DNA of 64,000 nt from a virus, in IMG/VR virus record IMGVR_UViG_3300009008_002419, positions 1 through 64,000 of that record; one strand, written 5' to 3'. Each line of letters begins with the position of its first letter. Position 1 is the stretch's first letter. The notes beneath the pieces are model-generated. The model did no database searches and was not told the DNA's origin. It saw nothing but the letters and a program-made list of their open reading frames with translations. This document shows positions 1 to 64,000 of the stretch, piece by piece. A program made the translations under genes and the position numbers.

Positions 1-1
1 A

Positions 2-601
2 ATGTTAAAAAAACTTGGGTTTAGATATAACAAACCTGGACACATTAAAAAATTTAGGGTCTTGTCTGATCGGGATCTTAGGTCAGCTGCAATTAGACAA
101 AATTTAGTAGCCCGAACACTTAAGAATAAAGACGGTTCTATAAATAAATATATGGTTAAAATGTATACTCGTGGCCGTTCAGCAAAAGACCGTGTGGCTG
201 ATACTCTTAACTTATCTAAATTTAATAGAAGAATATTAGATAAAGCAGAAAAAAGATTTGAAGATATAGGTGGAACTATTTATCCCACTCCACAAGGTAA
301 AGCCATCGCGGTAAATAAAAAGTATTGGGAGCACTTAAGTAAAGAACAAAGAAGAAATTTTTTAGCTCATGAATCATTTCATGCTAATAACAAAATTTTA
401 GGGCGATCTGAATTCCTAGCTCATTTATATGGTGGTGCAAAATCTCGCTCTAAATTCTTTAGTCAAGAGGGTATTGGTGGTTCAGCCAAAGCGTTTGCTC
501 AAACCCGTCCAGATAGAGTTATTTTAGAATTAGGACTTCCTGCCACGGCCACTGCAATAACAGTTAAGCAAATTAAGAAACGTAAAAATAAGAAAAAGTG
601 A
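2..601 (+). CDS. Putative zincin-like protein (HExxH), basic
   Basis: 199 residues from an ATG at the window edge, so the true start could lie further left. The protein is basic and ends in a Lys-rich tail. Residues 123-127 read HESFH, an HExxH zinc-peptidase signature, with Glu137 spaced like a third zinc ligand of gluzincin-type enzymes. No signal peptide or membrane segment is visible. It opens a run of small basic proteins that look like virion cargo, so a packaged peptidase is possible. The motif is short and the rest of the protein is unfamiliar, so the enzymatic call is tentative. Confidence 0.45.
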   Translation: MLKKLGFRYNKPGHIKKFRVLSDRDLRSAAIRQNLVARTLKNKDGSINKYMVKMYTRGRSAKDRVADTLNLSKFNRRILDKAEKRFEDIGGTIYPTPQGKAIAVNKKYWEHLSKEQRRNFLAHESFHANNKILGRSEFLAHLYGGAKSRSKFFSQEGIGGSAKAFAQTRPDRVILELGLPATATAITVKQIKKRKNKKK

Positions 602-658
602 TATATTATTTTTTTATAAATTTTTTAAGCGCCTTTTAACAATGGAGTATAATTTATA

Positions 659-1300
659 ATGAGCAAATTTTTTAAAGAGGCTGGAGTTGGCTGGGATATA
701 CAAGCTTATAGTGTATCTCCTGAAAAGTTAGATAATACTCGAGCCGCCTTACAAAAAGCTGAAAAAGCTTATGATAAGAAGCTTAAAGCTACAATTGGAA
801 AAATGCCTTCTCGTACAAAGACTGTGGTAAAGAAAAAATTTTTTGGTTTGATTAAAAATAAAACTAAAAAATTTATGGACTATGACGAATATACTAATAG
901 TCCTAAATATCAAGCCTATCATAAAAAGTGGAAGGCTTATACAAAAAAGAATCCTATGCCTGAGAATGATTGGGAATTTAGGCGCAGACACCGGTTACAC
1001 AGTGATCATAAAAAGTATCCCACAAATTATAAGTTAAATATGAATATTGATGCCGGCTTTAGTAGTAAGTACTCAGGAAAATTAACAGACGAAGTGTATT
1101 CAGACACACCTAAGCGATATAATTTGTCCAAAGCTGAGTTAAGGGAAGCTTTAAAAGAATATAAGGCTAATGCAAAGCACTATAAAAAATCTTACCCTAA
1201 GGATCCTTATATTGATCCAGGAGTAAAGGCTTTTTCTGCAAAAGCTAAAGCTATATTAAAAGACCCTCGCGCTAAAACAATTAGATTTGAATACGAGTAA
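659..1300 (+). CDS. Hypothetical Lys-rich protein, possible virion cargo
   Basis: 213 residues, very rich in Lys and Tyr, with no recognisable domain. A GGAG ribosome binding site lies 11 bases before the ATG. The N-terminus carries Phe4-Phe-Lys-Glu-Ala8, one copy of the hydrophobic-x-Lys-x-Ala motif that recurs in head and cargo proteins here. Its high positive charge suggests nucleic-acid contact or packaging with the genome; that is inference only. Confidence 0.6.
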   Translation: MSKFFKEAGVGWDIQAYSVSPEKLDNTRAALQKAEKAYDKKLKATIGKMPSRTKTVVKKKFFGLIKNKTKKFMDYDEYTNSPKYQAYHKKWKAYTKKNPMPENDWEFRRRHRLHSDHKKYPTNYKLNMNIDAGFSSKYSGKLTDEVYSDTPKRYNLSKAELREALKEYKANAKHYKKSYPKDPYIDPGVKAFSAKAKAILKDPRAKTIRFEYE

Positions 1301-1338
1301 CACATAAATCTCAACAAAGAAAGTGTGTAGGTGTAATA

Positions 1339-1860
1339 ATGATTAAAACACTAGTAAAAGAAATAGAAACTCGGAATAAACTACTACGTACCTTGTTAGA
1401 CCCAGATATTAATGGTGACTTTTATAGTAATATTCTCAAAACTATTCTTGAGGTTTCTCACAGTCAGTTTGGTTTTATAGGATACTCAGCTGAAGATACC
1501 GGCGATTTAGTCTGTCCGACTATGACTCACGATATCTGGGAGAAATGTCAGGTACCTGAGAAGGGCCTGATTTTCCCATTTGAAACATGGGGGCACTCTT
1601 GTGTATCTTCAGCTGAGTGTCTAAAGACCGGAGAAATAATAGTTAAGAATTCTTCTCCTCATAAAGTCCCTGAAGGGCACCTTTCTTTAGATCGCTCAAT
1701 CTCGATCCCGCTCAAGTCAGGATATAATGGTGAGCGTGAAACAATAGGAATAATAATCCTTGCTAATAAAGAAACTGATTATACGGAAGATGATATTAAG
1801 TTTTTAGAAACGTTAGCGGACACTCTAGGTCCGATGATAGATTTTAAGAGGCATGAGTAA
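1339..1860 (+). CDS. GAF-domain protein
   Basis: 173 residues that read as one GAF domain, the small-ligand or light-sensing fold found in bacterial signalling proteins. Supporting features are the N-terminal helix (residues 1-25), the segment around residues 110-130 with the pattern GHLSLDRSISIPL typical of histidine-kinase-linked GAF domains, and the closing IGIIILANK plus ETLA helix. No kinase, cyclase or other output domain is attached. A lone GAF protein among virion-type genes is unusual. The fold call is fairly secure; ligand and role are unknown. Confidence 0.7.
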   Translation: MIKTLVKEIETRNKLLRTLLDPDINGDFYSNILKTILEVSHSQFGFIGYSAEDTGDLVCPTMTHDIWEKCQVPEKGLIFPFETWGHSCVSSAECLKTGEIIVKNSSPHKVPEGHLSLDRSISIPLKSGYNGERETIGIIILANKETDYTEDDIKFLETLADTLGPMIDFKRHE

Positions 1861-1894
1861 TAAAGTAACACATACACACAAAGGAAAGTATTAA

Positions 1895-2237
1895 ATGGAT
1901 AAAGCAGAAAAAGTATTTATAAAGTATGCGGCTGAAACAGGCGCAGTTGTAGGTAATTTATTAGGTGGCCCTCTCAGGGGCGGCAATAGGTGCTGGTAAA
2001 GATCGTCGTAGTCGTACATTTGGTGGCGCATGGTTAGGCGCTTTTCCTGGTGGCGTTTTAGCAAGCCTTGGTGCTTTTAAAGGGAAACTACCTTTACAGC
2101 TTGCAGGTTCTGCAATAGGAGCTCTTGGCGGAACCTTTGGTGCTTATAAAGGTTATCAGTCAGCAGTAAAGCGTAATAAAGAACATAATAAATTACGCAG
2201 TACTAGGAATAAACTTCGAACGGGACCGTTGGAATAG
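1895..2237 (+). CDS. Gly-zipper cargo protein, interrupted by a +1 frameshift
   Basis: An ATG at 1895 after a GGAAAG ribosome site opens a frame reading MDKAEKVFIKYAAETG and then a Gly-rich stretch, but it stops soon after 1980. The same Gly-rich protein continues in the +1 frame to 2237. Removing one C from the CCC run at 1969-1971 joins the two parts into a smooth Gly/Ala-rich protein of about 113 residues, resembling the protein at 5272 in its first 16 residues. The break may be a sequencing error, a mutation or programmed frameshifting. Phe8-Ile-Lys-Tyr-Ala12 matches the putative prohead-processing motif. Confidence 0.6.
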
Positions 2238-2274
2238 AAAAGATAGTAAAGTAAGATAATACTTAAGGTACTTA

Positions 2275-2643
2275 ATGAACAAACAAGCACTATCACCTAA
2301 AACACTTGCTCGTGCAAAAGCGCTTCGCGCTACGAGAATGCAGGCAACACAGGATAAAGCAGAGAGAGTGTGGCAATACAAGCAACACCTTATTCACTCT
2401 TCTAAATTCCGTGCCTTTGTAACTCCATTCTCTACTCGTAGGCGCAGAATCTTTCGGGAAGAGAAAAAGTATAAGGCATTAGAGAAAGATGTGGATAGGC
2501 AGCGGTCTAAGTGGAGGCGTACGAAGAACAGGCTTGAAAAGAATCCGATACCTAAAGCTGAAGTAGTTCCATTCCCAACTCAAAAAAAGCATAAAGCCAT
2601 TATAATGCCTTTATCAAGTCACCCAGCATTTAAGCAGTCATAG
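2275..2643 (+). CDS. Basic protein with KQALSPKT-type domain
   Basis: 122 residues, strongly basic. Residues 3-25 (starting KQALSPKT, then TRMQAT) match segments in the proteins at 2659 and 5919, so the three share a short helical domain. Met1-Asn-Lys-Gln-Ala5 fits the hydrophobic-x-Lys-x-Ala motif. The remainder is Arg/Lys-rich helix. Function unknown; a packaged DNA-associated protein is the likeliest reading. Confidence 0.55.
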   Translation: MNKQALSPKTLARAKALRATRMQATQDKAERVWQYKQHLIHSSKFRAFVTPFSTRRRRIFREEKKYKALEKDVDRQRSKWRRTKNRLEKNPIPKAEVVPFPTQKKHKAIIMPLSSHPAFKQS

Positions 2644-2658
2644 AAAGTAAGTAAGTAA

Positions 2659-3177
2659 GTGGATAAAGCTACAGATAAAGCGCAACACATCTTTGAAAAA
2701 ATAGCCAAGCAATACGTAGGTCCAGGCGGAGGCACAGGCGTTACTCATAAGGGTACAGGTAAAGGCGGCATGCCTGCTGGTTATGATATTATCGATATCA
2801 ACAAGAAAAAGAAAAAGGGCATGATTACAAACTTTTTCGCTAAAACTGCAAAGAAAAAGTGTAAGAGTAAAAGTAAAAAAGTGCTCAAAACTACAACCAA
2901 GCAATTAGTCAAACAAGCACTCTCCCCCAAAACTATGGAACTCGCCCGAAGGGCAAGGTCAACTCGCTTAGACGCCACATGGAAAAAGATGGAGTCCTTT
3001 CGTCGTAAAGCCGATAAAGTAGAAAAGCATAAGTACTCTCTAAACCCTATCGTTAGCATCCGCGCGCGTAATCTTCATAAGTCATACCAGCAAACTGCTG
3101 ATAATATCGGCAAACGTTACCTCGCTGACTCGGACAAACTTTCACGCACGTACAGACGGATGTCCCCTCGTAAATAA
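2659..3177 (+). CDS. Basic cargo-like protein with KQALSPKT-type domain
   Basis: 172 residues beginning at a GTG. The start is chosen because it restores the N-terminal pattern MDKAxxKAQHIFEKIA shared with neighbouring cargo-like proteins (Phe12-Glu-Lys-Ile-Ala16). A second copy (LVKQA) precedes the SPKT domain at about residues 89-120, homologous to the start of the protein at 2275. A Gly-rich linker at about 22-40 joins them. No enzymatic motif is seen. Probably a virion protein cleaved during head maturation. Confidence 0.55.
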   Translation: MDKATDKAQHIFEKIAKQYVGPGGGTGVTHKGTGKGGMPAGYDIIDINKKKKKGMITNFFAKTAKKKCKSKSKKVLKTTTKQLVKQALSPKTMELARRARSTRLDATWKKMESFRRKADKVEKHKYSLNPIVSIRARNLHKSYQQTADNIGKRYLADSDKLSRTYRRMSPRK

Positions 3178-3192
3178 GGTATAAGAATTATG
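3178..3192 (+). promoter_or_regulatory. GGTATAAGAA motif, site 1
   Basis: GGTATAAGAATTATG sits just before the GGAGG ribosome site of the gene at 3204. The same 15 bases recur at 3685 and the first ten recur on the minus strand. No conserved -35 box is visible, so a -10-only phage promoter is suggested. Confidence 0.45.
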
Positions 3193-3203
3193 AGGAGGTC
3201 ACG

Positions 3204-3398
3204 ATGGCACGTAAACACAAAAAGGAAAAGTGTCGCCTTATCGATTCACTCGTCAACCAAAACCCTCGAGAGCCCAAAGCTCCTCAGGAGTATGCTGAAG
3301 ACACAAATCGGCACGGCATCTTGAGGATCACTACGATCAAGCCCAAACGTAAGCCCACATCCAAACAGAGCCCGAAACAGCAAGGGAGTAAAGTATGA
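3204..3398 (+). CDS. Small basic hypothetical protein
   Basis: 64 residues, Lys/Pro-rich, with a strong GAGGAGG ribosome site. It follows the GGTATAAGAA motif at 3178 and its stop overlaps the next start (ATGA at 3395), so the two genes are translationally coupled. No known domain. It could be an early host-modifying peptide or a DNA-binding peptide; nothing in the sequence decides. Confidence 0.5.
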   Translation: MARKHKKEKCRLIDSLVNQNPREPKAPQEYAEDTNRHGILRITTIKPKRKPTSKQSPKQQGSKV

Positions 3399-3577
3399 GT
3401 CTTAATACTCAGCGAGGTATGTATTTTACTGACGGACATCGTAACAGTGTTATAGCGCAGAAGCTCAACGGCACTCTTTCAAACGGTTCCATCGGAACTA
3501 AATGCACAAACCGAACCAAGCCTAAGAAGAAAAGAAGCAGACATTCTTCCAGGCGCAAGAAAAACCGGAAACGCTAA
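3395..3577 (+). CDS. Small basic hypothetical protein
   Basis: 60 residues starting in an ATGA overlap with the preceding gene. The C-terminal third is almost entirely Lys, Arg and Ser, like a nucleic-acid-binding tail. No domain recognised. The overlap and shared basic character suggest it acts with the protein at 3204. Confidence 0.5.
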   Translation: MSLNTQRGMYFTDGHRNSVIAQKLNGTLSNGSIGTKCTNRTKPKKKRSRHSSRRKKNRKR

Positions 3578-3647
3578 CGCGTATCCACTAGTTCTTTGAC
3601 AACTGAATAACTTCACTACACCCACAGTACACTTTAGGAGGTTTTGT

Positions 3648-3674
3648 ATGGCACCTAAAGACCCTGAACCATAG
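3648..3674 (+). CDS. Eight-codon mini-ORF (possible leader peptide)
   Basis: ATG at 3648 after a perfect TAGGAGG ribosome site encodes MAPKDPEP and then TAG. It lies 37 bases before the next coding start. Such a strong ribosome site on eight codons suggests a leader peptide that tunes downstream translation, or the remains of a gene. Confidence 0.3.
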   Translation: MAPKDPEP

Positions 3675-3684
3675 TCATAATATG

Positions 3685-3699
3685 GGTATAAGAATTATG
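3685..3699 (+). promoter_or_regulatory. GGTATAAGAA motif, site 2
   Basis: An exact repeat of the 15-base motif at 3178, again placed directly before a GGAGG ribosome site and start codon (3711). Confidence 0.45.
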
Positions 3700-3710
3700 G
3701 AGGTGGTCTT

Positions 3711-3896
3711 ATGGCCCAATTAACGGATGACAAACGCAAACAGGCGGAAAAACAACTTCTCGCTCTCCGAGCTGAAGTCAAGCGAGTTACTAGCGTTGCC
3801 AAAACATTCGAAGAGCTCGCGTCCAAGAAGCGCAAACAAGTCGAAGATCTTAAGGAAGACATTCGCGGTCTTCAGGAGATGCTTCGCAACAAATAG
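3711..3896 (+). CDS. Small coiled-coil protein
   Basis: 61 residues with a GGAGGTGG ribosome site. Nearly the whole chain is a charged heptad-like helix (Leu, Val and Ala at core positions, Lys/Glu elsewhere), so a homodimeric coiled coil is likely. It lies under motif site 2 and ends at a UNCG-type hairpin. Partner and role unknown. Confidence 0.55.
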   Translation: MAQLTDDKRKQAEKQLLALRAEVKRVTSVAKTFEELASKKRKQVEDLKEDIRGLQEMLRNK

Positions 3897-3911
3897 GAAC
3901 CTCCGGGTTCC
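3896..3911 (+). terminator. UNCG-tetraloop hairpin after the coiled-coil gene
   Basis: GGAACC-TCCG-GGTTCC overlaps the stop codon. C(UCCG)G is an extra-stable tetraloop class. Only a short T-poor tract follows, so it may be a weak terminator or an mRNA-protecting hairpin. Confidence 0.45.
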
Positions 3912-4057
3912 TTAGCTTAAAATACTATAACACAATTCTTAGTTTTATGGTATAAGATAAGTAAGTAAGATTTATCTTCTTTTAGCAATCGATTTTTACT
4001 CAAGCGAAAAGTTCGTTTTGTTTTAGATTGAGATTTAGTGAAGGAGCTAATTAATTA
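3912..4057 (+). other. Long leader before the histone-tailed gene
   Basis: 146 non-coding bases. They contain a variant of the GGTATAAGA motif (3949-3958), a small AAGAT/ATCTT hairpin and a GAAGGAG ribosome site before the ATG at 4058. No open reading frame of note. Confidence 0.4.
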
Positions 4058-5020
4058 ATGGCTAAGCGTAAGAAAGCTAAAACTAAAGCCACCAAAGCTG
4101 GTAAGAAAGTTACCAAGCGCAAACGCAATATCAGTGTCCGTGTTAATCAGTCCGTAACTGGGCGTTTGTACAACGTGGGCGGTGAAAAGATTATCCGCCT
4201 TGAAGTTGACAACATGACCAAGGGTAAAGGTCAAACTGACAACGCTAACACTACTATCGACAAAGCTAACAAGGCCATGGAAGAGGCACTCTTCATTGCT
4301 AAGGATCTAGCTCGTGAATGGGATGGGTTCTTAAAGGGTGATGGTTGTGTGAGAATTGCAGCAGCCAGTAAAGCTCACCGTGCAAAAGGCCAGTTTTATC
4401 CACAGATTATCTTTGGGAACACGGATCGTGAACTCATGGAGAATGTGGTTAAAGCTATCGCCGGATCCGGACGCTGGGGTAAAGCCCGTCGTTTACCGAG
4501 CGGTAAAATGTACTACACGTACATTTATTCCAAGTCTCGCGATGTTGTAAAGATTGCTCAGTATGCTGCTCAGAAAATGACACGCTGCCATAGGCAGCAG
4601 AAGCTCGCTCTTGTAGCTTCTTATCCTGTCTTCACTCCTGGCCGTATGACCGATGCGCAGCGAAAGTTTCGCCTGGACTGGCTGAAGAAGTGGGATGCAT
4701 TGTTAAAGCAGCAGAAGAAAGAAATGAAGAACTGGAATGAACCTGTTGTTAAGCGTCGTTCCTCTGCTTCGGACATCGTGAAACGCATTAGTACCGCCCT
4801 CGAAGAAGCCAAGGAAAAGCCTTTCTCTGGCACTAAGGTAGAAGTAATTTCTGAAACTCCTATCGTCGACGAGGTCGTCAAAGTAAAAGTTGCGAAAAAG
4901 CCTACTGCGAAAAAGAAAGTGGTTAAGCGCCCGACAGCTAAAGCTGCGAAAAAGGGAGCTAAAAAGATTCGCAAGAGTCTGCCCACTACCCGCAATAAGC
5001 GCAATCGCAAAAAGAAGTAG
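4058..5020 (+). CDS. LAGLIDADG-like domain with histone H1-like tails
   Basis: 320 residues. The N-terminal 25 and C-terminal 45 residues are Lys/Ala/Pro-rich repeats like histone H1 or bacterial H1-like proteins. The middle (about residues 80-185) resembles a single LAGLIDADG domain: a helix ending WDGFLKGDGCV, strands, then GNTDREL and a helix, as in group I-intron endonucleases. The acidic residue equivalent to the catalytic Asp is kept (GDG); the first Asp of the motif is Lys. It is a free-standing gene with a long leader. It may be a domesticated endonuclease used as a DNA-compacting or recombination protein. Fold call moderate, role open. Confidence 0.5.
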   Translation: MAKRKKAKTKATKAGKKVTKRKRNISVRVNQSVTGRLYNVGGEKIIRLEVDNMTKGKGQTDNANTTIDKANKAMEEALFIAKDLAREWDGFLKGDGCVRIAAASKAHRAKGQFYPQIIFGNTDRELMENVVKAIAGSGRWGKARRLPSGKMYYTYIYSKSRDVVKIAQYAAQKMTRCHRQQKLALVASYPVFTPGRMTDAQRKFRLDWLKKWDALLKQQKKEMKNWNEPVVKRRSSASDIVKRISTALEEAKEKPFSGTKVEVISETPIVDEVVKVKVAKKPTAKKKVVKRPTAKAAKKGAKKIRKSLPTTRNKRNRKKK

Positions 5021-5036
5021 TGAAGTTATTCAATTA

Positions 5037-5240
5037 GAGTGTAAGTGTGTGATTAATATGCCTGACATGGATCAAACCTCCGTTGTGGAAACGCAGGCCC
5101 CAGCAGGCTAGCCTAGGCGCTTAAGCCTAATCCACCATACACTCGGAAGAAGAACATCTGATAATATGGCCATACTTGGGCTCACGCCCTCGTATCCTCC
5201 CAGTTATCATCACCTCCTTTCCAGGGTGTTCTTCTTTTTA
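5037..5240 (+). ncRNA. Structured RNA exposing an anti-Shine-Dalgarno sequence
   Basis: About 200 bases with more G+C than their surroundings and several perfect stems. GAGTGTA (5037-5043) pairs with TACACTC (5138-5144). GAAGAACATC (5149-5158) pairs with GGTGTTCTTC (5225-5234) through a G-U pair, followed by TTTTTA, so the outer stem works as a terminator. Inside it TGATAA (5159-5164) pairs with TTATCA (5204-5209) around a GGGC/GCCC hairpin. The bases left unpaired, 5210-5223, contain TCACCTCCTTT, the anti-Shine-Dalgarno end of 16S rRNA. It may bind ribosome sites of mRNAs. No known RNA family recognised. Confidence 0.55.
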
Positions 5241-5271
5241 GCTTAAAAATTTAAATAAATAAAGGTATCAA

Positions 5272-5658
5272 ATGAATAAAGCACAAGAAGTTTTTACAAA
5301 GTATGCTCTTTCACAAGGAGCTTTAACGGCCGCTGGCGCTGGGGTAATGACTGGGATTGGTTACTTAGGTTTTAGATCTAAACGTAAAGGAGAATCTACA
5401 GGGAAGGGTCAGGCTAAAGCTGTTGGACTTGGTGCCGCCTGGGGTGCAACTGCAGCAGGGATTGGTGGGAAAACCATGACTAAAACTTTAATGAAAGATC
5501 CAAAAACTTTTGAGATAGGGGCTAATTTAGCTTCAAAATTTTCTACACCTCGTGGTAAAGCTCTTGCCATGGCAGGTGGTGCACTAATTGGTGTAACAGG
5601 CGCTCCTATATATCATGGTCTTGGTAGATTATTTGGAAAAAAGAAAAAGGATAAGTAA
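5272..5658 (+). CDS. Gly-zipper cargo-like protein
   Basis: 128 residues. The N-terminus MNKAQEVFTKYA is near-identical in pattern to the proteins at 1895 and 2659 and carries Phe8-Thr-Lys-Tyr-Ala12. It is followed by GxxxG-rich segments (about 15-35 and 55-70) that could form membrane-inserting helices, then a Lys-rich end. Phage Gly-zipper proteins of this type are often injected with DNA; here that is inference. A likely paralogue of the frameshifted protein at 1895. Confidence 0.55.
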   Translation: MNKAQEVFTKYALSQGALTAAGAGVMTGIGYLGFRSKRKGESTGKGQAKAVGLGAAWGATAAGIGGKTMTKTLMKDPKTFEIGANLASKFSTPRGKALAMAGGALIGVTGAPIYHGLGRLFGKKKKDK

Positions 5659-5660
5659 GA

Positions 5661-5909
5661 ATGGCCAAAACACCCAAATTTTTCAGTGCGCTTACGCGCA
5701 AAATTAAACCTAAGACAACTGTCCCTATATCAACTCATCCAGAGTTCTACCGACCAAAGGGTAAGAAGTTTGCTCGTAAGGGTCGCACGCGTGTGCGTAC
5801 TATGAGCGCTATAACACGTGATTATCTCAAACGCATGGATGGCAATATTAAGGGTAAGTTCTTCGGCAACACTGAACCTGGAGTAGGTTCTTACAAAGCG
5901 AAATGGTAG
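5661..5909 (+). CDS. Small basic hypothetical protein
   Basis: 82 residues, Lys/Arg-rich, two bases after the preceding stop and therefore in the same operon. It contains ISTHPEFY, close to LSSHPAF at the end of the protein at 2275, hinting at a shared short motif. No domain or catalytic pattern seen. Confidence 0.5.
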   Translation: MAKTPKFFSALTRKIKPKTTVPISTHPEFYRPKGKKFARKGRTRVRTMSAITRDYLKRMDGNIKGKFFGNTEPGVGSYKAKW

Positions 5910-5918
5910 TAACTACTT

Positions 5919-6710
5919 ATGCCCGCACCAGGATTTTTTCATAATATCGCAACGCGACTTCGTCTCAAGCTTGATGAGCATGAGAAGAAGCGCATTATGT
6001 CTAAGCGTAAAAAGCTGGACAAAAAATTAAAAACTCTTATAGATATAGAAAAGAAGCATCTCATGAATCTTAAAGATGACGCAATTAAAGAAACACAAAA
6101 AGTGGTTGAGCCTTTAACAAAACTAGGTTTTCGTAAAGAAGCAATTTCTAAAACGACAGCTCAAGTTGCGCGGGTAAAAGCAACAGCACGCCTGGATGCT
6201 ACACGCGTTCTGGCTGACGAAGCCTTCAAGAAAAAAGACTTTACGACATATCGCGCTCTTCTGGCAAAACTTAAGAAGTATGATAAGAATGAGAAGACAT
6301 TCTCTCAATACATCCACAAAGCGGCTCAGCAGAAACAATCTGCTGTTACAGTCGAAAGCATAGAACGTCGTATTGGTACTTATTTCAATGATAAGGAAGA
6401 AGAGACAGTACGTCGAATGATTGGACAGCAAAAGTCTCAGCGCTTCGCTCTCAGACATCCAGTACTCACAGGCATTCCAACTCTCGGGCGCGCTCCCGCG
6501 CTAGCGGAAAGGGATGCTAAACGTGCAGTTGTACACTCTCTTTTACGTAAAAAGTTGAAATATCAAAAGTCTTTAAAAGAAAAGCAAGAACTTGATCACA
6601 AGCGTATGTTAGAAAAAACTCGTGCGGATATGCCTAAAACCATTACAACTAAAGCAATTACAGCAGCTATGGCCGCTGCAACAGCGGGTAAAGCCTTAAG
6701 TTATTTATAG
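5919..6710 (+). CDS. Coiled-coil basic protein with KEAISKT-type domain
   Basis: 263 residues, mostly charged helix. Residues at about 69-95 (Phe-Arg-Lys-Glu-Ala, then TARLDAT) match the short domain in the proteins at 2275 and 2659 and include one hydrophobic-x-Lys-x-Ala site. The C-terminus ends with an Ala-rich hydrophobic segment. Likely a structural or injected virion protein; no enzyme motif. Confidence 0.5.
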   Translation: MPAPGFFHNIATRLRLKLDEHEKKRIMSKRKKLDKKLKTLIDIEKKHLMNLKDDAIKETQKVVEPLTKLGFRKEAISKTTAQVARVKATARLDATRVLADEAFKKKDFTTYRALLAKLKKYDKNEKTFSQYIHKAAQQKQSAVTVESIERRIGTYFNDKEEETVRRMIGQQKSQRFALRHPVLTGIPTLGRAPALAERDAKRAVVHSLLRKKLKYQKSLKEKQELDHKRMLEKTRADMPKTITTKAITAAMAAATAGKALSYL

Positions 6711-6791
6711 TTAACGAAAATTTTACTTTACAAAATTTAAGTAAAGCACTATATTAATGTAAGTAATTCAACAGGTTATAAACCAAAGATC
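6711..6791 (+). other. AT-rich spacer
   Basis: Only direct TTTAC/GTAAA repeats that can pair (6722-6747). No open reading frame or clear promoter is seen. Confidence 0.3.
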
Positions 6792-6986
6792 ATGGGCAAG
6801 ACAAGAAAAAATAATAAGAATTATAAGGGTAACGACTTCCCTAAAATGAAACGACCGCAGAAGTCAAAAAAAGATAGGCACAAACAAATTCATCCATATC
6901 AGCGGTATGGCCCTCAGTATTATGACGATGATATAAATGAGGGAGAATTTTCACAGTTCTTCGATGATGATGAAGACGAAACTTAA
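6792..6986 (+). CDS. Small hypothetical protein with acidic tail
   Basis: 64 residues: the first half is Lys-rich, the last 20 are Asp/Glu-rich. The bipolar charge resembles chaperone-like or scaffold adaptor peptides, but no family is recognised. The ribosome site is weak. Confidence 0.4.
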   Translation: MGKTRKNNKNYKGNDFPKMKRPQKSKKDRHKQIHPYQRYGPQYYDDDINEGEFSQFFDDDEDET

Positions 6987-7014
6987 CAATATTTAAAAGG
7001 CGGATTTTAATAAA

Positions 7015-7776
7015 ATGGCAAAAGACAAGAAAAAAAAGAAACCTGTAAAGACATATCCAATTAGTCGTGCGTTGACTTCTATGGTTCCAGCGGGCATAGC
7101 TGCGGGACTTGGTGGAGTAGGTGGTTTAGCAGTGGGCTCTGGGTATGGTAAAGGTGTTGGGCGTTTGGTAGCATCTTTAGGCGGCGGCGCTTTAGGTGCA
7201 GCTTATGGTGGTACAATGATTGGCGGGTCTACTCTATTAAATAGACACATTCATGCTCGTGCACTCGCGGGACGTGAGGTACTAAATAAAAGAGATTGGG
7301 GAAGTGAAAAGCTTCTGAAGAAAGCTGATTTTGATAAGGCTGAGGTTGCTTTTATTAAAGAGTATTTTGATTTCGCTGAAAAGAAGGATCCTGGGTATTG
7401 GGCTTCTAATATGGCAGCATCTAGAGCACGGCGAGAGTCCGATAAAGGCTTTGGTAAGCTTATTGCAAAGCCTGAATTAATTAAAGCACGGATTAAAGGC
7501 AAGCTTGTTGGAGGCGGTAAAGGTCTGGCAGCTGGCGCTGCAGCGGGCGCAGTGGCAGGAGCAGCTATTACTAAGTCACGTGTAGGCGCGGGCATTGGCG
7601 CAACATTGAGTGGTTTATATGGTGGTGTCATCGGTGGTGTTTTAGGTCGTTACCAAGCTGATAAAAAATATTTAAAAGCTCGGGGAATTACTGTCAAAGA
7701 CGGTAAGACTCAATTAGATGATAACGCTAAAGCTAGGTACTTACATAAAAAGTATAAAGGTGGCGGCTACGAATAG
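7015..7776 (+). CDS. Gly-zipper membrane-active virion-like protein
   Basis: 253 residues with two Gly/Ala-rich segments (about 24-75 and 162-215), each able to form a pair of GxxxG helices, separated by a charged middle with Leu-Leu-Lys-Lys-Ala at about 100-104. The duplicated layout resembles phage proteins that insert into the host membrane during DNA entry. A GGCGG-type ribosome site lies before the ATG. Annotation rests on composition and context. Confidence 0.5.
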   Translation: MAKDKKKKKPVKTYPISRALTSMVPAGIAAGLGGVGGLAVGSGYGKGVGRLVASLGGGALGAAYGGTMIGGSTLLNRHIHARALAGREVLNKRDWGSEKLLKKADFDKAEVAFIKEYFDFAEKKDPGYWASNMAASRARRESDKGFGKLIAKPELIKARIKGKLVGGGKGLAAGAAAGAVAGAAITKSRVGAGIGATLSGLYGGVIGGVLGRYQADKKYLKARGITVKDGKTQLDDNAKARYLHKKYKGGGYE

Positions 7777-7790
7777 TAGATCATTTAACC

Positions 7791-9158
7791 ATGGGCAAAT
7801 ACTTCACTAAAACATCTATGTCCAAAAAGCAAGCTCCCGGAATTCCTGACCGCAACAAAATACAGTCAATCCCGAACATTTCGTCTCCGACGATTTGGGA
7901 AGGTGGTATACATCTTCATGAAGCTAAGCGTGCAGGGATTCATTATGATCTTCGGCTAGGGGATCCGTCTACCCACCACTCACATTCATGGGCTCTTAGA
8001 AAACTTCCAGCAGCTGGTGAAAAAGTTCTCGCTATTCATCAGCCTACTCATACACTTGAGTACATGGATTTTAAAGGTACTATTAAAGATGGATACGGCG
8101 CTGGTAAAGTAAAGCTTCACTTCCGAGATAAAATAGAGATTCTAGAGTCATCTGACAGACGTATACTCTTTAATCTCTACAAAGGTAATAAAACAGAAAA
8201 GTATGCCCTAATCAATCGCGGAGATAAGAATTGGATTTTATTCAATTATACTACGACTGATAAAGACAAACTTATTCCATTGACAAAGCCTTCTTATAAA
8301 GAGAAGGATTTTGACAACCTAGATACAGCAAATCCTAATGAGGTGTTTGCACCTAAGATGGATGGGGCTCATAACATCTTCATCCTCCGCCCTAACAAGC
8401 GTGTACAAACTTTCTCGTATCGACCTGCTAAGGGCCGTATTGAGCGAATTGATCATACGTATAAAACTGATTTGTACAAGCACCGTGCTCCCAGGTCATT
8501 AGGTACTACTGTAGTTCGAGGTGAGTTATACCTTCCTGGTAAGACCTCACCCGAAGTTGGCTCAGTCCTTAACTCGAATGTATTCCTGGCTAGAGAAAAG
8601 CAGGAAAAAGTGGGCCCACTTCAAAATGTAATGTTTGATGTAGTAACGTATAAAGGCAAAAATGTAGAAGCCTTGCCGTACCGTGAAAAGATTGAAATTC
8701 TTAAAAAGATTAATAAGGAATTCCCTCAAATGAAAGTTCCTTCATATGCTACGACACCACAAACGAAAAAGAATCTCGTTTCAGCTATAAAAGACAAGCA
8801 ACACACTGATACAGACGAAGGCGTAGTAATTTATAACCTTGATAGCCCACTTCCTATTAAAGCTAAAATTCGTAGAGACTACGATTTATATGTAAAAGGC
8901 TTCTACGAAGGAACTGGCAGGCTTAAAGGTAAGGGTGTTGGGGGCATTATAGGTACTGAATCTCCAACTTCGTCACAAGAAATACGAGTTGGTTCTGGAC
9001 TTACTGATAAACAGCGCCAGGACATGTATAATAATCCTAATAAATATGTTGGTAGACTTATTAAAATTTATGCACAAGAAAAATTAAAGAGTGGTAAATT
9101 CCGTATGCCTGTGTTTAAAGAGTTTAGGGATTATGAACGTTGGGTTAATAAGAAGTAA
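7791..9158 (+). CDS. LigD-like 3'-phosphoesterase / ATP-dependent DNA ligase
   Basis: 455 residues in two domains. Residues about 38-115 match the LigD 3'-phosphoesterase domain: His43, the HYDLRL signature at 51-56, SWALRK, a His at 87 and YGAGKV. This domain trims 3' phosphates or ribonucleotides at breaks in bacterial end joining. Residues about 180-455 form an ATP-dependent ligase: KMDG at 189-192 with the adenylated Lys, VVRGELY, MFDVV, EGVVIY and KAKIRR, then an OB-like end. No Ku or polymerase domain is seen here. Its place among virion genes and the FTKTS near its start suggest it may travel in the capsid, which is inference. Confidence 0.8.
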   Translation: MGKYFTKTSMSKKQAPGIPDRNKIQSIPNISSPTIWEGGIHLHEAKRAGIHYDLRLGDPSTHHSHSWALRKLPAAGEKVLAIHQPTHTLEYMDFKGTIKDGYGAGKVKLHFRDKIEILESSDRRILFNLYKGNKTEKYALINRGDKNWILFNYTTTDKDKLIPLTKPSYKEKDFDNLDTANPNEVFAPKMDGAHNIFILRPNKRVQTFSYRPAKGRIERIDHTYKTDLYKHRAPRSLGTTVVRGELYLPGKTSPEVGSVLNSNVFLAREKQEKVGPLQNVMFDVVTYKGKNVEALPYREKIEILKKINKEFPQMKVPSYATTPQTKKNLVSAIKDKQHTDTDEGVVIYNLDSPLPIKAKIRRDYDLYVKGFYEGTGRLKGKGVGGIIGTESPTSSQEIRVGSGLTDKQRQDMYNNPNKYVGRLIKIYAQEKLKSGKFRMPVFKEFRDYERWVNKK

Positions 9159-9179
9159 TCCACTAACCAGAAAATACTA

Positions 9180-9362
9180 ATGAAACCAATTAAATTAGAT
9201 ACTGATATCGCCCAGCCTTTCACTAAAGAACTTGATGATCTTAGAGAAAAGGGTGAACACAGCGAAGCCTTTGAAATGTTAGACAACTTATCTGAACAAG
9301 CGGCACACGCTGACAAACCAATTGAAACCGACGACGACACTCACTCTGATACTGAAGACTAG
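9180..9362 (+). CDS. Small acidic hypothetical protein
   Basis: 60 residues, ending in an Asp/Thr/Glu-rich tail. It sits between the ligase and another small gene with short spacing, so is likely co-transcribed. No motif recognised. Confidence 0.45.
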   Translation: MKPIKLDTDIAQPFTKELDDLREKGEHSEAFEMLDNLSEQAAHADKPIETDDDTHSDTED

Positions 9363-9370
9363 TTAACCGC

Positions 9371-9598
9371 ATGTATTTACTCGTTGAACATAACGGAACC
9401 TTACATCATCGCTCAATTTTTGATAAGATTGAGGATCATTTCGCAGATCATGTTGATGGCATTGTAGAGGAAGCAATCCAGGATGGGGAATCACTTTCTT
9501 TATATGATGAGAATTTAAAGCGTATTGTTTCTTTTAAAAAGGTTCCGACATCAGAGGAACTTCGGCTATTATTTATATTAATAGACGACTCCTCTTAA
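9371..9598 (+). CDS. Small hypothetical protein
   Basis: 75 residues, acidic, with alternating strand and helix character. Eight bases separate it from the preceding stop. No known family. Confidence 0.45.
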   Translation: MYLLVEHNGTLHHRSIFDKIEDHFADHVDGIVEEAIQDGESLSLYDENLKRIVSFKKVPTSEELRLLFILIDDSS

Positions 9599-9624
9599 AT
9601 ATTTGTGTGTCTGAGAGGAACTTT

Positions 9625-10138
9625 ATGGGTAACACCCCAACACAAGAAAAAATTAATGTGGATGTTAGTTCGCTGGAGCATGCAAAGACTGCATTAAAAG
9701 ATCTAGCTATTATACAAGATCATGCTGTTGCAAAAACTATTATTTCCCACGATGAAATTGAATTAGAAGAAAAAAAATCACCCTATACAGTTTTAGAATT
9801 AGAGGTGCCTGGTGGACATGGATTTATGTTTAGTGTCTGGAGAGATGATGAAGGTAATGCATCCTTCGATAGAATTTTCTTTTCAGCCGGCTCAGTAGTA
9901 ACGAAACACGAACACTCTGTTGTTGAGTTAGTAGCTCTAACTAAAGGTAAGATTTCATATGTTATATATGATGAGGACAATAATCCTATTGGGGAGCCTA
10001 CAGTTATGGATTTATTTGACACAGTGGAGACTTGAGCCTGGTGTTCAGCATTCCTTTTATTTTATTGAGGATTCATGGACTGCTGTACTGACTATGCCCG
10101 CTTATAATGCACAGGATGATATACCAACTATAGAGTAA
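9625..10138 (+). CDS. Cupin-like protein interrupted by a +1 frameshift
   Basis: The ATG at 9625 follows GAGAGG by six bases and is preferred over a GTG at 9607. The frame runs to a TGA at 10033, through a cupin-like core with KHEHSVVELVALTKGK. From about 10015 the +1 frame continues the fold: an LEPGVQHSF segment typical of the second cupin box, then a tail to TAA at 10136. Joined, the protein is about 170 residues. A base inserted near 10015-10022 is the simplest cause. Cupins bind metals or sugars; no substrate can be named. Confidence 0.5.
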
Positions 10139-10184
10139 AGATGAGAAAGTACTTAAGCACGTGTAGTGTGGAAAGGTTTACTAT

Positions 10185-10565
10185 ATGCCAGATAGTAATG
10201 GAACTAACGGTAACGGCACCAAGAACTTAGAGATTCGCTTTGCTAAGTTGCAGACCGTTGTGCATGATAGTATAATTAAGCAATTAGAGATACTAGTCTC
10301 CAGTGTTGAAAAAATTGATAATAAATTTGATGATAAGAATGCAACCTTAATAGATAGGTTAGCAAAAATTGATACTGAGCTCACACTAATTAATCGTGTT
10401 GTAGGAGAGTGGGATGACTACAAAAAGGATGCTCAGAAACGTGAAGAAGCCGAAAAGCGTCGAGAAGATGTATTAAAGGCTGCTAACACGCGGGGTAAAT
10501 GGACCTTAGCAGGCACTATTGTTACGGCGATTAGTGTAATATTAGTAGCGTGGCTGACAAACTAA
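10185..10565 (+). CDS. Coiled-coil protein with C-terminal membrane anchor
   Basis: 126 residues: a Gly/Asn start, a long heptad helix (about 18-95), then one hydrophobic segment at about 106-124 ending near the C-terminus. The layout matches XhlA-type proteins and other tail-anchored phage lysis accessories. It could be a holin partner, though no endolysin is beside it. Confidence 0.5.
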   Translation: MPDSNGTNGNGTKNLEIRFAKLQTVVHDSIIKQLEILVSSVEKIDNKFDDKNATLIDRLAKIDTELTLINRVVGEWDDYKKDAQKREEAEKRREDVLKAANTRGKWTLAGTIVTAISVILVAWLTN

Positions 10566-10575
10566 AGGATAAAGA

Positions 10576-10875
10576 ATGAATTTATATTTAAATAGATTAG
10601 ACCCGGATCGGGACGAAAAGTTAATTGGATTTTTAGAACACCCTACATTTGAAAAGCAGTCAGAGTTTTCTATTGACACTGATGCTGAGTATGATGATTT
10701 GTTTACTAAAATTGCTGAAGTACATCAGCCTGGTAAATGGAGTGAGCTTGAAGCCAAGGTAACTGAGCTGTTCCCTGATAATGAGAAGATGGCGTCTCAA
10801 TTAGAGCGCTTTGGGCAAAGACTTTCTCTAGACCGTACTAGATTAAAGGAACTCTTCACCTACGAAAAAGAGTAA
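10576..10875 (+). CDS. Small hypothetical protein
   Basis: 99 residues, acidic and helical, with an AAAGGA ribosome site. Phe-Thr-Lys-Ile-Ala at about 44-48 matches the recurring processing motif. No family recognised. Confidence 0.45.
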   Translation: MNLYLNRLDPDRDEKLIGFLEHPTFEKQSEFSIDTDAEYDDLFTKIAEVHQPGKWSELEAKVTELFPDNEKMASQLERFGQRLSLDRTRLKELFTYEKE

Positions 10876-10877
10876 AA

Positions 10878-11033
10878 ATGAGTAACCAACTCGTTCAACC
10901 AAAAAAGAAAAAATGTTCTGTGTGTAAAAGTGGGATAGCTGTTAAGACCCGCTTAGCCCCACCAGGTGGAGGACGTGCACAGTTAGTATATCAATGTACA
11001 AACCCTGCTTGCAGGGCTGTACGAAAAATATAA
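10878..11033 (+). CDS. 51-residue zinc-ribbon protein
   Basis: ATG at 10878, two bases after the preceding stop, to TAA at 11031. Cys14-x2-Cys17 and a second Cys pair (Cys41 and Cys46, spaced by four) make a small zinc ribbon around a basic Gly-rich turn. Proteins of this kind bind nucleic acid or RNA polymerase. Confidence 0.55.
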   Translation: MSNQLVQPKKKKCSVCKSGIAVKTRLAPPGGGRAQLVYQCTNPACRAVRKI

Positions 11034-11055
11034 CACAGACAAACACTTAAACTGT

Positions 11056-11481
11056 ATGGCAAAACAGAAATATCACGATAGCAAGCATAAATACTTTAAG
11101 CCATCTGAAGCTGAAAAGACGTGGAGATATGCTATTAAAAAGCACAAGTCTCCGGGTTCTTCAGCTCACTTCGATCTTCGCCTATACAACGATGCCTATA
11201 AAAAAGTGTTTTCTTGGTCATCCAAGAAATTTCTTTTAAACGGGAACAACCCCGTTTTGATTCGTAGAACACCTGATCATCCAAAATCATCATTGGAGTT
11301 TGAGGGAACCTTCTTTTCAAAGAGTTCTCCTAAACTTAATAAAGTTACTAATCTTCAAACAGGTGTGCTGACTTTTGAAGGCGTAGATCCTAAAAAGGGT
11401 ATTATGTTTAGATCTGAAGATTTTTCTTTTGATCTCAAGCCTTACAGAGGAAAAAACTACATATTCATGAAAGTACAATAA
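11056..11481 (+). CDS. Stand-alone LigD-type 3'-phosphoesterase-like protein
   Basis: 141 residues carrying the phosphoesterase pattern seen in the ligase at 7791: His38-Phe-Asp-Leu-Arg-Leu43, FSWSSKK, a His near residue 76 followed by LEFEGTF. No ligase or polymerase domain is attached. LigD phosphoesterase domains need two His and an Asp/Arg pair around the metal; these appear present. It may repair 3' ends of the phage genome alone or with the ligase. The fold is likely; activity is unproven. Confidence 0.65.
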   Translation: MAKQKYHDSKHKYFKPSEAEKTWRYAIKKHKSPGSSAHFDLRLYNDAYKKVFSWSSKKFLLNGNNPVLIRRTPDHPKSSLEFEGTFFSKSSPKLNKVTNLQTGVLTFEGVDPKKGIMFRSEDFSFDLKPYRGKNYIFMKVQ

Positions 11482-11482
11482 A

Positions 11483-12409
11483 ATGGCTACCTCACTAAAG
11501 CAAAAGTATCCACATATAAATTTTATTAAAGTCCTTATTTTAGGGCGATTGTCTGGGCAAAACATCTTGGATACTTTAGATAAGTATGGATTGGGTAAAC
11601 CACATGCACCTGATTTATCAGCAATACGTAAAGATATTCTACAAACATACCCAGAAGAAAATTATTTAAATGTAACGACTATGTACACTAAAAAATCCGA
11701 GGCTAAACAATATACTATTAATGATATAGATCTAGATTGGCTTGTAGATCAGAATCTTGCACCTTTGTTTGGTTTTTGGTTTAAGATGGAAGTACCAAAT
11801 GTCCATGGTATTCAAGGAGCCTTTAACTTACTAGATGACCCTTTAATGTTTAGGCTCGTAACTTCATTAGCGGTCACAGGTATTACAGATGAGGATATTG
11901 AGCTTTTAGTTAATGGTAAATATAACCAACAATATGCTTCAGAAGATATAAGCCAGTTCTTACACTTTTTTTTCAATATGAAGGGTTGGACAAGAGTTAA
12001 TAAAGCAAATTGGATTAAAAAGTTTGCTCCTGAAGAATTTGTACGGTTTTATAAGATTGCACTTAAGGGAGACAAAGACTACTTGATTTGGAAACTTGGT
12101 GCAGCGCCTGATAAGAGCTTTGATCAAATGTTGTCTGAAATGTCTACTGACGCGTATTATAACTTTAAAGAGCGTTCTCGTAATGATCCTGAATTAGCCC
12201 AAAAGTGGGGAACTCTCGCAGTTAAGCTTATTGAAAAACTGGATAAAGTTAAGAAAGATGACCAGAAATCGAACGACTTCTTCGATCTTATTGAATTCTC
12301 AGTAGACGAAAAAGGCAATGAAGATGGTGTTATCCACATTGAAGATTTAGAAGAAATTTCTGAAATTGCTGAAAAGAATAATCCTAATAAAGACAAAACT
12401 TTAGAGTAG
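11483..12409 (+). CDS. Hypothetical protein upstream of packaging genes
   Basis: 308 residues, soluble, mostly helical, with an acidic C-terminus (about 270-308). It starts one base after the phosphoesterase stop and lies two genes before the terminase. Position suggests a small-terminase-like or packaging role, but no helix-turn-helix or oligomerisation motif could be recognised with confidence. Confidence 0.45.
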   Translation: MATSLKQKYPHINFIKVLILGRLSGQNILDTLDKYGLGKPHAPDLSAIRKDILQTYPEENYLNVTTMYTKKSEAKQYTINDIDLDWLVDQNLAPLFGFWFKMEVPNVHGIQGAFNLLDDPLMFRLVTSLAVTGITDEDIELLVNGKYNQQYASEDISQFLHFFFNMKGWTRVNKANWIKKFAPEEFVRFYKIALKGDKDYLIWKLGAAPDKSFDQMLSEMSTDAYYNFKERSRNDPELAQKWGTLAVKLIEKLDKVKKDDQKSNDFFDLIEFSVDEKGNEDGVIHIEDLEEISEIAEKNNPNKDKTLE

Positions 12410-12414
12410 GTAAT

Positions 12415-13509
12415 ATGGGCGTACTATCGGTTCCTAAAAAATCTTTGTCCAAATCAGTATTTACTGACACACAGAAGATACATCCTAATGTACGTGAGTT
12501 TATACTTAAGCAGTTAGATAGCGTTGTCCCTAAACAAGCTATAAATGAAATATTTGTAATGGGATCAATTACAGGGTTTAAGTATGATTTAGATTCTGAT
12601 ATTGACGTGTCTGTTTACGTTACGCCCACTACTGAGATTGATTCACAGGCATACGCTAACTTCTTGCACGCGGTTGCGCGCAGGCAAGTCAATGGTATAG
12701 TGCCCACCAACACGACACACCCAATTAATTTTTACATTAAAAATTATCATGAAAACGCCCGAGCTATGTATGAGTCAGCGGATTTTGGCGTCTATGATCT
12801 AATTGCAGACAAGTGGCTGCGCGAACCAACGGTACCACTCAATGTCCGTGATCCAAAAGAACAATTTCCGCTTGAACTTATGATTGCTAAAGCATACGAA
12901 GATCGGTTTGCTAAGGCAGTATCTAAAGAAGATATAAATCGTATTGTTCAGATGACTCGTAGTATTAAGCAAGACCGTGAGTTTGCATACGGCTATAGCT
13001 GGGGTGTGCCAAGACACAGTTTCAAGAACATCTTATATAAGACCTTTGAGAAAGGGCCCTATCATAATGTATTTGAAGAAGCTAAAAATCTTGAGCGCGC
13101 ACAACGTAAAAAGAAAGAACACACACGTGAGAAGCAAGCTGCCTCATTAAAAGATTATTCTAATTATTATAAAGATGTAATTGATCATAAGAAAAAAGTG
13201 TATAAAGCGGGACGACAACTTCATGCTCCCCGAATTCAATTACTAATGCATGATTGGGATAAACTTGTTCACCCTAAAATGGTAAAGCATTATACTAATT
13301 TCTTTTTTGCTAAAGAAAGAAGTCCTGAGACTATAAAAGGATTTATCCAAGCAGCTGAGGGTCATAAACGTAGACAAGCACACCATTTACGACCTTTAAC
13401 AAGCACTCCTAAAAATGTAAGAAAAGAAATTCTTGCAGATTGGTATGCTTCTCAAACCCGAACAGAGCCTAATCTCACTCTAAGTGAATTTATAGGTAGA
13501 ATGCGCTAA
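12415..13509 (+). CDS. Nucleotidyltransferase fused to a DUF5662-like domain
   Basis: 364 residues. Residues about 45-70 hold the Pol-beta nucleotidyltransferase signature: Gly50-Ser51, then SDIDV with Asp62 and Asp64. The C-terminal part (about 245-350) matches DUF5662: a YKAGRQL start, MHDWDKL, HKRRQAHHL and ADWYA, an HD-like set of His/Asp residues that could hold a metal. The gene sits directly before the terminase with one base between stop and start. The fusion suggests transfer of a nucleotide and its hydrolysis in one protein; substrate unknown. Confidence 0.65.
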   Translation: MGVLSVPKKSLSKSVFTDTQKIHPNVREFILKQLDSVVPKQAINEIFVMGSITGFKYDLDSDIDVSVYVTPTTEIDSQAYANFLHAVARRQVNGIVPTNTTHPINFYIKNYHENARAMYESADFGVYDLIADKWLREPTVPLNVRDPKEQFPLELMIAKAYEDRFAKAVSKEDINRIVQMTRSIKQDREFAYGYSWGVPRHSFKNILYKTFEKGPYHNVFEEAKNLERAQRKKKEHTREKQAASLKDYSNYYKDVIDHKKKVYKAGRQLHAPRIQLLMHDWDKLVHPKMVKHYTNFFFAKERSPETIKGFIQAAEGHKRRQAHHLRPLTSTPKNVRKEILADWYASQTRTEPNLTLSEFIGRMR

Positions 13510-13510
13510 A

Positions 13511-15094
13511 ATGCCCAGCATCATAGCACCATCAAAGAAAAAGATACTAAAGGTAACTAAGGCTCAGTTTGCTGAAAAGTTTCTGTACCTTAATGGCCGA
13601 CCTTTTTCACTAGATGACTATCCCCATATGCGCGCGATCTATAATTGTGGTGCATCCGACATGGTTATGCACTTTAGTCGACAGACGGCAAAAAGTACTA
13701 CTCTTGCTAATTTGATGCTTTCTGATAGTATTATGAGGGGCCACTTTAAGTCTCTTTATGTCGCGCCTACAGTTGACCAGACTAAAGTCTTTAGTCATGA
13801 TCGTGTTGCTCCTGTTGTTGAAACAAGCCCATTAATTAAGAACTTCTATACTAACTCTGCCTTAGTGCAGAACGTGTTTATGAAGCAGTTTACTAATGGG
13901 TCTAAGATTTATATGCGATATGCATTATTATCTGCTGACCGTCTAAGAGGATACTCTGCAGATGTCAACTATTTTGACGAAGCACAAGATCTTCTAGCGG
14001 ATGTTATTCCGGTTGTTCAGGAAACTATGTCACGTTCAATGGTTAAGCGCACATTATACACTGGTACACCTAAGCGGACAGTGGGCACACTGGCATCGGT
14101 GTGGGATCGTTCAACTCAGAACGAGTTTATGCCACACTGCACACATTGTGGAGCTTGGAATCGTTTAGACGAAGACAACATTGGCGACTACGGTGTAATT
14201 TGTAAAAAGTGTGGACAAGCCCTTGATGTACGTAATGGACAGTGGATTTCAACTGGACCTAAAGACGCTAAAGTAGAGGGTTTCCGAGTTTGTATTCTAA
14301 ACTTTGCTAATGCTCCTTGGGTTGACTGGGACAGAGATGTTATTGAGAAGCGCAAAAATGTTTCGCGCGCGATCTTCTATAATGAGACTCTTGGATTACC
14401 TTATGATGATGGTGTATCTCCCATTACTAAAGACGAGGCTATGGTATGTTGTACTGGACCTAAGATGCTTGGGGATGAGCCAGATCAATTAGACCCGCCA
14501 CAAGGTGGTCAAGTCAAAACATTCCCGACAGTTATGGGCATTGATTACGGTCCTGTAAATAGCGACAAATCATACACAGTGGTATCAATTGTGCAACGTA
14601 AGTATGGCAAGTATCACGTCTTGTTTGCCAAACGTTTTGTAGGTAAAGAGGCTGATTACTCATATTTACATGAGTATATTCCAAAATTATTTGCCAAGTG
14701 GAATTGCAAGATATTAGCATCTGACTATGGCATGGGCGAGGCTCCAAACAGCGAATTCCGTAAGCGTCTGGGGTATGAGAAAGTTATCCCGTTCCAGCAC
14801 ATGGCAAATCAGAAGCAGAAACTCTTATGGAATAACAAGATGCCCGCTTATACGACCAGTAAGAATGTAATTATGAATGAGTTCTTCCAAAGAGTAAAGA
14901 AGGGTGAGTATGTATTCCCACACTCAACAAAGTTTGAAACATTCGTTGATGATATGATGAATGTTCAGAATGAATTTGACGAGACTATGAACAAGATGAA
15001 GTTCATCAATATTGGCCCAGATGACTTTGTTCATGCCACAATTTTTGCTTCGGTAACAGCAGAGTTAATGTCTGCCGGCGGCCTGAATGTATAA
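13511..15094 (+). CDS. terL: Terminase large subunit
   Basis: 527 residues; the motor and nuclease that packages DNA into the prohead. Walker A is SRQTAKST at 56-63, Walker B FDEAQD at 155-160. A zinc ribbon (Cys210, Cys213, Cys231, Cys234) lies between ATPase and nuclease, as in the lambda-GpA/T4-like groups. The RNase H-like nuclease has GIDYG at 343-347, an Asp at 405 and DDFVHA near 504-509. The length is normal for the family. It is the best anchor for the phage identity of the window. Confidence 0.95.
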   Translation: MPSIIAPSKKKILKVTKAQFAEKFLYLNGRPFSLDDYPHMRAIYNCGASDMVMHFSRQTAKSTTLANLMLSDSIMRGHFKSLYVAPTVDQTKVFSHDRVAPVVETSPLIKNFYTNSALVQNVFMKQFTNGSKIYMRYALLSADRLRGYSADVNYFDEAQDLLADVIPVVQETMSRSMVKRTLYTGTPKRTVGTLASVWDRSTQNEFMPHCTHCGAWNRLDEDNIGDYGVICKKCGQALDVRNGQWISTGPKDAKVEGFRVCILNFANAPWVDWDRDVIEKRKNVSRAIFYNETLGLPYDDGVSPITKDEAMVCCTGPKMLGDEPDQLDPPQGGQVKTFPTVMGIDYGPVNSDKSYTVVSIVQRKYGKYHVLFAKRFVGKEADYSYLHEYIPKLFAKWNCKILASDYGMGEAPNSEFRKRLGYEKVIPFQHMANQKQKLLWNNKMPAYTTSKNVIMNEFFQRVKKGEYVFPHSTKFETFVDDMMNVQNEFDETMNKMKFINIGPDDFVHATIFASVTAELMSAGGLNV

Positions 15095-15133
15095 TTTATT
15101 AGGCTCGTAACCTTAAGTAATATAAAAATTTAC

Positions 15134-15161
15134 TTGACAAAAAAATTTGAAAGGTTATATT
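15134..15161 (+). promoter_or_regulatory. Sigma-A-type promoter for a leaderless mRNA
   Basis: TTGACA (15134-15139), 16-base spacer, TATATT (15156-15161). The ATG at 15166 begins four bases after the -10 box, so transcription should start at or within the first codons (ATG ATG). It drives the capsid operon. Confidence 0.7.
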
Positions 15162-15165
15162 TAAC

Positions 15166-16215
15166 ATGATGATAACAGTTTACGACGTCAATAATTTCGG
15201 AAAACAAGCCTCCGAAGATTATGTGCGAAACGATACACCACTTAATGACACCATCGTTAAGTTAGCTTCTGCCAATGGGTTAACTAAAAATCAAGTTGAT
15301 CGTGTGGTAGAAGCTGCCAATAATGAGACGTATTTATCTTTGCTAAAAACAGCAGAAGATAAGTATGTTGAGTTCCCATTAGCAAACACAAAAGAAGTTT
15401 TTTCTGAAATAGAAAAAGAGGCCAAGGTGTTAAATACCAATTTATCTGATTATGATGCGCCTCCAGTTCCTACTCAGGAAGAACTCCCTTCATTAACAGA
15501 CTCAGCGATTTTTGGCGACTTGACAAAAGCCGCCTCACACGAAGAGTCTCATGGAGACAAAATCAGAGGTGCTGAAGCAAGAAAAATGAGTGCTGAGCTC
15601 AAAGGTACTCACATCTTCTTAAAGAACGCAGCTGATGAAGCTTCTGTCCAGTTTGCTAAAACATATGATACCCTCACACATCTAATTAAGCAAGCAGTGT
15701 TGAATGGTACGACTTTTAATGATATAGTTCAAATCAATGAACAGTCAATGCCAATGTTAAATACTGCTATTACTCCAGAATTTAAAGAATCCTTAGCATT
15801 GGATATGCCTCGCTTTGACTTTGATAAAGAAGCTCAACACACTCATCCTAATCCTGGCAGCTCAGTTTACCAAGCTGGGGTAGACCTGGAAAAGGTCGCA
15901 GAACAATACATGAGAATCCGTTGTGCTATGGATCATTACGAAGACGAGCATACTACACTCCAAGACTCTACTAATGAGAAGCTCGTTCCTTTAGTTAAAA
16001 AAGCTAAGAATATGGAAGAAGAAATTGCTCGAAAAGCAGTTAAGCAATATCGTAGAGAAGTTTGGGGTAAGAGATTTAAAAAACTCCCCGCCGCAGCACT
16101 AGCAGCCGCTGGAGCTGGAGTTGTTTATCACCTAGGTAAAAATAAAGGTATCACAGAACAAAATCAGGTTCTTAAAGAACAGTTCTTGGACCCTAAACTT
16201 TATAAGAGGTATTAA
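15166..16215 (+). CDS. Internal head or scaffold-like protein with ten processing motifs
   Basis: 349 residues, first gene of the capsid operon. It carries ten hydrophobic-x-Lys-x-Ala sites at residues 11, 30, 59, 82, 119, 151, 173, 219, 241 and 276, roughly evenly spaced. In the T4 head the scaffold core is cut at many sites by the prohead protease, and this pattern suggests the same fate. The C-terminus (about 308-330) has an Ala/Gly hydrophobic segment. It lies where a portal gene might be expected but is too short and has no portal features. Start: first of two tandem ATGs next to a -10 box. Confidence 0.55.
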   Translation: MMITVYDVNNFGKQASEDYVRNDTPLNDTIVKLASANGLTKNQVDRVVEAANNETYLSLLKTAEDKYVEFPLANTKEVFSEIEKEAKVLNTNLSDYDAPPVPTQEELPSLTDSAIFGDLTKAASHEESHGDKIRGAEARKMSAELKGTHIFLKNAADEASVQFAKTYDTLTHLIKQAVLNGTTFNDIVQINEQSMPMLNTAITPEFKESLALDMPRFDFDKEAQHTHPNPGSSVYQAGVDLEKVAEQYMRIRCAMDHYEDEHTTLQDSTNEKLVPLVKKAKNMEEEIARKAVKQYRREVWGKRFKKLPAAALAAAGAGVVYHLGKNKGITEQNQVLKEQFLDPKLYKRY

Positions 16216-16269
16216 ATGGCCAATATAGATCCTAGAAAAGTAATGGCCAATATAGATCCTAGAAAAGTT
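16216..16269 (+). repeat. 27-base tandem duplication over a start codon
   Basis: Two adjacent 27-base copies starting ATGGCCAATATAGATCC differ only at the last base (A/T). Confidence 0.9.
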
Positions 16270-16680
16270 TTAACAACCTTGGCGTTTGGTGCCGCTTTAG
16301 TTGGAGCTAATGCTTTGTTTGAAGGGGCACAAAAGCTCAAAACTAAAATGAATAAAGAGCCGTCTTTTAAGCGTATGATGGACATGCACCCCCAGCTTCA
16401 TAAAATGGATCCAAATGAAGTATTAAAGTATTGGGACAACCTTTATCACTTCGCTCCGAAAATGGCTCAAGAGCCTCTAGCAGCGGGCGCTTATATTCTT
16501 CAAGTAAGTCGTATGGATGACTTTGGTGGACCAACCACTGACACTATTAAATCCATTACTGAAATTCAAGATAAGGTTGGCCCAGGTAAGAAAGAGAATA
16601 GACTTACTGAATCTAACTTATTTATGAATGCTATTGCTGGTATGGCTGACCTTCCAACACACGGAAAACCAACTCCCTAA
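16216..16680 (+). CDS. Head-operon protein with duplicated N-terminus
   Basis: 154 residues. The first nine residues, MANIDPRKV, occur twice because of a 27-base tandem duplication at 16216-16269, so two start codons are available, 27 bases apart. A hydrophobic segment follows at about 19-33. The TAATGG junction at 16679 couples it to the protease gene. Function unknown; part of the capsid operon. Confidence 0.5.
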   Translation: MANIDPRKVMANIDPRKVLTTLAFGAALVGANALFEGAQKLKTKMNKEPSFKRMMDMHPQLHKMDPNEVLKYWDNLYHFAPKMAQEPLAAGAYILQVSRMDDFGGPTTDTIKSITEIQDKVGPGKKENRLTESNLFMNAIAGMADLPTHGKPTP

Positions 16681-18437
16681 TGGACAAAATAATAGAGTAT
16701 CAATACGGAGACCATAACTCTGAAGTTGTCTCTTTAATTTCATCTCAGAATCTGCACAAAAAAGCAGAGTACTCAGATGAGTTAAAAGAGTATGTTACTT
16801 TCTTGAAAAAGAAAGTGGATAAAACGTATGCTCTAGTTAATGCTCTTTCAGCTGGTGAACACTATGGTTGTAATAGAAATGGTGATTATTTCCCTGAAGA
16901 TGTACTTCAACGATATCACAAAACGTTCGAAGCACTGGGACATGTTTATAAACACCATGTAAATAAGGACCCTAAGAGGTCTTTTGGCAAGGTTATATTT
17001 TCACACTATAACCCCAGTATGCATAGAGTAGAGCTTATAATTGAGCTTGATAATACTCGTGCTTCAGATATTATCGAACGTCTTGAGAAACAAATAGAAG
17101 ATGTTAAAGTTTCTATGGCGTGTCGAGTTCCTTACGATGTGTGCTCTATTTGTGGTCACAAAGCACGCAAGCTTTCAGAGTATTGTGACCATTTAAAAGA
17201 AAAAATGGGCCGTATGCTAAGCGATGGTCGTAGAGTGTATGCGATTAATACAATGCCCAAGTTTTTTGACATAAGTGTAGTAACAATCCCTGCAGACAGG
17301 ACCGCAGGATTTATTGCTAAAGTGGCGTCTCATACTTCAACAGTTGAAGTTGATGAGTACACCCCAAGTGCTAAGATTGCAGAAGATCTATTTAAAGAGA
17401 GTGATTTAGAGTCAACTGCTGATATTAAGAAGAAAGTGGATGCTGAGCTTAAAGCTCTGTCTCCTGATCCTCATAAACTTCTTCTTAAAACTCATGGAAA
17501 CTTAACTAAAGATAAACTAGTCAAGTTATCTGAGTACCCACTTAATGAAGTTCTTTCGACAATGATCGGCTTACGAATGATGCCGAAGAAAGATGACTTC
17601 ATGAAGTTAGCGCTTTACTCTTTAGGACACCAAGATTTTGCAGAAGATGTAGCAAACTCGGATTATACTTTTGGTGTTGAAGAAGCAATAGAACCGCAAG
17701 ACGTATCCTGTGATAACTTTAATGTTAAAATAGCAGAGTTGTTAAAAGAAGATGTTCCCCAGTTAACTCTGACAAAGCCTTTCATTATTGCAAGAGCATT
17801 TGAAAAAGTGGCGGAAACATCGGAACCTTGTCAAAAATATGGGTCTGTACTTGAAAAGTACGGATACGATAACTCTGACGAAACTCGTTCTGAGTGGCCT
17901 AAACAAAACGAAAAAAAGCCAAGCAAACTACAAGAGATTTTCTTAGGAACTGAGGAGCCCCCCAATCTCAGTCCTAGGCAAAATCCTTTAGTACCAATGG
18001 CAGTTCTTGGCGGTTTGTACACAGGTTATGCCAAGCTTTTTAAAAAAGCTTTTGATACAGGTGGATTTACTGGGTTACTAGGGAAATATCCCTGGATTGC
18101 CCCCCTGTTAATTGGCGCTGGAACAGTTGGATCATTGAAATTACAAGATCTCTATTTCAACAAAACTGCGAGTGCAGGAAAACTTTTACCCGCGATGATA
18201 TTTGCTGGATTACCAACGAGTTATTTATATGCTGGAATCCAAGAAGCAAAAGTTAGAAAAGGAAAACCTATTTCTAAACTACAAAACTTTGTAAGGAAGC
18301 ACCCATTCCTTTCAACATTAATCGCAACAGGAGCAACTGGCGCAGGTATAGGTTTAATTAAACGAGCTAGTGTAATTTCACAAATGGACGAGGGATCTAT
18401 TAATTCAATTTACGAAGACTTAATCAAGGAGAGTTAA
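16680..18437 (+). CDS. Prohead maturation protease with zinc knuckle and membrane-like tail
   Basis: 585 residues. Residues about 60-150 match the herpesvirus-assemblin-type serine protease fold of phage prohead proteases: a NGDYFP entry, the catalytic His in YKHHVNKDP (92-93), GKVIFSH, a long helix, and VSMACRV with Ser145. A Cys/His cluster (Cys155, Cys158, Cys169, His171) looks like a zinc knuckle. The C-terminal 150 residues have Gly-rich hydrophobic segments, unusual for the family. It holds several hydrophobic-x-Lys-x-Ala sites itself (for example residues 25-29), as expected of a self-processing enzyme. It is the probable cutter of the neighbouring head proteins. Confidence 0.75.
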   Translation: MDKIIEYQYGDHNSEVVSLISSQNLHKKAEYSDELKEYVTFLKKKVDKTYALVNALSAGEHYGCNRNGDYFPEDVLQRYHKTFEALGHVYKHHVNKDPKRSFGKVIFSHYNPSMHRVELIIELDNTRASDIIERLEKQIEDVKVSMACRVPYDVCSICGHKARKLSEYCDHLKEKMGRMLSDGRRVYAINTMPKFFDISVVTIPADRTAGFIAKVASHTSTVEVDEYTPSAKIAEDLFKESDLESTADIKKKVDAELKALSPDPHKLLLKTHGNLTKDKLVKLSEYPLNEVLSTMIGLRMMPKKDDFMKLALYSLGHQDFAEDVANSDYTFGVEEAIEPQDVSCDNFNVKIAELLKEDVPQLTLTKPFIIARAFEKVAETSEPCQKYGSVLEKYGYDNSDETRSEWPKQNEKKPSKLQEIFLGTEEPPNLSPRQNPLVPMAVLGGLYTGYAKLFKKAFDTGGFTGLLGKYPWIAPLLIGAGTVGSLKLQDLYFNKTASAGKLLPAMIFAGLPTSYLYAGIQEAKVRKGKPISKLQNFVRKHPFLSTLIATGATGAGIGLIKRASVISQMDEGSINSIYEDLIKES

Positions 18438-18441
18438 ACTA

Positions 18442-19104
18442 ATGGCAAGTCAAGGTATGAAACTTGATGATATTCTTGCTCGATTAGAAGCTACTGAGGA
18501 AGAGAAAACTGCAGAAGAAAAACTTGTAGATGGTCTTTCTGACGACGAAACTACTGACACAGACACCGAGGAAAGTTCCGAATCCGACGATGATGCGAAA
18601 ACAGAAGAAGACACCGATTCTGAAAAAAGCGCAGAGGCAGAGGATGAAGTTAAAGAAAAAGGAACTAAAACAGAAGATGACGAAGCTCTTTTAAAAGTTG
18701 CTGCTGACATTGAATTCCAAGGACAGCTTTTAGCCCGTAGTTTTGTAGATGAGTTGCAGAAGATTGCTGTTGGCGATGGTCCTTATACAGGTAACAGTGC
18801 CGATGCAAATAAATCTGTCAACCAGTTACCCACAGGAGATGTTCCTGAAGCAGGTAAAGTGGATGCAGTTATTGCAAAGTTACAGCAACTAACTGGTGCA
18901 ACCGAGGCAAGTCAGCCATCATTTGAGATCGCTGGAGATTCACAGCCAGCTCCCAAAAAGGTTACCGACGAAGCTCAGGGTACCGTTGCTGCAGACGCAG
19001 CTCTAGCAGTTTCTCATGCAGCCGCCCTGCCCGTATCGGCTGGCGGACAAGAAAAAACCGCTTCTGATGAGATAGTAAGTAAAATTTATGGACACTTTTT
19101 TTAA
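18442..19104 (+). CDS. Acidic scaffold-like protein A
   Basis: 220 residues, with a Glu/Asp/Ser/Thr-rich stretch at about 15-80, typical of phage scaffold or prohead core proteins. Shared with the next protein are a segment GQLLARSFVDEL (about 93-104) and the C-terminus EKTASDEIVSKIYGHFF. Two clear processing motifs (LLKVA and LQKIA) flank the shared segment. The conserved C-terminus may be the capsid-binding hook. The scaffold call is inference from charge, position and motifs. Confidence 0.55.
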   Translation: MASQGMKLDDILARLEATEEEKTAEEKLVDGLSDDETTDTDTEESSESDDDAKTEEDTDSEKSAEAEDEVKEKGTKTEDDEALLKVAADIEFQGQLLARSFVDELQKIAVGDGPYTGNSADANKSVNQLPTGDVPEAGKVDAVIAKLQQLTGATEASQPSFEIAGDSQPAPKKVTDEAQGTVAADAALAVSHAAALPVSAGGQEKTASDEIVSKIYGHFF

Positions 19105-19122
19105 TGAGGAGAGAGAATAACA

Positions 19123-19704
19123 ATGGCTAGCACATATTTAGAAAGATACGAAGAGTTGAAAAATATGGAAAAGGCTGCTACTGAATCTGAAGCTCTTGAA
19201 ACTCAGAGAAAAGAAGTCATCGAAAAGTACGCCTCACTGGCTACAGACTTACTGACAGAAGAGCATGGAGAAGGTAACTTCTCTAATGAAGACATCGAAA
19301 AATTAGCAGTTTATATGATTGATCACGATATTGAAGCTGAAGAGAATATTGAAAAAGAAGCAGAAAACACTGACAGTGAAGAGGATCCTAAAGAAGTAAT
19401 TGAAAAGTATGCCGCTTTTGCTGATAATCTTTTAGCTGAAGAGTATGGTGAAGATTATGAAGAAGAGGACGTAGTTAAGTTAGCAACGCTGTTAATTGAA
19501 GACGACCTCCAGGCGGAAGAATTAGAAAAGTATGCTGAGTTTGAAGTGGCTGGACAAGTCATGGCAGCAAGTTTCTTAGACGCTCTTTCTGACACAGCGG
19601 AAGACGCTGAAGAAGAGAAGGTAGCGGAAGAAGAAGAAAAAACCGCCGCTGAAAATATTGTAGACACTATTTATGGTAATTTTTTCCCAGAAGATTCTGA
19701 GTAA
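19123..19704 (+). CDS. Acidic scaffold-like protein B with internal repeat
   Basis: 193 residues, strongly acidic. It contains two repeats starting EVIEKYA (about residues 31 and 91), and at least seven hydrophobic-x-Lys-x-Ala motifs, most as IEKYA-like heptads. The segment GQVMAASFLDAL and the C-terminus EKTAAENIVDTIYGNFF match protein A, so the two are paralogues. GAGGAGAG ribosome site. A prohead core protein cut into small peptides is the best guess. Confidence 0.55.
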   Translation: MASTYLERYEELKNMEKAATESEALETQRKEVIEKYASLATDLLTEEHGEGNFSNEDIEKLAVYMIDHDIEAEENIEKEAENTDSEEDPKEVIEKYAAFADNLLAEEYGEDYEEEDVVKLATLLIEDDLQAEELEKYAEFEVAGQVMAASFLDALSDTAEDAEEEKVAEEEEKTAAENIVDTIYGNFFPEDSE

Positions 19705-19729
19705 AAAACCTTAAAAAATTGAGATCGAA

Positions 19730-20053
19730 ATGGAAAAAAGTTTAAAACAAGAAGCTGCTGAAGCCATTCGAATCTTACGTGAAGACTTAAGCGAGCTTCA
19801 GGAAAAGATTGCTTCGATGTCTGAAGCTCGTGAACTTCTTCTTTCTTTGTACAAAGAAGGCAGTCTAACTGCGGAGGATGTATTAGAGCAGTTAGAAACA
19901 TATGAGGCTAAAGATAAAAGTGAATTAGAAGTTATTAAGAAAGCGATAGAGCTTAATGGCACGTCGAAAGAATTTGTATTCGGCCATTTAAGCGAGCGTT
20001 TTCAAGATGACGGTTCTTTAGATCCCATAACAAGAATGTTACTAGAAGATTAA
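19730..20053 (+). CDS. Coiled-coil head-operon protein
   Basis: 107 residues, helical and acidic, with a heptad helix at about 5-35. It lies between the scaffold-like genes and the decoration gene. Possibly a scaffold accessory. No family recognised. Confidence 0.45.
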   Translation: MEKSLKQEAAEAIRILREDLSELQEKIASMSEARELLLSLYKEGSLTAEDVLEQLETYEAKDKSELEVIKKAIELNGTSKEFVFGHLSERFQDDGSLDPITRMLLED

Positions 20054-20077
20054 CCTTACGCAAGGACGCAAAATTTT

Positions 20078-20503
20078 ATGCTTAAACTATTAAGTAGCTT
20101 AAATATCTTGCAAAGAGTTGAAGTCACTTACGATTCAACTCAATTAGAAACTGATGATCTTCGTCAGGGTTCTTGGATTACTACAGATGGTGCAGTTCCT
20201 TCCGATGGTGAAGGCGCATACCCTATCTGGACTGAGAGCAACCGTGATGCAACTTACGGTTGGACCCCTGATTATACTACAACTGGTAAACTTACTGTAT
20301 TAGTGGGCACCCACCGTGCTATCACTGATCAGTATACAGGAACTATTACAGCTGGCATGGCATTAAAAGTGGACACCACTGGTAATCTAGCTGAAGCAAC
20401 TGTAGCGGACGATCACATTGTTGCAATGTGTGAATCTGTAGAAGCCAGTTATACATATCTTGGCACAACTTATTCCGGCGTAATTACTTACGTCACCACA
20501 TAA
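20078..20503 (+). CDS. Putative capsid decoration protein
   Basis: 141 residues, mostly strand, rich in Thr and Gly, directly before the capsid gene. The KLTVLVGTHRAITDQYTGTI core and length resemble small beta-rich head-stabilising proteins of HK97-type phages. Start preceded by CAAGGACG. The role is inferred from fold type and location. Confidence 0.5.
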   Translation: MLKLLSSLNILQRVEVTYDSTQLETDDLRQGSWITTDGAVPSDGEGAYPIWTESNRDATYGWTPDYTTTGKLTVLVGTHRAITDQYTGTITAGMALKVDTTGNLAEATVADDHIVAMCESVEASYTYLGTTYSGVITYVTT

Positions 20504-20514
20504 GGAGATAACTA

Positions 20515-21441
20515 ATGGATATTTCTGCGAGCACAATTAATGAGCTCTTTGTAGAAAAGTTAAACTCTCCTGATGGCATGGAAAAAGTCGCCGCCGAGGG
20601 TTCAGCTTTCATCAGACAGAAACTACGTGAAGTTTCTTTTGCAAGAAAAATTATACAGCCTGAATACGTTACTAAAGCCGACTGCCAGCGCTCAGTCAAT
20701 CACGACGGCTTAGTAAAAATCGTGGATATCGAACCTGATTCTCAAGCCATGACTGTCAACTTCCGTGGGCAGCCTGACACTAACTACGTAATGGGCGAAA
20801 GATACGAGATTCCTTTCTTCGCTATTTCTTCTGAAGATTTCCAGAAGACTGAAGAAGAACTCCTAGCTTACGAGATGCCTCTTACGGAAGTTATCGAGAG
20901 AAACTCTGTAAAAGATATTCAGAAGATTGAAGACACATCCTTCCTGACGCAGGTTGATGCAGCTATCACTTCTAGCTCATTAACTGCTACCGCCAACTGG
21001 GGCGCTGCCACAGGTATCATCCCTAAAGCCGGTTTCTTCGATCTGTTTAACCTCTTAGATAGTAATGAGCTCAAAGCTGAGACTATGCTTATGAGCACTC
21101 CTACTTATAACAGACTCTTCCTGTATGACGCGACTACAGTCGGTGATCAGGTGGGTAGCGAAATTGCCGTTAATGGCTACACTTATCAGCAGTTCCTGGG
21201 ACGTAAGCTTATTGTTTCTAATAAGACCGATCTCTTAACCGCTAACAGTGGCGCTACTGAGTACGTTTACATCTTTGCGGGACAAGAGTTCTTAGGAAAC
21301 TTCTTCATCCTTAACGATACCAAATTCTGGATCGATAAGCAGAAGAATATTATTTCCTGGGCAGCTTATGAAACGCTGGGAATGGGTATTGGTAATATCA
21401 ATGCCTGCGGTAGACTTACACTCACAGTTGATTCTGAATAA
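20515..21441 (+). CDS. Major capsid protein, HK97 fold
   Basis: 308 residues. An N-terminal arm is followed by the HK97-like pattern: an E-loop region (about 70-95), a spine helix (about 115-140) and P- and A-domain strands. Met22-Glu-Lys-Val-Ala26 is the only good processing motif, placed where an N-terminal delta-type peptide would be removed to leave a chain of about 282 residues. Strong AAGGAG ribosome site, and a terminator follows. Length, position after decoration and scaffold genes, and codon choice support the call. Confidence 0.75.
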   Translation: MDISASTINELFVEKLNSPDGMEKVAAEGSAFIRQKLREVSFARKIIQPEYVTKADCQRSVNHDGLVKIVDIEPDSQAMTVNFRGQPDTNYVMGERYEIPFFAISSEDFQKTEEELLAYEMPLTEVIERNSVKDIQKIEDTSFLTQVDAAITSSSLTATANWGAATGIIPKAGFFDLFNLLDSNELKAETMLMSTPTYNRLFLYDATTVGDQVGSEIAVNGYTYQQFLGRKLIVSNKTDLLTANSGATEYVYIFAGQEFLGNFFILNDTKFWIDKQKNIISWAAYETLGMGIGNINACGRLTLTVDSE

Positions 21442-21462
21442 GTAATTACTACTTAAACTTAG

Positions 21463-21492
21463 AAGGGGAGTCCTCATGGGCTCCCCTTTTTT
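21463..21492 (+). terminator. Rho-independent terminator of the capsid operon
   Basis: AAGGGGAG (21463-21470) pairs with CTCCCCTT (21481-21488), followed by six T. Confidence 0.9.
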
Positions 21493-21493
21493 C

Positions 21494-21522
21494 TTGACTA
21501 ACTTGTGATTTTTAAGTAAATT
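21494..21522 (+). promoter_or_regulatory. Sigma-A-type promoter after the capsid terminator
   Basis: TTGACT (21494-21499), 17-base spacer, TAAATT (21517-21522), immediately after the terminator T-tract. It gives an ordinary leader with a GGAG site before the ATG at 21561. Confidence 0.65.
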
Positions 21523-21560
21523 AAAGAGACTTACTGTATACTAACCTTTCGGAGATAAAC

Positions 21561-21908
21561 ATGTCTTCAACTTTATTTTATATTGGACGTAATGATACAT
21601 TACCGTCTTTAACTCACACTATGACAGATTCTGACGGTGATTCTATAGATGTCAGTGATGCCACAGTAACATTTACCATGGTAGATTCAGAAGACATTAC
21701 AACTCAGTATGTGCTTGAACAAGCATGCACCGTGTTAAGTGGTCAATCAACAGGTCTCGTACAATATGAATGGAGTGCTGCAGATACAGCGACAGCAGGG
21801 ATTTACTTAGGACAATTTGAAGCCATTTTTAATAGTGGTGGAAAACAAACAGCGCCTTTGACCGATTCACTTGTAATAGTTGTAATGGAGGATTACGATG
21901 CCAACTAA
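21561..21908 (+). CDS. Beta-rich virion protein
   Basis: 115 residues. The pattern LPSLTHTMTDSDGDSIDVSDATVTFTM resembles the N-terminal beta domain found in baseplate and neck proteins such as BppU. First gene of the tail operon; its end overlaps the next start. A neck or baseplate role is likely but unspecified. Confidence 0.45.
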   Translation: MSSTLFYIGRNDTLPSLTHTMTDSDGDSIDVSDATVTFTMVDSEDITTQYVLEQACTVLSGQSTGLVQYEWSAADTATAGIYLGQFEAIFNSGGKQTAPLTDSLVIVVMEDYDAN

Positions 21909-22395
21909 TATTCAGCTAATAACTGACACAGTTCCTTATCCTGACAGTCTTTATGTAGATAGATTACGAAAATTTTTAAATGATACTGTAGAACTTAATG
22001 TATTAGAGCAAGTACAAGAATGTACAGATATTGACCTATACCACTATATTCAAGATACTTTAGATGAAATTAATTACGAATTTGAGCCTGCAAGTACATA
22101 TACAATTCAATCATTCCCTTCATGGAATACTATCAAGTTTGGTGCAACTCTACAATTCTTATTTTCTAAAGGAATTCTATCTGCACGTAATACTTTAACA
22201 TATAATGATTCAGGTGGTGTTACAGTACAAGACTATGATCGTTACGGTCGTTATATGGCGTTTTATAATATGTTGGTAAATAAGTATTTACGTGGTGTTC
22301 AGTCTGTAAAGCGTGCTTCTAATATTGATTCCTGCTATGGAGGCGTTGCATCAGAGTATTCAGTGCTTCATAATGATGACTTATATGACGAGTAA
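21898..22395 (+). CDS. Putative head-tail connector protein
   Basis: 165 residues, helical with a strand-rich middle. It starts 11 bases inside the previous gene. Its position between capsid and tail genes and its size fit a neck adaptor. No diagnostic motif. Confidence 0.45.
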   Translation: MPTNIQLITDTVPYPDSLYVDRLRKFLNDTVELNVLEQVQECTDIDLYHYIQDTLDEINYEFEPASTYTIQSFPSWNTIKFGATLQFLFSKGILSARNTLTYNDSGGVTVQDYDRYGRYMAFYNMLVNKYLRGVQSVKRASNIDSCYGGVASEYSVLHNDDLYDE

Positions 22396-22397
22396 AT

Positions 22398-23183
22398 ATG
22401 TTAACAATATCTACTTTAAACATATCAACATACGATAAAGATAGTCTAACTATTGATTGGACTTGGGCTTCTCATGAGGAAGACGAGGACGATTACACAG
22501 TTACAGTCTATCGATCAGAAAATTTAGGTGCTTCAGGATCATTAACTAATTATACTGAAGTGGCTACTGTAGATGCAGATGAGTATACTTATGAGGATAC
22601 TGCTGTTTCTGGATTATATCATCCAGGACGTACGTGGTATTATAAGCTATTGCTAACTAATACTGAAACCTCTGCTACATCTCACCTGACTCCGACACCT
22701 CTTTATAAGTATTATGAGAGTGATGATTATGCCTATAATCGGATAGTATACTTAAAGAATCTTGTAATACAAAAGAAATCTGGTCGTACTTATTATTTAA
22801 TTAAAAGGCGTAGTTGGGGAACCAGATGTACAACGTGCTGGGACTCAACACTTATGCGTGTAACAGATCCCGATTGTACAGAGTGTCACGGCACTGGGTG
22901 GGTTGGTGGTTATTTTGATCCACTTTCTTTTAAGGCTATGATGACGCCTTCACCTAATTATAATCAAATTACAATGTTTGGTGAGTGGAGACCGTCTGAC
23001 TCATTATTAATAATGTTAAATTATCCTATTTTAACAACTAGAGATGTTTTAGTGGATGACGGGAATGTGCGTTGGGCGGTTAAAAATGTCCGGAAGGTTG
23101 AAAAGCTCGGTTATATTATTGAACAACAGGCACAGGTCACCCGTATTTCTGAAGATGATCCAGTATATGACATAGAGATATAA
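22398..23183 (+). CDS. Virion protein with Fn3-like start and zinc knuckle
   Basis: 261 residues. Residues about 1-100 look like a fibronectin-III/Ig strand sandwich (DYTVTVYRSE, YYKLLL). Then Cys pairs, CTTC and CTEC at about 143-165 followed by HGTGW, form a DnaJ-like zinc knuckle. The C-terminal strands resemble head-closure proteins. One base of overlap with the fibre gene. A head-closure or neck role is inferred. Confidence 0.5.
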   Translation: MLTISTLNISTYDKDSLTIDWTWASHEEDEDDYTVTVYRSENLGASGSLTNYTEVATVDADEYTYEDTAVSGLYHPGRTWYYKLLLTNTETSATSHLTPTPLYKYYESDDYAYNRIVYLKNLVIQKKSGRTYYLIKRRSWGTRCTTCWDSTLMRVTDPDCTECHGTGWVGGYFDPLSFKAMMTPSPNYNQITMFGEWRPSDSLLIMLNYPILTTRDVLVDDGNVRWAVKNVRKVEKLGYIIEQQAQVTRISEDDPVYDIEI

Positions 23184-25336
23184 TGCGAATAATTCCAAAC
23201 CAATATTATAATCAAGATGAAGTAGATGAGCTAATTGCTGATCATACTAATACAGCAGATAAGATTACTTATTCTGGTGTAGATGTGGTTGAAACTGTTG
23301 AAGACACTTTAGATGATTATTATAATTTTAGACAAATTGTTAACGGTACTTTTAAAGAGTCTTTTGATTGTGTAGTAACAGTTAGTGGATCTTCTATTTA
23401 TGCTGAACTTGAACAATCAGGTGGAGGAGATTTAACATGTCAGTTCTCTGATGGTTATACTACACTTGATTGTACTCCTGCGCAAACAATCGAATTAACT
23501 GCCGGGACAACAACAGTTCCTCAGGATAATTATGTTTATGTATTACAAAGTACAAAAGCATTAACTGTTTCGACATCTGCGTGGCCTGATACAGAACATA
23601 TTAAAGCTGCATTTTTATGCGTTGCTGACGCTTCTTTTACAAATACATATGGTGCATTAGTAAATCAAAATTGGAACGATCATTTATATGGCACAGATAA
23701 TATGGGGCACATTACTCATATGGCAGAACGGTCTCGAAGGCTAGGAGCTGCTTGGTATAGTGGTATTACCGGTGCGGGTACTGATGATTACACTACAAGT
23801 TCTGCGGGAACTGTACACGTAAAAGTAAATTCAGGTATTCTTTATCAAATGCACAAACATACTTATACTGCAAAAGATACAAGTGTAAGTGATGTGGTTC
23901 ACATCATTAATCATGATGTTACTCCGTACACTACTGTTAGTAATTTGTATGATGTGGTAAATGATGCCTCAGGGGGAACTCTTACTAATAAATATTTTAA
24001 TATTGTTCTATGGGGCGTTGCAAACAAAACCGGGGAATACTCTCCACTTATAGTTAATTTACCAACGGGCAGTTATAATGTTCAATCTGATGCTGAAAAT
24101 GATGTTGATAGTTATGATGTTTTAGCAGTACCTACGACATATTTACAAGAATCGTCTACTGCTTTTTTAATTTGTCGAATGACTTTTAGAAAAACTGGCG
24201 GAACTTGGGATTATAAATCTACAGTAGATCTTCGTGGAACAAAACCAAGCACTGTTACAGGTGGGACTCTTGGTACTATAACTGATTTTGCAGATAATCA
24301 GTTCACTGTATTTGATGGTAATGATAACACTCGTATTATTACTCTTTCGGCTGATAATATTACAACAGGAAATACCCGTGTAATTACAATGGCAGATGAT
24401 AATGTCGATCTTGCTAATGTTCATGCTGAATCTCACACAATAGTGAGCCACTCTGATACTTCGGCTACAGGTACTGAATTAAATACACTGACTGATGGTT
24501 CTAATGCTGACAGTCTTCATATTCATGAGGCCTATCTGGAGTTAGATGGAACCGACCTAATGGCCGGGAATTTGGATATGAACTCCAACAACATTGATAA
24601 TGTGGGAATCCTCGAAACGAATGAGATTACTCGCGTCGGTGGAAACCTTATCATTGATGTAAACAGTGCCTCGACTCTTCGTTGGGTGCAAATTCGTAAT
24701 GATGGATTTAGCGGCACGGCCTCTTTGAGCGTTGAGACTGATCTTACCGTTGGCGGCGACATTTCCCTTGGCGGAACTGTAGACGGCGTGAATATTGCAT
24801 CTCACGCCTCGAATGCTGACGCGCATCATAATGAATCCCACACGGTTGTGAGTCACTCTGACACGACAGCTACGGGGGCAAATTTAAATACCTTGGTAGG
24901 GTCTGGAATAACTGGACTTCACAGTCACAAAGAGCGTCATGTGATTGACTTTGGTCAGCGTAATACGGGAGGGTCAGATTATTGGGATACTTACACCCTG
25001 GTTTCAGGTTACGCGGGATATCGCGCCACGACAGTAAACCGGGCGGGGTCGGTTGTTGAATTCTCGTTTACCTGTGATCTGAATTCCGTTACGAACCCTG
25101 GAAACTTTGAATGTGAAATCTACGCAGGAGCTCTTGGTGCCTCAGCCTCGATGATTAAGGAAGAGGTCGTTGCGATCTCTTCAACGGGTTATATTCAAGT
25201 TAGCGAGCTGTACACTCCCGGAACTTACACTTTCAATGCTGATGACATGATCGCTCTTTATGGTCGCTTGGCAGGCGGACTAACAGGCACTTGGCGCTAT
25301 GGAGTCGCTCGTATTATCATCGAATATGATACTTAG
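23183..25336 (+). CDS. Tail fibre-like protein with distinct C-terminal region
   Basis: 717 residues. It has strand-rich, Thr/Asp-rich sequence and two copies of a His-rich repeat (ESHTIVSHSDT and ESHTVVSHSDT, about 135 residues apart), common in trimeric fibres. After about 24540 the G+C content rises sharply (53% in one 60-base line against 33% upstream by hand count), suggesting the C-terminal 265 residues, the probable receptor-binding part, came from elsewhere. No chaperone or peptidase domain recognised. Confidence 0.6.
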   Translation: MRIIPNQYYNQDEVDELIADHTNTADKITYSGVDVVETVEDTLDDYYNFRQIVNGTFKESFDCVVTVSGSSIYAELEQSGGGDLTCQFSDGYTTLDCTPAQTIELTAGTTTVPQDNYVYVLQSTKALTVSTSAWPDTEHIKAAFLCVADASFTNTYGALVNQNWNDHLYGTDNMGHITHMAERSRRLGAAWYSGITGAGTDDYTTSSAGTVHVKVNSGILYQMHKHTYTAKDTSVSDVVHIINHDVTPYTTVSNLYDVVNDASGGTLTNKYFNIVLWGVANKTGEYSPLIVNLPTGSYNVQSDAENDVDSYDVLAVPTTYLQESSTAFLICRMTFRKTGGTWDYKSTVDLRGTKPSTVTGGTLGTITDFADNQFTVFDGNDNTRIITLSADNITTGNTRVITMADDNVDLANVHAESHTIVSHSDTSATGTELNTLTDGSNADSLHIHEAYLELDGTDLMAGNLDMNSNNIDNVGILETNEITRVGGNLIIDVNSASTLRWVQIRNDGFSGTASLSVETDLTVGGDISLGGTVDGVNIASHASNADAHHNESHTVVSHSDTTATGANLNTLVGSGITGLHSHKERHVIDFGQRNTGGSDYWDTYTLVSGYAGYRATTVNRAGSVVEFSFTCDLNSVTNPGNFECEIYAGALGASASMIKEEVVAISSTGYIQVSELYTPGTYTFNADDMIALYGRLAGGLTGTWRYGVARIIIEYDT

Positions 25337-25344
25337 GAGTAATT

Positions 25345-25686
25345 ATGGATAGAATAAAAATAACAGCGTACTTCCACGCTAAGAAGCTCGACCCAAAAAC
25401 TGACTCTGTTGATGCAAACCCATTTCCAATTACGGACTCTATCCTTAATGAGTTTGGGACTGGTACCCTTAATCTCGTGGACGCCTACTACATACACGAG
25501 GCCCAAGGGGCTTCTGGTGTCGGCGGTGAAGCGTGGATGGGTAGAGCTAAGGTGTTTACTGCTTATTGCTCTGATCAGGCAAAAGCGATAAGAGTTAAAG
25601 ATAGGATTATGGCGCTTGCTGATCCTGGAGTGTCTATTGGATTCGAAATGGTAACGGTACCAGTATTTGTATTCACAGCTAAGTGA
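25345..25686 (+). CDS. Hypothetical protein beside the fibre
   Basis: 113 residues with the same higher G+C as the fibre C-terminus, so probably transferred with it. It may be a fibre chaperone or accessory. GGAG ribosome site. No family recognised. Confidence 0.45.
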   Translation: MDRIKITAYFHAKKLDPKTDSVDANPFPITDSILNEFGTGTLNLVDAYYIHEAQGASGVGGEAWMGRAKVFTAYCSDQAKAIRVKDRIMALADPGVSIGFEMVTVPVFVFTAK

Positions 25687-25698
25687 TTTAATTAAAAC

Positions 25699-25727
25699 TT
25701 GACAAAATCTGTAACTTAAAGTATATT
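25699..25727 (+). promoter_or_regulatory. Consensus promoter for a leaderless mRNA
   Basis: TTGACA (25699-25704), exactly 17 bases, TATATT (25722-25727). The ATG at 25734 lies six bases after the -10 box. Confidence 0.75.
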
Positions 25728-25733
25728 ACTAAC

Positions 25734-25901
25734 ATGAGACTTATACCCTTTCCTCCCGAAGAAGATTTGAATAGAAGAACGGAAGAACCTACCGAAGACC
25801 AAATAGTTCGGGAGGTTTTGGATAATTATAGAGATAAAGATTCTCTTCATACTTTTTTAAATAAGGATATATCTCTGACTAAACGCATAAAGGGTATCTA
25901 A
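25734..25901 (+). CDS. 55-residue hypothetical protein, leaderless
   Basis: ATG at 25734 to TAA at 25899, next to a consensus promoter and with no ribosome site. The protein starts with a Pro-rich segment (IPFPPEE) and is otherwise charged helix. It is the first gene of the tail sheath/tube unit and ends one base before the next ATG. Confidence 0.5.
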   Translation: MRLIPFPPEEDLNRRTEEPTEDQIVREVLDNYRDKDSLHTFLNKDISLTKRIKGI

Positions 25902-25902
25902 T

Positions 25903-26892
25903 ATGCCACGAACTTATGATTACTGGTATGGCGGAGACTCTGCTCCTGATGGAGACTGGCTAGAAACTTCAGTTTATAAACAGACGAATAATGCTGTTTT
26001 AGACATTAAAAAGATTTTTATTAGTTTTGCTCAAAAGTATTTTGAAAATCATATTCGATTTACTTGGAACTCTGATTTACGAACAACTAAATTAATTGTT
26101 GCTGATAAGAATGCTATTGAATTAGAGGTTTTAGATACAAAGCCAGGAGTTATACTATCGAGGGGTGCTCATCGTTGGGCAATGGTCGCTGGTCAAAAAG
26201 GTATTGGTGAAACTAAAAAAGATTTTATGTTTCCTGATGGTATCGAGACACTTGAAGGCGCTCTAACGGATACTGATTTATCTCGACAAGAATACAAAGA
26301 TTTAATTGAAGGTACAGTAACCTTTAATTGTATCTCCCGTAATGGCTTACAAGCTGAAGAAGTTGCGAATGAATTGTTCATGGCTTTAACAGTCTTTAAA
26401 GCTGAAATTAAAAAGCACGGAATCCATATGATTCATGGAATTACTATGGGTGAAGAAGGAATTGTTCGTTCAAATTCTGGTATTGAGTTAGAAGTAGTAC
26501 CGGTTACTTTACAATATTCTGCTCAACGAACTGTTACATCATCAATGAAAACTTATGACATGGTTGTAACTTATGATGATGAAACAATTTATGAAGGAAT
26601 TCATTATAGAGTTTCTCCTGCTGCAAGTGGTTTAGATTATGACACACTTGTATTTAGAACGATTCCACCAGATGGAACTGAAATTATTGCGACCTATGCA
26701 AACTTAATTACACTCGAACAAGTTGTGGATGATGTGTCATCGCAGGTTGATGAAGACGGCGAAAATTATGAGTTTAATTTAAGTACTCGTGCATACGGTT
26801 ATTATAAAATTGTTCGTGATATTTGGGTAACAACAGATATTTTAAATAGTGGGATTGAAGAAGAAACAGTAGTGAGTGGTATATGGCCTTAG
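25903..26892 (+). CDS. Putative tail completion protein
   Basis: 329 residues, mixed strand and helix, with two likely domains (about 1-210 and 215-329). It lies upstream of sheath and tube, where myoviruses encode tail terminator and completion proteins. No signature motif. Confidence 0.45.
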   Translation: MPRTYDYWYGGDSAPDGDWLETSVYKQTNNAVLDIKKIFISFAQKYFENHIRFTWNSDLRTTKLIVADKNAIELEVLDTKPGVILSRGAHRWAMVAGQKGIGETKKDFMFPDGIETLEGALTDTDLSRQEYKDLIEGTVTFNCISRNGLQAEEVANELFMALTVFKAEIKKHGIHMIHGITMGEEGIVRSNSGIELEVVPVTLQYSAQRTVTSSMKTYDMVVTYDDETIYEGIHYRVSPAASGLDYDTLVFRTIPPDGTEIIATYANLITLEQVVDDVSSQVDEDGENYEFNLSTRAYGYYKIVRDIWVTTDILNSGIEEETVVSGIWP

Positions 26893-27746
26893 AGAAACAA
26901 GCTTATTCTGCAATTTTAGCTCGTTTAGCGCCTTTACTTAAGCATCTTGGTAAATTACGCAATGTTGGTAAAGCCACGGATGTTGGTGAAAGTGCGTATA
27001 AGGGATTTAAAGGTGCTAAAGGATTGGGCAGGGGCGGTACTGGTTTTGTAGCTTCGTATCGATCTGCTTTATCACAAGCACGCAAGTTTGGTTATAAGGG
27101 TGTAGCTAAGTGGGGACGCAATAGTTATAATGTTGGCCCTCGCGCAAGTTCGCGTGTGAATACTTTTGCTAAGGCACAACGTGCAGGACGATTAGCAGAG
27201 AGATCTAAAGGTAGTATAACGGGTGCTCCAATTCGTTTCTTACAAAAGGGTATTGGTGAAGTTGCTTATGCAACCCGTAATCCTTTCAGATTCGCTAAAG
27301 ATTTTGGCCGCCACATAGACAAAAAAACTATTAGCATTTCTAAGGCTACTGGTAAAAAACCACAGCTTTATGAACGTGGTGGACAGACATTTTTTAAGCC
27401 TAAGTTAGGCAAAGAGAGAAAAGTATTAGGTTTTACATCAAAGGGTGATGCGATTGTAAAACGTAATGTAGGTGGAAAAACTGTTGCTCTCGGTTTTTCT
27501 GGACCTGGTTTTGGAGCTCAAGAATTACTTTTTAAGAAAGACCAACATGGTAACCCACTTACCATGAACCAACGTCGAAACAAAGCTCTAAAAGAAACAG
27601 TACTGTGGTCAGCTGCTCCTAAATTTACTGGAACAGCGTTAATTGGCAAAATAGTTGTAGACAGTGGAAAATTTTTAACGAGCATGAACAAACAAGCAAG
27701 TCTAGACGATCTAGGCTTTAAAAAACAACTAACCAAATTAAAATAA
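26883..27746 (+). CDS. Basic cargo-like protein
   Basis: 287 residues, strongly basic and Gly-rich. Leu3-Glu-Lys-Gln-Ala7 lies at the N-terminus and MNKQA near the C-terminus (about 271-275), both matching the processing motif; the C-terminal 17 residues would be released by a cut there. It starts 10 bases inside the previous gene. Likely an internal virion protein. Confidence 0.5.
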   Translation: MALEKQAYSAILARLAPLLKHLGKLRNVGKATDVGESAYKGFKGAKGLGRGGTGFVASYRSALSQARKFGYKGVAKWGRNSYNVGPRASSRVNTFAKAQRAGRLAERSKGSITGAPIRFLQKGIGEVAYATRNPFRFAKDFGRHIDKKTISISKATGKKPQLYERGGQTFFKPKLGKERKVLGFTSKGDAIVKRNVGGKTVALGFSGPGFGAQELLFKKDQHGNPLTMNQRRNKALKETVLWSAAPKFTGTALIGKIVVDSGKFLTSMNKQASLDDLGFKKQLTKLK

Positions 27747-27794
27747 TTTTAATCGGGTGCTCCTGTTGTAAAACATTAATAATGGAGGAAATGT

Positions 27795-29483
27795 ATGGCG
27801 TACGTCAAACCAGGCGTTGAGATTACCCAGATACAAGCTAGTATCACTCCTGTTCTGATTGCTCCAGATCTTGAAGCGTTAATCCTGGGGGCAGGATTTC
27901 ACTGGCAAGATCCGACTTTGGACGATTCAGAGTATGCTACGGAATTTGTAGCAGGTGATGGTGATTTAGTTATTGCTCTATCTGGATATGACGCTGACTA
28001 CTATGATATAAGTAATGCTGACGATGGAAAACTCGTTATTGTAGACTTATATGTTACATCTGGTGAGTATGCTGGCTATACGTACCATTATAATGCGTCT
28101 GAAACTGATGGAAATGATATAAGCACTGCTGATGCAAACATCGAAGTAGATACGACAGCAAATACAGTGACAATTTCAAGTGGAGTTTCTCTTCCTGCCG
28201 ACTTTATTGGTGCAGATGAAGACTATGTAATTCCACGAGCCAAGGCTAGTGTTGGATACCGTTCACTTAAAACGGATCTTAATGTTTTAAGATCTATTGA
28301 ACGTATTTCTGATATCCGTACCACAATTGGCGAAATTGTTTCTTGGAATCCTTTAGCTTTTGGTACTTACCTAGCACAGGCTAATGGGTCTGTTTCTATT
28401 AATATCTATGGCGTTGCTTCGGATAGTGGTGGCCTTGAGCCTGAAGATTACGCTTCAGCTCTTGATGAGTTAGAACCACACGAGATTTATGCAATTGCTC
28501 CTATGGAAAGTAATTGGCCTAGTTTTGCTGCAACATTAGCTAACCACGTTAATGAGCAGTCTGAGGCTATTAATAAACATGAGAGAATTGGTATTGTAAA
28601 CCTTGAAATTCCGGATTCAAACGATTATCAGCAAACAGATGTTAATAAACTATTAACATCTGAAGAGATTAAAGCTCGAAACTTTGCTTACGGTTACAGA
28701 CGTTTATTCTCTACTCATCCTGACGTTGCTTACGTTCAGGAAACTCGTCATATTTCAACTATTTACCCTGAATGGATTCAGGCATCTTTCGATTCATTCG
28801 TAGATATTACGTTTACGGATTGGAACGCTTATGCTAAATTCACGGCCAATATTACTCTTGCTGACGGTACTAAGTACTGGAAGAATGATAATATTACTAC
28901 GGCTATGGTTACTAACATGTTGAATAACGGTATTGATGAGTTGTCTGTTCTTGTACCTGTACCTGGTTTTTACTATGGTGCTTGTATTGCAGGACAGGTT
29001 GCTGGAGAAGAACCTTCACAGCCACTGACTAATGTTCCCGTTGCTGGTCTGTTAAAGACCCACGGATCCCAGGATTACTTCTCTGAAGAAAATCTGAACA
29101 CTATGGCTGAAGGTGGTACATATATAATGACACAAGCGGCGCCAACCGCTCCAATTGTGTCAAGGCATCAGATGTCAACAGATGTAAGTTCTATTGCAAA
29201 ACGCGAACTATCTGTTACTAAAGCATTAGATTTTACTTCAAAATTTATTCGAAATGGACTAAGACCGTACATTGGCCGGTATACTATAACTCCTGCTTTC
29301 TTACGTTTAATCAACGGTATTCTTGTTGGTCAAGGACGTTGGTTAGTACGTGAGGGACACTTAAACGACTTCCGAGTTGAAAGTGTAATTCAAGACCCTG
29401 TACAGCCAGACACTATTCTGGTTGAAGTTACAGTACTTGTTAAGTATCCTGTCAACTACATTAAGATCCAATTAATATTCTAG
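27795..29483 (+). CDS. Tail sheath protein
   Basis: 562 residues. The N-terminus YVKPGVEITQ and the C-terminal block (about 450-562) with RRxLSVTK-like helix, RNGLRPYIGR and a strand pair ending VNYIKIQL match contractile-tail sheath proteins. The middle insert is variable, as usual. GGAGG ribosome site at 27783. It is followed directly by the tube gene, the standard sheath-tube order, and proves a contractile tail. Confidence 0.85.
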   Translation: MAYVKPGVEITQIQASITPVLIAPDLEALILGAGFHWQDPTLDDSEYATEFVAGDGDLVIALSGYDADYYDISNADDGKLVIVDLYVTSGEYAGYTYHYNASETDGNDISTADANIEVDTTANTVTISSGVSLPADFIGADEDYVIPRAKASVGYRSLKTDLNVLRSIERISDIRTTIGEIVSWNPLAFGTYLAQANGSVSINIYGVASDSGGLEPEDYASALDELEPHEIYAIAPMESNWPSFAATLANHVNEQSEAINKHERIGIVNLEIPDSNDYQQTDVNKLLTSEEIKARNFAYGYRRLFSTHPDVAYVQETRHISTIYPEWIQASFDSFVDITFTDWNAYAKFTANITLADGTKYWKNDNITTAMVTNMLNNGIDELSVLVPVPGFYYGACIAGQVAGEEPSQPLTNVPVAGLLKTHGSQDYFSEENLNTMAEGGTYIMTQAAPTAPIVSRHQMSTDVSSIAKRELSVTKALDFTSKFIRNGLRPYIGRYTITPAFLRLINGILVGQGRWLVREGHLNDFRVESVIQDPVQPDTILVEVTVLVKYPVNYIKIQLIF

Positions 29484-29495
29484 GGAGGAATGTAA

Positions 29496-30176
29496 ATGGC
29501 TCAAAAAACTTTAGATCAGTGGAATTTTAAGGAAGAAGCTGTCCAGGACCTTGGTTCTGTTGATAACTTAGTATCTTCCGAATCTATTGTTGTATTAGCT
29601 GGTCCTCCTGTGTTGGATATGTCGACAGTACAGTCTACACTGATTCCAATTGGACTAGTAGAAAATGCAACAGTAACACAGAATAAACAGATGCAGCAAT
29701 TATGGGAAATTGGTTCTCGTAAACCTTTCTTTGTTCCCGGAAGAACCTTTATTCAGGCAGGACTCACACGAGTTATGTTTGATGGTCAGTCTTTATTAAA
29801 GGCTATGTACCAAATGAGTGATCTTCTTGGTGGAGAGGATGGAAGCGGCTGGCCCGCTTCTGCTGATATGGACGAAATTCCTGGATGGCCTTATGACCCG
29901 GATGAAGAAGACCCTTCCGCTCGCGGTGAGTTCTTCATTAACCTGGCGTCTCAGTTCTTTAACTATCCTTTAGGACTTGGTTTCGTAATCAAGGATCAGG
30001 AGGAAGAGAACTATGGTGGGTTCTATCTGGAAGAGTGTTATATTCAGAATCACCAATTCACTGTACAAGCTAATCAAACTGTTGTTCTTGAAAATTCAGG
30101 CTTAAGAGCTTCGAAGATTGTTCCGATCGAATTAGATACTAAGATTGGTTTAAAAACTTACGGCGGATCTCTATAA
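29496..30176 (+). CDS. Tail tube protein
   Basis: 226 residues. Strand-rich, with VTQNKQMQQLWEIGSRKPFFVPG near the start as in tube proteins of T4-like and larger myoviruses. It follows the sheath and is the last right-going gene, ending before the strong hairpin. GGGAGG ribosome site. Confidence 0.75.
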   Translation: MAQKTLDQWNFKEEAVQDLGSVDNLVSSESIVVLAGPPVLDMSTVQSTLIPIGLVENATVTQNKQMQQLWEIGSRKPFFVPGRTFIQAGLTRVMFDGQSLLKAMYQMSDLLGGEDGSGWPASADMDEIPGWPYDPDEEDPSARGEFFINLASQFFNYPLGLGFVIKDQEEENYGGFYLEECYIQNHQFTVQANQTVVLENSGLRASKIVPIELDTKIGLKTYGGSL

Positions 30177-30206
30177 TTTAAGCTAGAAAGAATTTATTTA
30201 AGAATT

Positions 30207-30239
30207 AGCCCACCCTAGTACTCCTAGGGTGGGCTTTTC
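30207..30239 (+). terminator. Converging terminator between the two arms
   Basis: AGCCCACCCTAG (30207-30218) pairs perfectly with CTAGGGTGGGCT (30224-30235) around TACTC, followed by TTTTCATT on the plus strand. On the minus strand the flank is TAATTCTT, weaker, so it may also stop leftward transcripts. Confidence 0.9.
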
Positions 30240-30347
30240 ATTGGTGAGGCAGCAGAGAGGCTTCATTACGGCCCAGGATGCTGCAACATCCCGCCGAGGG
30301 CACGGGCTATTAACTCCGTACGTAAGTCAGCATCATACTACCTCAAG
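30236..30347 (-). ncRNA. Structured G+C-rich RNA element
   Basis: Non-coding and G+C-rich. On the minus strand TGAGGTAG and CTGCCTCA close the element with a G-U pair that becomes a mismatch on the plus strand, favouring minus-strand transcription. Inside are TACGG/CCGTA, GCCC/GGGC and the hairpin GGATG-TTGCAG-CATCC. A GGTATAAGAAT motif lies just upstream (30348) and the bidirectional hairpin just downstream. No tRNA cloverleaf. Family unknown. Confidence 0.45.
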
Positions 30348-30358
30348 ATTCTTATACC
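30348..30358 (-). promoter_or_regulatory. GGTATAAGAA motif, minus-strand site 3
   Basis: GGTATAAGAAT, the same 11 bases as the start of sites 1 and 2, overlaps the stop codon of the Nmad1-like gene and points into the structured RNA. Confidence 0.45.
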
Positions 30359-30675
30359 TAAAAAGTATCAGGTTTTCCCCATTTGTCTTCGAGCAATAAT
30401 AGTGTTATTACTGCGTAATTTGCCAAGTCTTCGAGAGTGTCAATAATTTTTTCATCTGGGATGGCAGGGCGATTTTCATCCCATAGCAAAGTCTTAAGTC
30501 TAGAGACTTTGTCCCAAATTCTAACGTAACACCCTTTTGCACCCAGTGCCCCGATGTTGTCAGCTCCATAATCATGGTTTTTAGATTTAGCTAATTTATA
30601 TAGTGCAATTAACTCTGTTTCAAAGTGACCTAGAGTTTCATCAACATCTTTTTCTATTAAATTTAGTGTACCCAA
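30358..30675 (-). CDS. Nucleotide-modification-associated protein (DUF1599/Nmad1-like)
   Basis: 105 residues from a TTG inside the polymerase stop region (13-base overlap); no in-frame ATG exists. The pattern KNHDYGADN, then RIWDKVSRL and IIDTLEDLANYAVI matches the DUF1599/Nmad1 family, linked by genome context to phage nucleotide or base metabolism. Last gene of the left-going arm. It hints that the phage may alter its nucleotides, but no base-modifying enzyme is identified nearby. Confidence 0.7.
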   Translation of the reverse strand: MGTLNLIEKDVDETLGHFETELIALYKLAKSKNHDYGADNIGALGAKGCYVRIWDKVSRLKTLLWDENRPAIPDEKIIDTLEDLANYAVITLLLLEDKWGKPDTF

Positions 30676-32432
30676 TGGTGGTCTATTTCCGGTTTAACTT
30701 CCATTTTAATGTCAGGCGCAAAGTGATTAAACGCCTTGACCATTTCTTCTTGAACTATTTGTGCTGCTTGCTCAGCATGATCTTTATGTACTTCAACTAA
30801 TATTTCGTCATGAACTACATTAACCAAATATGCATCAAGTTTTACTTCTTTAAGTGCGTCATAAACTTTGTAGAGTGCGAGTTTAGTAATACTTGCACCT
30901 GCTCCTTGGAAAGGAAAGTTTTTTGCAATATTTTCTGCATGACGCCTACTTTTTCCATTATCAAAATCAAGATTTGATAAATCTTCTCGCCTGTGGTCTA
31001 ATGGACTATAGGCATAATTTTTACTTAGGGCCTCTGCAGCAAACGACTTCATCAACGCTTTAATGCGTGGGAAATTTCGGAAGTAGTTGTACTGTAACTG
31101 CTTTGCTTCCTTAAATGGAATGTTTAATTGATTAGCTAATTTGCCTGGCCCCATTCCATACATATTCCCGAAAGTAATACTTTTGGCAGCGCCTCGTTGC
31201 ACCTTAGTTACTTCTTCATACGGGACATCAAATACTAAACTAGCTGACATACTGTGTAAGTCTTTCCTCTCTTCTAACCACTTTAAGAATTTTGGCTCTC
31301 TACTTAGGTGGATAAGCAGTCGTAATTCTTGGTTAGAAAAATCAGCTGATATAATACGATAATCTTTATTCTTGGCTGTAAAGGCAGCTCTATAAACTGC
31401 CTCACCTGGGATATTTTGGAGATTGGGTTTGTCACTAGAATAGCGCCCAGTCTCAGTTCCACCTAATTGCCAGAATGAAGAGTGTAGTCTATTAGAAGGA
31501 GTTTTTAGATGTTGATTTAAAAATTCTTCGCCATAAGTAGACACAAGTTTGGCTTGGCTGCGATAATTTAATAGAGCTGTAATTGCAGGGTGTTTAATAT
31601 TTTTTAGTACAGGTTCAGATGTACCTTTAAGATCATCTTTACCTGTTAACTTTTTTAGAACTGGTAATAGTTGTTTTGGAGAGTTAAGATTAAGAGTAAC
31701 TACCCCAAACATATCAGTTTCACAGTAAGGCTTTAGATGCCCATCTAGTTCGGCTTTGTACTCATCAACCTTTTTCTGTGCGACAACTTTTAGGGCCTTC
31801 CATTTTTCAGTGTCAACATGAATACCGTTTAGCTCTAAAGCTGAGGTGGCTCTGACTGTGTTATACTCTAATTGAGCTAAATTATACATATCACGTTCTT
31901 TTAATAATGTTGTCAGGTGCGTGAATAGTGGTATTAAATGTTCAGTGTCTTCTCTTGCATATTCTAATTGTTCCTCAGTAAAAGGATCTCCTAATTTCAT
32001 ACCTGCAAAAGAGCTTTGCTCTTCTTTGCTTATAGAGACCCCAATATACTTATCTAGCACAACATCTAAGCTATGTTTGTTCTGTCTCTTACCTTGTGAG
32101 AGGAGTAAATCTGCTAGCATGGTATCTGCTAAAGGGTTTATTTCTACTCCAAAGTTTGTAAGGGTCATTTGAAAATCATACTTAGAATTATGCATGATTT
32201 TAACAATGTCTTCAGAATTTAATTTCTCTAAAATAAGCTTTATTAATTCAGGACCTAATTTAAAGACATCTAATACAAATTGTTTATGCGCATTGCCAAT
32301 TTGTATTAATAAAACTTTGTCGGTTAATGGATCTAGTCCAGTAGCCTCTACATCATACGCTAATAGCGACTGATTTTTAATAAAGCTAAGTACTTCTTTA
32401 AGTTGTTCTTTTGTTGTAATGTAATAATCCAT
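30663..32432 (-). CDS. polA: DNA polymerase, family A, with 3'-5' exonuclease
   Basis: 589 residues, the usual compact phage form without the 5' nuclease. The exonuclease domain (about 1-190) has AYDVEATGLD with the catalytic Asp and Glu and later HNSKYDFQ. Palm motif A is SADFSNQELRLL (about 360), motif B RGAAKSITFGNMYG (about 425) and motif C VVHDEI (about 555). It replicates the phage genome. The start overlaps the stop of the sigma gene. Confidence 0.95.
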   Translation of the reverse strand: MDYYITTKEQLKEVLSFIKNQSLLAYDVEATGLDPLTDKVLLIQIGNAHKQFVLDVFKLGPELIKLILEKLNSEDIVKIMHNSKYDFQMTLTNFGVEINPLADTMLADLLLSQGKRQNKHSLDVVLDKYIGVSISKEEQSSFAGMKLGDPFTEEQLEYAREDTEHLIPLFTHLTTLLKERDMYNLAQLEYNTVRATSALELNGIHVDTEKWKALKVVAQKKVDEYKAELDGHLKPYCETDMFGVVTLNLNSPKQLLPVLKKLTGKDDLKGTSEPVLKNIKHPAITALLNYRSQAKLVSTYGEEFLNQHLKTPSNRLHSSFWQLGGTETGRYSSDKPNLQNIPGEAVYRAAFTAKNKDYRIISADFSNQELRLLIHLSREPKFLKWLEERKDLHSMSASLVFDVPYEEVTKVQRGAAKSITFGNMYGMGPGKLANQLNIPFKEAKQLQYNYFRNFPRIKALMKSFAAEALSKNYAYSPLDHRREDLSNLDFDNGKSRRHAENIAKNFPFQGAGASITKLALYKVYDALKEVKLDAYLVNVVHDEILVEVHKDHAEQAAQIVQEEMVKAFNHFAPDIKMEVKPEIDHHWVH

Positions 32433-33247
32433 TAATCGTCTTCTATATGCATTTCTAGGCGTGAAGCCCGATGTTTTTTCTGTAATTTCTCAATTACAGC
32501 TTTCTTTATTTGTCGTATTCGTTCTCTAGTTAATCCTAAATCAATCCCGATTTCTTCTAATGTGTGTCCTCGCATTTCACCAATTCCGAAATACATTTTA
32601 ATTATTTCTTGCTCACGTTCTGTGAACTCACTTAGAACATCGTCTATATCTTTTGATAGGTATTGATCTTCAAGATCTTTAGATGGTGGTGCATCATCAC
32701 TAGGCATTATTTCATGAATAGTTTTATTAGTTTGTTCATGGGGTTTATCTATATCCACATAAGTAAATAATAAGTTATCCAGTGTGTCATAAATGCCGTG
32801 CTTACTTAATTCTTGGTACAATTCTTCAATTGTAGGCGGTCGTCCCACATCCTGCTCAAGCTCAACTTTTATCTTGTTGATTTTTCCAACAAGTGAAATT
32901 TTATTAGCAGGTAATCTTATTAATCGGGACAGTTCATGAATACAATTGATTATTGATTGTCTAATCCACCAGACTGCGTAAGTTATGAATTTAATGTTGC
33001 GATCTATATCAAAGTTTTCATAAGCCTTCATTAATCCATAATTGCCTTCACCAATTAAGTCTTCTAAAGGTATGCCTTGTCCTTGGTATTGTTTTGCAAT
33101 ACTAACCACAAATCGTAAATTGGAACGAATTATCTTTTCTTTTGCTCGTTCGTTACCAGCCTTTGCTTTCACAAAGAGCAAATGTTCCTCTTCTTTAGAT
33201 AGTGGAGGAATATCTTTTATTGTTTCAAAATAGTGTGTTAGGGACAT
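32432..33247 (-). CDS. Sigma-70-family RNA polymerase sigma factor
   Basis: 271 residues with regions 1.2, 2, 3 and 4: LVSIAKQYQG-like core-binding helix and LIGEGNYGLMKAYENFD (region 2.2), ITYAVWWIRQSI (2.3-2.4), and LEEIGIDLGLTRERIRQI (4.2). It resembles primary sigma factors, so promoters with -35 and -10 boxes could be its targets. It would redirect host polymerase, perhaps to the GGTATAAGAA sites or to TTGACA/TATATT sites. Single-base overlap with polA. Confidence 0.9.
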   Translation of the reverse strand: MSLTHYFETIKDIPPLSKEEEHLLFVKAKAGNERAKEKIIRSNLRFVVSIAKQYQGQGIPLEDLIGEGNYGLMKAYENFDIDRNIKFITYAVWWIRQSIINCIHELSRLIRLPANKISLVGKINKIKVELEQDVGRPPTIEELYQELSKHGIYDTLDNLLFTYVDIDKPHEQTNKTIHEIMPSDDAPPSKDLEDQYLSKDIDDVLSEFTEREQEIIKMYFGIGEMRGHTLEEIGIDLGLTRERIRQIKKAVIEKLQKKHRASRLEMHIEDD

Positions 33248-33264
33248 GTAATTGATGATTTTAG

Positions 33265-33307
33265 ATAAAAATACCGCTGCGCATTAGTACTAGCTAACAC
33301 ACAGCGG
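33265..33307 (-). terminator. Terminator after the holin-like gene
   Basis: On the minus strand CCGCTG (33307-33302) pairs with CAGCGG (33279-33274) around an inner TTAG/CTAA hairpin, followed by TATTTTTAT. Confidence 0.75.
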
Positions 33308-33318
33308 CATTCAGATAC

Positions 33319-33597
33319 TTATTTCTTTCCGTTCTTTGCCTTTTTAGCCTCAACCGTAGGTCCGATGACCTTATTATCAAAGTTATATAAAAGGGTGGCA
33401 CCACCACCAACTAGGAATGCCTGAATTAAGAGGTCCTGGATCTGTACGCCAGCCTCCTTACCCCAAATAGCAGCAAAGACGCCACCAAGAATAAAGGGTA
33501 CTAAGGCCCACAGTCGCTGTGGTAACCATTGTTTTATATAATTTGTAATAATCGGAATAACGACTACTGCAAGAGCATAAATTGAATCAAAATCCAT
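33319..33597 (-). CDS. Putative holin
   Basis: 92 residues with two or three hydrophobic segments (about 5-20, 28-45, 55-70) and a Lys-rich C-terminus (AKKAKNGKK), the classic small-holin layout. No endolysin is adjacent, and it sits beside the E1-like gene, so a membrane partner of that system cannot be excluded. Followed by a strong terminator. Confidence 0.6.
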   Translation of the reverse strand: MDFDSIYALAVVVIPIITNYIKQWLPQRLWALVPFILGGVFAAIWGKEAGVQIQDLLIQAFLVGGGATLLYNFDNKVIGPTVEAKKAKNGKK

Positions 33598-33610
33598 CTA
33601 TGTTTTTCGG

Positions 33611-34225
33611 TTAAAATTTAAATGACCACGACGGTAAGTTCCGGTCACCACGTAACCAATTTAATAGCAACTGTGCTGCTATTGTGGCTATAATTCTATT
33701 TCCTAATTGGATACGATTTTCATTAAGTTCCCATTCTAACTGGCAACTTCCTCCATCTTCTGGATTATCTAAATTTAGTGTTTTTAACATTGCTTCGCAA
33801 GTATTTTTTTCGTGTTTTGTGAAAAAAGATACCATGGTGCTTTCAGATCTTAAATCAATCCAGTATGGATCTGTGTCTGCAATTGGATCAGAAATAAGAG
33901 TTTCAAATAGAAGCTGCCTAAAGGCTGTATTATCTACAGCACTCACAACGCAGTCATAACCCGTTATCTCTTTTGCAGTTGTAATCCTTTTTACCATTGG
34001 AGTAAACAAATAGCGAATATTCAAGGATTCCGCTTTTTGTTCTAAAATGTCTTCTTCTGTGAAGTTTTGGTAAGAAAGATTTTTGGTTTCTACGGTGTCA
34101 TCATCAGCAAAAACAAATTCACATCCCGGAAATTGTCCATGCTTTTGTAATTGAAATAAATGTTGGGCAAGCCAACTACCAATACCACCAGCACCTACGA
34201 TTAATATGTCTCTATTATTCGCCAT
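33611..34225 (-). CDS. E1-like ThiF/MoeB-family activating enzyme
   Basis: 204 residues. Gly-rich ATP loop at 10-16 (VGAGGIG), FADDDTVETKNL at 39-50 as in E1 enzymes, and AVDNTAFR. The usual Arg of the NLNRQ motif is Tyr (NLSYQ). Two Cys, 143 and 161 (GGSC), are candidates for the thioester Cys. E1-like enzymes adenylate the C-terminal Gly of a ubiquitin-like protein. The start lies 11 bases inside the JAMM gene, and a Gly-Gly-ended protein is encoded next to that. Similar trios occur in PRTRC cassettes and bacterial Bil/CBASS systems. Confidence 0.8.
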   Translation of the reverse strand: MANNRDILIVGAGGIGSWLAQHLFQLQKHGQFPGCEFVFADDDTVETKNLSYQNFTEEDILEQKAESLNIRYLFTPMVKRITTAKEITGYDCVVSAVDNTAFRQLLFETLISDPIADTDPYWIDLRSESTMVSFFTKHEKNTCEAMLKTLNLDNPEDGGSCQLEWELNENRIQLGNRIIATIAAQLLLNWLRGDRNLPSWSFKF

Positions 34226-34658
34226 TTAGTACACGTACCTCAGTAATGTGTTCCCACTCTCGGTTGTCTTCATCTCCGTCCCAATAGTAGAAAGCTAGGT
34301 TATTAAATTTTGGTGAATAGATGATGTAAATTCCTTTATATCCAGCTCCGTTATGATCTGTCATAGACGGGATTGGTAGATTATTTGGATGTGTATGAAA
34401 GATGCCTATAAAGTCTTTATCCGCTGATTTCTTCACTAATCTGGTGTCTTTAATGATTTGAAAGAATTCAGTCGGATCAGGCATATAATGAACAACAGCC
34501 ATATCACCAGGAGTGATATTAGTTGTTGGTGTAAACTCTTTAATCTCCCATTCATCGCCTTGTTGGCCAGTAAGCACTCCACAGACTTCTACTGTGGAGT
34601 GCTCATCGCCATAATCTGCAAGTTGCTGTAATAAAGAATTCTCTACAGCTACTTTCAT
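34215..34658 (-). CDS. JAMM/MPN+ metallopeptidase (deubiquitinase-like)
   Basis: 147 residues from an ATG at 34658, chosen over a TTG four codons upstream. The full JAMM motif is present: Glu24, then HTHP with His88 and His90, seven residues, Ser98, two residues and Asp101. JAMM proteins cut ubiquitin-like tails or remove them from targets. It overlaps the E1-like gene and lies one base after the ubiquitin-like stop. Its probable job is to process or recycle the neighbour's Gly-Gly tail. Confidence 0.8.
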   Translation of the reverse strand: MKVAVENSLLQQLADYGDEHSTVEVCGVLTGQQGDEWEIKEFTPTTNITPGDMAVVHYMPDPTEFFQIIKDTRLVKKSADKDFIGIFHTHPNNLPIPSMTDHNGAGYKGIYIIYSPKFNNLAFYYWDGDEDNREWEHITEVRVLNGE

Positions 34659-34659
34659 T

Positions 34660-34899
34660 CTAACCCCCAACGAGGGCGTTAGTTAATGTAAGATCTTCTG
34701 CTTCAATTAATTCGTCAACTGTTACATCCTGAGGATTTCTGTTGACGCCATCAATGTAAAGCCACTTATTCTGTTTGTCACACCGCTCGGTGATTTCTGC
34801 TAATGCTTGACCAGCAGGAACTTCAATTTCATCGTGACCCGCAGTTGATACTACATTTAACTGTACTTTAGTAAATCTTTTATCTTTGTCAATTGCCAT
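34660..34899 (-). CDS. Ubiquitin-like beta-grasp protein ending in Gly-Gly
   Basis: 79 residues: strand (VQLNVVS), turn, strand (DEIEVPAG), helix (ALAEITERCDKQ), strand (WLYIDG) and a closing strand running to ALVGG. The C-terminal Gly-Gly is fully exposed and needs no trimming. Length and layout fit ubiquitin-like proteins such as ThiS/MoaD and PRTRC protein C. AAGGA ribosome site. With JAMM and E1 genes it forms a compact conjugation or sulfur-carrier module. Confidence 0.7.
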   Translation of the reverse strand: MAIDKDKRFTKVQLNVVSTAGHDEIEVPAGQALAEITERCDKQNKWLYIDGVNRNPQDVTVDELIEAEDLTLTNALVGG

Positions 34900-34932
34900 T
34901 TAAATCCTTAATTATTAATAATTTGTATTACC

Positions 34933-37197
34933 TTATTTGTTCAAGGTATTAATTTGAGTTGCAACTTTTTCATCGTTATGGAGCGCGAAGATTCGGTTAA
35001 CGATCTTATCTTTGCCAACCTGCGCAGTGGATTTATCAACGATACAAATATAGCTACCGGTATTATAATCATAGACTCCACAACGGTTTGTATGGGCATC
35101 ATTGTTTTCAAGCTCTAAGAAATAGGTACCCTTTTTGCCGTCAATCTTATACCCTGTTCTCGTACTTCCACCAATCTGAGAAGTTTCAAGTTCAAGATTG
35201 AACATTTTAACAGTTTTGTTTAGAAGCTCTTCGCTCTTAGCGACTGCATTCTTAAAGGTTTCTGTAGCTTTTTCAATGATTCCTTTCATATCTTTGAGAT
35301 CAATGCCTTCAACAATATCTTCATTTAATAAGAGCTCAACCATATCAATTAAATTATTTTTATTTTCTATAGACAGAAAGCGATTAATAGCTTTAATAGT
35401 ATAGTTGTTTTTATTAATGACGACAGTGTTTTTCCCATCTTTCTTTTCCAGCAAGAATTTAATCTTTAGTTGTTTATTCTGGAGTTCATCAAAGATGGTT
35501 GCATCAACACCTAACTCGAGATATGAGTGTATTCGTAAAGAACACTTTTTTACTTCTTTTAAGAAGTAATCATAGTCTGTCTGATTTTGATAGCAGACAG
35601 CCCTTTCTAAACACTCTTGAACTTCACCTTTATTAATTCGGTGACCATTAATACGGTATGTAGTAACATAGTGTCCACGAGCATTTTGCTTTTCAACATG
35701 TTCAACCTTAAATTTAACAGAGCCTAATGTTCCCGCAATAGTACCATTGTGCTTGGCCATTATGTGAGAAATAAAGCCTGTCATAATATGATCAAAGTTA
35801 ACATGTTTAATATCACGAACTTCAGAAGCTCGTGTTAATAAATTTGAAAGCCACGTTTTTTCATTGCCCTCTGAAAAAGACAACTCTTCAGTTTCATATT
35901 TAACAGAGTCGGCAGTGATTACCATGTCGTTAAATTTGATTTCGCCTTTTTGTTCGGTCAAGTTTTTAAATAGTGTCTTTGCTTTTTTCTTAAGCTTCTC
36001 ACTAGCAACAGCTTCTTGCTTTTGTAGTGCCGCTTTTCTTAGCTCTCTATTTGTAATTCTATCAATAGAGTCATTATCGATTAGTACTACTTGTTCTTTT
36101 CTACCAAGTACAAATTCATTAAGTAAGTTGGCCGAGATTGTTTTGGGATCTTCGAGTTCAATGAACATCCCCACATTGTTTGCTAACTGACCCAAAGCAT
36201 TTGTACTAAATCTGTACATAAGTCTGCCTACGTCTAAATAGTCATAAAGATCAGGGTGATCTGCTTGAGTAAAAGAAGCTACTTTCCAGACCATTCCTGA
36301 AGTATCAGCATTATCATAACGCCTTGAGTAGGGATCTGATTCAAACGAGCCCGAAACAATAGTTCGTGTATTATCAAATTCTGCGACTAAGCCAATAACA
36401 GAATAAGTTGAGCTAGTTGCTATAATTTTAGCTACTGACGCATTCTCTACTTTTCCGCCATTAAGCTCTACTAAAGTTGTTTTACATTCAGGATGAAGTA
36501 ACTCAATAAAAGTTTTATACAACTCTAAGTGTGATGTTGTTTTTTCACTTGTTGGGTATAGTTGGAATGCTTTAGTATCAAAAAAGAAATTTTTATTATC
36601 AGTTATGTATTTTTTAAGCTTATCTAATAATCCATCTGATGTATTTGCAGTTGCTTCTAAGGGCGGAACTAGATTTAGAAAAGTTAGCCCCCCACTGTAA
36701 GTTTTCCCACTTACAAAAACCTGACTAAGCGTTTTTAACTCATTTAAGAATGTTTCAGTAAATTTTTTAAAGTTAATCTTTATTAATACTGAGTTTACTT
36801 GTACATCTTTATCGTTAGATTTCCCAATATGAAAGGTATCTAAAAATTGATTGATTGTGGGAGAATGTCCTTTAGCCCTTACATTATTTGCAAAGAAATA
36901 GTGGCCTTCACCTTCTGCAATATGTTTATCTAAAAACGTTTTATTTTCTGGAGATATACCTTCAAGAGCTACACCAAAAAAGTTGGTCGCTCCTTGATGA
37001 TATCTGTTATATAAAGGATTTATAACTAACAATAGTTTTGGTGATCTGTATAAATATACAAATCCTTGGTAGCCAAGTCGTTGGCCCGCTTTTGTAACAC
37101 GCTCTTTGATTTTAGGTAATTGTTTAATGATTTCATCAGACAATCCAAAATCATAGATAGCGTTAAATGCTTCTAGGTTTTTTTCAGAGATATTCAT
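34933..37197 (-). CDS. Large hypothetical protein upstream of the ubiquitin-like trio
   Basis: 754 residues, Lys/Asn-rich, soluble, mixed helix and strand, with no domain recognised. It shares the operon with the ubiquitin-like, JAMM and E1-like genes (33-base gap), so it may be the partner or target of that module, or a virion protein. No Walker, nuclease or peptidase motif seen. Confidence 0.5.
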   Translation of the reverse strand: MNISEKNLEAFNAIYDFGLSDEIIKQLPKIKERVTKAGQRLGYQGFVYLYRSPKLLLVINPLYNRYHQGATNFFGVALEGISPENKTFLDKHIAEGEGHYFFANNVRAKGHSPTINQFLDTFHIGKSNDKDVQVNSVLIKINFKKFTETFLNELKTLSQVFVSGKTYSGGLTFLNLVPPLEATANTSDGLLDKLKKYITDNKNFFFDTKAFQLYPTSEKTTSHLELYKTFIELLHPECKTTLVELNGGKVENASVAKIIATSSTYSVIGLVAEFDNTRTIVSGSFESDPYSRRYDNADTSGMVWKVASFTQADHPDLYDYLDVGRLMYRFSTNALGQLANNVGMFIELEDPKTISANLLNEFVLGRKEQVVLIDNDSIDRITNRELRKAALQKQEAVASEKLKKKAKTLFKNLTEQKGEIKFNDMVITADSVKYETEELSFSEGNEKTWLSNLLTRASEVRDIKHVNFDHIMTGFISHIMAKHNGTIAGTLGSVKFKVEHVEKQNARGHYVTTYRINGHRINKGEVQECLERAVCYQNQTDYDYFLKEVKKCSLRIHSYLELGVDATIFDELQNKQLKIKFLLEKKDGKNTVVINKNNYTIKAINRFLSIENKNNLIDMVELLLNEDIVEGIDLKDMKGIIEKATETFKNAVAKSEELLNKTVKMFNLELETSQIGGSTRTGYKIDGKKGTYFLELENNDAHTNRCGVYDYNTGSYICIVDKSTAQVGKDKIVNRIFALHNDEKVATQINTLNK

Positions 37198-37581
37198 TTA
37201 CGTTGAATCCTTTTCTTTAATAGTAGGTCGGCTTGTATTAAAGAAAGGTACGACGTTTTCAGTAAATTTATCACGCTGTGTGTTCAGACATGCTGTAACT
37301 AGATCTTGGATTACATGCACTAATTCAGGTCCTGAATAGTCTTTCGTAACTTTTTGCGCGATTTCCAATGCACTTTCTTCGATATGATCTTGCAAATTCC
37401 AATCACAGAATAAAGCAGGTTTAACTTTATTTGTGGTTTGCATATCTTTTTTGTTAAGTCGTGTGGTAAAGGTTGTCTTTCCACATCGCTTACACGTTGG
37501 GCGGTGGTCTTTAACTTGTGTATTCATAAAGTGCAAATAACCGCAATTAGTACATTTAATAAAACGTGTTCCAGTCTTCAT
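37198..37581 (-). CDS. Zinc-ribbon protein
   Basis: 127 residues from the ATG at 37581, which follows AGGAAC; a longer upstream reading through the terminator is rejected. Cys-x2-Cys at 10-13 and again near 30-33 (CKRCGK) form a zinc ribbon; the rest is helical with many Thr and Lys. It may be a small transcription or DNA-binding regulator. The stop is directly before the 754-residue gene. Confidence 0.6.
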   Translation of the reverse strand: MKTGTRFIKCTNCGYLHFMNTQVKDHRPTCKRCGKTTFTTRLNKKDMQTTNKVKPALFCDWNLQDHIEESALEIAQKVTKDYSGPELVHVIQDLVTACLNTQRDKFTENVVPFFNTSRPTIKEKDST

Positions 37582-37618
37582 TTTGTTCCTAATAAATAAT
37601 ATTATTTTAAAATAAAAT

Positions 37619-37660
37619 AAACCCAACACAAGCCTGAAGAGGGACACCTGTGTTGGGTTT
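37619..37660 (-). terminator. Bidirectional hairpin after ribonucleotide reductase
   Basis: AAACCCAACACA pairs perfectly with TGTGTTGGGTTT (12 bp, 18-base loop). T-rich tracts follow on both strands. Confidence 0.85.
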
Positions 37661-37686
37661 TATTTTGAGACGATTTGTCTTCTATG

Positions 37687-37696
37687 TTCTTATACC
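37687..37696 (-). promoter_or_regulatory. GGTATAAGAA motif, minus-strand site 4
   Basis: GGTATAAGAA directly after the ribonucleotide reductase stop codon, about 30 bases before the terminator hairpin. Confidence 0.4.
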
Positions 37697-37706
37697 AAAA
37701 TTTTAA

Positions 37707-40700
37707 TTATTCTATTGTGCAGGTATCTCCATCACAATACTTTTCACCTTCTGCTTCTGAGCTTATATTAGTAAAATCTATTGGTTTTACCTTTTTAACT
37801 ACTTCGTTATAAGCTTCTTCTGAAATTGCCTCATAGGGTGCTTGCTCATAGCCATGCTCTGCTAAAGGTAGAAATGATACACTTTTCAAACGATCTTCAT
37901 ATAACTCTAAAGCGTTCTGTATATCGTTGGCTTCATTTTCTTTAAATGTAACAGTAACGCTTACTGAATTATCAGACCAGTATTGCTGGTATTTAGCGGC
38001 ATTTTCTAGTTGTTCCCATATTGATACATCATATTTAGATTTTTCAAAATACTTTTCTTTAACAGGAAATTCCACCACTTTTGTTGATCTTCCCGAGTCA
38101 TAGACATCATTCTCAACTTTGTACCCTGCTTTTTCTATTGCTGGAAGTAAAGGATCATTTACAGAAAAGCGGATGCGTCTTATATAAAATTCGGCTTCAG
38201 GATAATGAATTCCTGGGGTAGCTTGTGGCAACAAGCTCACGGAACCACTAGGTTTAACTGTAGTTGTTTTAATACTCTTAGGAATTGCTAACCAGTCAGA
38301 GAATTTCTTATCTAATTCTTGAATATAATTATAACCGTCGTTAGCCCATTGCAACATCGTTCGTCTACCGTGTTTATTGAAAGATTGAATAATACCACTT
38401 TGGCTTAATCCAATACGTCTGTTTTTAAGCATTCTAGCGTTTGTTTCTGGCCAATGGGTGTTTACTAAGGTAACACTCTTTCCGTACAGATATGCGAGTT
38501 TCAGGGTGTGTTTAAAGTCAGCATACGTATCATGTCTATGTGGGAAGGTTTCAACTAAATTGCAAAGTTCGCGATCTTCAAGGGTCTGTTCTCCACAATT
38601 CAAGTTATTGAAATATAACCACTTACGCTTATTATTTCTAGTTTTACCTTCAAAACCACCAATAAAAAAATTATGGAATTCATCTACAGTTCCATTGTAC
38701 ACAACGTCATTACCAACCAATTCGACAGAAACCACTCTGTGATTAAATGTTTCTGCTGCTTCTCTCAAAGATTTCCAGGAAGTAAATGGACTGCTCTTTC
38801 GACTAATTTCTGCACTAACTCCAAATTTTTTACAGGCAGTCTGCCATTCACTTTTTTGTGGAATACGCTTTAGATTAAACTTTAATTCTGTAAATATTTT
38901 AAGCTGTTTTAACCTAAGCTTTTCTCGTTTTTTGTCGTATGTGACTTTCATACCTTTTTTGCGATGTTCAATATGCTGTAAATTTATATTGCTTTGTTTT
39001 ATACTACAAAATTGGCACTGACTTTGCTCTCTTCGTTTGTACTCTAATATTAATCTTTTACTGCATTTTTCACAATTTTTAATGATCTTTACGTGACCAT
39101 CTATGATCTTGCAATTATATCCTTCATTAATCCATTTTTTGTAAGTTCGTACAGTACGTGGATCTAGGTTTGACATGTCTTCAAAATTACATTTTACTGC
39201 AGCCCATTTAGATAGTCCAAGAACTCCTCCTAAATGATCATTCCGCCATTTAGAAAATTGCTCAGGCAGATTGTTGGATTTTGCATATTCTTTCCACTCG
39301 TTGTTAGAAAATCGCCTCTCAATTTTTTTAGTAAGTTTTAATGCGTGCTGTTGTAACTCTTCATTAGTAACACCTGAGTAATTAGAGTTCTTTTCCCCAC
39401 TGCTATTGACAGAGTGCTTTTCTTTGTACCTTGCCCATTTCTCTTCAGACCATTCTGTTTGCGCTCGACGCATAGGATTACTATTTCCTTGCATTGCAAT
39501 TCCGTGTAATTTGTCATGATCTTTTTTTGTCATAATTTCAAGATTTAAAGGTCTATTATCTTCTGTATTAAAATTCTTATGATGAACAACGCACCCTTTT
39601 TTTATTTTAGTATTACTATAGAATTCTGCTATTAGCCTGTGTTCACAATTACTTACAACTCCAGGAGTATTTAACCAAAAATAATTTGCGTTAGGATTAT
39701 TTATTGGTGCTGCGACTTTAGTAGTAACCTTTAAACTATCTCCAACTTTAAGGTTCCTAGTTTCAATATAGTTTCCATCAGTGGTTAAGAACTTATGATT
39801 CTCTGTTACCTTAAGTGTGTTTCCATCATCCAAAGTTATTTTGTAAATAGGTTCGTTTTCTCCAGTAATTCGTGGATTACGCATAGTGCGTATGACTATT
39901 TTTCCTTTGGCATCAAAACAAAATACAGGAACATCTTTACCTTCTTCAGTCAATGTTTTAATTGATACATTACCTCTTCCATCAGCGGTATAAACTAAAG
40001 TATCTCCCGTAATACAAGGGTTTACACCCATACAATAACTGTCATCGTTTAGTTCTCCCATACGTCCATACTTACGAGCATTTTCTAACCACACATACCC
40101 AGGCTCACCTTGTTTAATAGTGTTAGCAACACATTGAGAATAATCCATTCCTACAGTCGCTGAAACAGAGTTATTTGAAGCATATCTATTAAATAAAAGT
40201 TTTTCTTGATCATGTTTTAATTCTAAATATTCGGTATCTAATGGATCACCAAGTGCTAATGAAGCTGAACGTCGTATGTTTCCAGCAATTACACATTTTG
40301 AAATATAAGTTTCAATATCAACAATATCACTCGAAGTTAAAAGTTCGTCTATACGTGAATTGAGTAATGTTTTGATATTTTGATGTAAATCTATTAAAGG
40401 TTGTGGACCACTTGCAGTTCCCCCAAAACCTTTAATAGGTTCTCCGAACGGTCTAATTTTTGAATAGTCAAATTTAGGTATTGACGTTCCTGTAAAATAA
40501 CCATTTAACACTAATCCTACTGACTCTACCCAACCTTCTCTGGAATCTGGAATTTCAAATACTAATCCATTCGTTTCTTTCGGCTCTTTTATTTTTAATT
40601 TATTTGCTCCTAAGGTATCAAACCCTACACCAACTCCTAACATTAAAGCATCGGTTATAAATTCAAAAATTTCACTGCCTCGTTCATTAATCTGTTCTGT

Positions 40701-41084
40701 AGAAGCAAATGCACAATTTAGAAGTCCAGCCCCAGAACGTCCAGTTACATAATCTGTGCCCATCATCCAAAGATTTCTTCCACTTGGAAGAAATTTAAAA
40801 TTCCAGATAGCATCGTACATTGCTTGGGCTGTTCGTTGTGACCTTGGATTATCCCAACGTAACCCATTTTTTGCTACATGTTCTTTTTGAATATTGAATA
40901 CGCCCTCGACTACACGTTTTACTGTTTCCCAGAACTCTTCTGTGGTACCATCTTCTTTACGTCTTGCGTAAGTTCGTTTATAAACTATATAACCAAGCGG
41001 ACCCCATTCAGGTTGCTTATTTTTATAGTTTTCAAGAAACTGATCAGACAGGTAAAATCGTCTATGTGTTGTCGGTTGAACCAA
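37707..41084 (-). CDS. nrdJ: Class II (B12-dependent) ribonucleotide reductase with an intein
   Basis: 1125 residues before splicing, about 652 after. It resembles monomeric Lactobacillus-type ribonucleoside-triphosphate reductase: FLPSGRNLW near residue 100, LLNCAFAS at about 122 with a substrate-site Cys, GNIRRSASL, TTTVKPSGSVSLL, and a C-terminal CDGDTC redox pair. It makes deoxynucleotides using adenosylcobalamin. The catalytic NPCGE motif is interrupted by the intein (residues 357-829), so the enzyme is inactive until spliced. The TTG start overlaps the dUTPase stop region. Confidence 0.9.
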   Translation of the reverse strand: MVQPTTHRRFYLSDQFLENYKNKQPEWGPLGYIVYKRTYARRKEDGTTEEFWETVKRVVEGVFNIQKEHVAKNGLRWDNPRSQRTAQAMYDAIWNFKFLPSGRNLWMMGTDYVTGRSGAGLLNCAFASTEQINERGSEIFEFITDALMLGVGVGFDTLGANKLKIKEPKETNGLVFEIPDSREGWVESVGLVLNGYFTGTSIPKFDYSKIRPFGEPIKGFGGTASGPQPLIDLHQNIKTLLNSRIDELLTSSDIVDIETYISKCVIAGNIRRSASLALGDPLDTEYLELKHDQEKLLFNRYASNNSVSATVGMDYSQCVANTIKQGEPGYVWLENARKYGRMGELNDDSYCMGVNPCITGDTLVYTADGRGNVSIKTLTEEGKDVPVFCFDAKGKIVIRTMRNPRITGENEPIYKITLDDGNTLKVTENHKFLTTDGNYIETRNLKVGDSLKVTTKVAAPINNPNANYFWLNTPGVVSNCEHRLIAEFYSNTKIKKGCVVHHKNFNTEDNRPLNLEIMTKKDHDKLHGIAMQGNSNPMRRAQTEWSEEKWARYKEKHSVNSSGEKNSNYSGVTNEELQQHALKLTKKIERRFSNNEWKEYAKSNNLPEQFSKWRNDHLGGVLGLSKWAAVKCNFEDMSNLDPRTVRTYKKWINEGYNCKIIDGHVKIIKNCEKCSKRLILEYKRREQSQCQFCSIKQSNINLQHIEHRKKGMKVTYDKKREKLRLKQLKIFTELKFNLKRIPQKSEWQTACKKFGVSAEISRKSSPFTSWKSLREAAETFNHRVVSVELVGNDVVYNGTVDEFHNFFIGGFEGKTRNNKRKWLYFNNLNCGEQTLEDRELCNLVETFPHRHDTYADFKHTLKLAYLYGKSVTLVNTHWPETNARMLKNRRIGLSQSGIIQSFNKHGRRTMLQWANDGYNYIQELDKKFSDWLAIPKSIKTTTVKPSGSVSLLPQATPGIHYPEAEFYIRRIRFSVNDPLLPAIEKAGYKVENDVYDSGRSTKVVEFPVKEKYFEKSKYDVSIWEQLENAAKYQQYWSDNSVSVTVTFKENEANDIQNALELYEDRLKSVSFLPLAEHGYEQAPYEAISEEAYNEVVKKVKPIDFTNISSEAEGEKYCDGDTCTIE
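38598..40016 (-). mobile_element. Intein with HNH endonuclease in the reductase active site
   Basis: 473 residues. It starts CITGDT (block A Cys, the splicing nucleophile), continues with block B GNTLKVTENHKFLTTDG, then an HNH endonuclease: VHHKNFNTEDNRPLNLE. Block F is VVYNGTVDEFHNFFIGG. The end reads LN, then Cys of CGEQ. The final Asn and +1 Cys are present but the usual penultimate His is Leu. Insertion falls exactly before the catalytic Cys. Confidence 0.9.
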
Positions 41085-41502
41085 ATCCTTGTGCCTCTCT
41101 TTCAGATTTCTTTAAATTTGATACTCGTAAGAGATCAAATTCAGGAACAGGTAAAATAACCATCTGCGCTATCTTATCTCCCTTTTTAATGTCAATTGGA
41201 TAATTACTGGTATTTGACATGATAATCATAATTTCACCACGATAGCCTGCATCAATAACACCTGCTTTTACAATAAGCTCGTTTCTGGAAGCTACTCCAC
41301 TTCTATCGAAAATTTTTCCAAAGTAACCCACAGGAATTTCAAAGGCGACATCTGTGTGAACTTGGCGTCTAGTTCTTCCAGGAATTTTAACATCGCGGGA
41401 AACGTACAGGTCAATTCCCGCGTCTCCATCGTATGCGCGAGTAGGTTCGGTGGCTGTCTTTTTATCCAGTAATTTATATTTTACTTGTAATTTTTCTGGC
41501 AT
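41062..41502 (-). CDS. dut: dUTP pyrophosphatase
   Basis: 146 residues with all five dUTPase motifs: DGDAGIDLY (about 25), FDRSGVASR (about 66), GVIDAGYRGE (about 80), GDKIAQMVI (about 108) and the C-terminal arm GFGST. Hydrolyses dUTP to dUMP, keeping uracil out of DNA and feeding dTMP synthesis. It overlaps the reductase start, so nucleotide genes are co-transcribed. Confidence 0.95.
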   Translation of the reverse strand: MPEKLQVKYKLLDKKTATEPTRAYDGDAGIDLYVSRDVKIPGRTRRQVHTDVAFEIPVGYFGKIFDRSGVASRNELIVKAGVIDAGYRGEIMIIMSNTSNYPIDIKKGDKIAQMVILPVPEFDLLRVSNLKKSEREAQGFGSTDNT

Positions 41503-41756
41503 TATTTATTCATTATGGTTGTAAGTACAATAGTATTAATAGGTATGTATGTTGGGAACATGACATTTATTGCTTCTAACTGGTCTGCATAGTCTTCACC
41601 GTATGCTTTAATCTCGTCGTCAGTTAATGGTAACAGCTCTAAAATGTGTTCAGTTATTCCTTCGCCAACTTTACCAGCTAAAGTAAAATTGAGCTCAGGT
41701 CCGCTATCAGTAAATACCTGGATTTTATAGCCAGGCTTAATTTCAGGAATTATCAT
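41502..41756 (-). CDS. Small hypothetical protein
   Basis: 84 residues, starting 14 bases inside recU and ending at the dut start. Acidic, strand-helix composition; no family recognised. The tight overlaps indicate co-translation. Confidence 0.5.
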   Translation of the reverse strand: MIIPEIKPGYKIQVFTDSGPELNFTLAGKVGEGITEHILELLPLTDDEIKAYGEDYADQLEAINVMFPTYIPINTIVLTTIMNK

Positions 41757-42207
41757 CTATTATTTTCTCCATATAATTATCAATATCCACAAGCCATTCT
41801 TTTTTAAATTCACTTAATGGTATTGATTTTCGTGTTTCTTCAAACATGTATCGATGTACAAGTGAAATAGGTGTTATAAATGCTTTGTTTTCATAGACTT
41901 TTTTAAAATGTATTAGGAAGAAAGCAATACCACCAAGATCTTCTACTAATTCAAGATAATGTAGTTGATGTTGGTGGATATTTTTTAAAGGAAACGAAGT
42001 TTTATTTTGGGTCTCTTTTGCATCATATGCGACAAATTTTCCGCCTGCAATTAAACCCGTAAAATCTACGGTTGACGAGCTAGCTATGAGCCCTTTCTTT
42101 GTTAATATTATAGGCGTTGCTACCTTAAGAATCAAGGCTTTTTTATCTTTTCTGTAAGAAAAATTTGCTTTATTAGCGCGCTTTTCGAGTTCGTTTCCGC
42201 CGGGCAT
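41743..42207 (-). CDS. recU: RecU-type Holliday junction resolvase
   Basis: 154 residues matching RecU throughout: GNELEKRANKAN at the start, STVDFTGL with the catalytic Asp, AYDAKETQNKTSFPL, HQLHYLE and GGIAFFLIHF. RecU cuts four-way junctions and is the resolvase of Bacillota. It would resolve branches in replicating phage DNA before packaging. It supports a Bacillota host. Confidence 0.9.
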   Translation of the reverse strand: MPGGNELEKRANKANFSYRKDKKALILKVATPIILTKKGLIASSSTVDFTGLIAGGKFVAYDAKETQNKTSFPLKNIHQHQLHYLELVEDLGGIAFFLIHFKKVYENKAFITPISLVHRYMFEETRKSIPLSEFKKEWLVDIDNYMEKIIDDNS

Positions 42208-42209
42208 AA

Positions 42210-43004
42210 TTATTTCAAATCAAGTAATAGGGTTTCAATTTCATTAAATACTCGTTTAACGGGCGGTTGCCAGTCATGGTCGCCTACAAATACTACAGGT
42301 GTGTTTAAGGGATTCCAGACTTTCTCGTACCGAGCTTTATTATCAATCGCCCATCCATGCTGTTGAGCCCATACAATATGAGGTATGCCACATAAGCTGC
42401 CAAGATGCATAGGTCCACTTGACGGTCCAATAAGTAGACTACTACTAGCAAGGATATTAGTTAATTCTTCTAAGGCTAAACCACGAAGATCTGTAGTTCT
42501 CCTCATGTGTAAAGATGCATTTGGGGAACCTATACATCCAATACTTAGCTCTTGCCCATAATGATCTTTGAGTTGATTAATTAAATTTTCCCAATTTTCT
42601 TTAGGCCAGTTTCTAACATCTGTTTGGTGTTTACTCGTTGATCTTGCATGGATTAGAAGGTCGTAGTGAAGTTCGTTTGAGAGGTGACCATAGTTAACAA
42701 ATTCATGTTTTTGTGTCCTATATGAATCTGGAGAAATCCACAGGTCTCTTTTACCTATAAATTTCTTATGAATATTATCATATTCATAACCATGTAGTCT
42801 ATGCATATCAGTTTGTGTTTGCTCAGGATCGTTAGGAATAAACTGAGTCATAAAATCCTGATAAAGAACTTCATGACCACTGTGACTAGAAATAATAATT
42901 TCATCATAATATTTTTGTCTGGCCATATGTCTCACATAACCCTGAAATCCAAATAATTCCCACCCAAATTCTCCTATCCAGGGACCTGCAAAAAGTTTAG
43001 CCAC
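42210..43004 (-). CDS. Glycosyltransferase family 9-like protein
   Basis: 264 residues from a GTG in a TAGTG overlap with the aminotransferase stop. The C-terminal half has RNWPKENWENLI, ADDP-like LLIGPSSGPMHLGSLCGIPHIVWAQ, as in heptosyltransferase/GT9 folds. Probably transfers the sugar made by the cluster. Acceptor unknown. Confidence 0.6.
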   Translation of the reverse strand: MAKLFAGPWIGEFGWELFGFQGYVRHMARQKYYDEIIISSHSGHEVLYQDFMTQFIPNDPEQTQTDMHRLHGYEYDNIHKKFIGKRDLWISPDSYRTQKHEFVNYGHLSNELHYDLLIHARSTSKHQTDVRNWPKENWENLINQLKDHYGQELSIGCIGSPNASLHMRRTTDLRGLALEELTNILASSSLLIGPSSGPMHLGSLCGIPHIVWAQQHGWAIDNKARYEKVWNPLNTPVVFVGDHDWQPPVKRVFNEIETLLLDLK

Positions 43005-44143
43005 TACCAGCCTTCCTTCATGATAGATACAATAAATTCTCTTTGTTCTTTTGTTACCCACCAGCCAACAGGAATTGAAATTAATTTTTGTTGAACTTCA
43101 TTTAAATTGGGTAATAAGGTTTTGAAGTTACTAACACAAGAATGTATATCATTTCTTTCGTGTACTTGACTTACCATAATATTATTTTGTTTCATTTTAA
43201 GCATAAAGTCAGTTTTCCTTTCTACTAACAGGCTATACAACCAAAAGGAAGAATTCATAGTTGAGTTGCGCTCTAATAAAGTTACATCTTTTATGCCTAC
43301 TAATTCCTTATCATAGAAAGCTGCATTATTTCTTTGTTTATTAACAATCTCATCTAAATGTTTAAAGTTTTCTTTCCCTATTGAGGCATTTACATCATTC
43401 ATGTGAAATTTAAAACCCCATTCTGAAATATCTTCTTCACATCTAAAATCTTTTCGATTTGAGTCACGATTAATACCATACCACCTAAGTAATTTGGCTC
43501 GCTTATGATATTCAAGGGTAGGTGAAATAAGAATTCCTCCATCAACTGCAGTTATATGCTTTATTGCTTGTAGACTGAAAGTACAAAAATTGTTATGGCT
43601 ATATCCTAAGGGTTCTCCTTTATAGGTACTTCCCATTGCGTGAGCGCAATCTTCAATAACCATGGGTCTAAAACCAAAGGTTACTTGTGCTCGATTTTGT
43701 ATATCTACAATTTTGTCTAAGTCAATGGGGTACCCTCCCCAATGAACCACGAATATAACTTTCGTATGCTTAGTTATTTTTCGTTCTAAATCAGTAAGAT
43801 CCATATTTAAATTATTCTTATCAATATCAACCCATTTAATGTTTAAGTTATTTGCTAGAACTGGCCAGTTTGTTGCAGTACATGTTAGTGGGGTACATAG
43901 AACTTCATCACCTTCTTGTAATCCTGGCCAAGTACTACTCTCTCTTTTAAGTAGATGAAGGGCTAGATGTTCAGCGGAGGTTGCTGCATTAGTTGTAGCT
44001 ACTAAATTATTTTTGAAGTGTTTTTTTAAATCAGCTTCAAATTCTTTTACTATAGGGCCTTGCCCTATAAACCCACTTCGTAAAACGTTTGCGGATGCTT
44101 CAATTGCCGCCTCTGACATATAAACTTTAAAAAGTGGTATCAT
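43004..44143 (-). CDS. DegT/DnrJ/EryC1-family sugar aminotransferase
   Basis: 379 residues. It has the family's N-terminus (IPLFKVYM, FIGQGPIVKEFE), TTNAATSAEHLALHLL, VIEDCAHAMGS and the PLP Lys in SLQAIKHIT near residue 188. It transfers an amino group to a keto-sugar nucleotide. Four bases overlap the reductase gene. Part of the sugar cluster. Confidence 0.85.
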   Translation of the reverse strand: MIPLFKVYMSEAAIEASANVLRSGFIGQGPIVKEFEADLKKHFKNNLVATTNAATSAEHLALHLLKRESSTWPGLQEGDEVLCTPLTCTATNWPVLANNLNIKWVDIDKNNLNMDLTDLERKITKHTKVIFVVHWGGYPIDLDKIVDIQNRAQVTFGFRPMVIEDCAHAMGSTYKGEPLGYSHNNFCTFSLQAIKHITAVDGGILISPTLEYHKRAKLLRWYGINRDSNRKDFRCEEDISEWGFKFHMNDVNASIGKENFKHLDEIVNKQRNNAAFYDKELVGIKDVTLLERNSTMNSSFWLYSLLVERKTDFMLKMKQNNIMVSQVHERNDIHSCVSNFKTLLPNLNEVQQKLISIPVGWWVTKEQREFIVSIMKEGW

Positions 44144-44868
44144 TTTAAATCCTTAATTTTAGTTAAGTCCATACGAATATCACATGGAATATATTCAGTC
44201 GCTGTCTTCCGCGACACAGATTTTATATTTGGTTTACTTGCTTTAGCAAATTCATACACAGTTTTGTAATTTGATGATCCTAGATTGATAATCCCCTCTT
44301 CATTATTTTTAATTAGTTGAATAATAATGGGTGCAGCCTCATCTACATAAATAGACGATTTTTGAAAATCAAAAAAAGCTTGATCATGTCTAAAGGGTCT
44401 TGGATAATGTGCACTGCGAATTATAAGATGTTTGGGCACAGCTCTTACCGAACACTCTCCGCCTAATTTAGACCAAGCGTAATCATTTATAGGCAATAGA
44501 GGATCGGTTTCCTTGTAGGGGCCCTTAGTTCCAGGGTATACATAATCAGTTGATATGTATATTAATTTGATATTATATTGAATACAAGTTAGCGCTAAAT
44601 TTGCAGTTGCAATTATGTTTGTTTGAATACTAATTTCTGGAGAAATTGTGTGTTGTTTCATAGGCGCAGTCAACGCTGCAGTATGTAAAACAATGTCTGG
44701 AATATTAAGTTTAATGTGTGACTGTAATGCAATGTTATCTGTAATGTCTAAATCATTTTTTGGAACAAATTTAAAAGCAACGTTTTGATCATTTAGTTTT
44801 TTTAATTCTGTAGCTAGTAGTCCATTTCCACCAGTTACTAGCACTCTTATTTGTTTTCTGTTGTCCAT
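44140..44868 (-). CDS. RmlD-like NAD(P)-dependent sugar reductase
   Basis: 242 residues. Rossmann loop VTGGNGLLATEL near the start, DLDITD, and the SDR catalytic pair YISTDYVYPG and YAWSK near residues 105 and 137. The family reduces 4-keto-6-deoxy sugar nucleotides. Shorter than RmlD (about 290). Overlaps the cupin gene by 22 bases. Confidence 0.8.
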   Translation of the reverse strand: MDNRKQIRVLVTGGNGLLATELKKLNDQNVAFKFVPKNDLDITDNIALQSHIKLNIPDIVLHTAALTAPMKQHTISPEISIQTNIIATANLALTCIQYNIKLIYISTDYVYPGTKGPYKETDPLLPINDYAWSKLGGECSVRAVPKHLIIRSAHYPRPFRHDQAFFDFQKSSIYVDEAAPIIIQLIKNNEEGIINLGSSNYKTVYEFAKASKPNIKSVSRKTATEYIPCDIRMDLTKIKDLK

Positions 44869-45263
44869 GTTTCTTCAAAATCTCCTGGCTTGGCTCTGTG
44901 TTCATCATTCGGATCATATTTATGGTCTACACCATATAATAGAATAGATCCTGGTTCTAGAGCCATGTATCCATGCCAGGTCTCTGGTGGAATTTTTAAA
45001 ACTTTCATATTTTTATCAGATAGGTATTCAAATTTCACTGGTGCTGAGTTATTCTGAGATTTTCGTTCAATTTGGTGATCTTTTAGACCCACCTTAAAGG
45101 AACCTTTTATACAAACCCAATAATCGGTTTGATGGCTATGTTTGTGCCATGCTACGACGTGATTAGTTTTATTAACATATGATAAATTAATTTGCCAGTT
45201 TTCATTTAATTCTGGAAAAATATTTATCAGTCGTTGTGCTCTATCGTCTTCGTGAAAAATCAT
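44847..45263 (-). CDS. RmlC-like cupin, sugar epimerase or isomerase
   Basis: 138 residues with the RmlC/WxcM cupin pattern: HKHSHQTDYWVCIKGSFKVGL and IPPETWHGYMALEPGS, followed by DHKYDPNDEHRA. Acts on keto-sugar nucleotides in this family. It lies between a methyltransferase and the reductase in one operon. Confidence 0.75.
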   Translation of the reverse strand: MIFHEDDRAQRLINIFPELNENWQINLSYVNKTNHVVAWHKHSHQTDYWVCIKGSFKVGLKDHQIERKSQNNSAPVKFEYLSDKNMKVLKIPPETWHGYMALEPGSILLYGVDHKYDPNDEHRAKPGDFEETWTTENK

Positions 45264-46453
45264 ATAATAAATCTTACATTAGGTGTATGTGTTATAAAAG
45301 CCCCACCTTTATGAATAAACTCTTTTTCATTTTTAATAATTTCGTCTAAAAAATTCCAAGCCCCTAAAAATGCAATGTCTGCATTATTGACTAGGTCTTT
45401 ACTATAGGATTTTATAGGAATATGTGTACCAGGAGCAAATTTATCAACTTTTTCTGGGGTAGTATCTAAAATATAATCAATTAAAGTTTTGTCTATTCCA
45501 CAAAAATTAAATACAGTAGCACTTTTTGCTGTTGCTCCGTATGAAATGATTGTTTTCCCTTGTTTTTTATACTCCTTAAGCATACTCATTAGTATATTTT
45601 TATTTGCTTCTACTGATGAAGCAAATGCTCTTAAAGCGTCTAGCTGAAGAACTCCTGCTTCCAGATCCAACACTTGTTGAACTAGGGGACTAATTTGTTT
45701 AGTGCCAATATGCCCAATGTATACTCTATTTGATCCACCATGGATATGCGGTAGCCGCTGCACATTAAAAATTTCTAATCCACTGCCTTGTAATAAATTG
45801 TGAATTGCAGTAATAGAGAATACAGTTGGGTGTTCATCATAAAATTGATCATATGAATTTCTCTTTAAAACTTCAATTAAAGAAGGGTCTTCTAGTATAA
45901 AAATTCCGTCTTTATGGAGTATCGTTGAAATGGCCTTAAATGCTTCTTTTATTGTGGGAATATGTGAGAAAGTGTTAGATGAAAAAATCTTTGGTATTCT
46001 TCCATGTTCTTCCAGTAGTTTTTGTGCTAAATCATTTGTCCAAAACTCAGCGTAAGTTTTGTACCCTTTGTTGTTAGTTTCTTTAGCAAAATTTTTACAA
46101 GGTTCAATTGCAATTGAAGTACTAGAGTCAAAATTAAATAGTAGAGTACCATCATTACTTCCGATTTCTAAAAAATTTATACCTTTAAACTTTGGCGGGG
46201 TAGGTAACAGCTTAATTGAGTTTGCAGCACTTTGTAAATGCTGTGTAAAAGTTTTTGATAGTCCAGCACGATAAGGATATTTTTCATTAAACATAGTTTC
46301 TGGATCTATGTTCATTGCTGTTGTAGTAACTTCTTTAGTCTCATCATCAAAAAATAATCTTAAATTATATAGAGTTTCTTTGTCGGTTGGGCTAGTTAGT
46401 AAATTATTGGCTAATGGTTGTGCACCTAAGTTAAGGAATTCTACTTTTGCCAA
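45260..46453 (-). CDS. Sugar C-methyltransferase, N-terminally shortened
   Basis: 397 residues. SAM-binding NFLEIGSNDGTLLFNF near residue 95 and the C-terminal half with YGATAKSATVFNF match deoxysugar C-methyltransferases. The family normally starts with a four-Cys zinc domain before LGxxPLANxL; here the protein begins at FLNLGAQPLANNLL, so the zinc Cys are missing. It adds a branch methyl to the sugar. Confidence 0.75.
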   Translation of the reverse strand: MAKVEFLNLGAQPLANNLLTSPTDKETLYNLRLFFDDETKEVTTTAMNIDPETMFNEKYPYRAGLSKTFTQHLQSAANSIKLLPTPPKFKGINFLEIGSNDGTLLFNFDSSTSIAIEPCKNFAKETNNKGYKTYAEFWTNDLAQKLLEEHGRIPKIFSSNTFSHIPTIKEAFKAISTILHKDGIFILEDPSLIEVLKRNSYDQFYDEHPTVFSITAIHNLLQGSGLEIFNVQRLPHIHGGSNRVYIGHIGTKQISPLVQQVLDLEAGVLQLDALRAFASSVEANKNILMSMLKEYKKQGKTIISYGATAKSATVFNFCGIDKTLIDYILDTTPEKVDKFAPGTHIPIKSYSKDLVNNADIAFLGAWNFLDEIIKNEKEFIHKGGAFITHTPNVRFII

Positions 46454-47229
46454 TGCTGTCCTCGCTTTATATAGTTAGTGTTAAAATCAGTACAGGATAT
46501 TTGATATAGTTTTTGAAATAAAGTTTCCCTATGCTGTCTATGTTTATTATAATTAGTTAGTTTACTTGTGGTGCTTTGCTGTAAATGATAGATTAAACTA
46601 TTAGGGGAATTAACAAATAATCTACACCCTACATCCCAAAAACGTTTCGCTAAACCTTCTTCACTTCCGATGGCGAGACCAAACCGTTCATCATAACCAC
46701 CAACTTTTTTCCAGTATTTAGTTGGCAACAGACAAGGTAGTGCAGTGCTATATAAATCTGGGACAGTGTTTAAAAATTTGGGGTAATCTATCAAAAGTCT
46801 TTCTTCCTGAAAATCGTTTGGGGTCCTTCCGTAATCTTCATTTCCTATTGTCCACGGGGCTTGGCCTATAGGTTCAATCATTGTTGAGTTTATCCAGAAT
46901 TTGTCATCGTTTATTTGTTTTACAGTGTTAAAAAGTTCGATGTCCCATTTAGGTAATAAATACATATCATCATCAACTAAGTAAATAAAATCAGAAGTGG
47001 CTAATTGGCTTACTGTATTTGTACCTACGGCTAGTCCTTCGTTTTTTGAACTGTAAGAATAATTTTGAATTTTATTATCTGTGATCCAATCTAAAAATTC
47101 TTCTGAAACTTCGTTAACATGTATGTTAATTTCGTGCTCAATTGCACTATTCTTTTGGATACTACTCACTAATAACTTTGTCTGTTCTAAACTATTCCAA
47201 CTACAAATTAAAATACTAATTGATTCCAT
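46441..47229 (-). CDS. GT2-family glycosyltransferase
   Basis: 262 residues. SILICSWNSLEQTKLLV at the start, a YLVDDDMYLLPKWD metal-binding region (DDD at about 92) and a nearby EEG-type acceptor motif are GT-A features. Overlaps the methyltransferase start by 13 bases. Confidence 0.75.
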   Translation of the reverse strand: MESISILICSWNSLEQTKLLVSSIQKNSAIEHEINIHVNEVSEEFLDWITDNKIQNYSYSSKNEGLAVGTNTVSQLATSDFIYLVDDDMYLLPKWDIELFNTVKQINDDKFWINSTMIEPIGQAPWTIGNEDYGRTPNDFQEERLLIDYPKFLNTVPDLYSTALPCLLPTKYWKKVGGYDERFGLAIGSEEGLAKRFWDVGCRLFVNSPNSLIYHLQQSTTSKLTNYNKHRQHRETLFQKLYQISCTDFNTNYIKRGQHWQK

Positions 47230-48008
47230 TAGTTTATTTCCTCATAGTATAGACCATCGTTTAAAGCATTGGAGGCTATACACCTGTTTTTTGCTACAAT
47301 AGCTAACTTTGAAGCTATATCCCATTCCCTGCCAATATAGACTTTCGAAAGATTTAATCGTTCTTGGTCACTTATTGTATCTAAATCTGTATTTTCGGCA
47401 TCATATAAAATTTTGGCCTTCTTTTTCCGCCCATTGTCGCTATCATACCAAATATCCTTTAATCCAGTTAAAGTAGCATGATTAATAAAATAATATTGAC
47501 CATGAATGTGTACCTCATCTCTATTAAATTGGCTATACAATAAAATGTCATCATTATTTGGATGACCTGTTTTTAATTTCATTGTTAAACCGTAGGCTAA
47601 AGGTTTAGTAATTTCTGTAAATCGGGATAGTATATTTAAAGCCCACTTAGGCTTTGTAGGATAAACTACATCATCGATCTGAAATAAAAATAAATCAAAG
47701 TTATCCATTAAAGTCTGATCAGTATTCATTAAATATTTCATTGATGCAAGCCAGCATCCTATATTAGGTATCTGTCTAAAGTGCCAATTTTCTTTTGTTA
47801 TAAACGTTTGTACCCACGATAAATACTCTGGGTGCTTGCTGCCTGTGTCCATAATAAAATATTCTGTATCAACACCTGAGTTGTTAATATCATGTTGCTC
47901 ACAACTAAGTTTAAATTTAGAAAAAAAATCATCTATTGTTGGATTATTCTCAGGGCGTTTAGATCGTTCTGATATATTGGTGGTTATAAATACGCCTAGT
48001 TTACTCAT
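47229..48008 (-). CDS. Glycosyltransferase-like protein, paralogue 1
   Basis: 259 residues with the GT-A-like frame VFITTNI, YFIMDTGSKHPEYLSW, FLFQIDDVVYP (DxD-like) and YIGREWD. It shares all four blocks with the protein at 48606, so the pair arose by duplication. Overlaps the methyltransferase by four bases. Sugar donor unknown. Confidence 0.65.
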   Translation of the reverse strand: MSKLGVFITTNISERSKRPENNPTIDDFFSKFKLSCEQHDINNSGVDTEYFIMDTGSKHPEYLSWVQTFITKENWHFRQIPNIGCWLASMKYLMNTDQTLMDNFDLFLFQIDDVVYPTKPKWALNILSRFTEITKPLAYGLTMKLKTGHPNNDDILLYSQFNRDEVHIHGQYYFINHATLTGLKDIWYDSDNGRKKKAKILYDAENTDLDTISDQERLNLSKVYIGREWDIASKLAIVAKNRCIASNALNDGLYYEEIN

Positions 48009-48601
48009 TTGATTAAAACCCCAATACCACCATAATATGTATGAGAATTAAATTCAAGTTTTGTACCTTTAAGTTCGTTCCATAATTTACAAGCTTCGGC
48101 GTTTACTGCACGATGATGTGGTGTATCATTAATATCGTGAAAAGCTATAATTCCACCTGGTCGTACTAACGGACCATACATTTCGTAGTCCTGCTTAACT
48201 CCTTCATATGTATGGTCACCGTCAATAAACAAGAAATCTAATTCTGCTACTTTAGTTTTTACTGCTTCGAGGCTTGTAGAGTCATGTGAATTCCCAGCGA
48301 TAAGAAAAATTTCCGGCGAAAGGTTCTCTAAATACTCATTTCTTTTTTCATGTACTTTTCCTAAGTAAGGATGATCGTTTAAAACCCACCCTCCATGAAT
48401 TCCTCCAGGGAGATCTAGTGAAATTTGTACACCCCCTGATTGGGCTAATTTATTAAAAACATACATAGTCCCTCCAAATTTAGTACCTATTTCCAGAAAA
48501 TTTTTGATGTTTTGTTTCTCTAGGAATAAAGCGAAGCTTGTAAATTCATCACGATCTTGAGCCATTCCGATTTGAAAACCTTTATCAATTAATTCATTCA
48601 T
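48005..48601 (-). CDS. CmcI/class I SAM-dependent methyltransferase
   Basis: 198 residues. FLEIGTKFGGTMYVF binds SAM, FIDGDHTYEGVKQDYEMYGPLVRPGG is the CmcI/macrocin-type metal site. Likely O-methylates a sugar in the cluster. Confidence 0.8.
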   Translation of the reverse strand: MNELIDKGFQIGMAQDRDEFTSFALFLEKQNIKNFLEIGTKFGGTMYVFNKLAQSGGVQISLDLPGGIHGGWVLNDHPYLGKVHEKRNEYLENLSPEIFLIAGNSHDSTSLEAVKTKVAELDFLFIDGDHTYEGVKQDYEMYGPLVRPGGIIAFHDINDTPHHRAVNAEACKLWNELKGTKLEFNSHTYYGGIGVLIK

Positions 48602-48605
48602 TGTT

Positions 48606-49430
48606 TTACCTTTTATGAAGCTGTAATGCTAGAAATTTATTTCCTACATATTCAGTCAGTTCTTTGTTTAGTAGACGCGTGATCCTAAGTGCCATGTCTA
48701 CTTCTCGACCAATATGGATGTTATCCAGAGTTTGCCGATGATCATTGATCTGTTCTACTTCTGTATAATTTTTATTTTCCCACTTGCTTTGGTAGTCCAT
48801 TGCTTCTTGTGATTGTATAGGATTATACCATTCACGGGCAAGATCTCTAAGTGTATTTCTGTTGATTAGCCACCAGTCTCCGTGTAAGTGGGGTATTGTT
48901 TCAATATCCACTATATTCCACATTTGTGCTATGTGTGGGCAACATTTTCGGTGGTCAATTAAACCGTCGGGCCCTAGTCGGATAGTGTCCACGTATCTTC
49001 CCATGAGTCCAGCGTTATTGTGTTCTTCAAATTGACTAATTAAATCTGTCGCCCATTTGTCAGCAATAGGCTCAACACCGTCATCAATGTGGAATATAAA
49101 ATATTCATATTTATCTTGTAACTTAGTATCCGTATGCATACAGTGCTTTAAGCTAGCTGTAAATCCACCTGTATTTGGAATATTCCTTATATGTAAATTT
49201 TCCCAGTCATTGGAGTATTTGTCTAACCATCTTAGGAAGTCAGGATGTGTACTGCCAGTATCCATAATATAAATATCAAGATCTTTTTTGCTGAGTCCAC
49301 TATCTAAATTCATATAATTATGAATTACAGTGTTTGTATAATACTCAACTATGTAATCATTTACTCTTCTACCATGCCTTGTATTATCATTTACTAGGTG
49401 AGTAGTTATAAATACAGCTAATTTCTTCAT
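48606..49430 (-). CDS. Glycosyltransferase-like protein, paralogue 2
   Basis: 274 residues, homologous to the protein at 47229 (VFITTHL, YIMDTGSTHPDFLRW, FHIDDGVEP, HIGREVD). The duplicated pair may add successive sugars. Four bases separate it from its neighbours on both sides. Confidence 0.65.
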   Translation of the reverse strand: MKKLAVFITTHLVNDNTRHGRRVNDYIVEYYTNTVIHNYMNLDSGLSKKDLDIYIMDTGSTHPDFLRWLDKYSNDWENLHIRNIPNTGGFTASLKHCMHTDTKLQDKYEYFIFHIDDGVEPIADKWATDLISQFEEHNNAGLMGRYVDTIRLGPDGLIDHRKCCPHIAQMWNIVDIETIPHLHGDWWLINRNTLRDLAREWYNPIQSQEAMDYQSKWENKNYTEVEQINDHRQTLDNIHIGREVDMALRITRLLNKELTEYVGNKFLALQLHKR

Positions 49431-49774
49431 ACATCAAGTTCTGGTTTTTGTCCCATTATTCGTTCTTCAAGATTAGCTTCATCTTGATCTTCTGGTAATA
49501 CAGCAGTTCTTACTTCCTCCAGTACGCGGTAGTTTCCTTCATTTATAACATCATGTAAAAACTTATCTAACTTATTTTTAATATGGCTTCTGGATTCATT
49601 AGCTAATTTTAATCCTCGATAAAGACGGTCAATTAGTTCTAAGTCTTGTGAATCATTGCGCTGTTCAAATTCAATTCTTCTTACAAAGTCTGCTAGTTTA
49701 ATGTTTTCAATACATAATCTATCGAGTAAGTGTGAAAATGAATCTACATTTTGTATGTATAGTTTATTTTTCAT
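49427..49774 (-). CDS. Hypothetical helical protein
   Basis: 115 residues, charged and helical, in the sugar cluster with a four-base overlap to the next gene. No motif. It could be a chaperone or regulator of the cluster. Confidence 0.45.
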   Translation of the reverse strand: MKNKLYIQNVDSFSHLLDRLCIENIKLADFVRRIEFEQRNDSQDLELIDRLYRGLKLANESRSHIKNKLDKFLHDVINEGNYRVLEEVRTAVLPEDQDEANLEERIMGQKPELDV

Positions 49775-49786
49775 AAAGTTTTTCGG

Positions 49787-50638
49787 TTAAATAAATTGTT
49801 GAGCAATATCAATTATTTGTTGTGCAAAATTATCTCGGTTATACTTTTGTACTTTATGGAAACCTTGCTCAGCAATTTGTTCGCGTTCAGCTTCGTGTTC
49901 TAAATAGTAATTAATTTTATCCTTTGCATCCTGTTTGGAATTAAAAATAACTAGATGCTTGCCATCTTCAAAAATGTCTTGTCGGCCGGTCCAATCTTGA
50001 GTTATTAGAAAACCTTTGGCTGCTGGGATTTTATACACTCTATCAGAGGCACCATCTGCAGTAACTAGATTTAGATTGATTTTAGATTGACTTACAACCT
50101 TTGAAAAGTTCGTTCCAAAAGCATTACTAAAATGTGTGAAATTTAAGTAGTCTCTGTAATCAGCACGCTGACCATAAATTCCACCAATAAACGATAAGTC
50201 ATATATTTTCTTTAATCCCCAGGGCTTATCAATCAAATGATCAAAACCTTCGACTACGTGATAGCAATGTGGAATGTATCTTTTAATTTTCTGTAAAATA
50301 TTAACTTTATCAATACAAGTAAAAGTTGATACTCTGGCTTTTTGTTCAAATTCTCTGTTCCAGTTACATAATGCATCCATAAACCAAAAACATACAACTG
50401 TATTTTTTGCCATTTCTTTTATGGCGTCGTTGCTTATACCGTTGCATTTACTCAAAAATATAAGATCTACTTGACGAGAAAGATCAACTAATTCTTGATC
50501 TCGTAAAATATTTCCAATCTGTTTTTCCCGAACTCTGTAATTATATCTTAGAACCTTATGGCCAAGATGTTTAAATCCTCGCGCTTGGCTATTATTTGTT
50601 GAAGTCGTGCTAAATACTGCAACTACTAGTACTTTCAT
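49787..50638 (-). CDS. CgeB-like glycosyltransferase (GT-B)
   Basis: 283 residues. The N-terminal Rossmann half (VLVVAVFSTTS) and C-terminal SDRVYKIPAAKGFLITQDW with ED at FEDGKHLVIF match the CgeB/glycosyltransferase group 1 C-domain. Four bases overlap the next gene. Acceptor unknown. Confidence 0.7.
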   Translation of the reverse strand: MKVLVVAVFSTTSTNNSQARGFKHLGHKVLRYNYRVREKQIGNILRDQELVDLSRQVDLIFLSKCNGISNDAIKEMAKNTVVCFWFMDALCNWNREFEQKARVSTFTCIDKVNILQKIKRYIPHCYHVVEGFDHLIDKPWGLKKIYDLSFIGGIYGQRADYRDYLNFTHFSNAFGTNFSKVVSQSKINLNLVTADGASDRVYKIPAAKGFLITQDWTGRQDIFEDGKHLVIFNSKQDAKDKINYYLEHEAEREQIAEQGFHKVQKYNRDNFAQQIIDIAQQFI

Positions 50639-51252
50639 TTTTCTGGTTTACCCCTTTGTGGTCCAGTTTGTAGTTTTGTAAAAATACCATCAATCCATAT
50701 AATTTTTCCATTTAAGTGATTAGTTAATTTCTCGATAGCACGAAAATCAGCTGCATGATTTCCGTCCCACAAACCTATTTCTTTGTACTTGGAATGAAAA
50801 GCTGTCCCACAATTAGGAATATCTCCACATGCTAAATGGCTCTCCCAATATAACTGCGGCAAAATAATATGCGGAAATTTTGTTTTCCATACATAAATTG
50901 CATCCGTATCCTGAATATGAGAGGCAATAATTTCTAACCCTTTCGGACCACAGAATTCATCATCGTCATCCAATGTTATAATCATTCCTTCCTCTACACC
51001 CTCGTACATTTTATTTATGTAGAGGTTGTAGGGAAAATTTCCATTACCTGTATTTGGAACTTCTTTTTCATAAGAGATAATAGTATCAAAAACGGTTAAG
51101 AGTGGTTTAATATATGTTAAATCATTGGGTTCATCACTCCCCACAATAATACGAACATTTTTATAGGTTTGTTTTCGTATGCTTGTAATACAACGTTTAA
51201 ATGCTTTAGGGCGCCGCGAGGTTCGTATTAAAATGTTAAATAAAATATTCAA
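50635..51252 (-). CDS. GT2-family glycosyltransferase
   Basis: 205 residues. ILIRTSRRPKAFKRCITSI start, IVGSDEPN and ITLDDDDEF (metal-binding DxD) near residue 95. A short GT-A domain without a visible membrane tail, so soluble. Confidence 0.7.
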   Translation of the reverse strand: MNILFNILIRTSRRPKAFKRCITSIRKQTYKNVRIIVGSDEPNDLTYIKPLLTVFDTIISYEKEVPNTGNGNFPYNLYINKMYEGVEEGMIITLDDDDEFCGPKGLEIIASHIQDTDAIYVWKTKFPHIILPQLYWESHLACGDIPNCGTAFHSKYKEIGLWDGNHAADFRAIEKLTNHLNGKIIWIDGIFTKLQTGPQRGKPEK

Positions 51253-51254
51253 TT

Positions 51255-51953
51255 TTATTTCTTTCGTCGGGATTTAGGTGGTTTTCCATTAAAGGGTTTC
51301 GTAAATTTTTCGTTTTTTGGGGGACCTCCCCATTTTTTAATATAGTAACGTTTATTATTTGTAAAGTTATTATTTAATTTTCTATCTTTTTTAATTGTAC
51401 AAGAGTTACGAAAAACAGCAACTTTAAGTAAAGATTGTTCTTTAGCTCCCGGTTTTTCGGCTACAGTGCACCGTCTATCAAAGTCGTTATCTTCGAAATA
51501 AGCAGGAAAAAACTCACTATCAAATGGACCTATATCATAAAATCCTTGTTTAGACACTAAAAAATTTGAAAAACTGGCTTCTCCTAAAATAAAAGGAGCT
51601 TTGGGATTCTGTTTAATTGCCTCGTTAATATCTGAGATTGTGTGCCCTAATACAATATCATCATTTACTAAATATACATAATCCGCCTGAAACTCTCCTT
51701 CGCCCTCTTTAAAAGCTAGCTCCATTATAAAGTTCCAACTATCACTAACTCCTAAGTTTGTTTTTGAATTATGAATGAAACTACGATCCTTAAATTCGGA
51801 AGGAATTAATTTATGTATATTTTGCTTTCCATTATCTACTATTATAATTCTATATAAATCAGACATTGTTTCCACTAAGCCAGCTAAATTTTCTTTTAGA
51901 AGATCAGCCCTATTAATAGTGGGAATTCCTATAACTATTTTATAATTTTTCAT
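51255..51953 (-). CDS. GT2-family glycosyltransferase
   Basis: 232 residues from the ATG at 51953; an upstream ATG would read through the terminator. IVIGIPTINRADLL start, YLVNDDIVLG metal site, YFEDNDFDRRC acceptor-side motif. The C-terminus is Lys/Arg-rich. First gene of the sugar cluster in the reading direction. Confidence 0.7.
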   Translation of the reverse strand: MKNYKIVIGIPTINRADLLKENLAGLVETMSDLYRIIIVDNGKQNIHKLIPSEFKDRSFIHNSKTNLGVSDSWNFIMELAFKEGEGEFQADYVYLVNDDIVLGHTISDINEAIKQNPKAPFILGEASFSNFLVSKQGFYDIGPFDSEFFPAYFEDNDFDRRCTVAEKPGAKEQSLLKVAVFRNSCTIKKDRKLNNNFTNNKRYYIKKWGGPPKNEKFTKPFNGKPPKSRRKK

Positions 51954-51977
51954 GTAAAAGCCGTTTTGAGTAAAATC

Positions 51978-52008
51978 GGGCAGCCCTGCATCCTTCACAG
52001 AGCTGCCC
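51978..52008 (-). terminator. Terminator between recombination genes and sugar cluster
   Basis: GGGCAGCTCTG pairs with CAGGGCTGCCC (one G-U pair) around TGAAGGATG, followed by GATTTTACT on the minus strand. It isolates the sugar cluster from upstream genes. Confidence 0.8.
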
Positions 52009-52019
52009 TAGTTAAAATG

Positions 52020-52448
52020 TTAAGAGAGTAATGCATCCCCTGAAGTAGAGGAATCGTCTGTTTCGATCGGATAGAATCGTGTTATTTTATTCTTAGGCTT
52101 ACCATCAGGAGTGGCATCCTCTTCTAAGTAAGCGCTGGCTCGGGCGCCGTGGAGCTCAAAAGCTAGAGTCTCTTCGTTGATGTCAGTCTTTTCTAAGAGA
52201 TCCTGCTTGCCAGCTGCTTTTAAGAAGTTAATCAGGAAGAAATAGGCTTTTTCGATTAAAACAAAGTTATGCCATACCCTCTGATTTTCTCCTAATACTT
52301 TAAAGGTGCATGAAATCATTGTATTGCCAGAGCTTTTGGCCTCTTTAATTTCTGCACTCTCAACTTCAACATCATAACGCCCTTCCTCAAGAGCGGCGAA
52401 GTCGGTAGTTTCAGTGTTCTCATTAATTTCTTTTAAATTCAAATTCAT
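52020..52448 (-). CDS. DUF669-like ssDNA-binding protein candidate
   Basis: 142 residues, mainly strand, with EGRYDVEVESAEIKEAKSSGNTMI near the start, the DUF669 pattern often found beside Sak4-type ATPases. Acidic C-terminus (DDSSTSGDALLS) resembles SSB tails. Adjacent to the Sak4-like gene, so a phage single-strand binding protein is likely. Confidence 0.6.
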   Translation of the reverse strand: MNLNLKEINENTETTDFAALEEGRYDVEVESAEIKEAKSSGNTMISCTFKVLGENQRVWHNFVLIEKAYFFLINFLKAAGKQDLLEKTDINEETLAFELHGARASAYLEEDATPDGKPKNKITRFYPIETDDSSTSGDALLS

Positions 52449-52481
52449 CTATTTAGTACGTGTCTCCTGTATTATCGATAA

Positions 52482-53396
52482 TTATTTGAGATCTTTCAGC
52501 AGCACTGCTGCTTCGTCTTCTTTGAGGTCTAGTAAAGAAGTAACCATATAATCAACTCGAAGCTTTTCTGCTAACGCATCCTTTTTGTCGCTGTCTGCTA
52601 TTTTAGCTAGCGCTTCTAATTGTTCTTCAGTTACTCCAGCAGTTTTTATGTTTTTACCTTTAAAAGTAACATCATGATTTCTAGTTGTATAACTATCCAT
52701 CGCTTGTTGCTGGTTAATAACCACTGGCTCTCTTTCTAGCTCTTCGTTTCCTATGAATTTAACAAATTCCTCGTAAGTGAATTCGAATTTGTCTGGCATT
52801 GTATTAGTTCTATCTTTTATCACGGTTGCATAACGTTTTCCATCTTCAGCAACTGATAGTTCTAGCACAACGTCAAATAGGAATGGAAGTTCTTTTGGCC
52901 CATCTGCTACTAGTCCAATAGCTTTCATAAAATCGCCTTCGGCTTGACTATAAGCAGTCTTAGCTCTGGCAGTGCAGATAATATTCATGTCTAAGGCCAA
53001 CAGTTTCTTGATCAATCCTTTAATAGAGGATTTCAAGAAGCCCCAATCTAGTGGTTGTAGGGCGTAGTTAGGATTATTATTTTTTAAGCGCATCCTTTTT
53101 AAACGCTTATCCTGCATAGTCTCCCAAACGGCAGTAAAAGGATCGATAACAAAGGTTTTATAATCTTTCGGGTCCTTTAGTAATTCATCAATAGCTTTCT
53201 CTACTTCAGTCGGATCAGAGGTTTGAATTCTATCAAAATCAAATAACTTACCATAATAGTCGGTGCCTTTTTCGGCATCTACTACAGCTAAGTTTGGGAA
53301 GTGGAGAGAAGTGATTGTTTTACCGGTACCACTTTCTCCGTAAATATACATCTTTAATCTTCGTGCTTTCGGTGTTGCTTTTTCAAATAAACTCAT
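52482..53396 (-). CDS. Sak4-like RecA-fold ATPase
   Basis: 304 residues. Walker A GESGTGKT at 19-26, a FVIDPFTAVWE Walker B region near 80 and a RecA-like core as in the phage AAA_24/Sak4 group, which anneals or pairs single strands. Lies between the ssDNA-binding candidate and an exonuclease, an expected recombination set. Confidence 0.75.
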   Translation of the reverse strand: MSLFEKATPKARRLKMYIYGESGTGKTITSLHFPNLAVVDAEKGTDYYGKLFDFDRIQTSDPTEVEKAIDELLKDPKDYKTFVIDPFTAVWETMQDKRLKRMRLKNNNPNYALQPLDWGFLKSSIKGLIKKLLALDMNIICTARAKTAYSQAEGDFMKAIGLVADGPKELPFLFDVVLELSVAEDGKRYATVIKDRTNTMPDKFEFTYEEFVKFIGNEELEREPVVINQQQAMDSYTTRNHDVTFKGKNIKTAGVTEEQLEALAKIADSDKKDALAEKLRVDYMVTSLLDLKEDEAAVLLKDLK

Positions 53397-53408
53397 GTTA
53401 GTCTCAGT

Positions 53409-54071
53409 TTACCACCTTTGTTTGGGTTGGAACGTATAGTTCTTAACTTTTTTGTACACTTCATAAGTTGCTTTTACGTCATCTAAGCAATAATCTGCTA
53501 TTTCCTGTATTCGCCCATCTTTATAAGCTTGATAAACATTTTCAGCTTTAACTTCTCCGCCTTTGGGAGATTTAAGTCCAAGAAATTCAGTTGCAACATC
53601 AAGAGAAATAGCGTTTCTCATGTCATAGTCACAAATGACTTGAAATACGTCAAAATGGGGATGCTTTTGAAAGCGCCTTGTATCTAAAAATTGAGAGTTT
53701 GTGGGTAATACGTCATGGAACATTGAGCGTTTTAAGATGTAAGGAACATCAAAACCCAACCCATTATAATGAACAAAGAGTCCTTTATGATGTTTGAGAA
53801 TATCCCACCATGTTTGTAACATAGTTTTCTCATCACCTGTGAGGACTCTTGATACTTCTTCTCCTGTTTCTTTCACCTTCATAATTCCTATGCAGATGAT
53901 TTCACCGAAAAACGGAGAGACTGCCATGATCTTATTTCTTATACCATCATATTCAGATTTATCTGTACTATTTTTGGTGGCTCTTTCAACTTTAGTCTTT
54001 AATGCATTTTCCTGCGAAGGTAAAAGAGTGCTTTGAGGTATTGTTTCTATATCAAATATTAGTGTATCCAT
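53409..54071 (-). CDS. PolB-type 3'-5' exonuclease
   Basis: 220 residues. IFDIETIP supplies the first Asp/Glu pair, VHYNGLGFDVPYI the second motif, and YCLDDVKATYEVY the last Asp, all DEDD exonuclease features. It is leaderless: a TTGACA/TATATT promoter ends six bases before its ATG. It probably works with the Sak4-like protein. Confidence 0.8.
   Translation of the reverse strand: MDTLIFDIETIPQSTLLPSQENALKTKVERATKNSTDKSEYDGIRNKIMAVSPFFGEIICIGIMKVKETGEEVSRVLTGDEKTMLQTWWDILKHHKGLFVHYNGLGFDVPYILKRSMFHDVLPTNSQFLDTRRFQKHPHFDVFQVICDYDMRNAISLDVATEFLGLKSPKGGEVKAENVYQAYKDGRIQEIADYCLDDVKATYEVYKKVKNYTFQPKQRW
53935..53945 (-). promoter_or_regulatory. GGTATAAGAA motif, minus-strand site 5 (inside a gene)
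   Basis: GGTATAAGAAA lies within the exonuclease coding region. It may be a chance hit or an internal start site. Confidence 0.2.
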
Positions 54072-54077
54072 GTGTTG

Positions 54078-54105
54078 AATATAAACTTGTTATGTTAATT
54101 GTCAA
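54078..54105 (-). promoter_or_regulatory. Sigma-A-type promoter for a leaderless mRNA
   Basis: On the minus strand TTGACA (54105-54100), 16-base spacer, TATATT (54083-54078), then six bases to the ATG at 54071. Confidence 0.7.
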
Positions 54106-54418
54106 CTAAATTGTTATGCATAACAACTAATTTGTCTAATTTTCTTAACAGTTTTAAATTAGGACAATCAACAATAGTAATGGGTTTGCTTTGTCGTACT
54201 GCATATGTGATAAGTTGGTCTAACATATAGTGTTCCACAACATCAGGCCCAGGTACTATTTTAATTTCTTTCCCTTCGTCAGCTAATAATAGGCAATCAT
54301 CGTGAGCATGATATGCTCGTTTTCCTCGCCCAAGTTCTTTATAAGTCTTTGTTATTTTAGTGTCTTTTTCAAATGCAATTTCGAATACAGTAGCCTTATC
54401 ACTTGTGATTAATTTAAT
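54095..54418 (-). CDS. Hypothetical protein with a likely ATT start
   Basis: 107 residues, missed by ATG/GTG/TTG-based calling. The frame is open from the end of the MBL gene to TAA at 54095. The first usable codon is ATT at 54418, overlapping the MBL stop as TAATT, where TAATG would be usual; AGGTGG lies nine bases upstream. The protein reads like a soluble domain (YKELGRGKRAYHAHDDCLLLA). Function unknown. Confidence 0.6.
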   Translation of the reverse strand: MKLITSDKATVFEIAFEKDTKITKTYKELGRGKRAYHAHDDCLLLADEGKEIKIVPGPDVVEHYMLDQLITYAVRQSKPITIVDCPNLKLLRKLDKLVVMHNNLVDN

Positions 54419-55227
54419 TATTCTATTACCACCTTTGTGGGGCTATCTGGTTTCGCTATAACGAATTTATCGGTATAGTCAGGAAATTCTTGCTCAATTT
54501 TACTTTGTACAAGCTCAGGACTGTTTGTGTTTTTACTTAAATGTCCAAAGATAATCTTTTGTACTTTGTCTAAATCAATGTTATTTTTTACAAACTCAAT
54601 TGCCTGATTAGAGCTTAAATGCCCAGTTGCGCTTTTTATTCGTTCTTTCAACTCAATTGAATAATCAGCGTTCTTTTCAATCTCGTCTTCATCGTAGTCA
54701 GCCTCAATAAAATAGGCATCGCAGTCTTGCAATGCCTCTCTTATCACAGGAGTAATCATTCCTGTATCTGTTAAGTAGCCAAACTTTGGTCCCTTGGGGT
54801 ATTGTTCAATAACAAAGCCTAAACTATATTCTGAATCATGTTTAGTGCTAAATGAAGTTACAGTCAAGTCGTGGCCAATCGCATACTTAGTCCCAGGTTT
54901 TTGCATCAGAAAAGTTTTCGATTCTTGAACTCGCGGTAGCTTTTCTTTTTTAGCCTCATATACTTTTTCATGTATATAAACCATTGGATGCTGTCTTTCA
55001 GAATATTGAGCACAAATGACATCTAAACCTTTAATATGGTCACTATGCCCATGTGTAATAAATATTGCGTCGGGAATATTAGTACCATGTCTAAGAGAGA
55101 CTGACTCTTTGAACTCATTAAATTTTCTAACTCCTATTCCTGCATCAATAATAAGGTTTGTCGTTTCAGTAGTAATTTGAGTGCTATTACCTGAACTACT
55201 GCTTACCATAAAATTTAAGACCATCAT
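54418..55227 (-). CDS. MBL-fold metallo-hydrolase (YycJ/WalJ-like)
   Basis: 269 residues. THGHSDH at about 58-64 is the dinuclear zinc site, with further His and Asp (SFSTKHDSEYSLG, LTDTG, FIEADYDEDE and FGHLSKN). The SSSSGNST start resembles YycJ, a DNA-processing or 5'-exonuclease-like hydrolase. Overlaps the primase gene start region by one base. Confidence 0.8.
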   Translation of the reverse strand: MMVLNFMVSSSSGNSTQITTETTNLIIDAGIGVRKFNEFKESVSLRHGTNIPDAIFITHGHSDHIKGLDVICAQYSERQHPMVYIHEKVYEAKKEKLPRVQESKTFLMQKPGTKYAIGHDLTVTSFSTKHDSEYSLGFVIEQYPKGPKFGYLTDTGMITPVIREALQDCDAYFIEADYDEDEIEKNADYSIELKERIKSATGHLSSNQAIEFVKNNIDLDKVQKIIFGHLSKNTNSPELVQSKIEQEFPDYTDKFVIAKPDSPTKVVIE

Positions 55228-57950
55228 TAAGTAATAATACCTGCTTTGAATACCATCACTTTTACGCTTTGTTTATTAAGCTTTCGTGATACTTGTTTAT
55301 CATGCAAGATTAGCCCCTTTTTATGTAAATCTTGTACAATGGCTCCAAGAGAGTGAGCAAGTTCGCCACTTAGTTTTTTATAAATGTAACTATAAGCTTT
55401 TTGCCCAATAATACAAACTTCATCTTCCATTTTAGCGTTGGTCAATCTCCACCCAATAATAGGAGTTCGTTCAGTATCTAAGAAAGTTTTATTATCGTCT
55501 TGCAATCTAATTTCGTTAGTTGCTATACCTTCTTGAAGTGTACTTAAGAATATTTCAGAAGCCATCTCTTCTGCAGATTCATTGACTTGTTCTTTAGTTT
55601 TAGTAACCAAGAAAGTTTTAAATTTGTTTTGATTTTTTACCGCGTCCGCTTCTTTCCACAAATATTCGCTAATTACTTTATAGCTTGCCATCATTAAAGC
55701 GACGTTTCGAGATATTCTAGCATCATTAGGATTGCCTTTTACATGCTCATGAAACTCTGTTTCATAAGCTTCAAACGAATCGCTGATTTTGTTTGGGTCT
55801 AAGCCCAATACATGTTGAATGTATCTTGCAGTAAACCCAGGAAATAAATGCTGGATTTTTTCAATAGCTTTACCTTTAACTCTGTCTTTAAATCGTGGGT
55901 GACAGTCTACAAGTATAGTTCGTGCTAATGTTGATGCTTCTCCACCTGGAGTATCCTCACCTGTGGATGCTAGAAATCCTGAGATTGTTTTAGTCTTTTG
56001 CATCTTAAGATCAGAGCGTGATCTTGCACGAGAGGTGTTGTCAGCGTAGTTCTGCATGAGTGTGATAGCGTAATCGTAACTCGAGTTTTTACCGCCAAAA
56101 TTTCTAAGTTTAAAGTCATCAATGATATACAAAGCGTCTTTAAATAAGTAACCTACGTTATGAAGAGCTGTTGCAGTCGAAGTCCAAGACATTAGGTTTG
56201 TAAATGTTCCATAGAAGTTCTGGAAGAACTTCATAATATAAGACTTACCATCGCCCGATCTACCTCGAACAAAGTAAGAGTATTTTGTCCGCTCACCTTT
56301 AATAAACGGAAAAATAATAGGTAAGAATGTGTGAGCTAAAGCAGAATGTGTGTAATTATAGTTACTAAGATCTAAAAGATTTATTAGCCCTTCCTTAGCA
56401 GTGTTAAACTCTTCGTCAGTCGGGTTCATAAGATCTAAACCTTCGGCAAGATCTTCTCCTGTTAAGTCATATTCCATTGTTTCATTATCAAAGATTCCAT
56501 CTTTAGTAATAATTACAGAGGGCATACAATATCTATTAGGATAAAGATCCTCTTCTTTATCTTTATAATAACCAATAACTTGAGTAATTTCTCTGCGTTC
56601 AGTATCAGCAAATTTATTCACACAATGACGAATTTTATCCAAATCTTTATGTATAAATATACCATCAATTCCAATAGCATTTGCTATCATTACTTTAAAA
56701 CCTTCAGTATTAAAATAACGATCAACTCCTACTTGGAATTCTGCTGAACGCTCTGGACCTGTTATAATTCCATTAAAAAATTTGTGAGTATTAATGCCAT
56801 CATCAATAATGATTTCTTCATTGATATCAATAGTGAAATTAGTTAGTTGTCCATATAACGGTTCATTCTTAGCAGGATCTGCATTTGGGAAAAACTCATA
56901 GTACCCGCCATCGAGCATTCTATAGTTTTCAAGCGGGTCAGCTAAGATCTCAGCAAGATCTCCAGTATCTCCCAGAGCTTTTTTATAGAATACAATTGGA
57001 CTGTTCCAACTACCAATGTTCCGACACTGTGCTGGACATATACCTTGTTCTTGTAACTTACTACAACGAATAGGTTTATAGCCTTTTCCATTAATAGCAG
57101 TCTTCATTTTTTCAATGTGATAGTTACTAGTGTCAGGATTATAATACTCTAATTGTGGTAAGAGTATCTCTCTAAGATAGCGTTCTCCTTCATCTTCTCC
57201 ATGATTGTGAGAAGCATTAATCAAAATATAACCTAAAGCTAAAAGTTCATCATTAGTTAATTTTTTTTCTTTAAATAATTTGTCTTTAATAGCTTGCAGG
57301 GCTACACATTTTTTAAAAATATTTTCAACAGGGCTAGTTGCATTCTTGAAAGAATCTTCTGTGGCATACTGAACTTCATCAAAATCATTGATATTAGTAA
57401 ATACGCTAAATTTGCCACTAGTTAAATGTTTACCATTAGGCCCTTTAACTAAGTTTCCAGAACTTCCTTTTTCAACCCTTGCTTGTTTAGGAAATAACTC
57501 TAAGTGAATATTCCCAATCTCTTTTATGCCTTCCATCATTTCACGAAGGCCATTATATACAATTTCAGAGCTTACAGGCTCTTTGAAGAATACCCAAACA
57601 TGATATCCCTTATAACCAGAAAACTCCGTATAATGAGGGATTCCTTTTTCTTTAAAAATATCTTCAACATAACCTGTTTGCTCTTGCAGTTTAGGGAGCC
57701 AATCATCCAAATTAAAGTTGGGCGCAGTGTACACTGGTTTATCTAAGTCAATGTCTACTACAGCCCACTTTAATGTATTCTGTTCTGGAATGATTTGATA
57801 GAGTCCAATAGTTTGTTCACCGTTTAGATGCTTCTGAATTATATCATCGGTAAGGTGTTGCTCTGTTGGAATATGTGCACGATTTGGTAATTGAACCGTG
57901 TAATTATCGTCACGATGGACAAAAAGTTCCCTAAACTTTGTTGTATTCAT
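55227..57950 (-). CDS. Primase-helicase fusion
   Basis: 907 residues from the ATG at 57950, chosen because it forms an ATGA overlap with the upstream stop. The primase half has VDIDLD (catalytic Asp66 and Asp68), TEFSGYKGYHVWVFF and ELFPKQ, the archaeo-eukaryotic primase signature. The helicase half has Walker A GRSGDGKS and Walker B LYIIDDF, like D5/SF3-type phage replicases. It likely both primes and unwinds at the origin. Confidence 0.85.
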   Translation of the reverse strand: MNTTKFRELFVHRDDNYTVQLPNRAHIPTEQHLTDDIIQKHLNGEQTIGLYQIIPEQNTLKWAVVDIDLDKPVYTAPNFNLDDWLPKLQEQTGYVEDIFKEKGIPHYTEFSGYKGYHVWVFFKEPVSSEIVYNGLREMMEGIKEIGNIHLELFPKQARVEKGSSGNLVKGPNGKHLTSGKFSVFTNINDFDEVQYATEDSFKNATSPVENIFKKCVALQAIKDKLFKEKKLTNDELLALGYILINASHNHGEDEGERYLREILLPQLEYYNPDTSNYHIEKMKTAINGKGYKPIRCSKLQEQGICPAQCRNIGSWNSPIVFYKKALGDTGDLAEILADPLENYRMLDGGYYEFFPNADPAKNEPLYGQLTNFTIDINEEIIIDDGINTHKFFNGIITGPERSAEFQVGVDRYFNTEGFKVMIANAIGIDGIFIHKDLDKIRHCVNKFADTERREITQVIGYYKDKEEDLYPNRYCMPSVIITKDGIFDNETMEYDLTGEDLAEGLDLMNPTDEEFNTAKEGLINLLDLSNYNYTHSALAHTFLPIIFPFIKGERTKYSYFVRGRSGDGKSYIMKFFQNFYGTFTNLMSWTSTATALHNVGYLFKDALYIIDDFKLRNFGGKNSSYDYAITLMQNYADNTSRARSRSDLKMQKTKTISGFLASTGEDTPGGEASTLARTILVDCHPRFKDRVKGKAIEKIQHLFPGFTARYIQHVLGLDPNKISDSFEAYETEFHEHVKGNPNDARISRNVALMMASYKVISEYLWKEADAVKNQNKFKTFLVTKTKEQVNESAEEMASEIFLSTLQEGIATNEIRLQDDNKTFLDTERTPIIGWRLTNAKMEDEVCIIGQKAYSYIYKKLSGELAHSLGAIVQDLHKKGLILHDKQVSRKLNKQSVKVMVFKAGIIT

Positions 57951-58348
57951 TTGATTCTTATCTCTTCCCATTTAACTTTTTTGTCCAATATTAGTTTCTT
58001 AATTCGTTGTTGGTTTTTATTAAGCCTAGCGTTTCCAGATTTAACTTCAATAAACGTTACTGCTTCATCTCCAAATACAACCAAATCAATAGGCATTCCA
58101 AGAAATTGGGTTTGTCTTGGATTATGCTTGAAGGACTTTAAAAAAGGTACGAATTTTTCCGCGATTTGTCCAGTAACAACTTCACTACTTTTCTTCTGGG
58201 ACAAAAGTTTTTTGTAGTTTTCTTTCTCCATAGCGAGTTCGTCTTTAAGTTCGCGGCAAAGAAGTTTTATTCGGTGAAGCTTATAAATAACCCACCATGC
58301 AATAATAGCAGTAGCTATTAAGGATAATGTTAAAATACCTTCAATCAT
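57947..58348 (-). CDS. Membrane-anchored endonuclease of the Holliday-junction-resolvase-related family
   Basis: 133 residues. One N-terminal membrane segment (about 4-22), a coiled linker, then GMPIDLVVFGDEAVTFIEVKSGNARLN with the Asp/Glu-x-Lys nuclease core typical of PF10107. Cellular members carry the same anchor. Confidence 0.7.
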   Translation of the reverse strand: MIEGILTLSLIATAIIAWWVIYKLHRIKLLCRELKDELAMEKENYKKLLSQKKSSEVVTGQIAEKFVPFLKSFKHNPRQTQFLGMPIDLVVFGDEAVTFIEVKSGNARLNKNQQRIKKLILDKKVKWEEIRIK

Positions 58349-59824
58349 TTAAGTCCTTAGTTTCTTATCACAAACGAAATTACAAAAAACTCCACACTTT
58401 AGTTTCCCGTTTTCAAAAGAATCTGATCGATTTTCTTGAACTTGTATTTGAGTACTAAAGAAATGAGGTGCACCTAAAGGACAATTAATTTTGATTGCAT
58501 TCTTAATTGTTCTTTTTAAATTTTGTGCTTTGTTGTTTATATTGTCATAAAGAATTTTATTCTTTAAAAAATGCTTTACATAAACAAGTGCATTCTCTGG
58601 ATCGTCTGTATGGTTATCAATAATTTTAATTATATCTTTGTCAGTGATATTTAATTTGAAATCTTCTGGGGATATTTTTTCTAGCTGTTTATTTACTCTC
58701 TTACGTAAAAATTCAACTTTCTCCATACTAATGTTTGCCCGCCCTGTACCATATCTATCTGCGATACGCAGATCTAATAAATTATGTATATTGTCGGGCC
58801 CAGCTTTATTAATGAGCTTTCTAACACTTAAGTCAGAGATTTTCTTTGACGCATCAAAAAGATGAAGGGATACTAAAGAACTTATTTTTTTAATAAAATC
58901 TTTTTTGAATCCCCATCTAAATAAAATACGTTCAGTGAGAAAAGCTCCTGCTTTCTCATGCCCATAAAAATGTAACTCATCATTAATATTAGTTTGGCAC
59001 TGAGGTTTACCAATATCATGTAAAAGAGCGGCTGCTCTGATTATTTTACAACGCGGGTGCGACAGTTTAACAGAGTCAAGCGCATACATAATATGTTGAA
59101 AGAGATCTAGATTTTTACGTTTATTTGATTGTGGTATGCCTGTGCATAATGCGAGTTCTGGAAAAAAATCATCTAGAATTTTTGCAGAGCGTAGAATATT
59201 AAAAACTTTAGAAGGAGTTTCAATCCGTGTAAAGATTTTAAGCATTTCTCTATTGATTTGAGCAGAATGTGCTAAGACCAGTTTAAATCGGTAATCTTTT
59301 ATAGCCTCATTAGTTTTTGTTTCTAATGACCAGCCCGTACCTAGTAAACCAGCTAATACAGGCGCACGTAAGATACGGACTTTTGATTCTAAGATCTTTT
59401 TATAAGGATCTCCGATAAATTTTATTGTCTTGTTTTCTAAATCCTTTTCACCATCAAAAAAATCATACCACTGATCATTTAGTGGATCGTAGTATAATGC
59501 ATTGATTGTGAAATCTCTTGACTCGGCATCCTCTTTTAGTGATGCTGTATATTCAAATTTGTAATAAGTATTTTCGAGCCAAACTCTTTTCATAGGATAC
59601 AATGTAAAGTCTGTATCCATGTATCTAATTGTAACTGAAGTAGAAAAAGGATCAATATTGATAATTTTATCCTTGAAGCTTTTCTGTAATTCAGTTAATG
59701 TGGCTTTTACAGATATGTCATAATAACGGATTGTGTCTTTTAATTTTAAATCTCTTGCTGTTCCCCCACAGATGTAAGCTGTGTATCCGTGAGATTTTAA
59801 GAATTTGATAATACTTTTAACCAT
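58349..59824 (-). CDS. tRNA nucleotidyltransferase/poly(A) polymerase-family protein with an altered active site
   Basis: 491 residues. CGGTARDLKL (19-28), RDFTINALYYDP, LVLRAP-like ILRAPVL and an HD domain (AALLHDIGKP) match CCA-adding enzymes. The catalytic Asp-x-Asp, normally after GGxxRD, reads Tyr34-Tyr35-Asp36, so the first Asp is missing. The enzyme may be inactive or altered. The last 50 residues are an extra Cys-rich tail. Confidence 0.75.
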   Translation of the reverse strand: MVKSIIKFLKSHGYTAYICGGTARDLKLKDTIRYYDISVKATLTELQKSFKDKIINIDPFSTSVTIRYMDTDFTLYPMKRVWLENTYYKFEYTASLKEDAESRDFTINALYYDPLNDQWYDFFDGEKDLENKTIKFIGDPYKKILESKVRILRAPVLAGLLGTGWSLETKTNEAIKDYRFKLVLAHSAQINREMLKIFTRIETPSKVFNILRSAKILDDFFPELALCTGIPQSNKRKNLDLFQHIMYALDSVKLSHPRCKIIRAAALLHDIGKPQCQTNINDELHFYGHEKAGAFLTERILFRWGFKKDFIKKISSLVSLHLFDASKKISDLSVRKLINKAGPDNIHNLLDLRIADRYGTGRANISMEKVEFLRKRVNKQLEKISPEDFKLNITDKDIIKIIDNHTDDPENALVYVKHFLKNKILYDNINNKAQNLKRTIKNAIKINCPLGAPHFFSTQIQVQENRSDSFENGKLKCGVFCNFVCDKKLRT

Positions 59825-60207
59825 TAAAAATCATCCGCTATTTTTAGATCTTTAATTCCACAGTAGTCTCTGATATATCTGACATTTTTACTAAAAGAGC
59901 CTAACTTATGTTTAGAGCAAACACAAGTTATATGAGTTTTTGGGAAATCATTGCTGTCTCGTAAACGTTTAAAGTTTTCTCGAGTCATTGCTAGGTTCAC
60001 GCGATTTTGCTTCCTTTTCATAAGCTCATCTCGCATACATAAACCACGTCGTTGGTTACCCATTGAATACTTGAAATACTTGCAATTACCACAACACTTT
60101 GCAATTTCGAGCCCAGGTCGTTTCTTTATTGCCTTTTTTTCTTTTTCAAACTCTTCAAAAATATCCGATAAGTCTTCGATGTCATTATTAAGTTGTTCGT
60201 CGTTCAT
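59824..60207 (-). CDS. Cys-rich hypothetical protein
   Basis: 127 residues with five or more Cys in the patterns CCGNCKYF, GLCM and CVCS, typical of a zinc or iron-sulfur site. An acidic coiled start precedes it. One base overlaps the next gene. Confidence 0.5.
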   Translation of the reverse strand: MNDEQLNNDIEDLSDIFEEFEKEKKAIKKRPGLEIAKCCGNCKYFKYSMGNQRRGLCMRDELMKRKQNRVNLAMTRENFKRLRDSNDFPKTHITCVCSKHKLGSFSKNVRYIRDYCGIKDLKIADDF

Positions 60208-60208
60208 A

Positions 60209-61324
60209 TTATTTTCGTAAGTGTGGGTGAGATTCTTCTAACCCTGCATTGGTTACTTCATTTAATTGAGCAGCCCATTGAAAGGAACGAATACCTGAAG
60301 TGCCTGTGTAAGACATTGCAGATTTTAACCCATCCATTAAATCGTTAAAAATTCTTTTTACCTTACCTTTATAGGGGATTAGTTTACTATTTCCCTCAAT
60401 ATTTTTTTCAACTTCACCTCTCGCTCTTTTGGCTTCAAGACTTGCTGATCCTCGGTAAGATTTAAATAGCTGTTCATTGGGCCAATCGCCCATTCGTAAA
60501 ATATCTCCAGGAGCTTCTTTAGTTCCAGCTAATAAGGAACCTAGAATTACTGAGTCTGCTCCTGCGACTACTGCTTTAGCTAAATCCCCTGGAACCCTAA
60601 TTCCACCGCAAGAAATAATACTCGGTCTGTTTGCTCTTTCATTAGGATTACGATGAAGATATTCTTCTAGTGCTATTTGAGCATTTAATAAAGCAGTAAT
60701 TTGTGGGACACCGCAGCCTGTTTTAATTCGAGTTTCACATAAAGATCCATTACCCTGACCTACTCTTATTCCATCAGCTCCATGATCAAGTAAGTGCTTA
60801 GTTCCTGACCTAGTTGATACAGATCCTGCAATAATGTCTATTTTGATATGCTTTTTAAGTTCATCAAGAGCTTTAATTACTAAAGTATGATCTCCATGTG
60901 CAACGTCAATTAATAGAACAGTTGCCCCAGCCTTTTCTAATTCTTGAGCTCGTTCTAGATAATCATCTTTAACTCCAATAGTTCCTCCGACATTGCTGCC
61001 TTGAACCATACTCTTAATCTGATCAATTTGTTCATCAATTGACATAAAGCGGTGTATAAATCCAATTCCACCTAAATCATTTAAAGCTTGCGCCATTGAG
61101 CGCTCAGTCACTGTGTCCATTGGAGAACCAATAATAGGTGCACGTGTTTTTACATTTCTACTTATTTGAGTTGTAGTATCACACTCATCTCTACTGTTAA
61201 TGCGACTTTTACGTGGTATTATGGTAACATCATCAAATGTTAACGCTTTCTTCAATTCATGGAATCTTTCAATAGCTTTAATTGCTGGTAATGAGTCAGC
61301 TAAGTTTCCGAAGTTATACTTCAT
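60209..61324 (-). CDS. IMP dehydrogenase/GMP reductase-family protein
   Basis: 371 residues without CBS domains. [13 protein letters not shown] start, [20 protein letters not shown] with the catalytic Cys, [11 protein letters not shown] and SYTGTSG end. The Arg-Tyr pair of the IMPDH flap is not seen, so GMP reductase activity is also possible. It feeds guanine nucleotide pools. Overlaps the deformylase stop. Confidence 0.85.
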
Positions 61325-61845
61325 ATAATTTTTCCTAAAATATGGTCATACTCATGTTGTAGTATTCGTGCAAACAATTTACTATTGGTTCCTGTTACCT
61401 TCATAGTTTGACGTTCAGCACTTTTTAAATCATAGAAGGAAATAGTCACATTTTGTTTTCTTCTGACTGATTTTGGTTTACGGTCAGGCAAACTTAAGCA
61501 ACCTTCTTCCATTTTAATAGTAGGACCGTTTGATACTACAACAGGGTTAATAAACTCTCTCCAAGCATAAATTTCTTTACCATCTTTTGTAGTTACAGGC
61601 CAGATTGATATAAAAATTGCAGGGCAAGGTTCGTCAGGTGAATCCCAGATTTGGTTAGCACACAATCCTAGACATTTGTCTTTATGTTCCTGTGCAGTAT
61701 CCTTTAAATTTTCAATAGTTTGCACAACATCAGGTCCCCAAAAAGGACTGTCGGACATTGGAGAATCTAAAACAGGCTCAACCATTTCACAGGGTTTCGA
61801 TAAAGTTTCTTTATCTTTGGGATATGTATTAATTTTTTTAATCAT
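61321..61845 (-). CDS. def: Peptide deformylase
   Basis: 174 residues with the three motifs: CLGLCANQIW (GxGLAAxQ form), EEGCLSLP with the metal Cys, and QHEYDHILGK. Phage deformylases remove N-formyl groups from phage or host proteins. Eight bases overlap the helicase stop. Confidence 0.9.
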   Translation of the reverse strand: MIKKINTYPKDKETLSKPCEMVEPVLDSPMSDSPFWGPDVVQTIENLKDTAQEHKDKCLGLCANQIWDSPDEPCPAIFISIWPVTTKDGKEIYAWREFINPVVVSNGPTIKMEEGCLSLPDRKPKSVRRKQNVTISFYDLKSAERQTMKVTGTNSKLFARILQHEYDHILGKII

Positions 61846-62543
61846 TTTTCATTATCTTTTTTATTATTCGCTTTCTCTTAAGAAATTGCGAGTGTAGTAG
61901 GTCAACCTTGTGGTCATGAAAATCTATAATGGCAGCACTAGTTTTTCCCATAGCTTTGCGCATTAGTCTTCCAGCCGACTGCCTAATTTTAATTTCGGAT
62001 TTAATAGGTCCTGCTAAAAACAAAACTTCTAAGCTTGGAAAATCAATTCCAGTGCTAAACAGACCGTAAGTGGAAATAATAACTTTAATCTTTCCAGCTT
62101 TAAGTCGTTTCATAATTTCTGCCCGTTTCTTTTTAGGCATTTTGGAAGTTAGTTTTTCGGACCCCTTTATTTTACTGTTCAAGTACTCGACCTGTGATAG
62201 TCGAGAGCTAAGGATACAGATAAATTTGTCTTTATTTAGTTCGGCTTGTTTGAGGATCAGCTCGTTTCTGGCATGATTTTGTGATAAATCATTCAGCATT
62301 TCCTGATATTCAGTAGTACTGAAAAGCGGAAAATAATAGTCTGTTTTTATTTCTTCAAAAGTAGGAGTTATAAGAACATTCTCTAATTTCTTTTTTTCTA
62401 CTGTATGGATTTTAGGACCAGTGGCTAAAAATATAACCTCAGTTAATCCGTCTTCTCTTCTGGGGGTAGCACTAAAACCAAATTTATACTTTGCGGTTAG
62501 TTTTGTTAGCGCTCTATAATATGTTTGTGCTGCGACAATATGT
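61838..62543 (-). CDS. XPB/UvsW-like helicase, second exon
   Basis: Codes for the C-terminal 234 residues of a superfamily 2 helicase: HIVAAQTYYRAL follows the DExH box, then KFGFSATPRREDG (motif III-like), GLFSTGIDFPSL, and QSAGRLMR (motif VI). The exon starts with ACAT at 62543 and completes the DEVH codons split by the intron. XPB-like phage helicases remodel forks and drive recombination. Its start is not a start codon; translation comes from the spliced mRNA. Confidence 0.85.
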
Positions 62544-63608
62544 CAATTTGTTATCCTAAAGACTTTTTATTCTTTAGTTCTTATAATTAGCTTATAAGTT
62601 CGGCGTACTTTTTTACCTTATACTGGTAAGTACTTAGGTATCGGACACTCTTGGTAGAATTATATTTATTCATCTACTACGCTCTACACTGCTAATTAGC
62701 CTTACGCTATCTAATTAGTTAGCACGGAATTAGCTCATTTAATCAGCCTTCTCCGTTTTTGCCCAATTATAATTTCTGATTTTTCAATCAAAAACGGCAC
62801 ATGCTTTTTTAAACATTTCTTTTTTTCGTTCCAAACAAACAGAGGTATCATTATATAAATATTTATATAATTCTTTAATTTTTTTATTATCTGAAGTTGA
62901 AATACGAAAACATGTTATTTGATCTAAGGTTTTACTATACTTTATTTCACTAATTTTATTTGGAAGACGCAATACATCCTTAGTCCAAGTTATGATTGGT
63001 TTGCTTCCTACTATACTAAAACCAGCTCTACACACTGTTTTTCTTATATAAATTGACCCATCACCATCAAACAACCCTCTAATAAAATGTCTTATTAAAT
63101 GATCTGGAACATTTTCAGGTGGTTTTAAAATCAAAGATTTTTTAGGTATACATCCTTGTTTTATTAGGTCTGTGTGCATTTGTTTGTCAGTAAATTCTAA
63201 TCGTTTTGTATTATGACCTTTAACATTCTGTATTTTGTTTTTAAGATTTAATGCCTGTTTAAGCTTACTTAAGTGTTCTATGTCTTTTGTATGTAAAGCT
63301 AAGCTAATGCCTAGATTGTGTGAATGCACACAACCGTCTGCGTAAAGAAATCCAAGCCAATAAGCTTTTTCTTCTGTGTCTATGTCAGCAAAAAAATCTT
63401 TTTTTCTGTCAATTGGTGTATGACAGTGATCATAATCTCTAACAATTCCGTGTTCATGTAAAGTTTTATAAACTTCTCTTTTAGACGAAATGTTTAATTC
63501 TTCCATAATCTGGTACGCGGAATATCCTTTTTTGTATAAAGTAAGAATTTGGTTCTTCATACTTTTTAGTGTACGTACTAATATGGAGTTTGTCAATAGC
63601 TTAATTGT
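62544..63608 (-). mobile_element. Group I intron in the helicase gene
   Basis: 1065 bases. Splicing after GAGGT (exon ends in U) and before ACAT (intron ends in G) joins DEV and HIVAA without loss. Between the endonuclease and the 3' end are the core elements: ACGGAGAAGG (P4 start), ATTCCGTGCTAAC (P4 partner), GTAGAGCGTAG (P7-type R sequence) and AAGAGTGTCC (S sequence). Both flanking exons encode one helicase. Confidence 0.85.
62784..63560 (-). CDS. LAGLIDADG homing endonuclease in the intron
   Basis: 258 residues from the ATG at 63560; a TTG 12 codons upstream is less likely. An N-terminal helix-turn-helix (residues about 1-45) is followed by WLGFLYADGC and FIRGLFDGDGS, the two LAGLIDADG helices. 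It would cut intron-less alleles at the helicase DExH codons and spread the intron. Confidence 0.9.
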   Translation of the reverse strand: MKNQILTLYKKGYSAYQIMEELNISSKREVYKTLHEHGIVRDYDHCHTPIDRKKDFFADIDTEEKAYWLGFLYADGCVHSHNLGISLALHTKDIEHLSKLKQALNLKNKIQNVKGHNTKRLEFTDKQMHTDLIKQGCIPKKSLILKPPENVPDHLIRHFIRGLFDGDGSIYIRKTVCRAGFSIVGSKPIITWTKDVLRLPNKISEIKYSKTLDQITCFRISTSDNKKIKELYKYLYNDTSVCLERKKEMFKKACAVFD

Positions 63609-64000
63609 ACCTCATCGCAAATTATTTGCCCAAACATATTGTTTATTTTTTGTAACTTATCATCGGTTAGCCGCGTAACTGTCTGTAACAGTCCAACACT
63701 TATATTTTTTAAATAAAATTTACCTGCACCAATAAAACCTATTTCGTCTTTAGTAATAGTAGTGTGGTTTACTAGATTTTGTATTGTTTGATTAGCTAAT
63801 TCAATAGTGTGTACTAAAATTAATGTTGGTTCTTTTCTTTTTAGAATAAGATCAATGTACGCTAGGCTCTTGCCAGAACCTGTCATGGCTTCTACAATTC
63901 CAATGGTTTTATTTAAACACGTTGTAACAATTTCAGTTTGATAATCTCTTAATTGTAAGTGTTCCTTGAGTTTATGTTTATTAAAGTATTTTTCATTTCT
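63609..64000 (-). CDS. XPB/UvsW-like helicase, first exon (cut by the window edge)
   Basis: The frame is open to base 64000, so the start lies outside. It reads LRDYQTEIV (Q motif), EAMTGSGKSLAY (Walker A), ILVHTIELANQ (Ia) and IICDEV, where the DExH box is broken by the intron. The remaining domains are in the second exon at 61838-62543. Confidence 0.85.

Follow-up and report, generated by a model that had tools for sequence, protein, structure and literature searches.

In bacteriophage T4 the gene of the head protease gp21 is located in the head gene group, ahead of the capsid gene, and the scaffold is cut at many sites; the capsid protein has an N-terminal propeptide, and the internal proteins IPI–III and Alt bear a capsid-targeting leader that ends in a cut site (PMC9026906, PMC5694885). 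The head proteases of the large phages phiKZ, 201phi2-1 and SPN3US cut many internal proteins by a short P3-x-P1 rule, and the SPN3US enzyme favours Ser at P1' (PMC10052503). No KxA prohead site was found in the open-access literature.

The window (the whole stretch analysed) comprised 64,000 nucleotides of virus record IMGVR_UViG_3300009008_002419 (positions 1–64,000, one strand); the remainder of the record was covered as individual loci. The motif [LIVMF]-x-K-x-A was counted, and the expectation was obtained from composition-preserving shuffles of the same proteins; copies found vs expected: head genes (15166–21441), 28 vs 3.9 (Poisson P ≈ 2e-15); tail block, 2 vs 2.4; minus-strand genes, where an earlier note on this DNA places replication, 23 vs 15.4; pre-terminase region, 16 vs 10.5. 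The motif does not reach the same frequency in replication or tail proteins as in head proteins. All sites that the earlier note had listed were present: ten in the 349-residue protein at 15166 (10 found, 0.81 expected), at least seven in the protein at 19123 (7 found, 0.34 expected), those of both scaffold-like proteins (18442, two sites; 19730, one), MEKVA at residues 22–26 of the capsid protein, and the N-terminal sites of the cargo-like proteins at 659, 1895, 2275, 2659, 5272 and 26883. Seven sites inside the protease at 16680 itself had been overlooked; the observation is real and was understated. Coordinates are collected in Table 1.

Table 1: Features of the window that bear on the KxA site; positions are those of the window.
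Feature	Position	Strand	Basis
Basic cargo-like protein, N-terminus MSKFFKEA, site FFKEA (residues 4–8)	659..1300	+	motif counts
Basic Gly-zipper-like cargo protein, leader MDKAEKVFIKYA, site FIKYA (residues 8–12)	1895..2237	+	reading frames
Basic cargo-like protein, N-terminus MNKQA, site at residues 1–5	2275..2643	+	motif counts
Basic cargo-like protein, leader MDKATDKAQHIFEKIA (coding 2659–2706), site FEKIA (residues 12–16)	2659..3177	+	leader search
Basic Gly-rich cargo-like protein, leader MNKAQEVFTKYA (coding 5272–5307), site FTKYA (residues 8–12)	5272..5658	+	leader search
Head core protein, 349 aa, 10 KxA sites	15166..16215	+	shuffles; orthologs
Small gene between core protein and protease	16216..16680	+	orthologs
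Predicted prohead (head maturation) protease, 585 aa	16680..18437	+	weak PHROG head maturation protease match; structure matches
Modelled catalytic domain, residues 28–245	16761..17414	+	alignment of 44 sequences, model, BFVD matches
Acidic scaffold-like protein, pI 4.1, C-terminus EKTASDEIVSKIYGHFF	18442..19104	+	motif counts; orthologs
Acidic scaffold-like protein, pI 4.1, 7 sites, C-terminus EKTAAENIVDTIYGNFF	19123..19704	+	motif counts; orthologs
Third acidic scaffold-like protein, 1 site	19730..20053	+	motif counts; orthologs
Major capsid protein, HK97-type, relative of phage G gp27	20515..21441	+	PHROG major head protein; PDB 6wkk, E 7e-15
Predicted capsid propeptide, residues 1–26, ending MEKVA	20515..20592	+	relatives' conservation
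Basic protein adjoining tail sheath gene, N-terminus MALEKQA, site LEKQA (residues 3–7)	26883..27746	+	motif counts; relatives

Core protein (15166): sites at residues 11, 30, 59, 82, 119, 151, 173, 219, 241 and 276; 143 sites vs 13.8 expected in orthologs (n = 18), the K32 site being kept in 16 of 16. From this pattern the protein is predicted to be cut into short pieces. The window copy of the small gene at 16216 has no site; about half of its orthologs have at least one, often near the N-terminus. The protein at 18442 has two strict-motif sites and relaxed EKTA/EKSA sites, and its C-terminus EKTASDEIVSKIYGHFF is similar to that of the 19123 protein EKTAAENIVDTIYGNFF; sites in orthologs vs expected: 18442, 67 vs 8.9; 19123, 82 vs 6.9; 19730, 58 vs 5.4. 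Capsid K24 and A26 were invariant in 13 aligned relatives, and the N-terminal K and A across 30 relatives, cultured Salmonella phage Arash and Vibrio phage D69 included. Among 31 relatives, scaffold, core and protease orthologs were 5–12-fold enriched in the motif, vs about zero copies in sheath, tube and neck-like proteins; columns of KxA sites were conserved above average (0.79–0.94 vs 0.44–0.59). A single capsid-bearing contig was binned in a Bacteroidales MAG, a hint at the host and no more.

Protease (16680): sites at residues 25, 212, 307, 374, 453, 493 and 559 (1.18 expected); K27 and A29 were invariant in 12 aligned relatives, and the protease is itself a predicted substrate. The full-length model was poor (pLDDT 54) and the catalytic domain was therefore modelled with 44 sequences (pLDDT 88.6, pTM 0.80); it contains a CxxC...CxxH insert, and H93 and S145 (in VSM[G/A]C), invariant in all 44, are the probable catalytic His and Ser. 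The domain model gave 192 BFVD matches at E ≤ 0.001, the best 50 of 192 all with probability 1.00; among the matches are phage G gp19 and numerous proteins annotated as prohead/COG3740 head maturation proteases. Solved structures were matched weakly (for gp21, 5jbl, the probability was 0.97 when the full-length model was used and 0.66 for the domain model), and a PDB sequence search found no relative of the protease. The gene order in the window is TerL (13511), protease (16680), capsid (20515), and the same genes are close together in relatives. With this fold, the conserved Ser and His, and the placement between the terminase and major capsid genes, the product is best read as a prohead protease of gp21/herpes type, its proteolytic activity being predicted.

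Residue rule: a blind scan of gapped residue pairs put K-x-A at the top (598 vs 200); Ser or Glu is preferred at P1', and Gly and Pro are nearly absent at P2; K-x-A was the leading P3–P1 pair in most of 46 protease loci. Specificity matrix (P3/P1, found vs expected): K/A, 412 vs 52 (7.9×); R/A, 14 vs 18 (0.8×); K/S, 56 vs 40 (1.4×); h-x-K-x-E, only 0.6×. The requirement for Lys and Ala is strict; the hydrophobic residue at P5 is a preference and not a rule, some capsids having REKLA. Glu at P1, as in the gp21 subgroup that cuts after Glu, was not the residue found, the leading pair being K-x-A. A scan of the same type on T4, run as a control, returned the known L-x-E and I-x-E as top pairs. 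The proposal of the earlier note that the 16680 protease cuts after KxA is supported by the top pair of the unbiased scan, the fixed conserved sites and the K/A restriction; we infer that cleavage at KxA takes place and that the scissile bond follows Ala.

The same residue rule bears on an alternative in which KxA is a docking or helix-packing motif through which scaffold, capsid N-terminus, protease and cargo co-assemble, the protease, if active, cutting elsewhere. Most leaders do have the appearance of amphipathic helices and are similar to scaffold segments, EVIEKYA for example, and co-assembly of these components is expected anyway; a docking motif, however, should tolerate Arg for Lys and Ser or Gly for Ala, and the matrix shows otherwise, while the P1' preference and the P2 exclusion resemble a protease subsite pattern and the T4 scan gave the known cut site. 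Docking in place of cleavage is accordingly improbable; the leader may well be both docking element and cleavage site.

Leaders and cargo: the reading frame at 1895 breaks after 34 codons and resumes in another frame (1965–2237), so the gene is frameshifted in this assembly. Compared with the leaders at 1895, 2659 and 5272, those at 659, 2275 and 26883 are weaker and more doubtful; KxA was found within the first 21 residues in 3 of 3 relatives of the 26883 protein checked. With 16 copies vs 10.5 before the terminase, the cargo part is only suggestive from the window alone, and since five or six leaders are too few for the claim it was tested in relatives. The relatives make it a strong case: in nine genomes 106 N-terminal sites were found vs 40.3 expected, control motifs being at or below expectation. 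M[KR]YFEKxA and MDKAxxxFxKxA leaders (8–21 residues; the latter form in the window and most relatives, the former in one branch) occurred on 30 proteins of 21 unrelated body groups in 8 of 9 genomes; a control pattern with Glu for Lys gave 3 matches vs 35. The leader ends in K-x-A in 29 of 30 MDKA-type cases and all M[KR]YFEKxA cases, the search pattern having mostly demanded K-x-A. The bodies look DNA-binding-like and are strongly basic, with a median pI of 10.1 vs 6.5; SNF2 helicases homologous to Arash gp217 are among them, and some of the proteins have a second, internal leader. As in T4-type capsid targeting, a short N-terminal peptide is common to non-homologous proteins. This recurrence on unrelated, basic proteins upholds the suggestion in the earlier note that leaders direct proteins into the prohead; the leaders would thereby cause packaging.

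Another destination of the leader (membrane, phage nucleus-like body), or its origin as a gene-duplication relic, is slightly less probable still than docking. Several bodies are Gly-zipper, membrane-like proteins and leader genes are often clustered; against this, the bodies are unrelated and almost uniformly basic, most leader genes lie on the same strand as the terminase and within about 12 kb of it, the leader ends in the KxA common to capsid and scaffold, and a homolog of the helicase is present in Arash virions. Chance occurrence in K- and A-rich proteins, for which the Lys-rich cargo bodies and the modest pre-terminase count could speak, has a negligible probability and was rejected, since the same proteins, shuffled, served as the baseline for all counts, permuted motifs did not exceed expectation, and the scaffolds are acidic yet site-rich.

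Cultured relatives are Salmonella phage Arash and Vibrio phages D69, D148 and D181; Arash and D69 have the same head block and KxA motif. Arash proteins detected by MS contain 75 sites vs 39.5, the excess lying mostly in the head cluster plus gp242; those without MS evidence show no excess (20 vs 23). N-terminal motifs separate virion from non-virion proteins weakly (well detected, 6 vs 2.8; undetected, 5 vs 4.6), and Arash may therefore use other targeting. Arash gp217 is a virion protein (38 unique peptides; PMC10585845) and, unlike the leader-bearing SNF2 helicases here, has no leader of MDKA type; the homology therefore supports packaging of the helicase and not the role of the leader. The core/scaffold homologs gp220 and gp223 were reported in purified particles with 96–100% coverage, and neither cleavage nor a protease is discussed in that paper (PMC10585845). 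Taken literally, this coverage would imply uncleaved or retained material and would count against KxA cleavage; the figures seem too high, several rows giving 100% from 2 unique peptides, and a reading of cleavage from peptide coverage was dropped because the values are not credible enough. The Arash particle preparation holds many enzymes. In mycobacteriophage Sebata, which has a distant protease homolog, the motif was not strongly in excess (3 vs 1.4) and the capsid lacked the site.

Very probably, then, the locus encodes a gp21/herpes-type prohead protease of new specificity (P3 Lys, P1 Ala), used together with a T4-like capsid-targeting leader of new sequence. The protease would cut after Ala in P5-P4-Lys(P3)-P2-Ala(P1), with a hydrophobic P5 preferred and Ser or Glu favoured at the following position. 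As the head assembles it would trim residues 1–26 from the capsid protein, chop core and scaffold proteins into short pieces, making room for DNA, and cut itself. A portable N-terminal leader would carry basic cargo into the acidic scaffold core and then be removed by the same protease, the cargo staying within the head until it is delivered together with the DNA, presumably by ejection. It is somewhat favoured that, in a broad phage lineage, a single KxA code serves to mature the shell, destroy the scaffold and load cargo, with leaders carrying SNF2 helicases and basic proteins, and some cargo being polyproteins (leader-plus-site units joining two modules) that are separated inside the prohead.

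Such a code would give a sequence rule for reading which proteins, including those otherwise without annotation, a large and mostly uncultured phage group packs into its heads. The cut site of a head protease would be readable from protein sequence alone, by an approach validated on T4, and new leader candidates that might load proteins into phage heads, e.g., MDKALHVFNKYA, are provided. Lys at P3 and Ala at P1 would be a new specificity in this protease class, in which the T4- and phiKZ-like enzymes studied cleave after Glu.

The nearest named structure relative of the protease is Bacillus phage G gp19, in which 7 KxA sites were counted against an expectation of 0.7; a single site lies near the N-terminus of portal gp14 and of gp20. 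The phage G capsid protein gp27 has no KxA site, which counts against the preferred reading; no documentation of phage G cleavage was found in the papers searched. Herpesvirus assemblin has a related fold (weak structure match to the 16680 protease) and cuts after Ala, before Ser; it wants a hydrophobic P3 and not Lys, and we know of no portable cargo leader for it. SPN3US and the window phage family both favour Ser at P1' (here by motif scan); phiKZ, 201phi2-1 and SPN3US cut after Glu (S/A-x-E, A-x-E) vs K-x-A here, and several SPN3US propeptides exceed 100 residues vs leaders of 8–21. No relationship in sequence to the core, scaffold or internal proteins of T4 emerged from the family searches. 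The predicted likeness to T4 consists in gene placement, a multi-site scaffold, a capsid propeptide and a short leader on otherwise different proteins; T4 cuts after Glu in (L/I)xE, whereas the window phage family has Lys at P3 and Ala at P1, the leader sequences differ, and the cargo here, unlike that of T4, comprises SNF2 helicases as well as proteins in which a second leader lies internally.

KxA sites ([LIVMF]-x-K-x-A, predicted cut after Ala) were counted in the window, 64 kb of the 93.8-kb virus record, against shuffles of each protein; every site listed in the earlier note was present, and the scan against shuffled controls it proposed placed the excess in the head block: 28 sites vs 3.9 expected (core protein 10, scaffold at 19123 7, protease itself 7); tail genes had 2 where 2.4 were expected, and genes on the minus strand 23 against 15.4. 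The scaffold-like proteins 18442-19104 and 19123-19704 have a C-terminal tail in common, EKTA...IV..IYG.FF, perhaps the capsid-binding end remaining after the last KxA cut.

Features of the window (plain numbers) and of relatives' loci (L) and genomes or long contigs (G)
Feature	Position	Remark
GAF-domain protein (PF13185, E 1e-15)	1339-1860	amid cargo genes, without leader
Leader-bearing Gly-zipper-like gene	1895-2237	frame change near 1960-1990: either assembly/sequencing indel or real frameshift
LigD-type 3'-phosphoesterase fused to ATP-dependent ligase	7791-9158	near cargo and terminase genes
Second gene, likely phosphoesterase-only	11056-11481	near cargo and terminase genes
Terminase	13511	first gene of head block
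Core protein	15166	after terminase
Small protein	16216	between core protein and protease
Protease	16680	after small protein, ahead of scaffold-like genes
Three acidic scaffold-like proteins	18442, 19123, 19730	between protease and gene at 20078
Gene at 20078	20078	between scaffold-like 19730 and capsid
Capsid	20515	last gene of head block
Intein-like insertions in relatives' prohead protease	L005:4735-7626, L022:5500-8238, L048:5039-7852, L009 near 6087	alignment; at or adjoining catalytic-serine motif VSM(G/A)C
Large terminase gene in several ORFs	L092 (G003 70531-72069), L114 (G006 190117-192603)	suggesting introns, inteins or homing insertions
Arash gp242	L057:38466-39335	virion protein distant from head block
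gp242 counterpart in D69	L052:32529-33380	apparent

Predicted specificity was derived blind, by scanning 102 core proteins for every residue pair at spacings 1-8: K-x-A ranked first by a wide margin (598 vs 200), with Leu/Phe/Met/Ile preferred at P5, Glu at P4, Glu and Ser at P1', and Gly, Pro, Asp and His avoided at P2. In the h-x-X-x-Y matrix K/A stood out at 7.9x; R/A 0.8x, K/S 1.4x, K/G 1.7x, E/A 1.2x. As positive control, the P3-P1 pair scan of T4 core, protease and propeptide sequences returned L-x-E and I-x-E as the top two, the gp21 rule known from experiment (PMC9026906). K-x-A was the top P3-P1 pair in most of 46 loci retrieved via the protease, many much more distant, with the full motif at about 2-8 times expectation.

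The capsid search among viral contigs gave 47 related loci; close named relatives were only Salmonella phage Arash and Vibrio phages D69, D148 and D181. One relative's capsid gene (L160, PWLF01000282.1) gives a weak hint at the host: the 3.9-kb contig carrying it was binned into a Bacteroidales MAG. Ortholog sites, counted after removal of near-identical capsids: core protein, 143 vs 13.8 expected; protease, 125 vs 24.7; three scaffolds, 67 vs 8.9, 82 vs 6.9 and 58 vs 5.4; essentially absent from sheath, tube and neck-like proteins. Lys and Ala of the capsid site are invariant in 30 members, a mycobacteriophage outlier excepted; P5 varies (e.g. REKLA), and the aligned site is LVKEA in Arash and LTKEA in D69. 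Conservation of columns with shared sites was 0.79-0.94 vs 0.44-0.59 for the remainder of these fast-changing proteins. Arash gp242 (8 sites vs 1.0 expected) is probably a further core protein.

The protease matched the PHROG head maturation protease profile weakly (E 2e-7); His93 and Ser145 are invariant in the 44-sequence alignment, from which a confident model of residues 28-245 was built (pLDDT 88.6, pTM 0.80). Among solved structures, T4 gp21 and herpes proteases gave weak yet consistent matches. The top PDB ranks of the domain model were lipid-transport MCE domains, poorly superposed (rmsd about 20 A), so that the PDB search by itself would not be enough to decide the fold. The modelled fold is settled by BFVD: phage G gp19 was among the best of the predicted phage prohead proteases matched there at probability 1.00. 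As gp19 is itself rich in KxA (7 vs 0.7 expected), the rule may predate this lineage.

Leaders, N-terminal peptides ending in KxA, were surveyed in nine genomes or long contigs: 106 sites started at residues 1-17 vs 40.3 expected, a count to which scaffold and core proteins with a first site near the start also contribute; permuted motifs were at or below expectation, and the N-terminal signal was weak in Arash. Leaders of the kind supposed in the earlier note recur as two types, M[KR]YFEKxA (two contigs) and MDKAxxxFxKxA (window and five other genomes), on 30 proteins with bodies of 21 unrelated groups; neither was found in G009, and internal copies numbered only 7. Of the leaders in the window, those at 1895, 2659 and 5272 are convincing; those at 659, 2275 and 26883 are short, and each is uncertain on its own. 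The MDKA leader, sought as a DNA pattern in 2.9 million viral contigs, matched 35 stretches, many in known members of the lineage, vs 3 for the control with P3 Lys changed to Glu. Most leader genes share the terminase's strand and lie no more than about 12 kb from that gene.

Bodies behind leaders are basic: their median pI is 10.1 and 97% exceed 9, whereas other ORFs have a median of 6.5, with 30% exceeding 9; scaffolds are acidic (pI about 4). Cargo includes DUF5662 proteins and SNF2-family helicases, the latter homologous (E 1e-60 to 1e-69) to Arash gp217, detected in Arash particles (38 unique peptides, 1148 spectra; PMC10585845); homology starts behind the leader, in G002 only after a more extended N-terminal part. 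Single proteins of G001, G002 and G011 have a leader in their interior, with a stretch of sequence on either side; G003 and G006 have one close to the C-terminal end of a DUF5662-like protein. These arrangements look as though cargo were produced as polyproteins.

The most likely mechanism, whose sequence steps are those documented here and whose cleavage, packaging and ejection we infer, is as follows. Acidic scaffold and core would co-assemble with capsid; leaders, similar to scaffold segments (EVIEKYA, for example), would bind basic cargo into the acidic core; the protease, once activated, would cut after KxA in capsid, core, scaffold, leaders and itself; fragments would depart or persist as small peptides; DNA would then enter the head, and cargo would stay inside for ejection. 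Core and scaffold homologs were reported in the Arash proteome at 96-100% coverage (PMC10585845), which, if accurate, implies uncleaved or retained material. The closest model is the gp21 protease of T4 together with that phage's capsid-targeting sequence, and the system here would work in the same manner; the T4- and phiKZ-type proteases described in PMC9026906 and PMC10052503 cut after Glu, whereas the window protease is predicted to cut after Ala of KxA, and the leader in this phage lineage also differs from that of T4.
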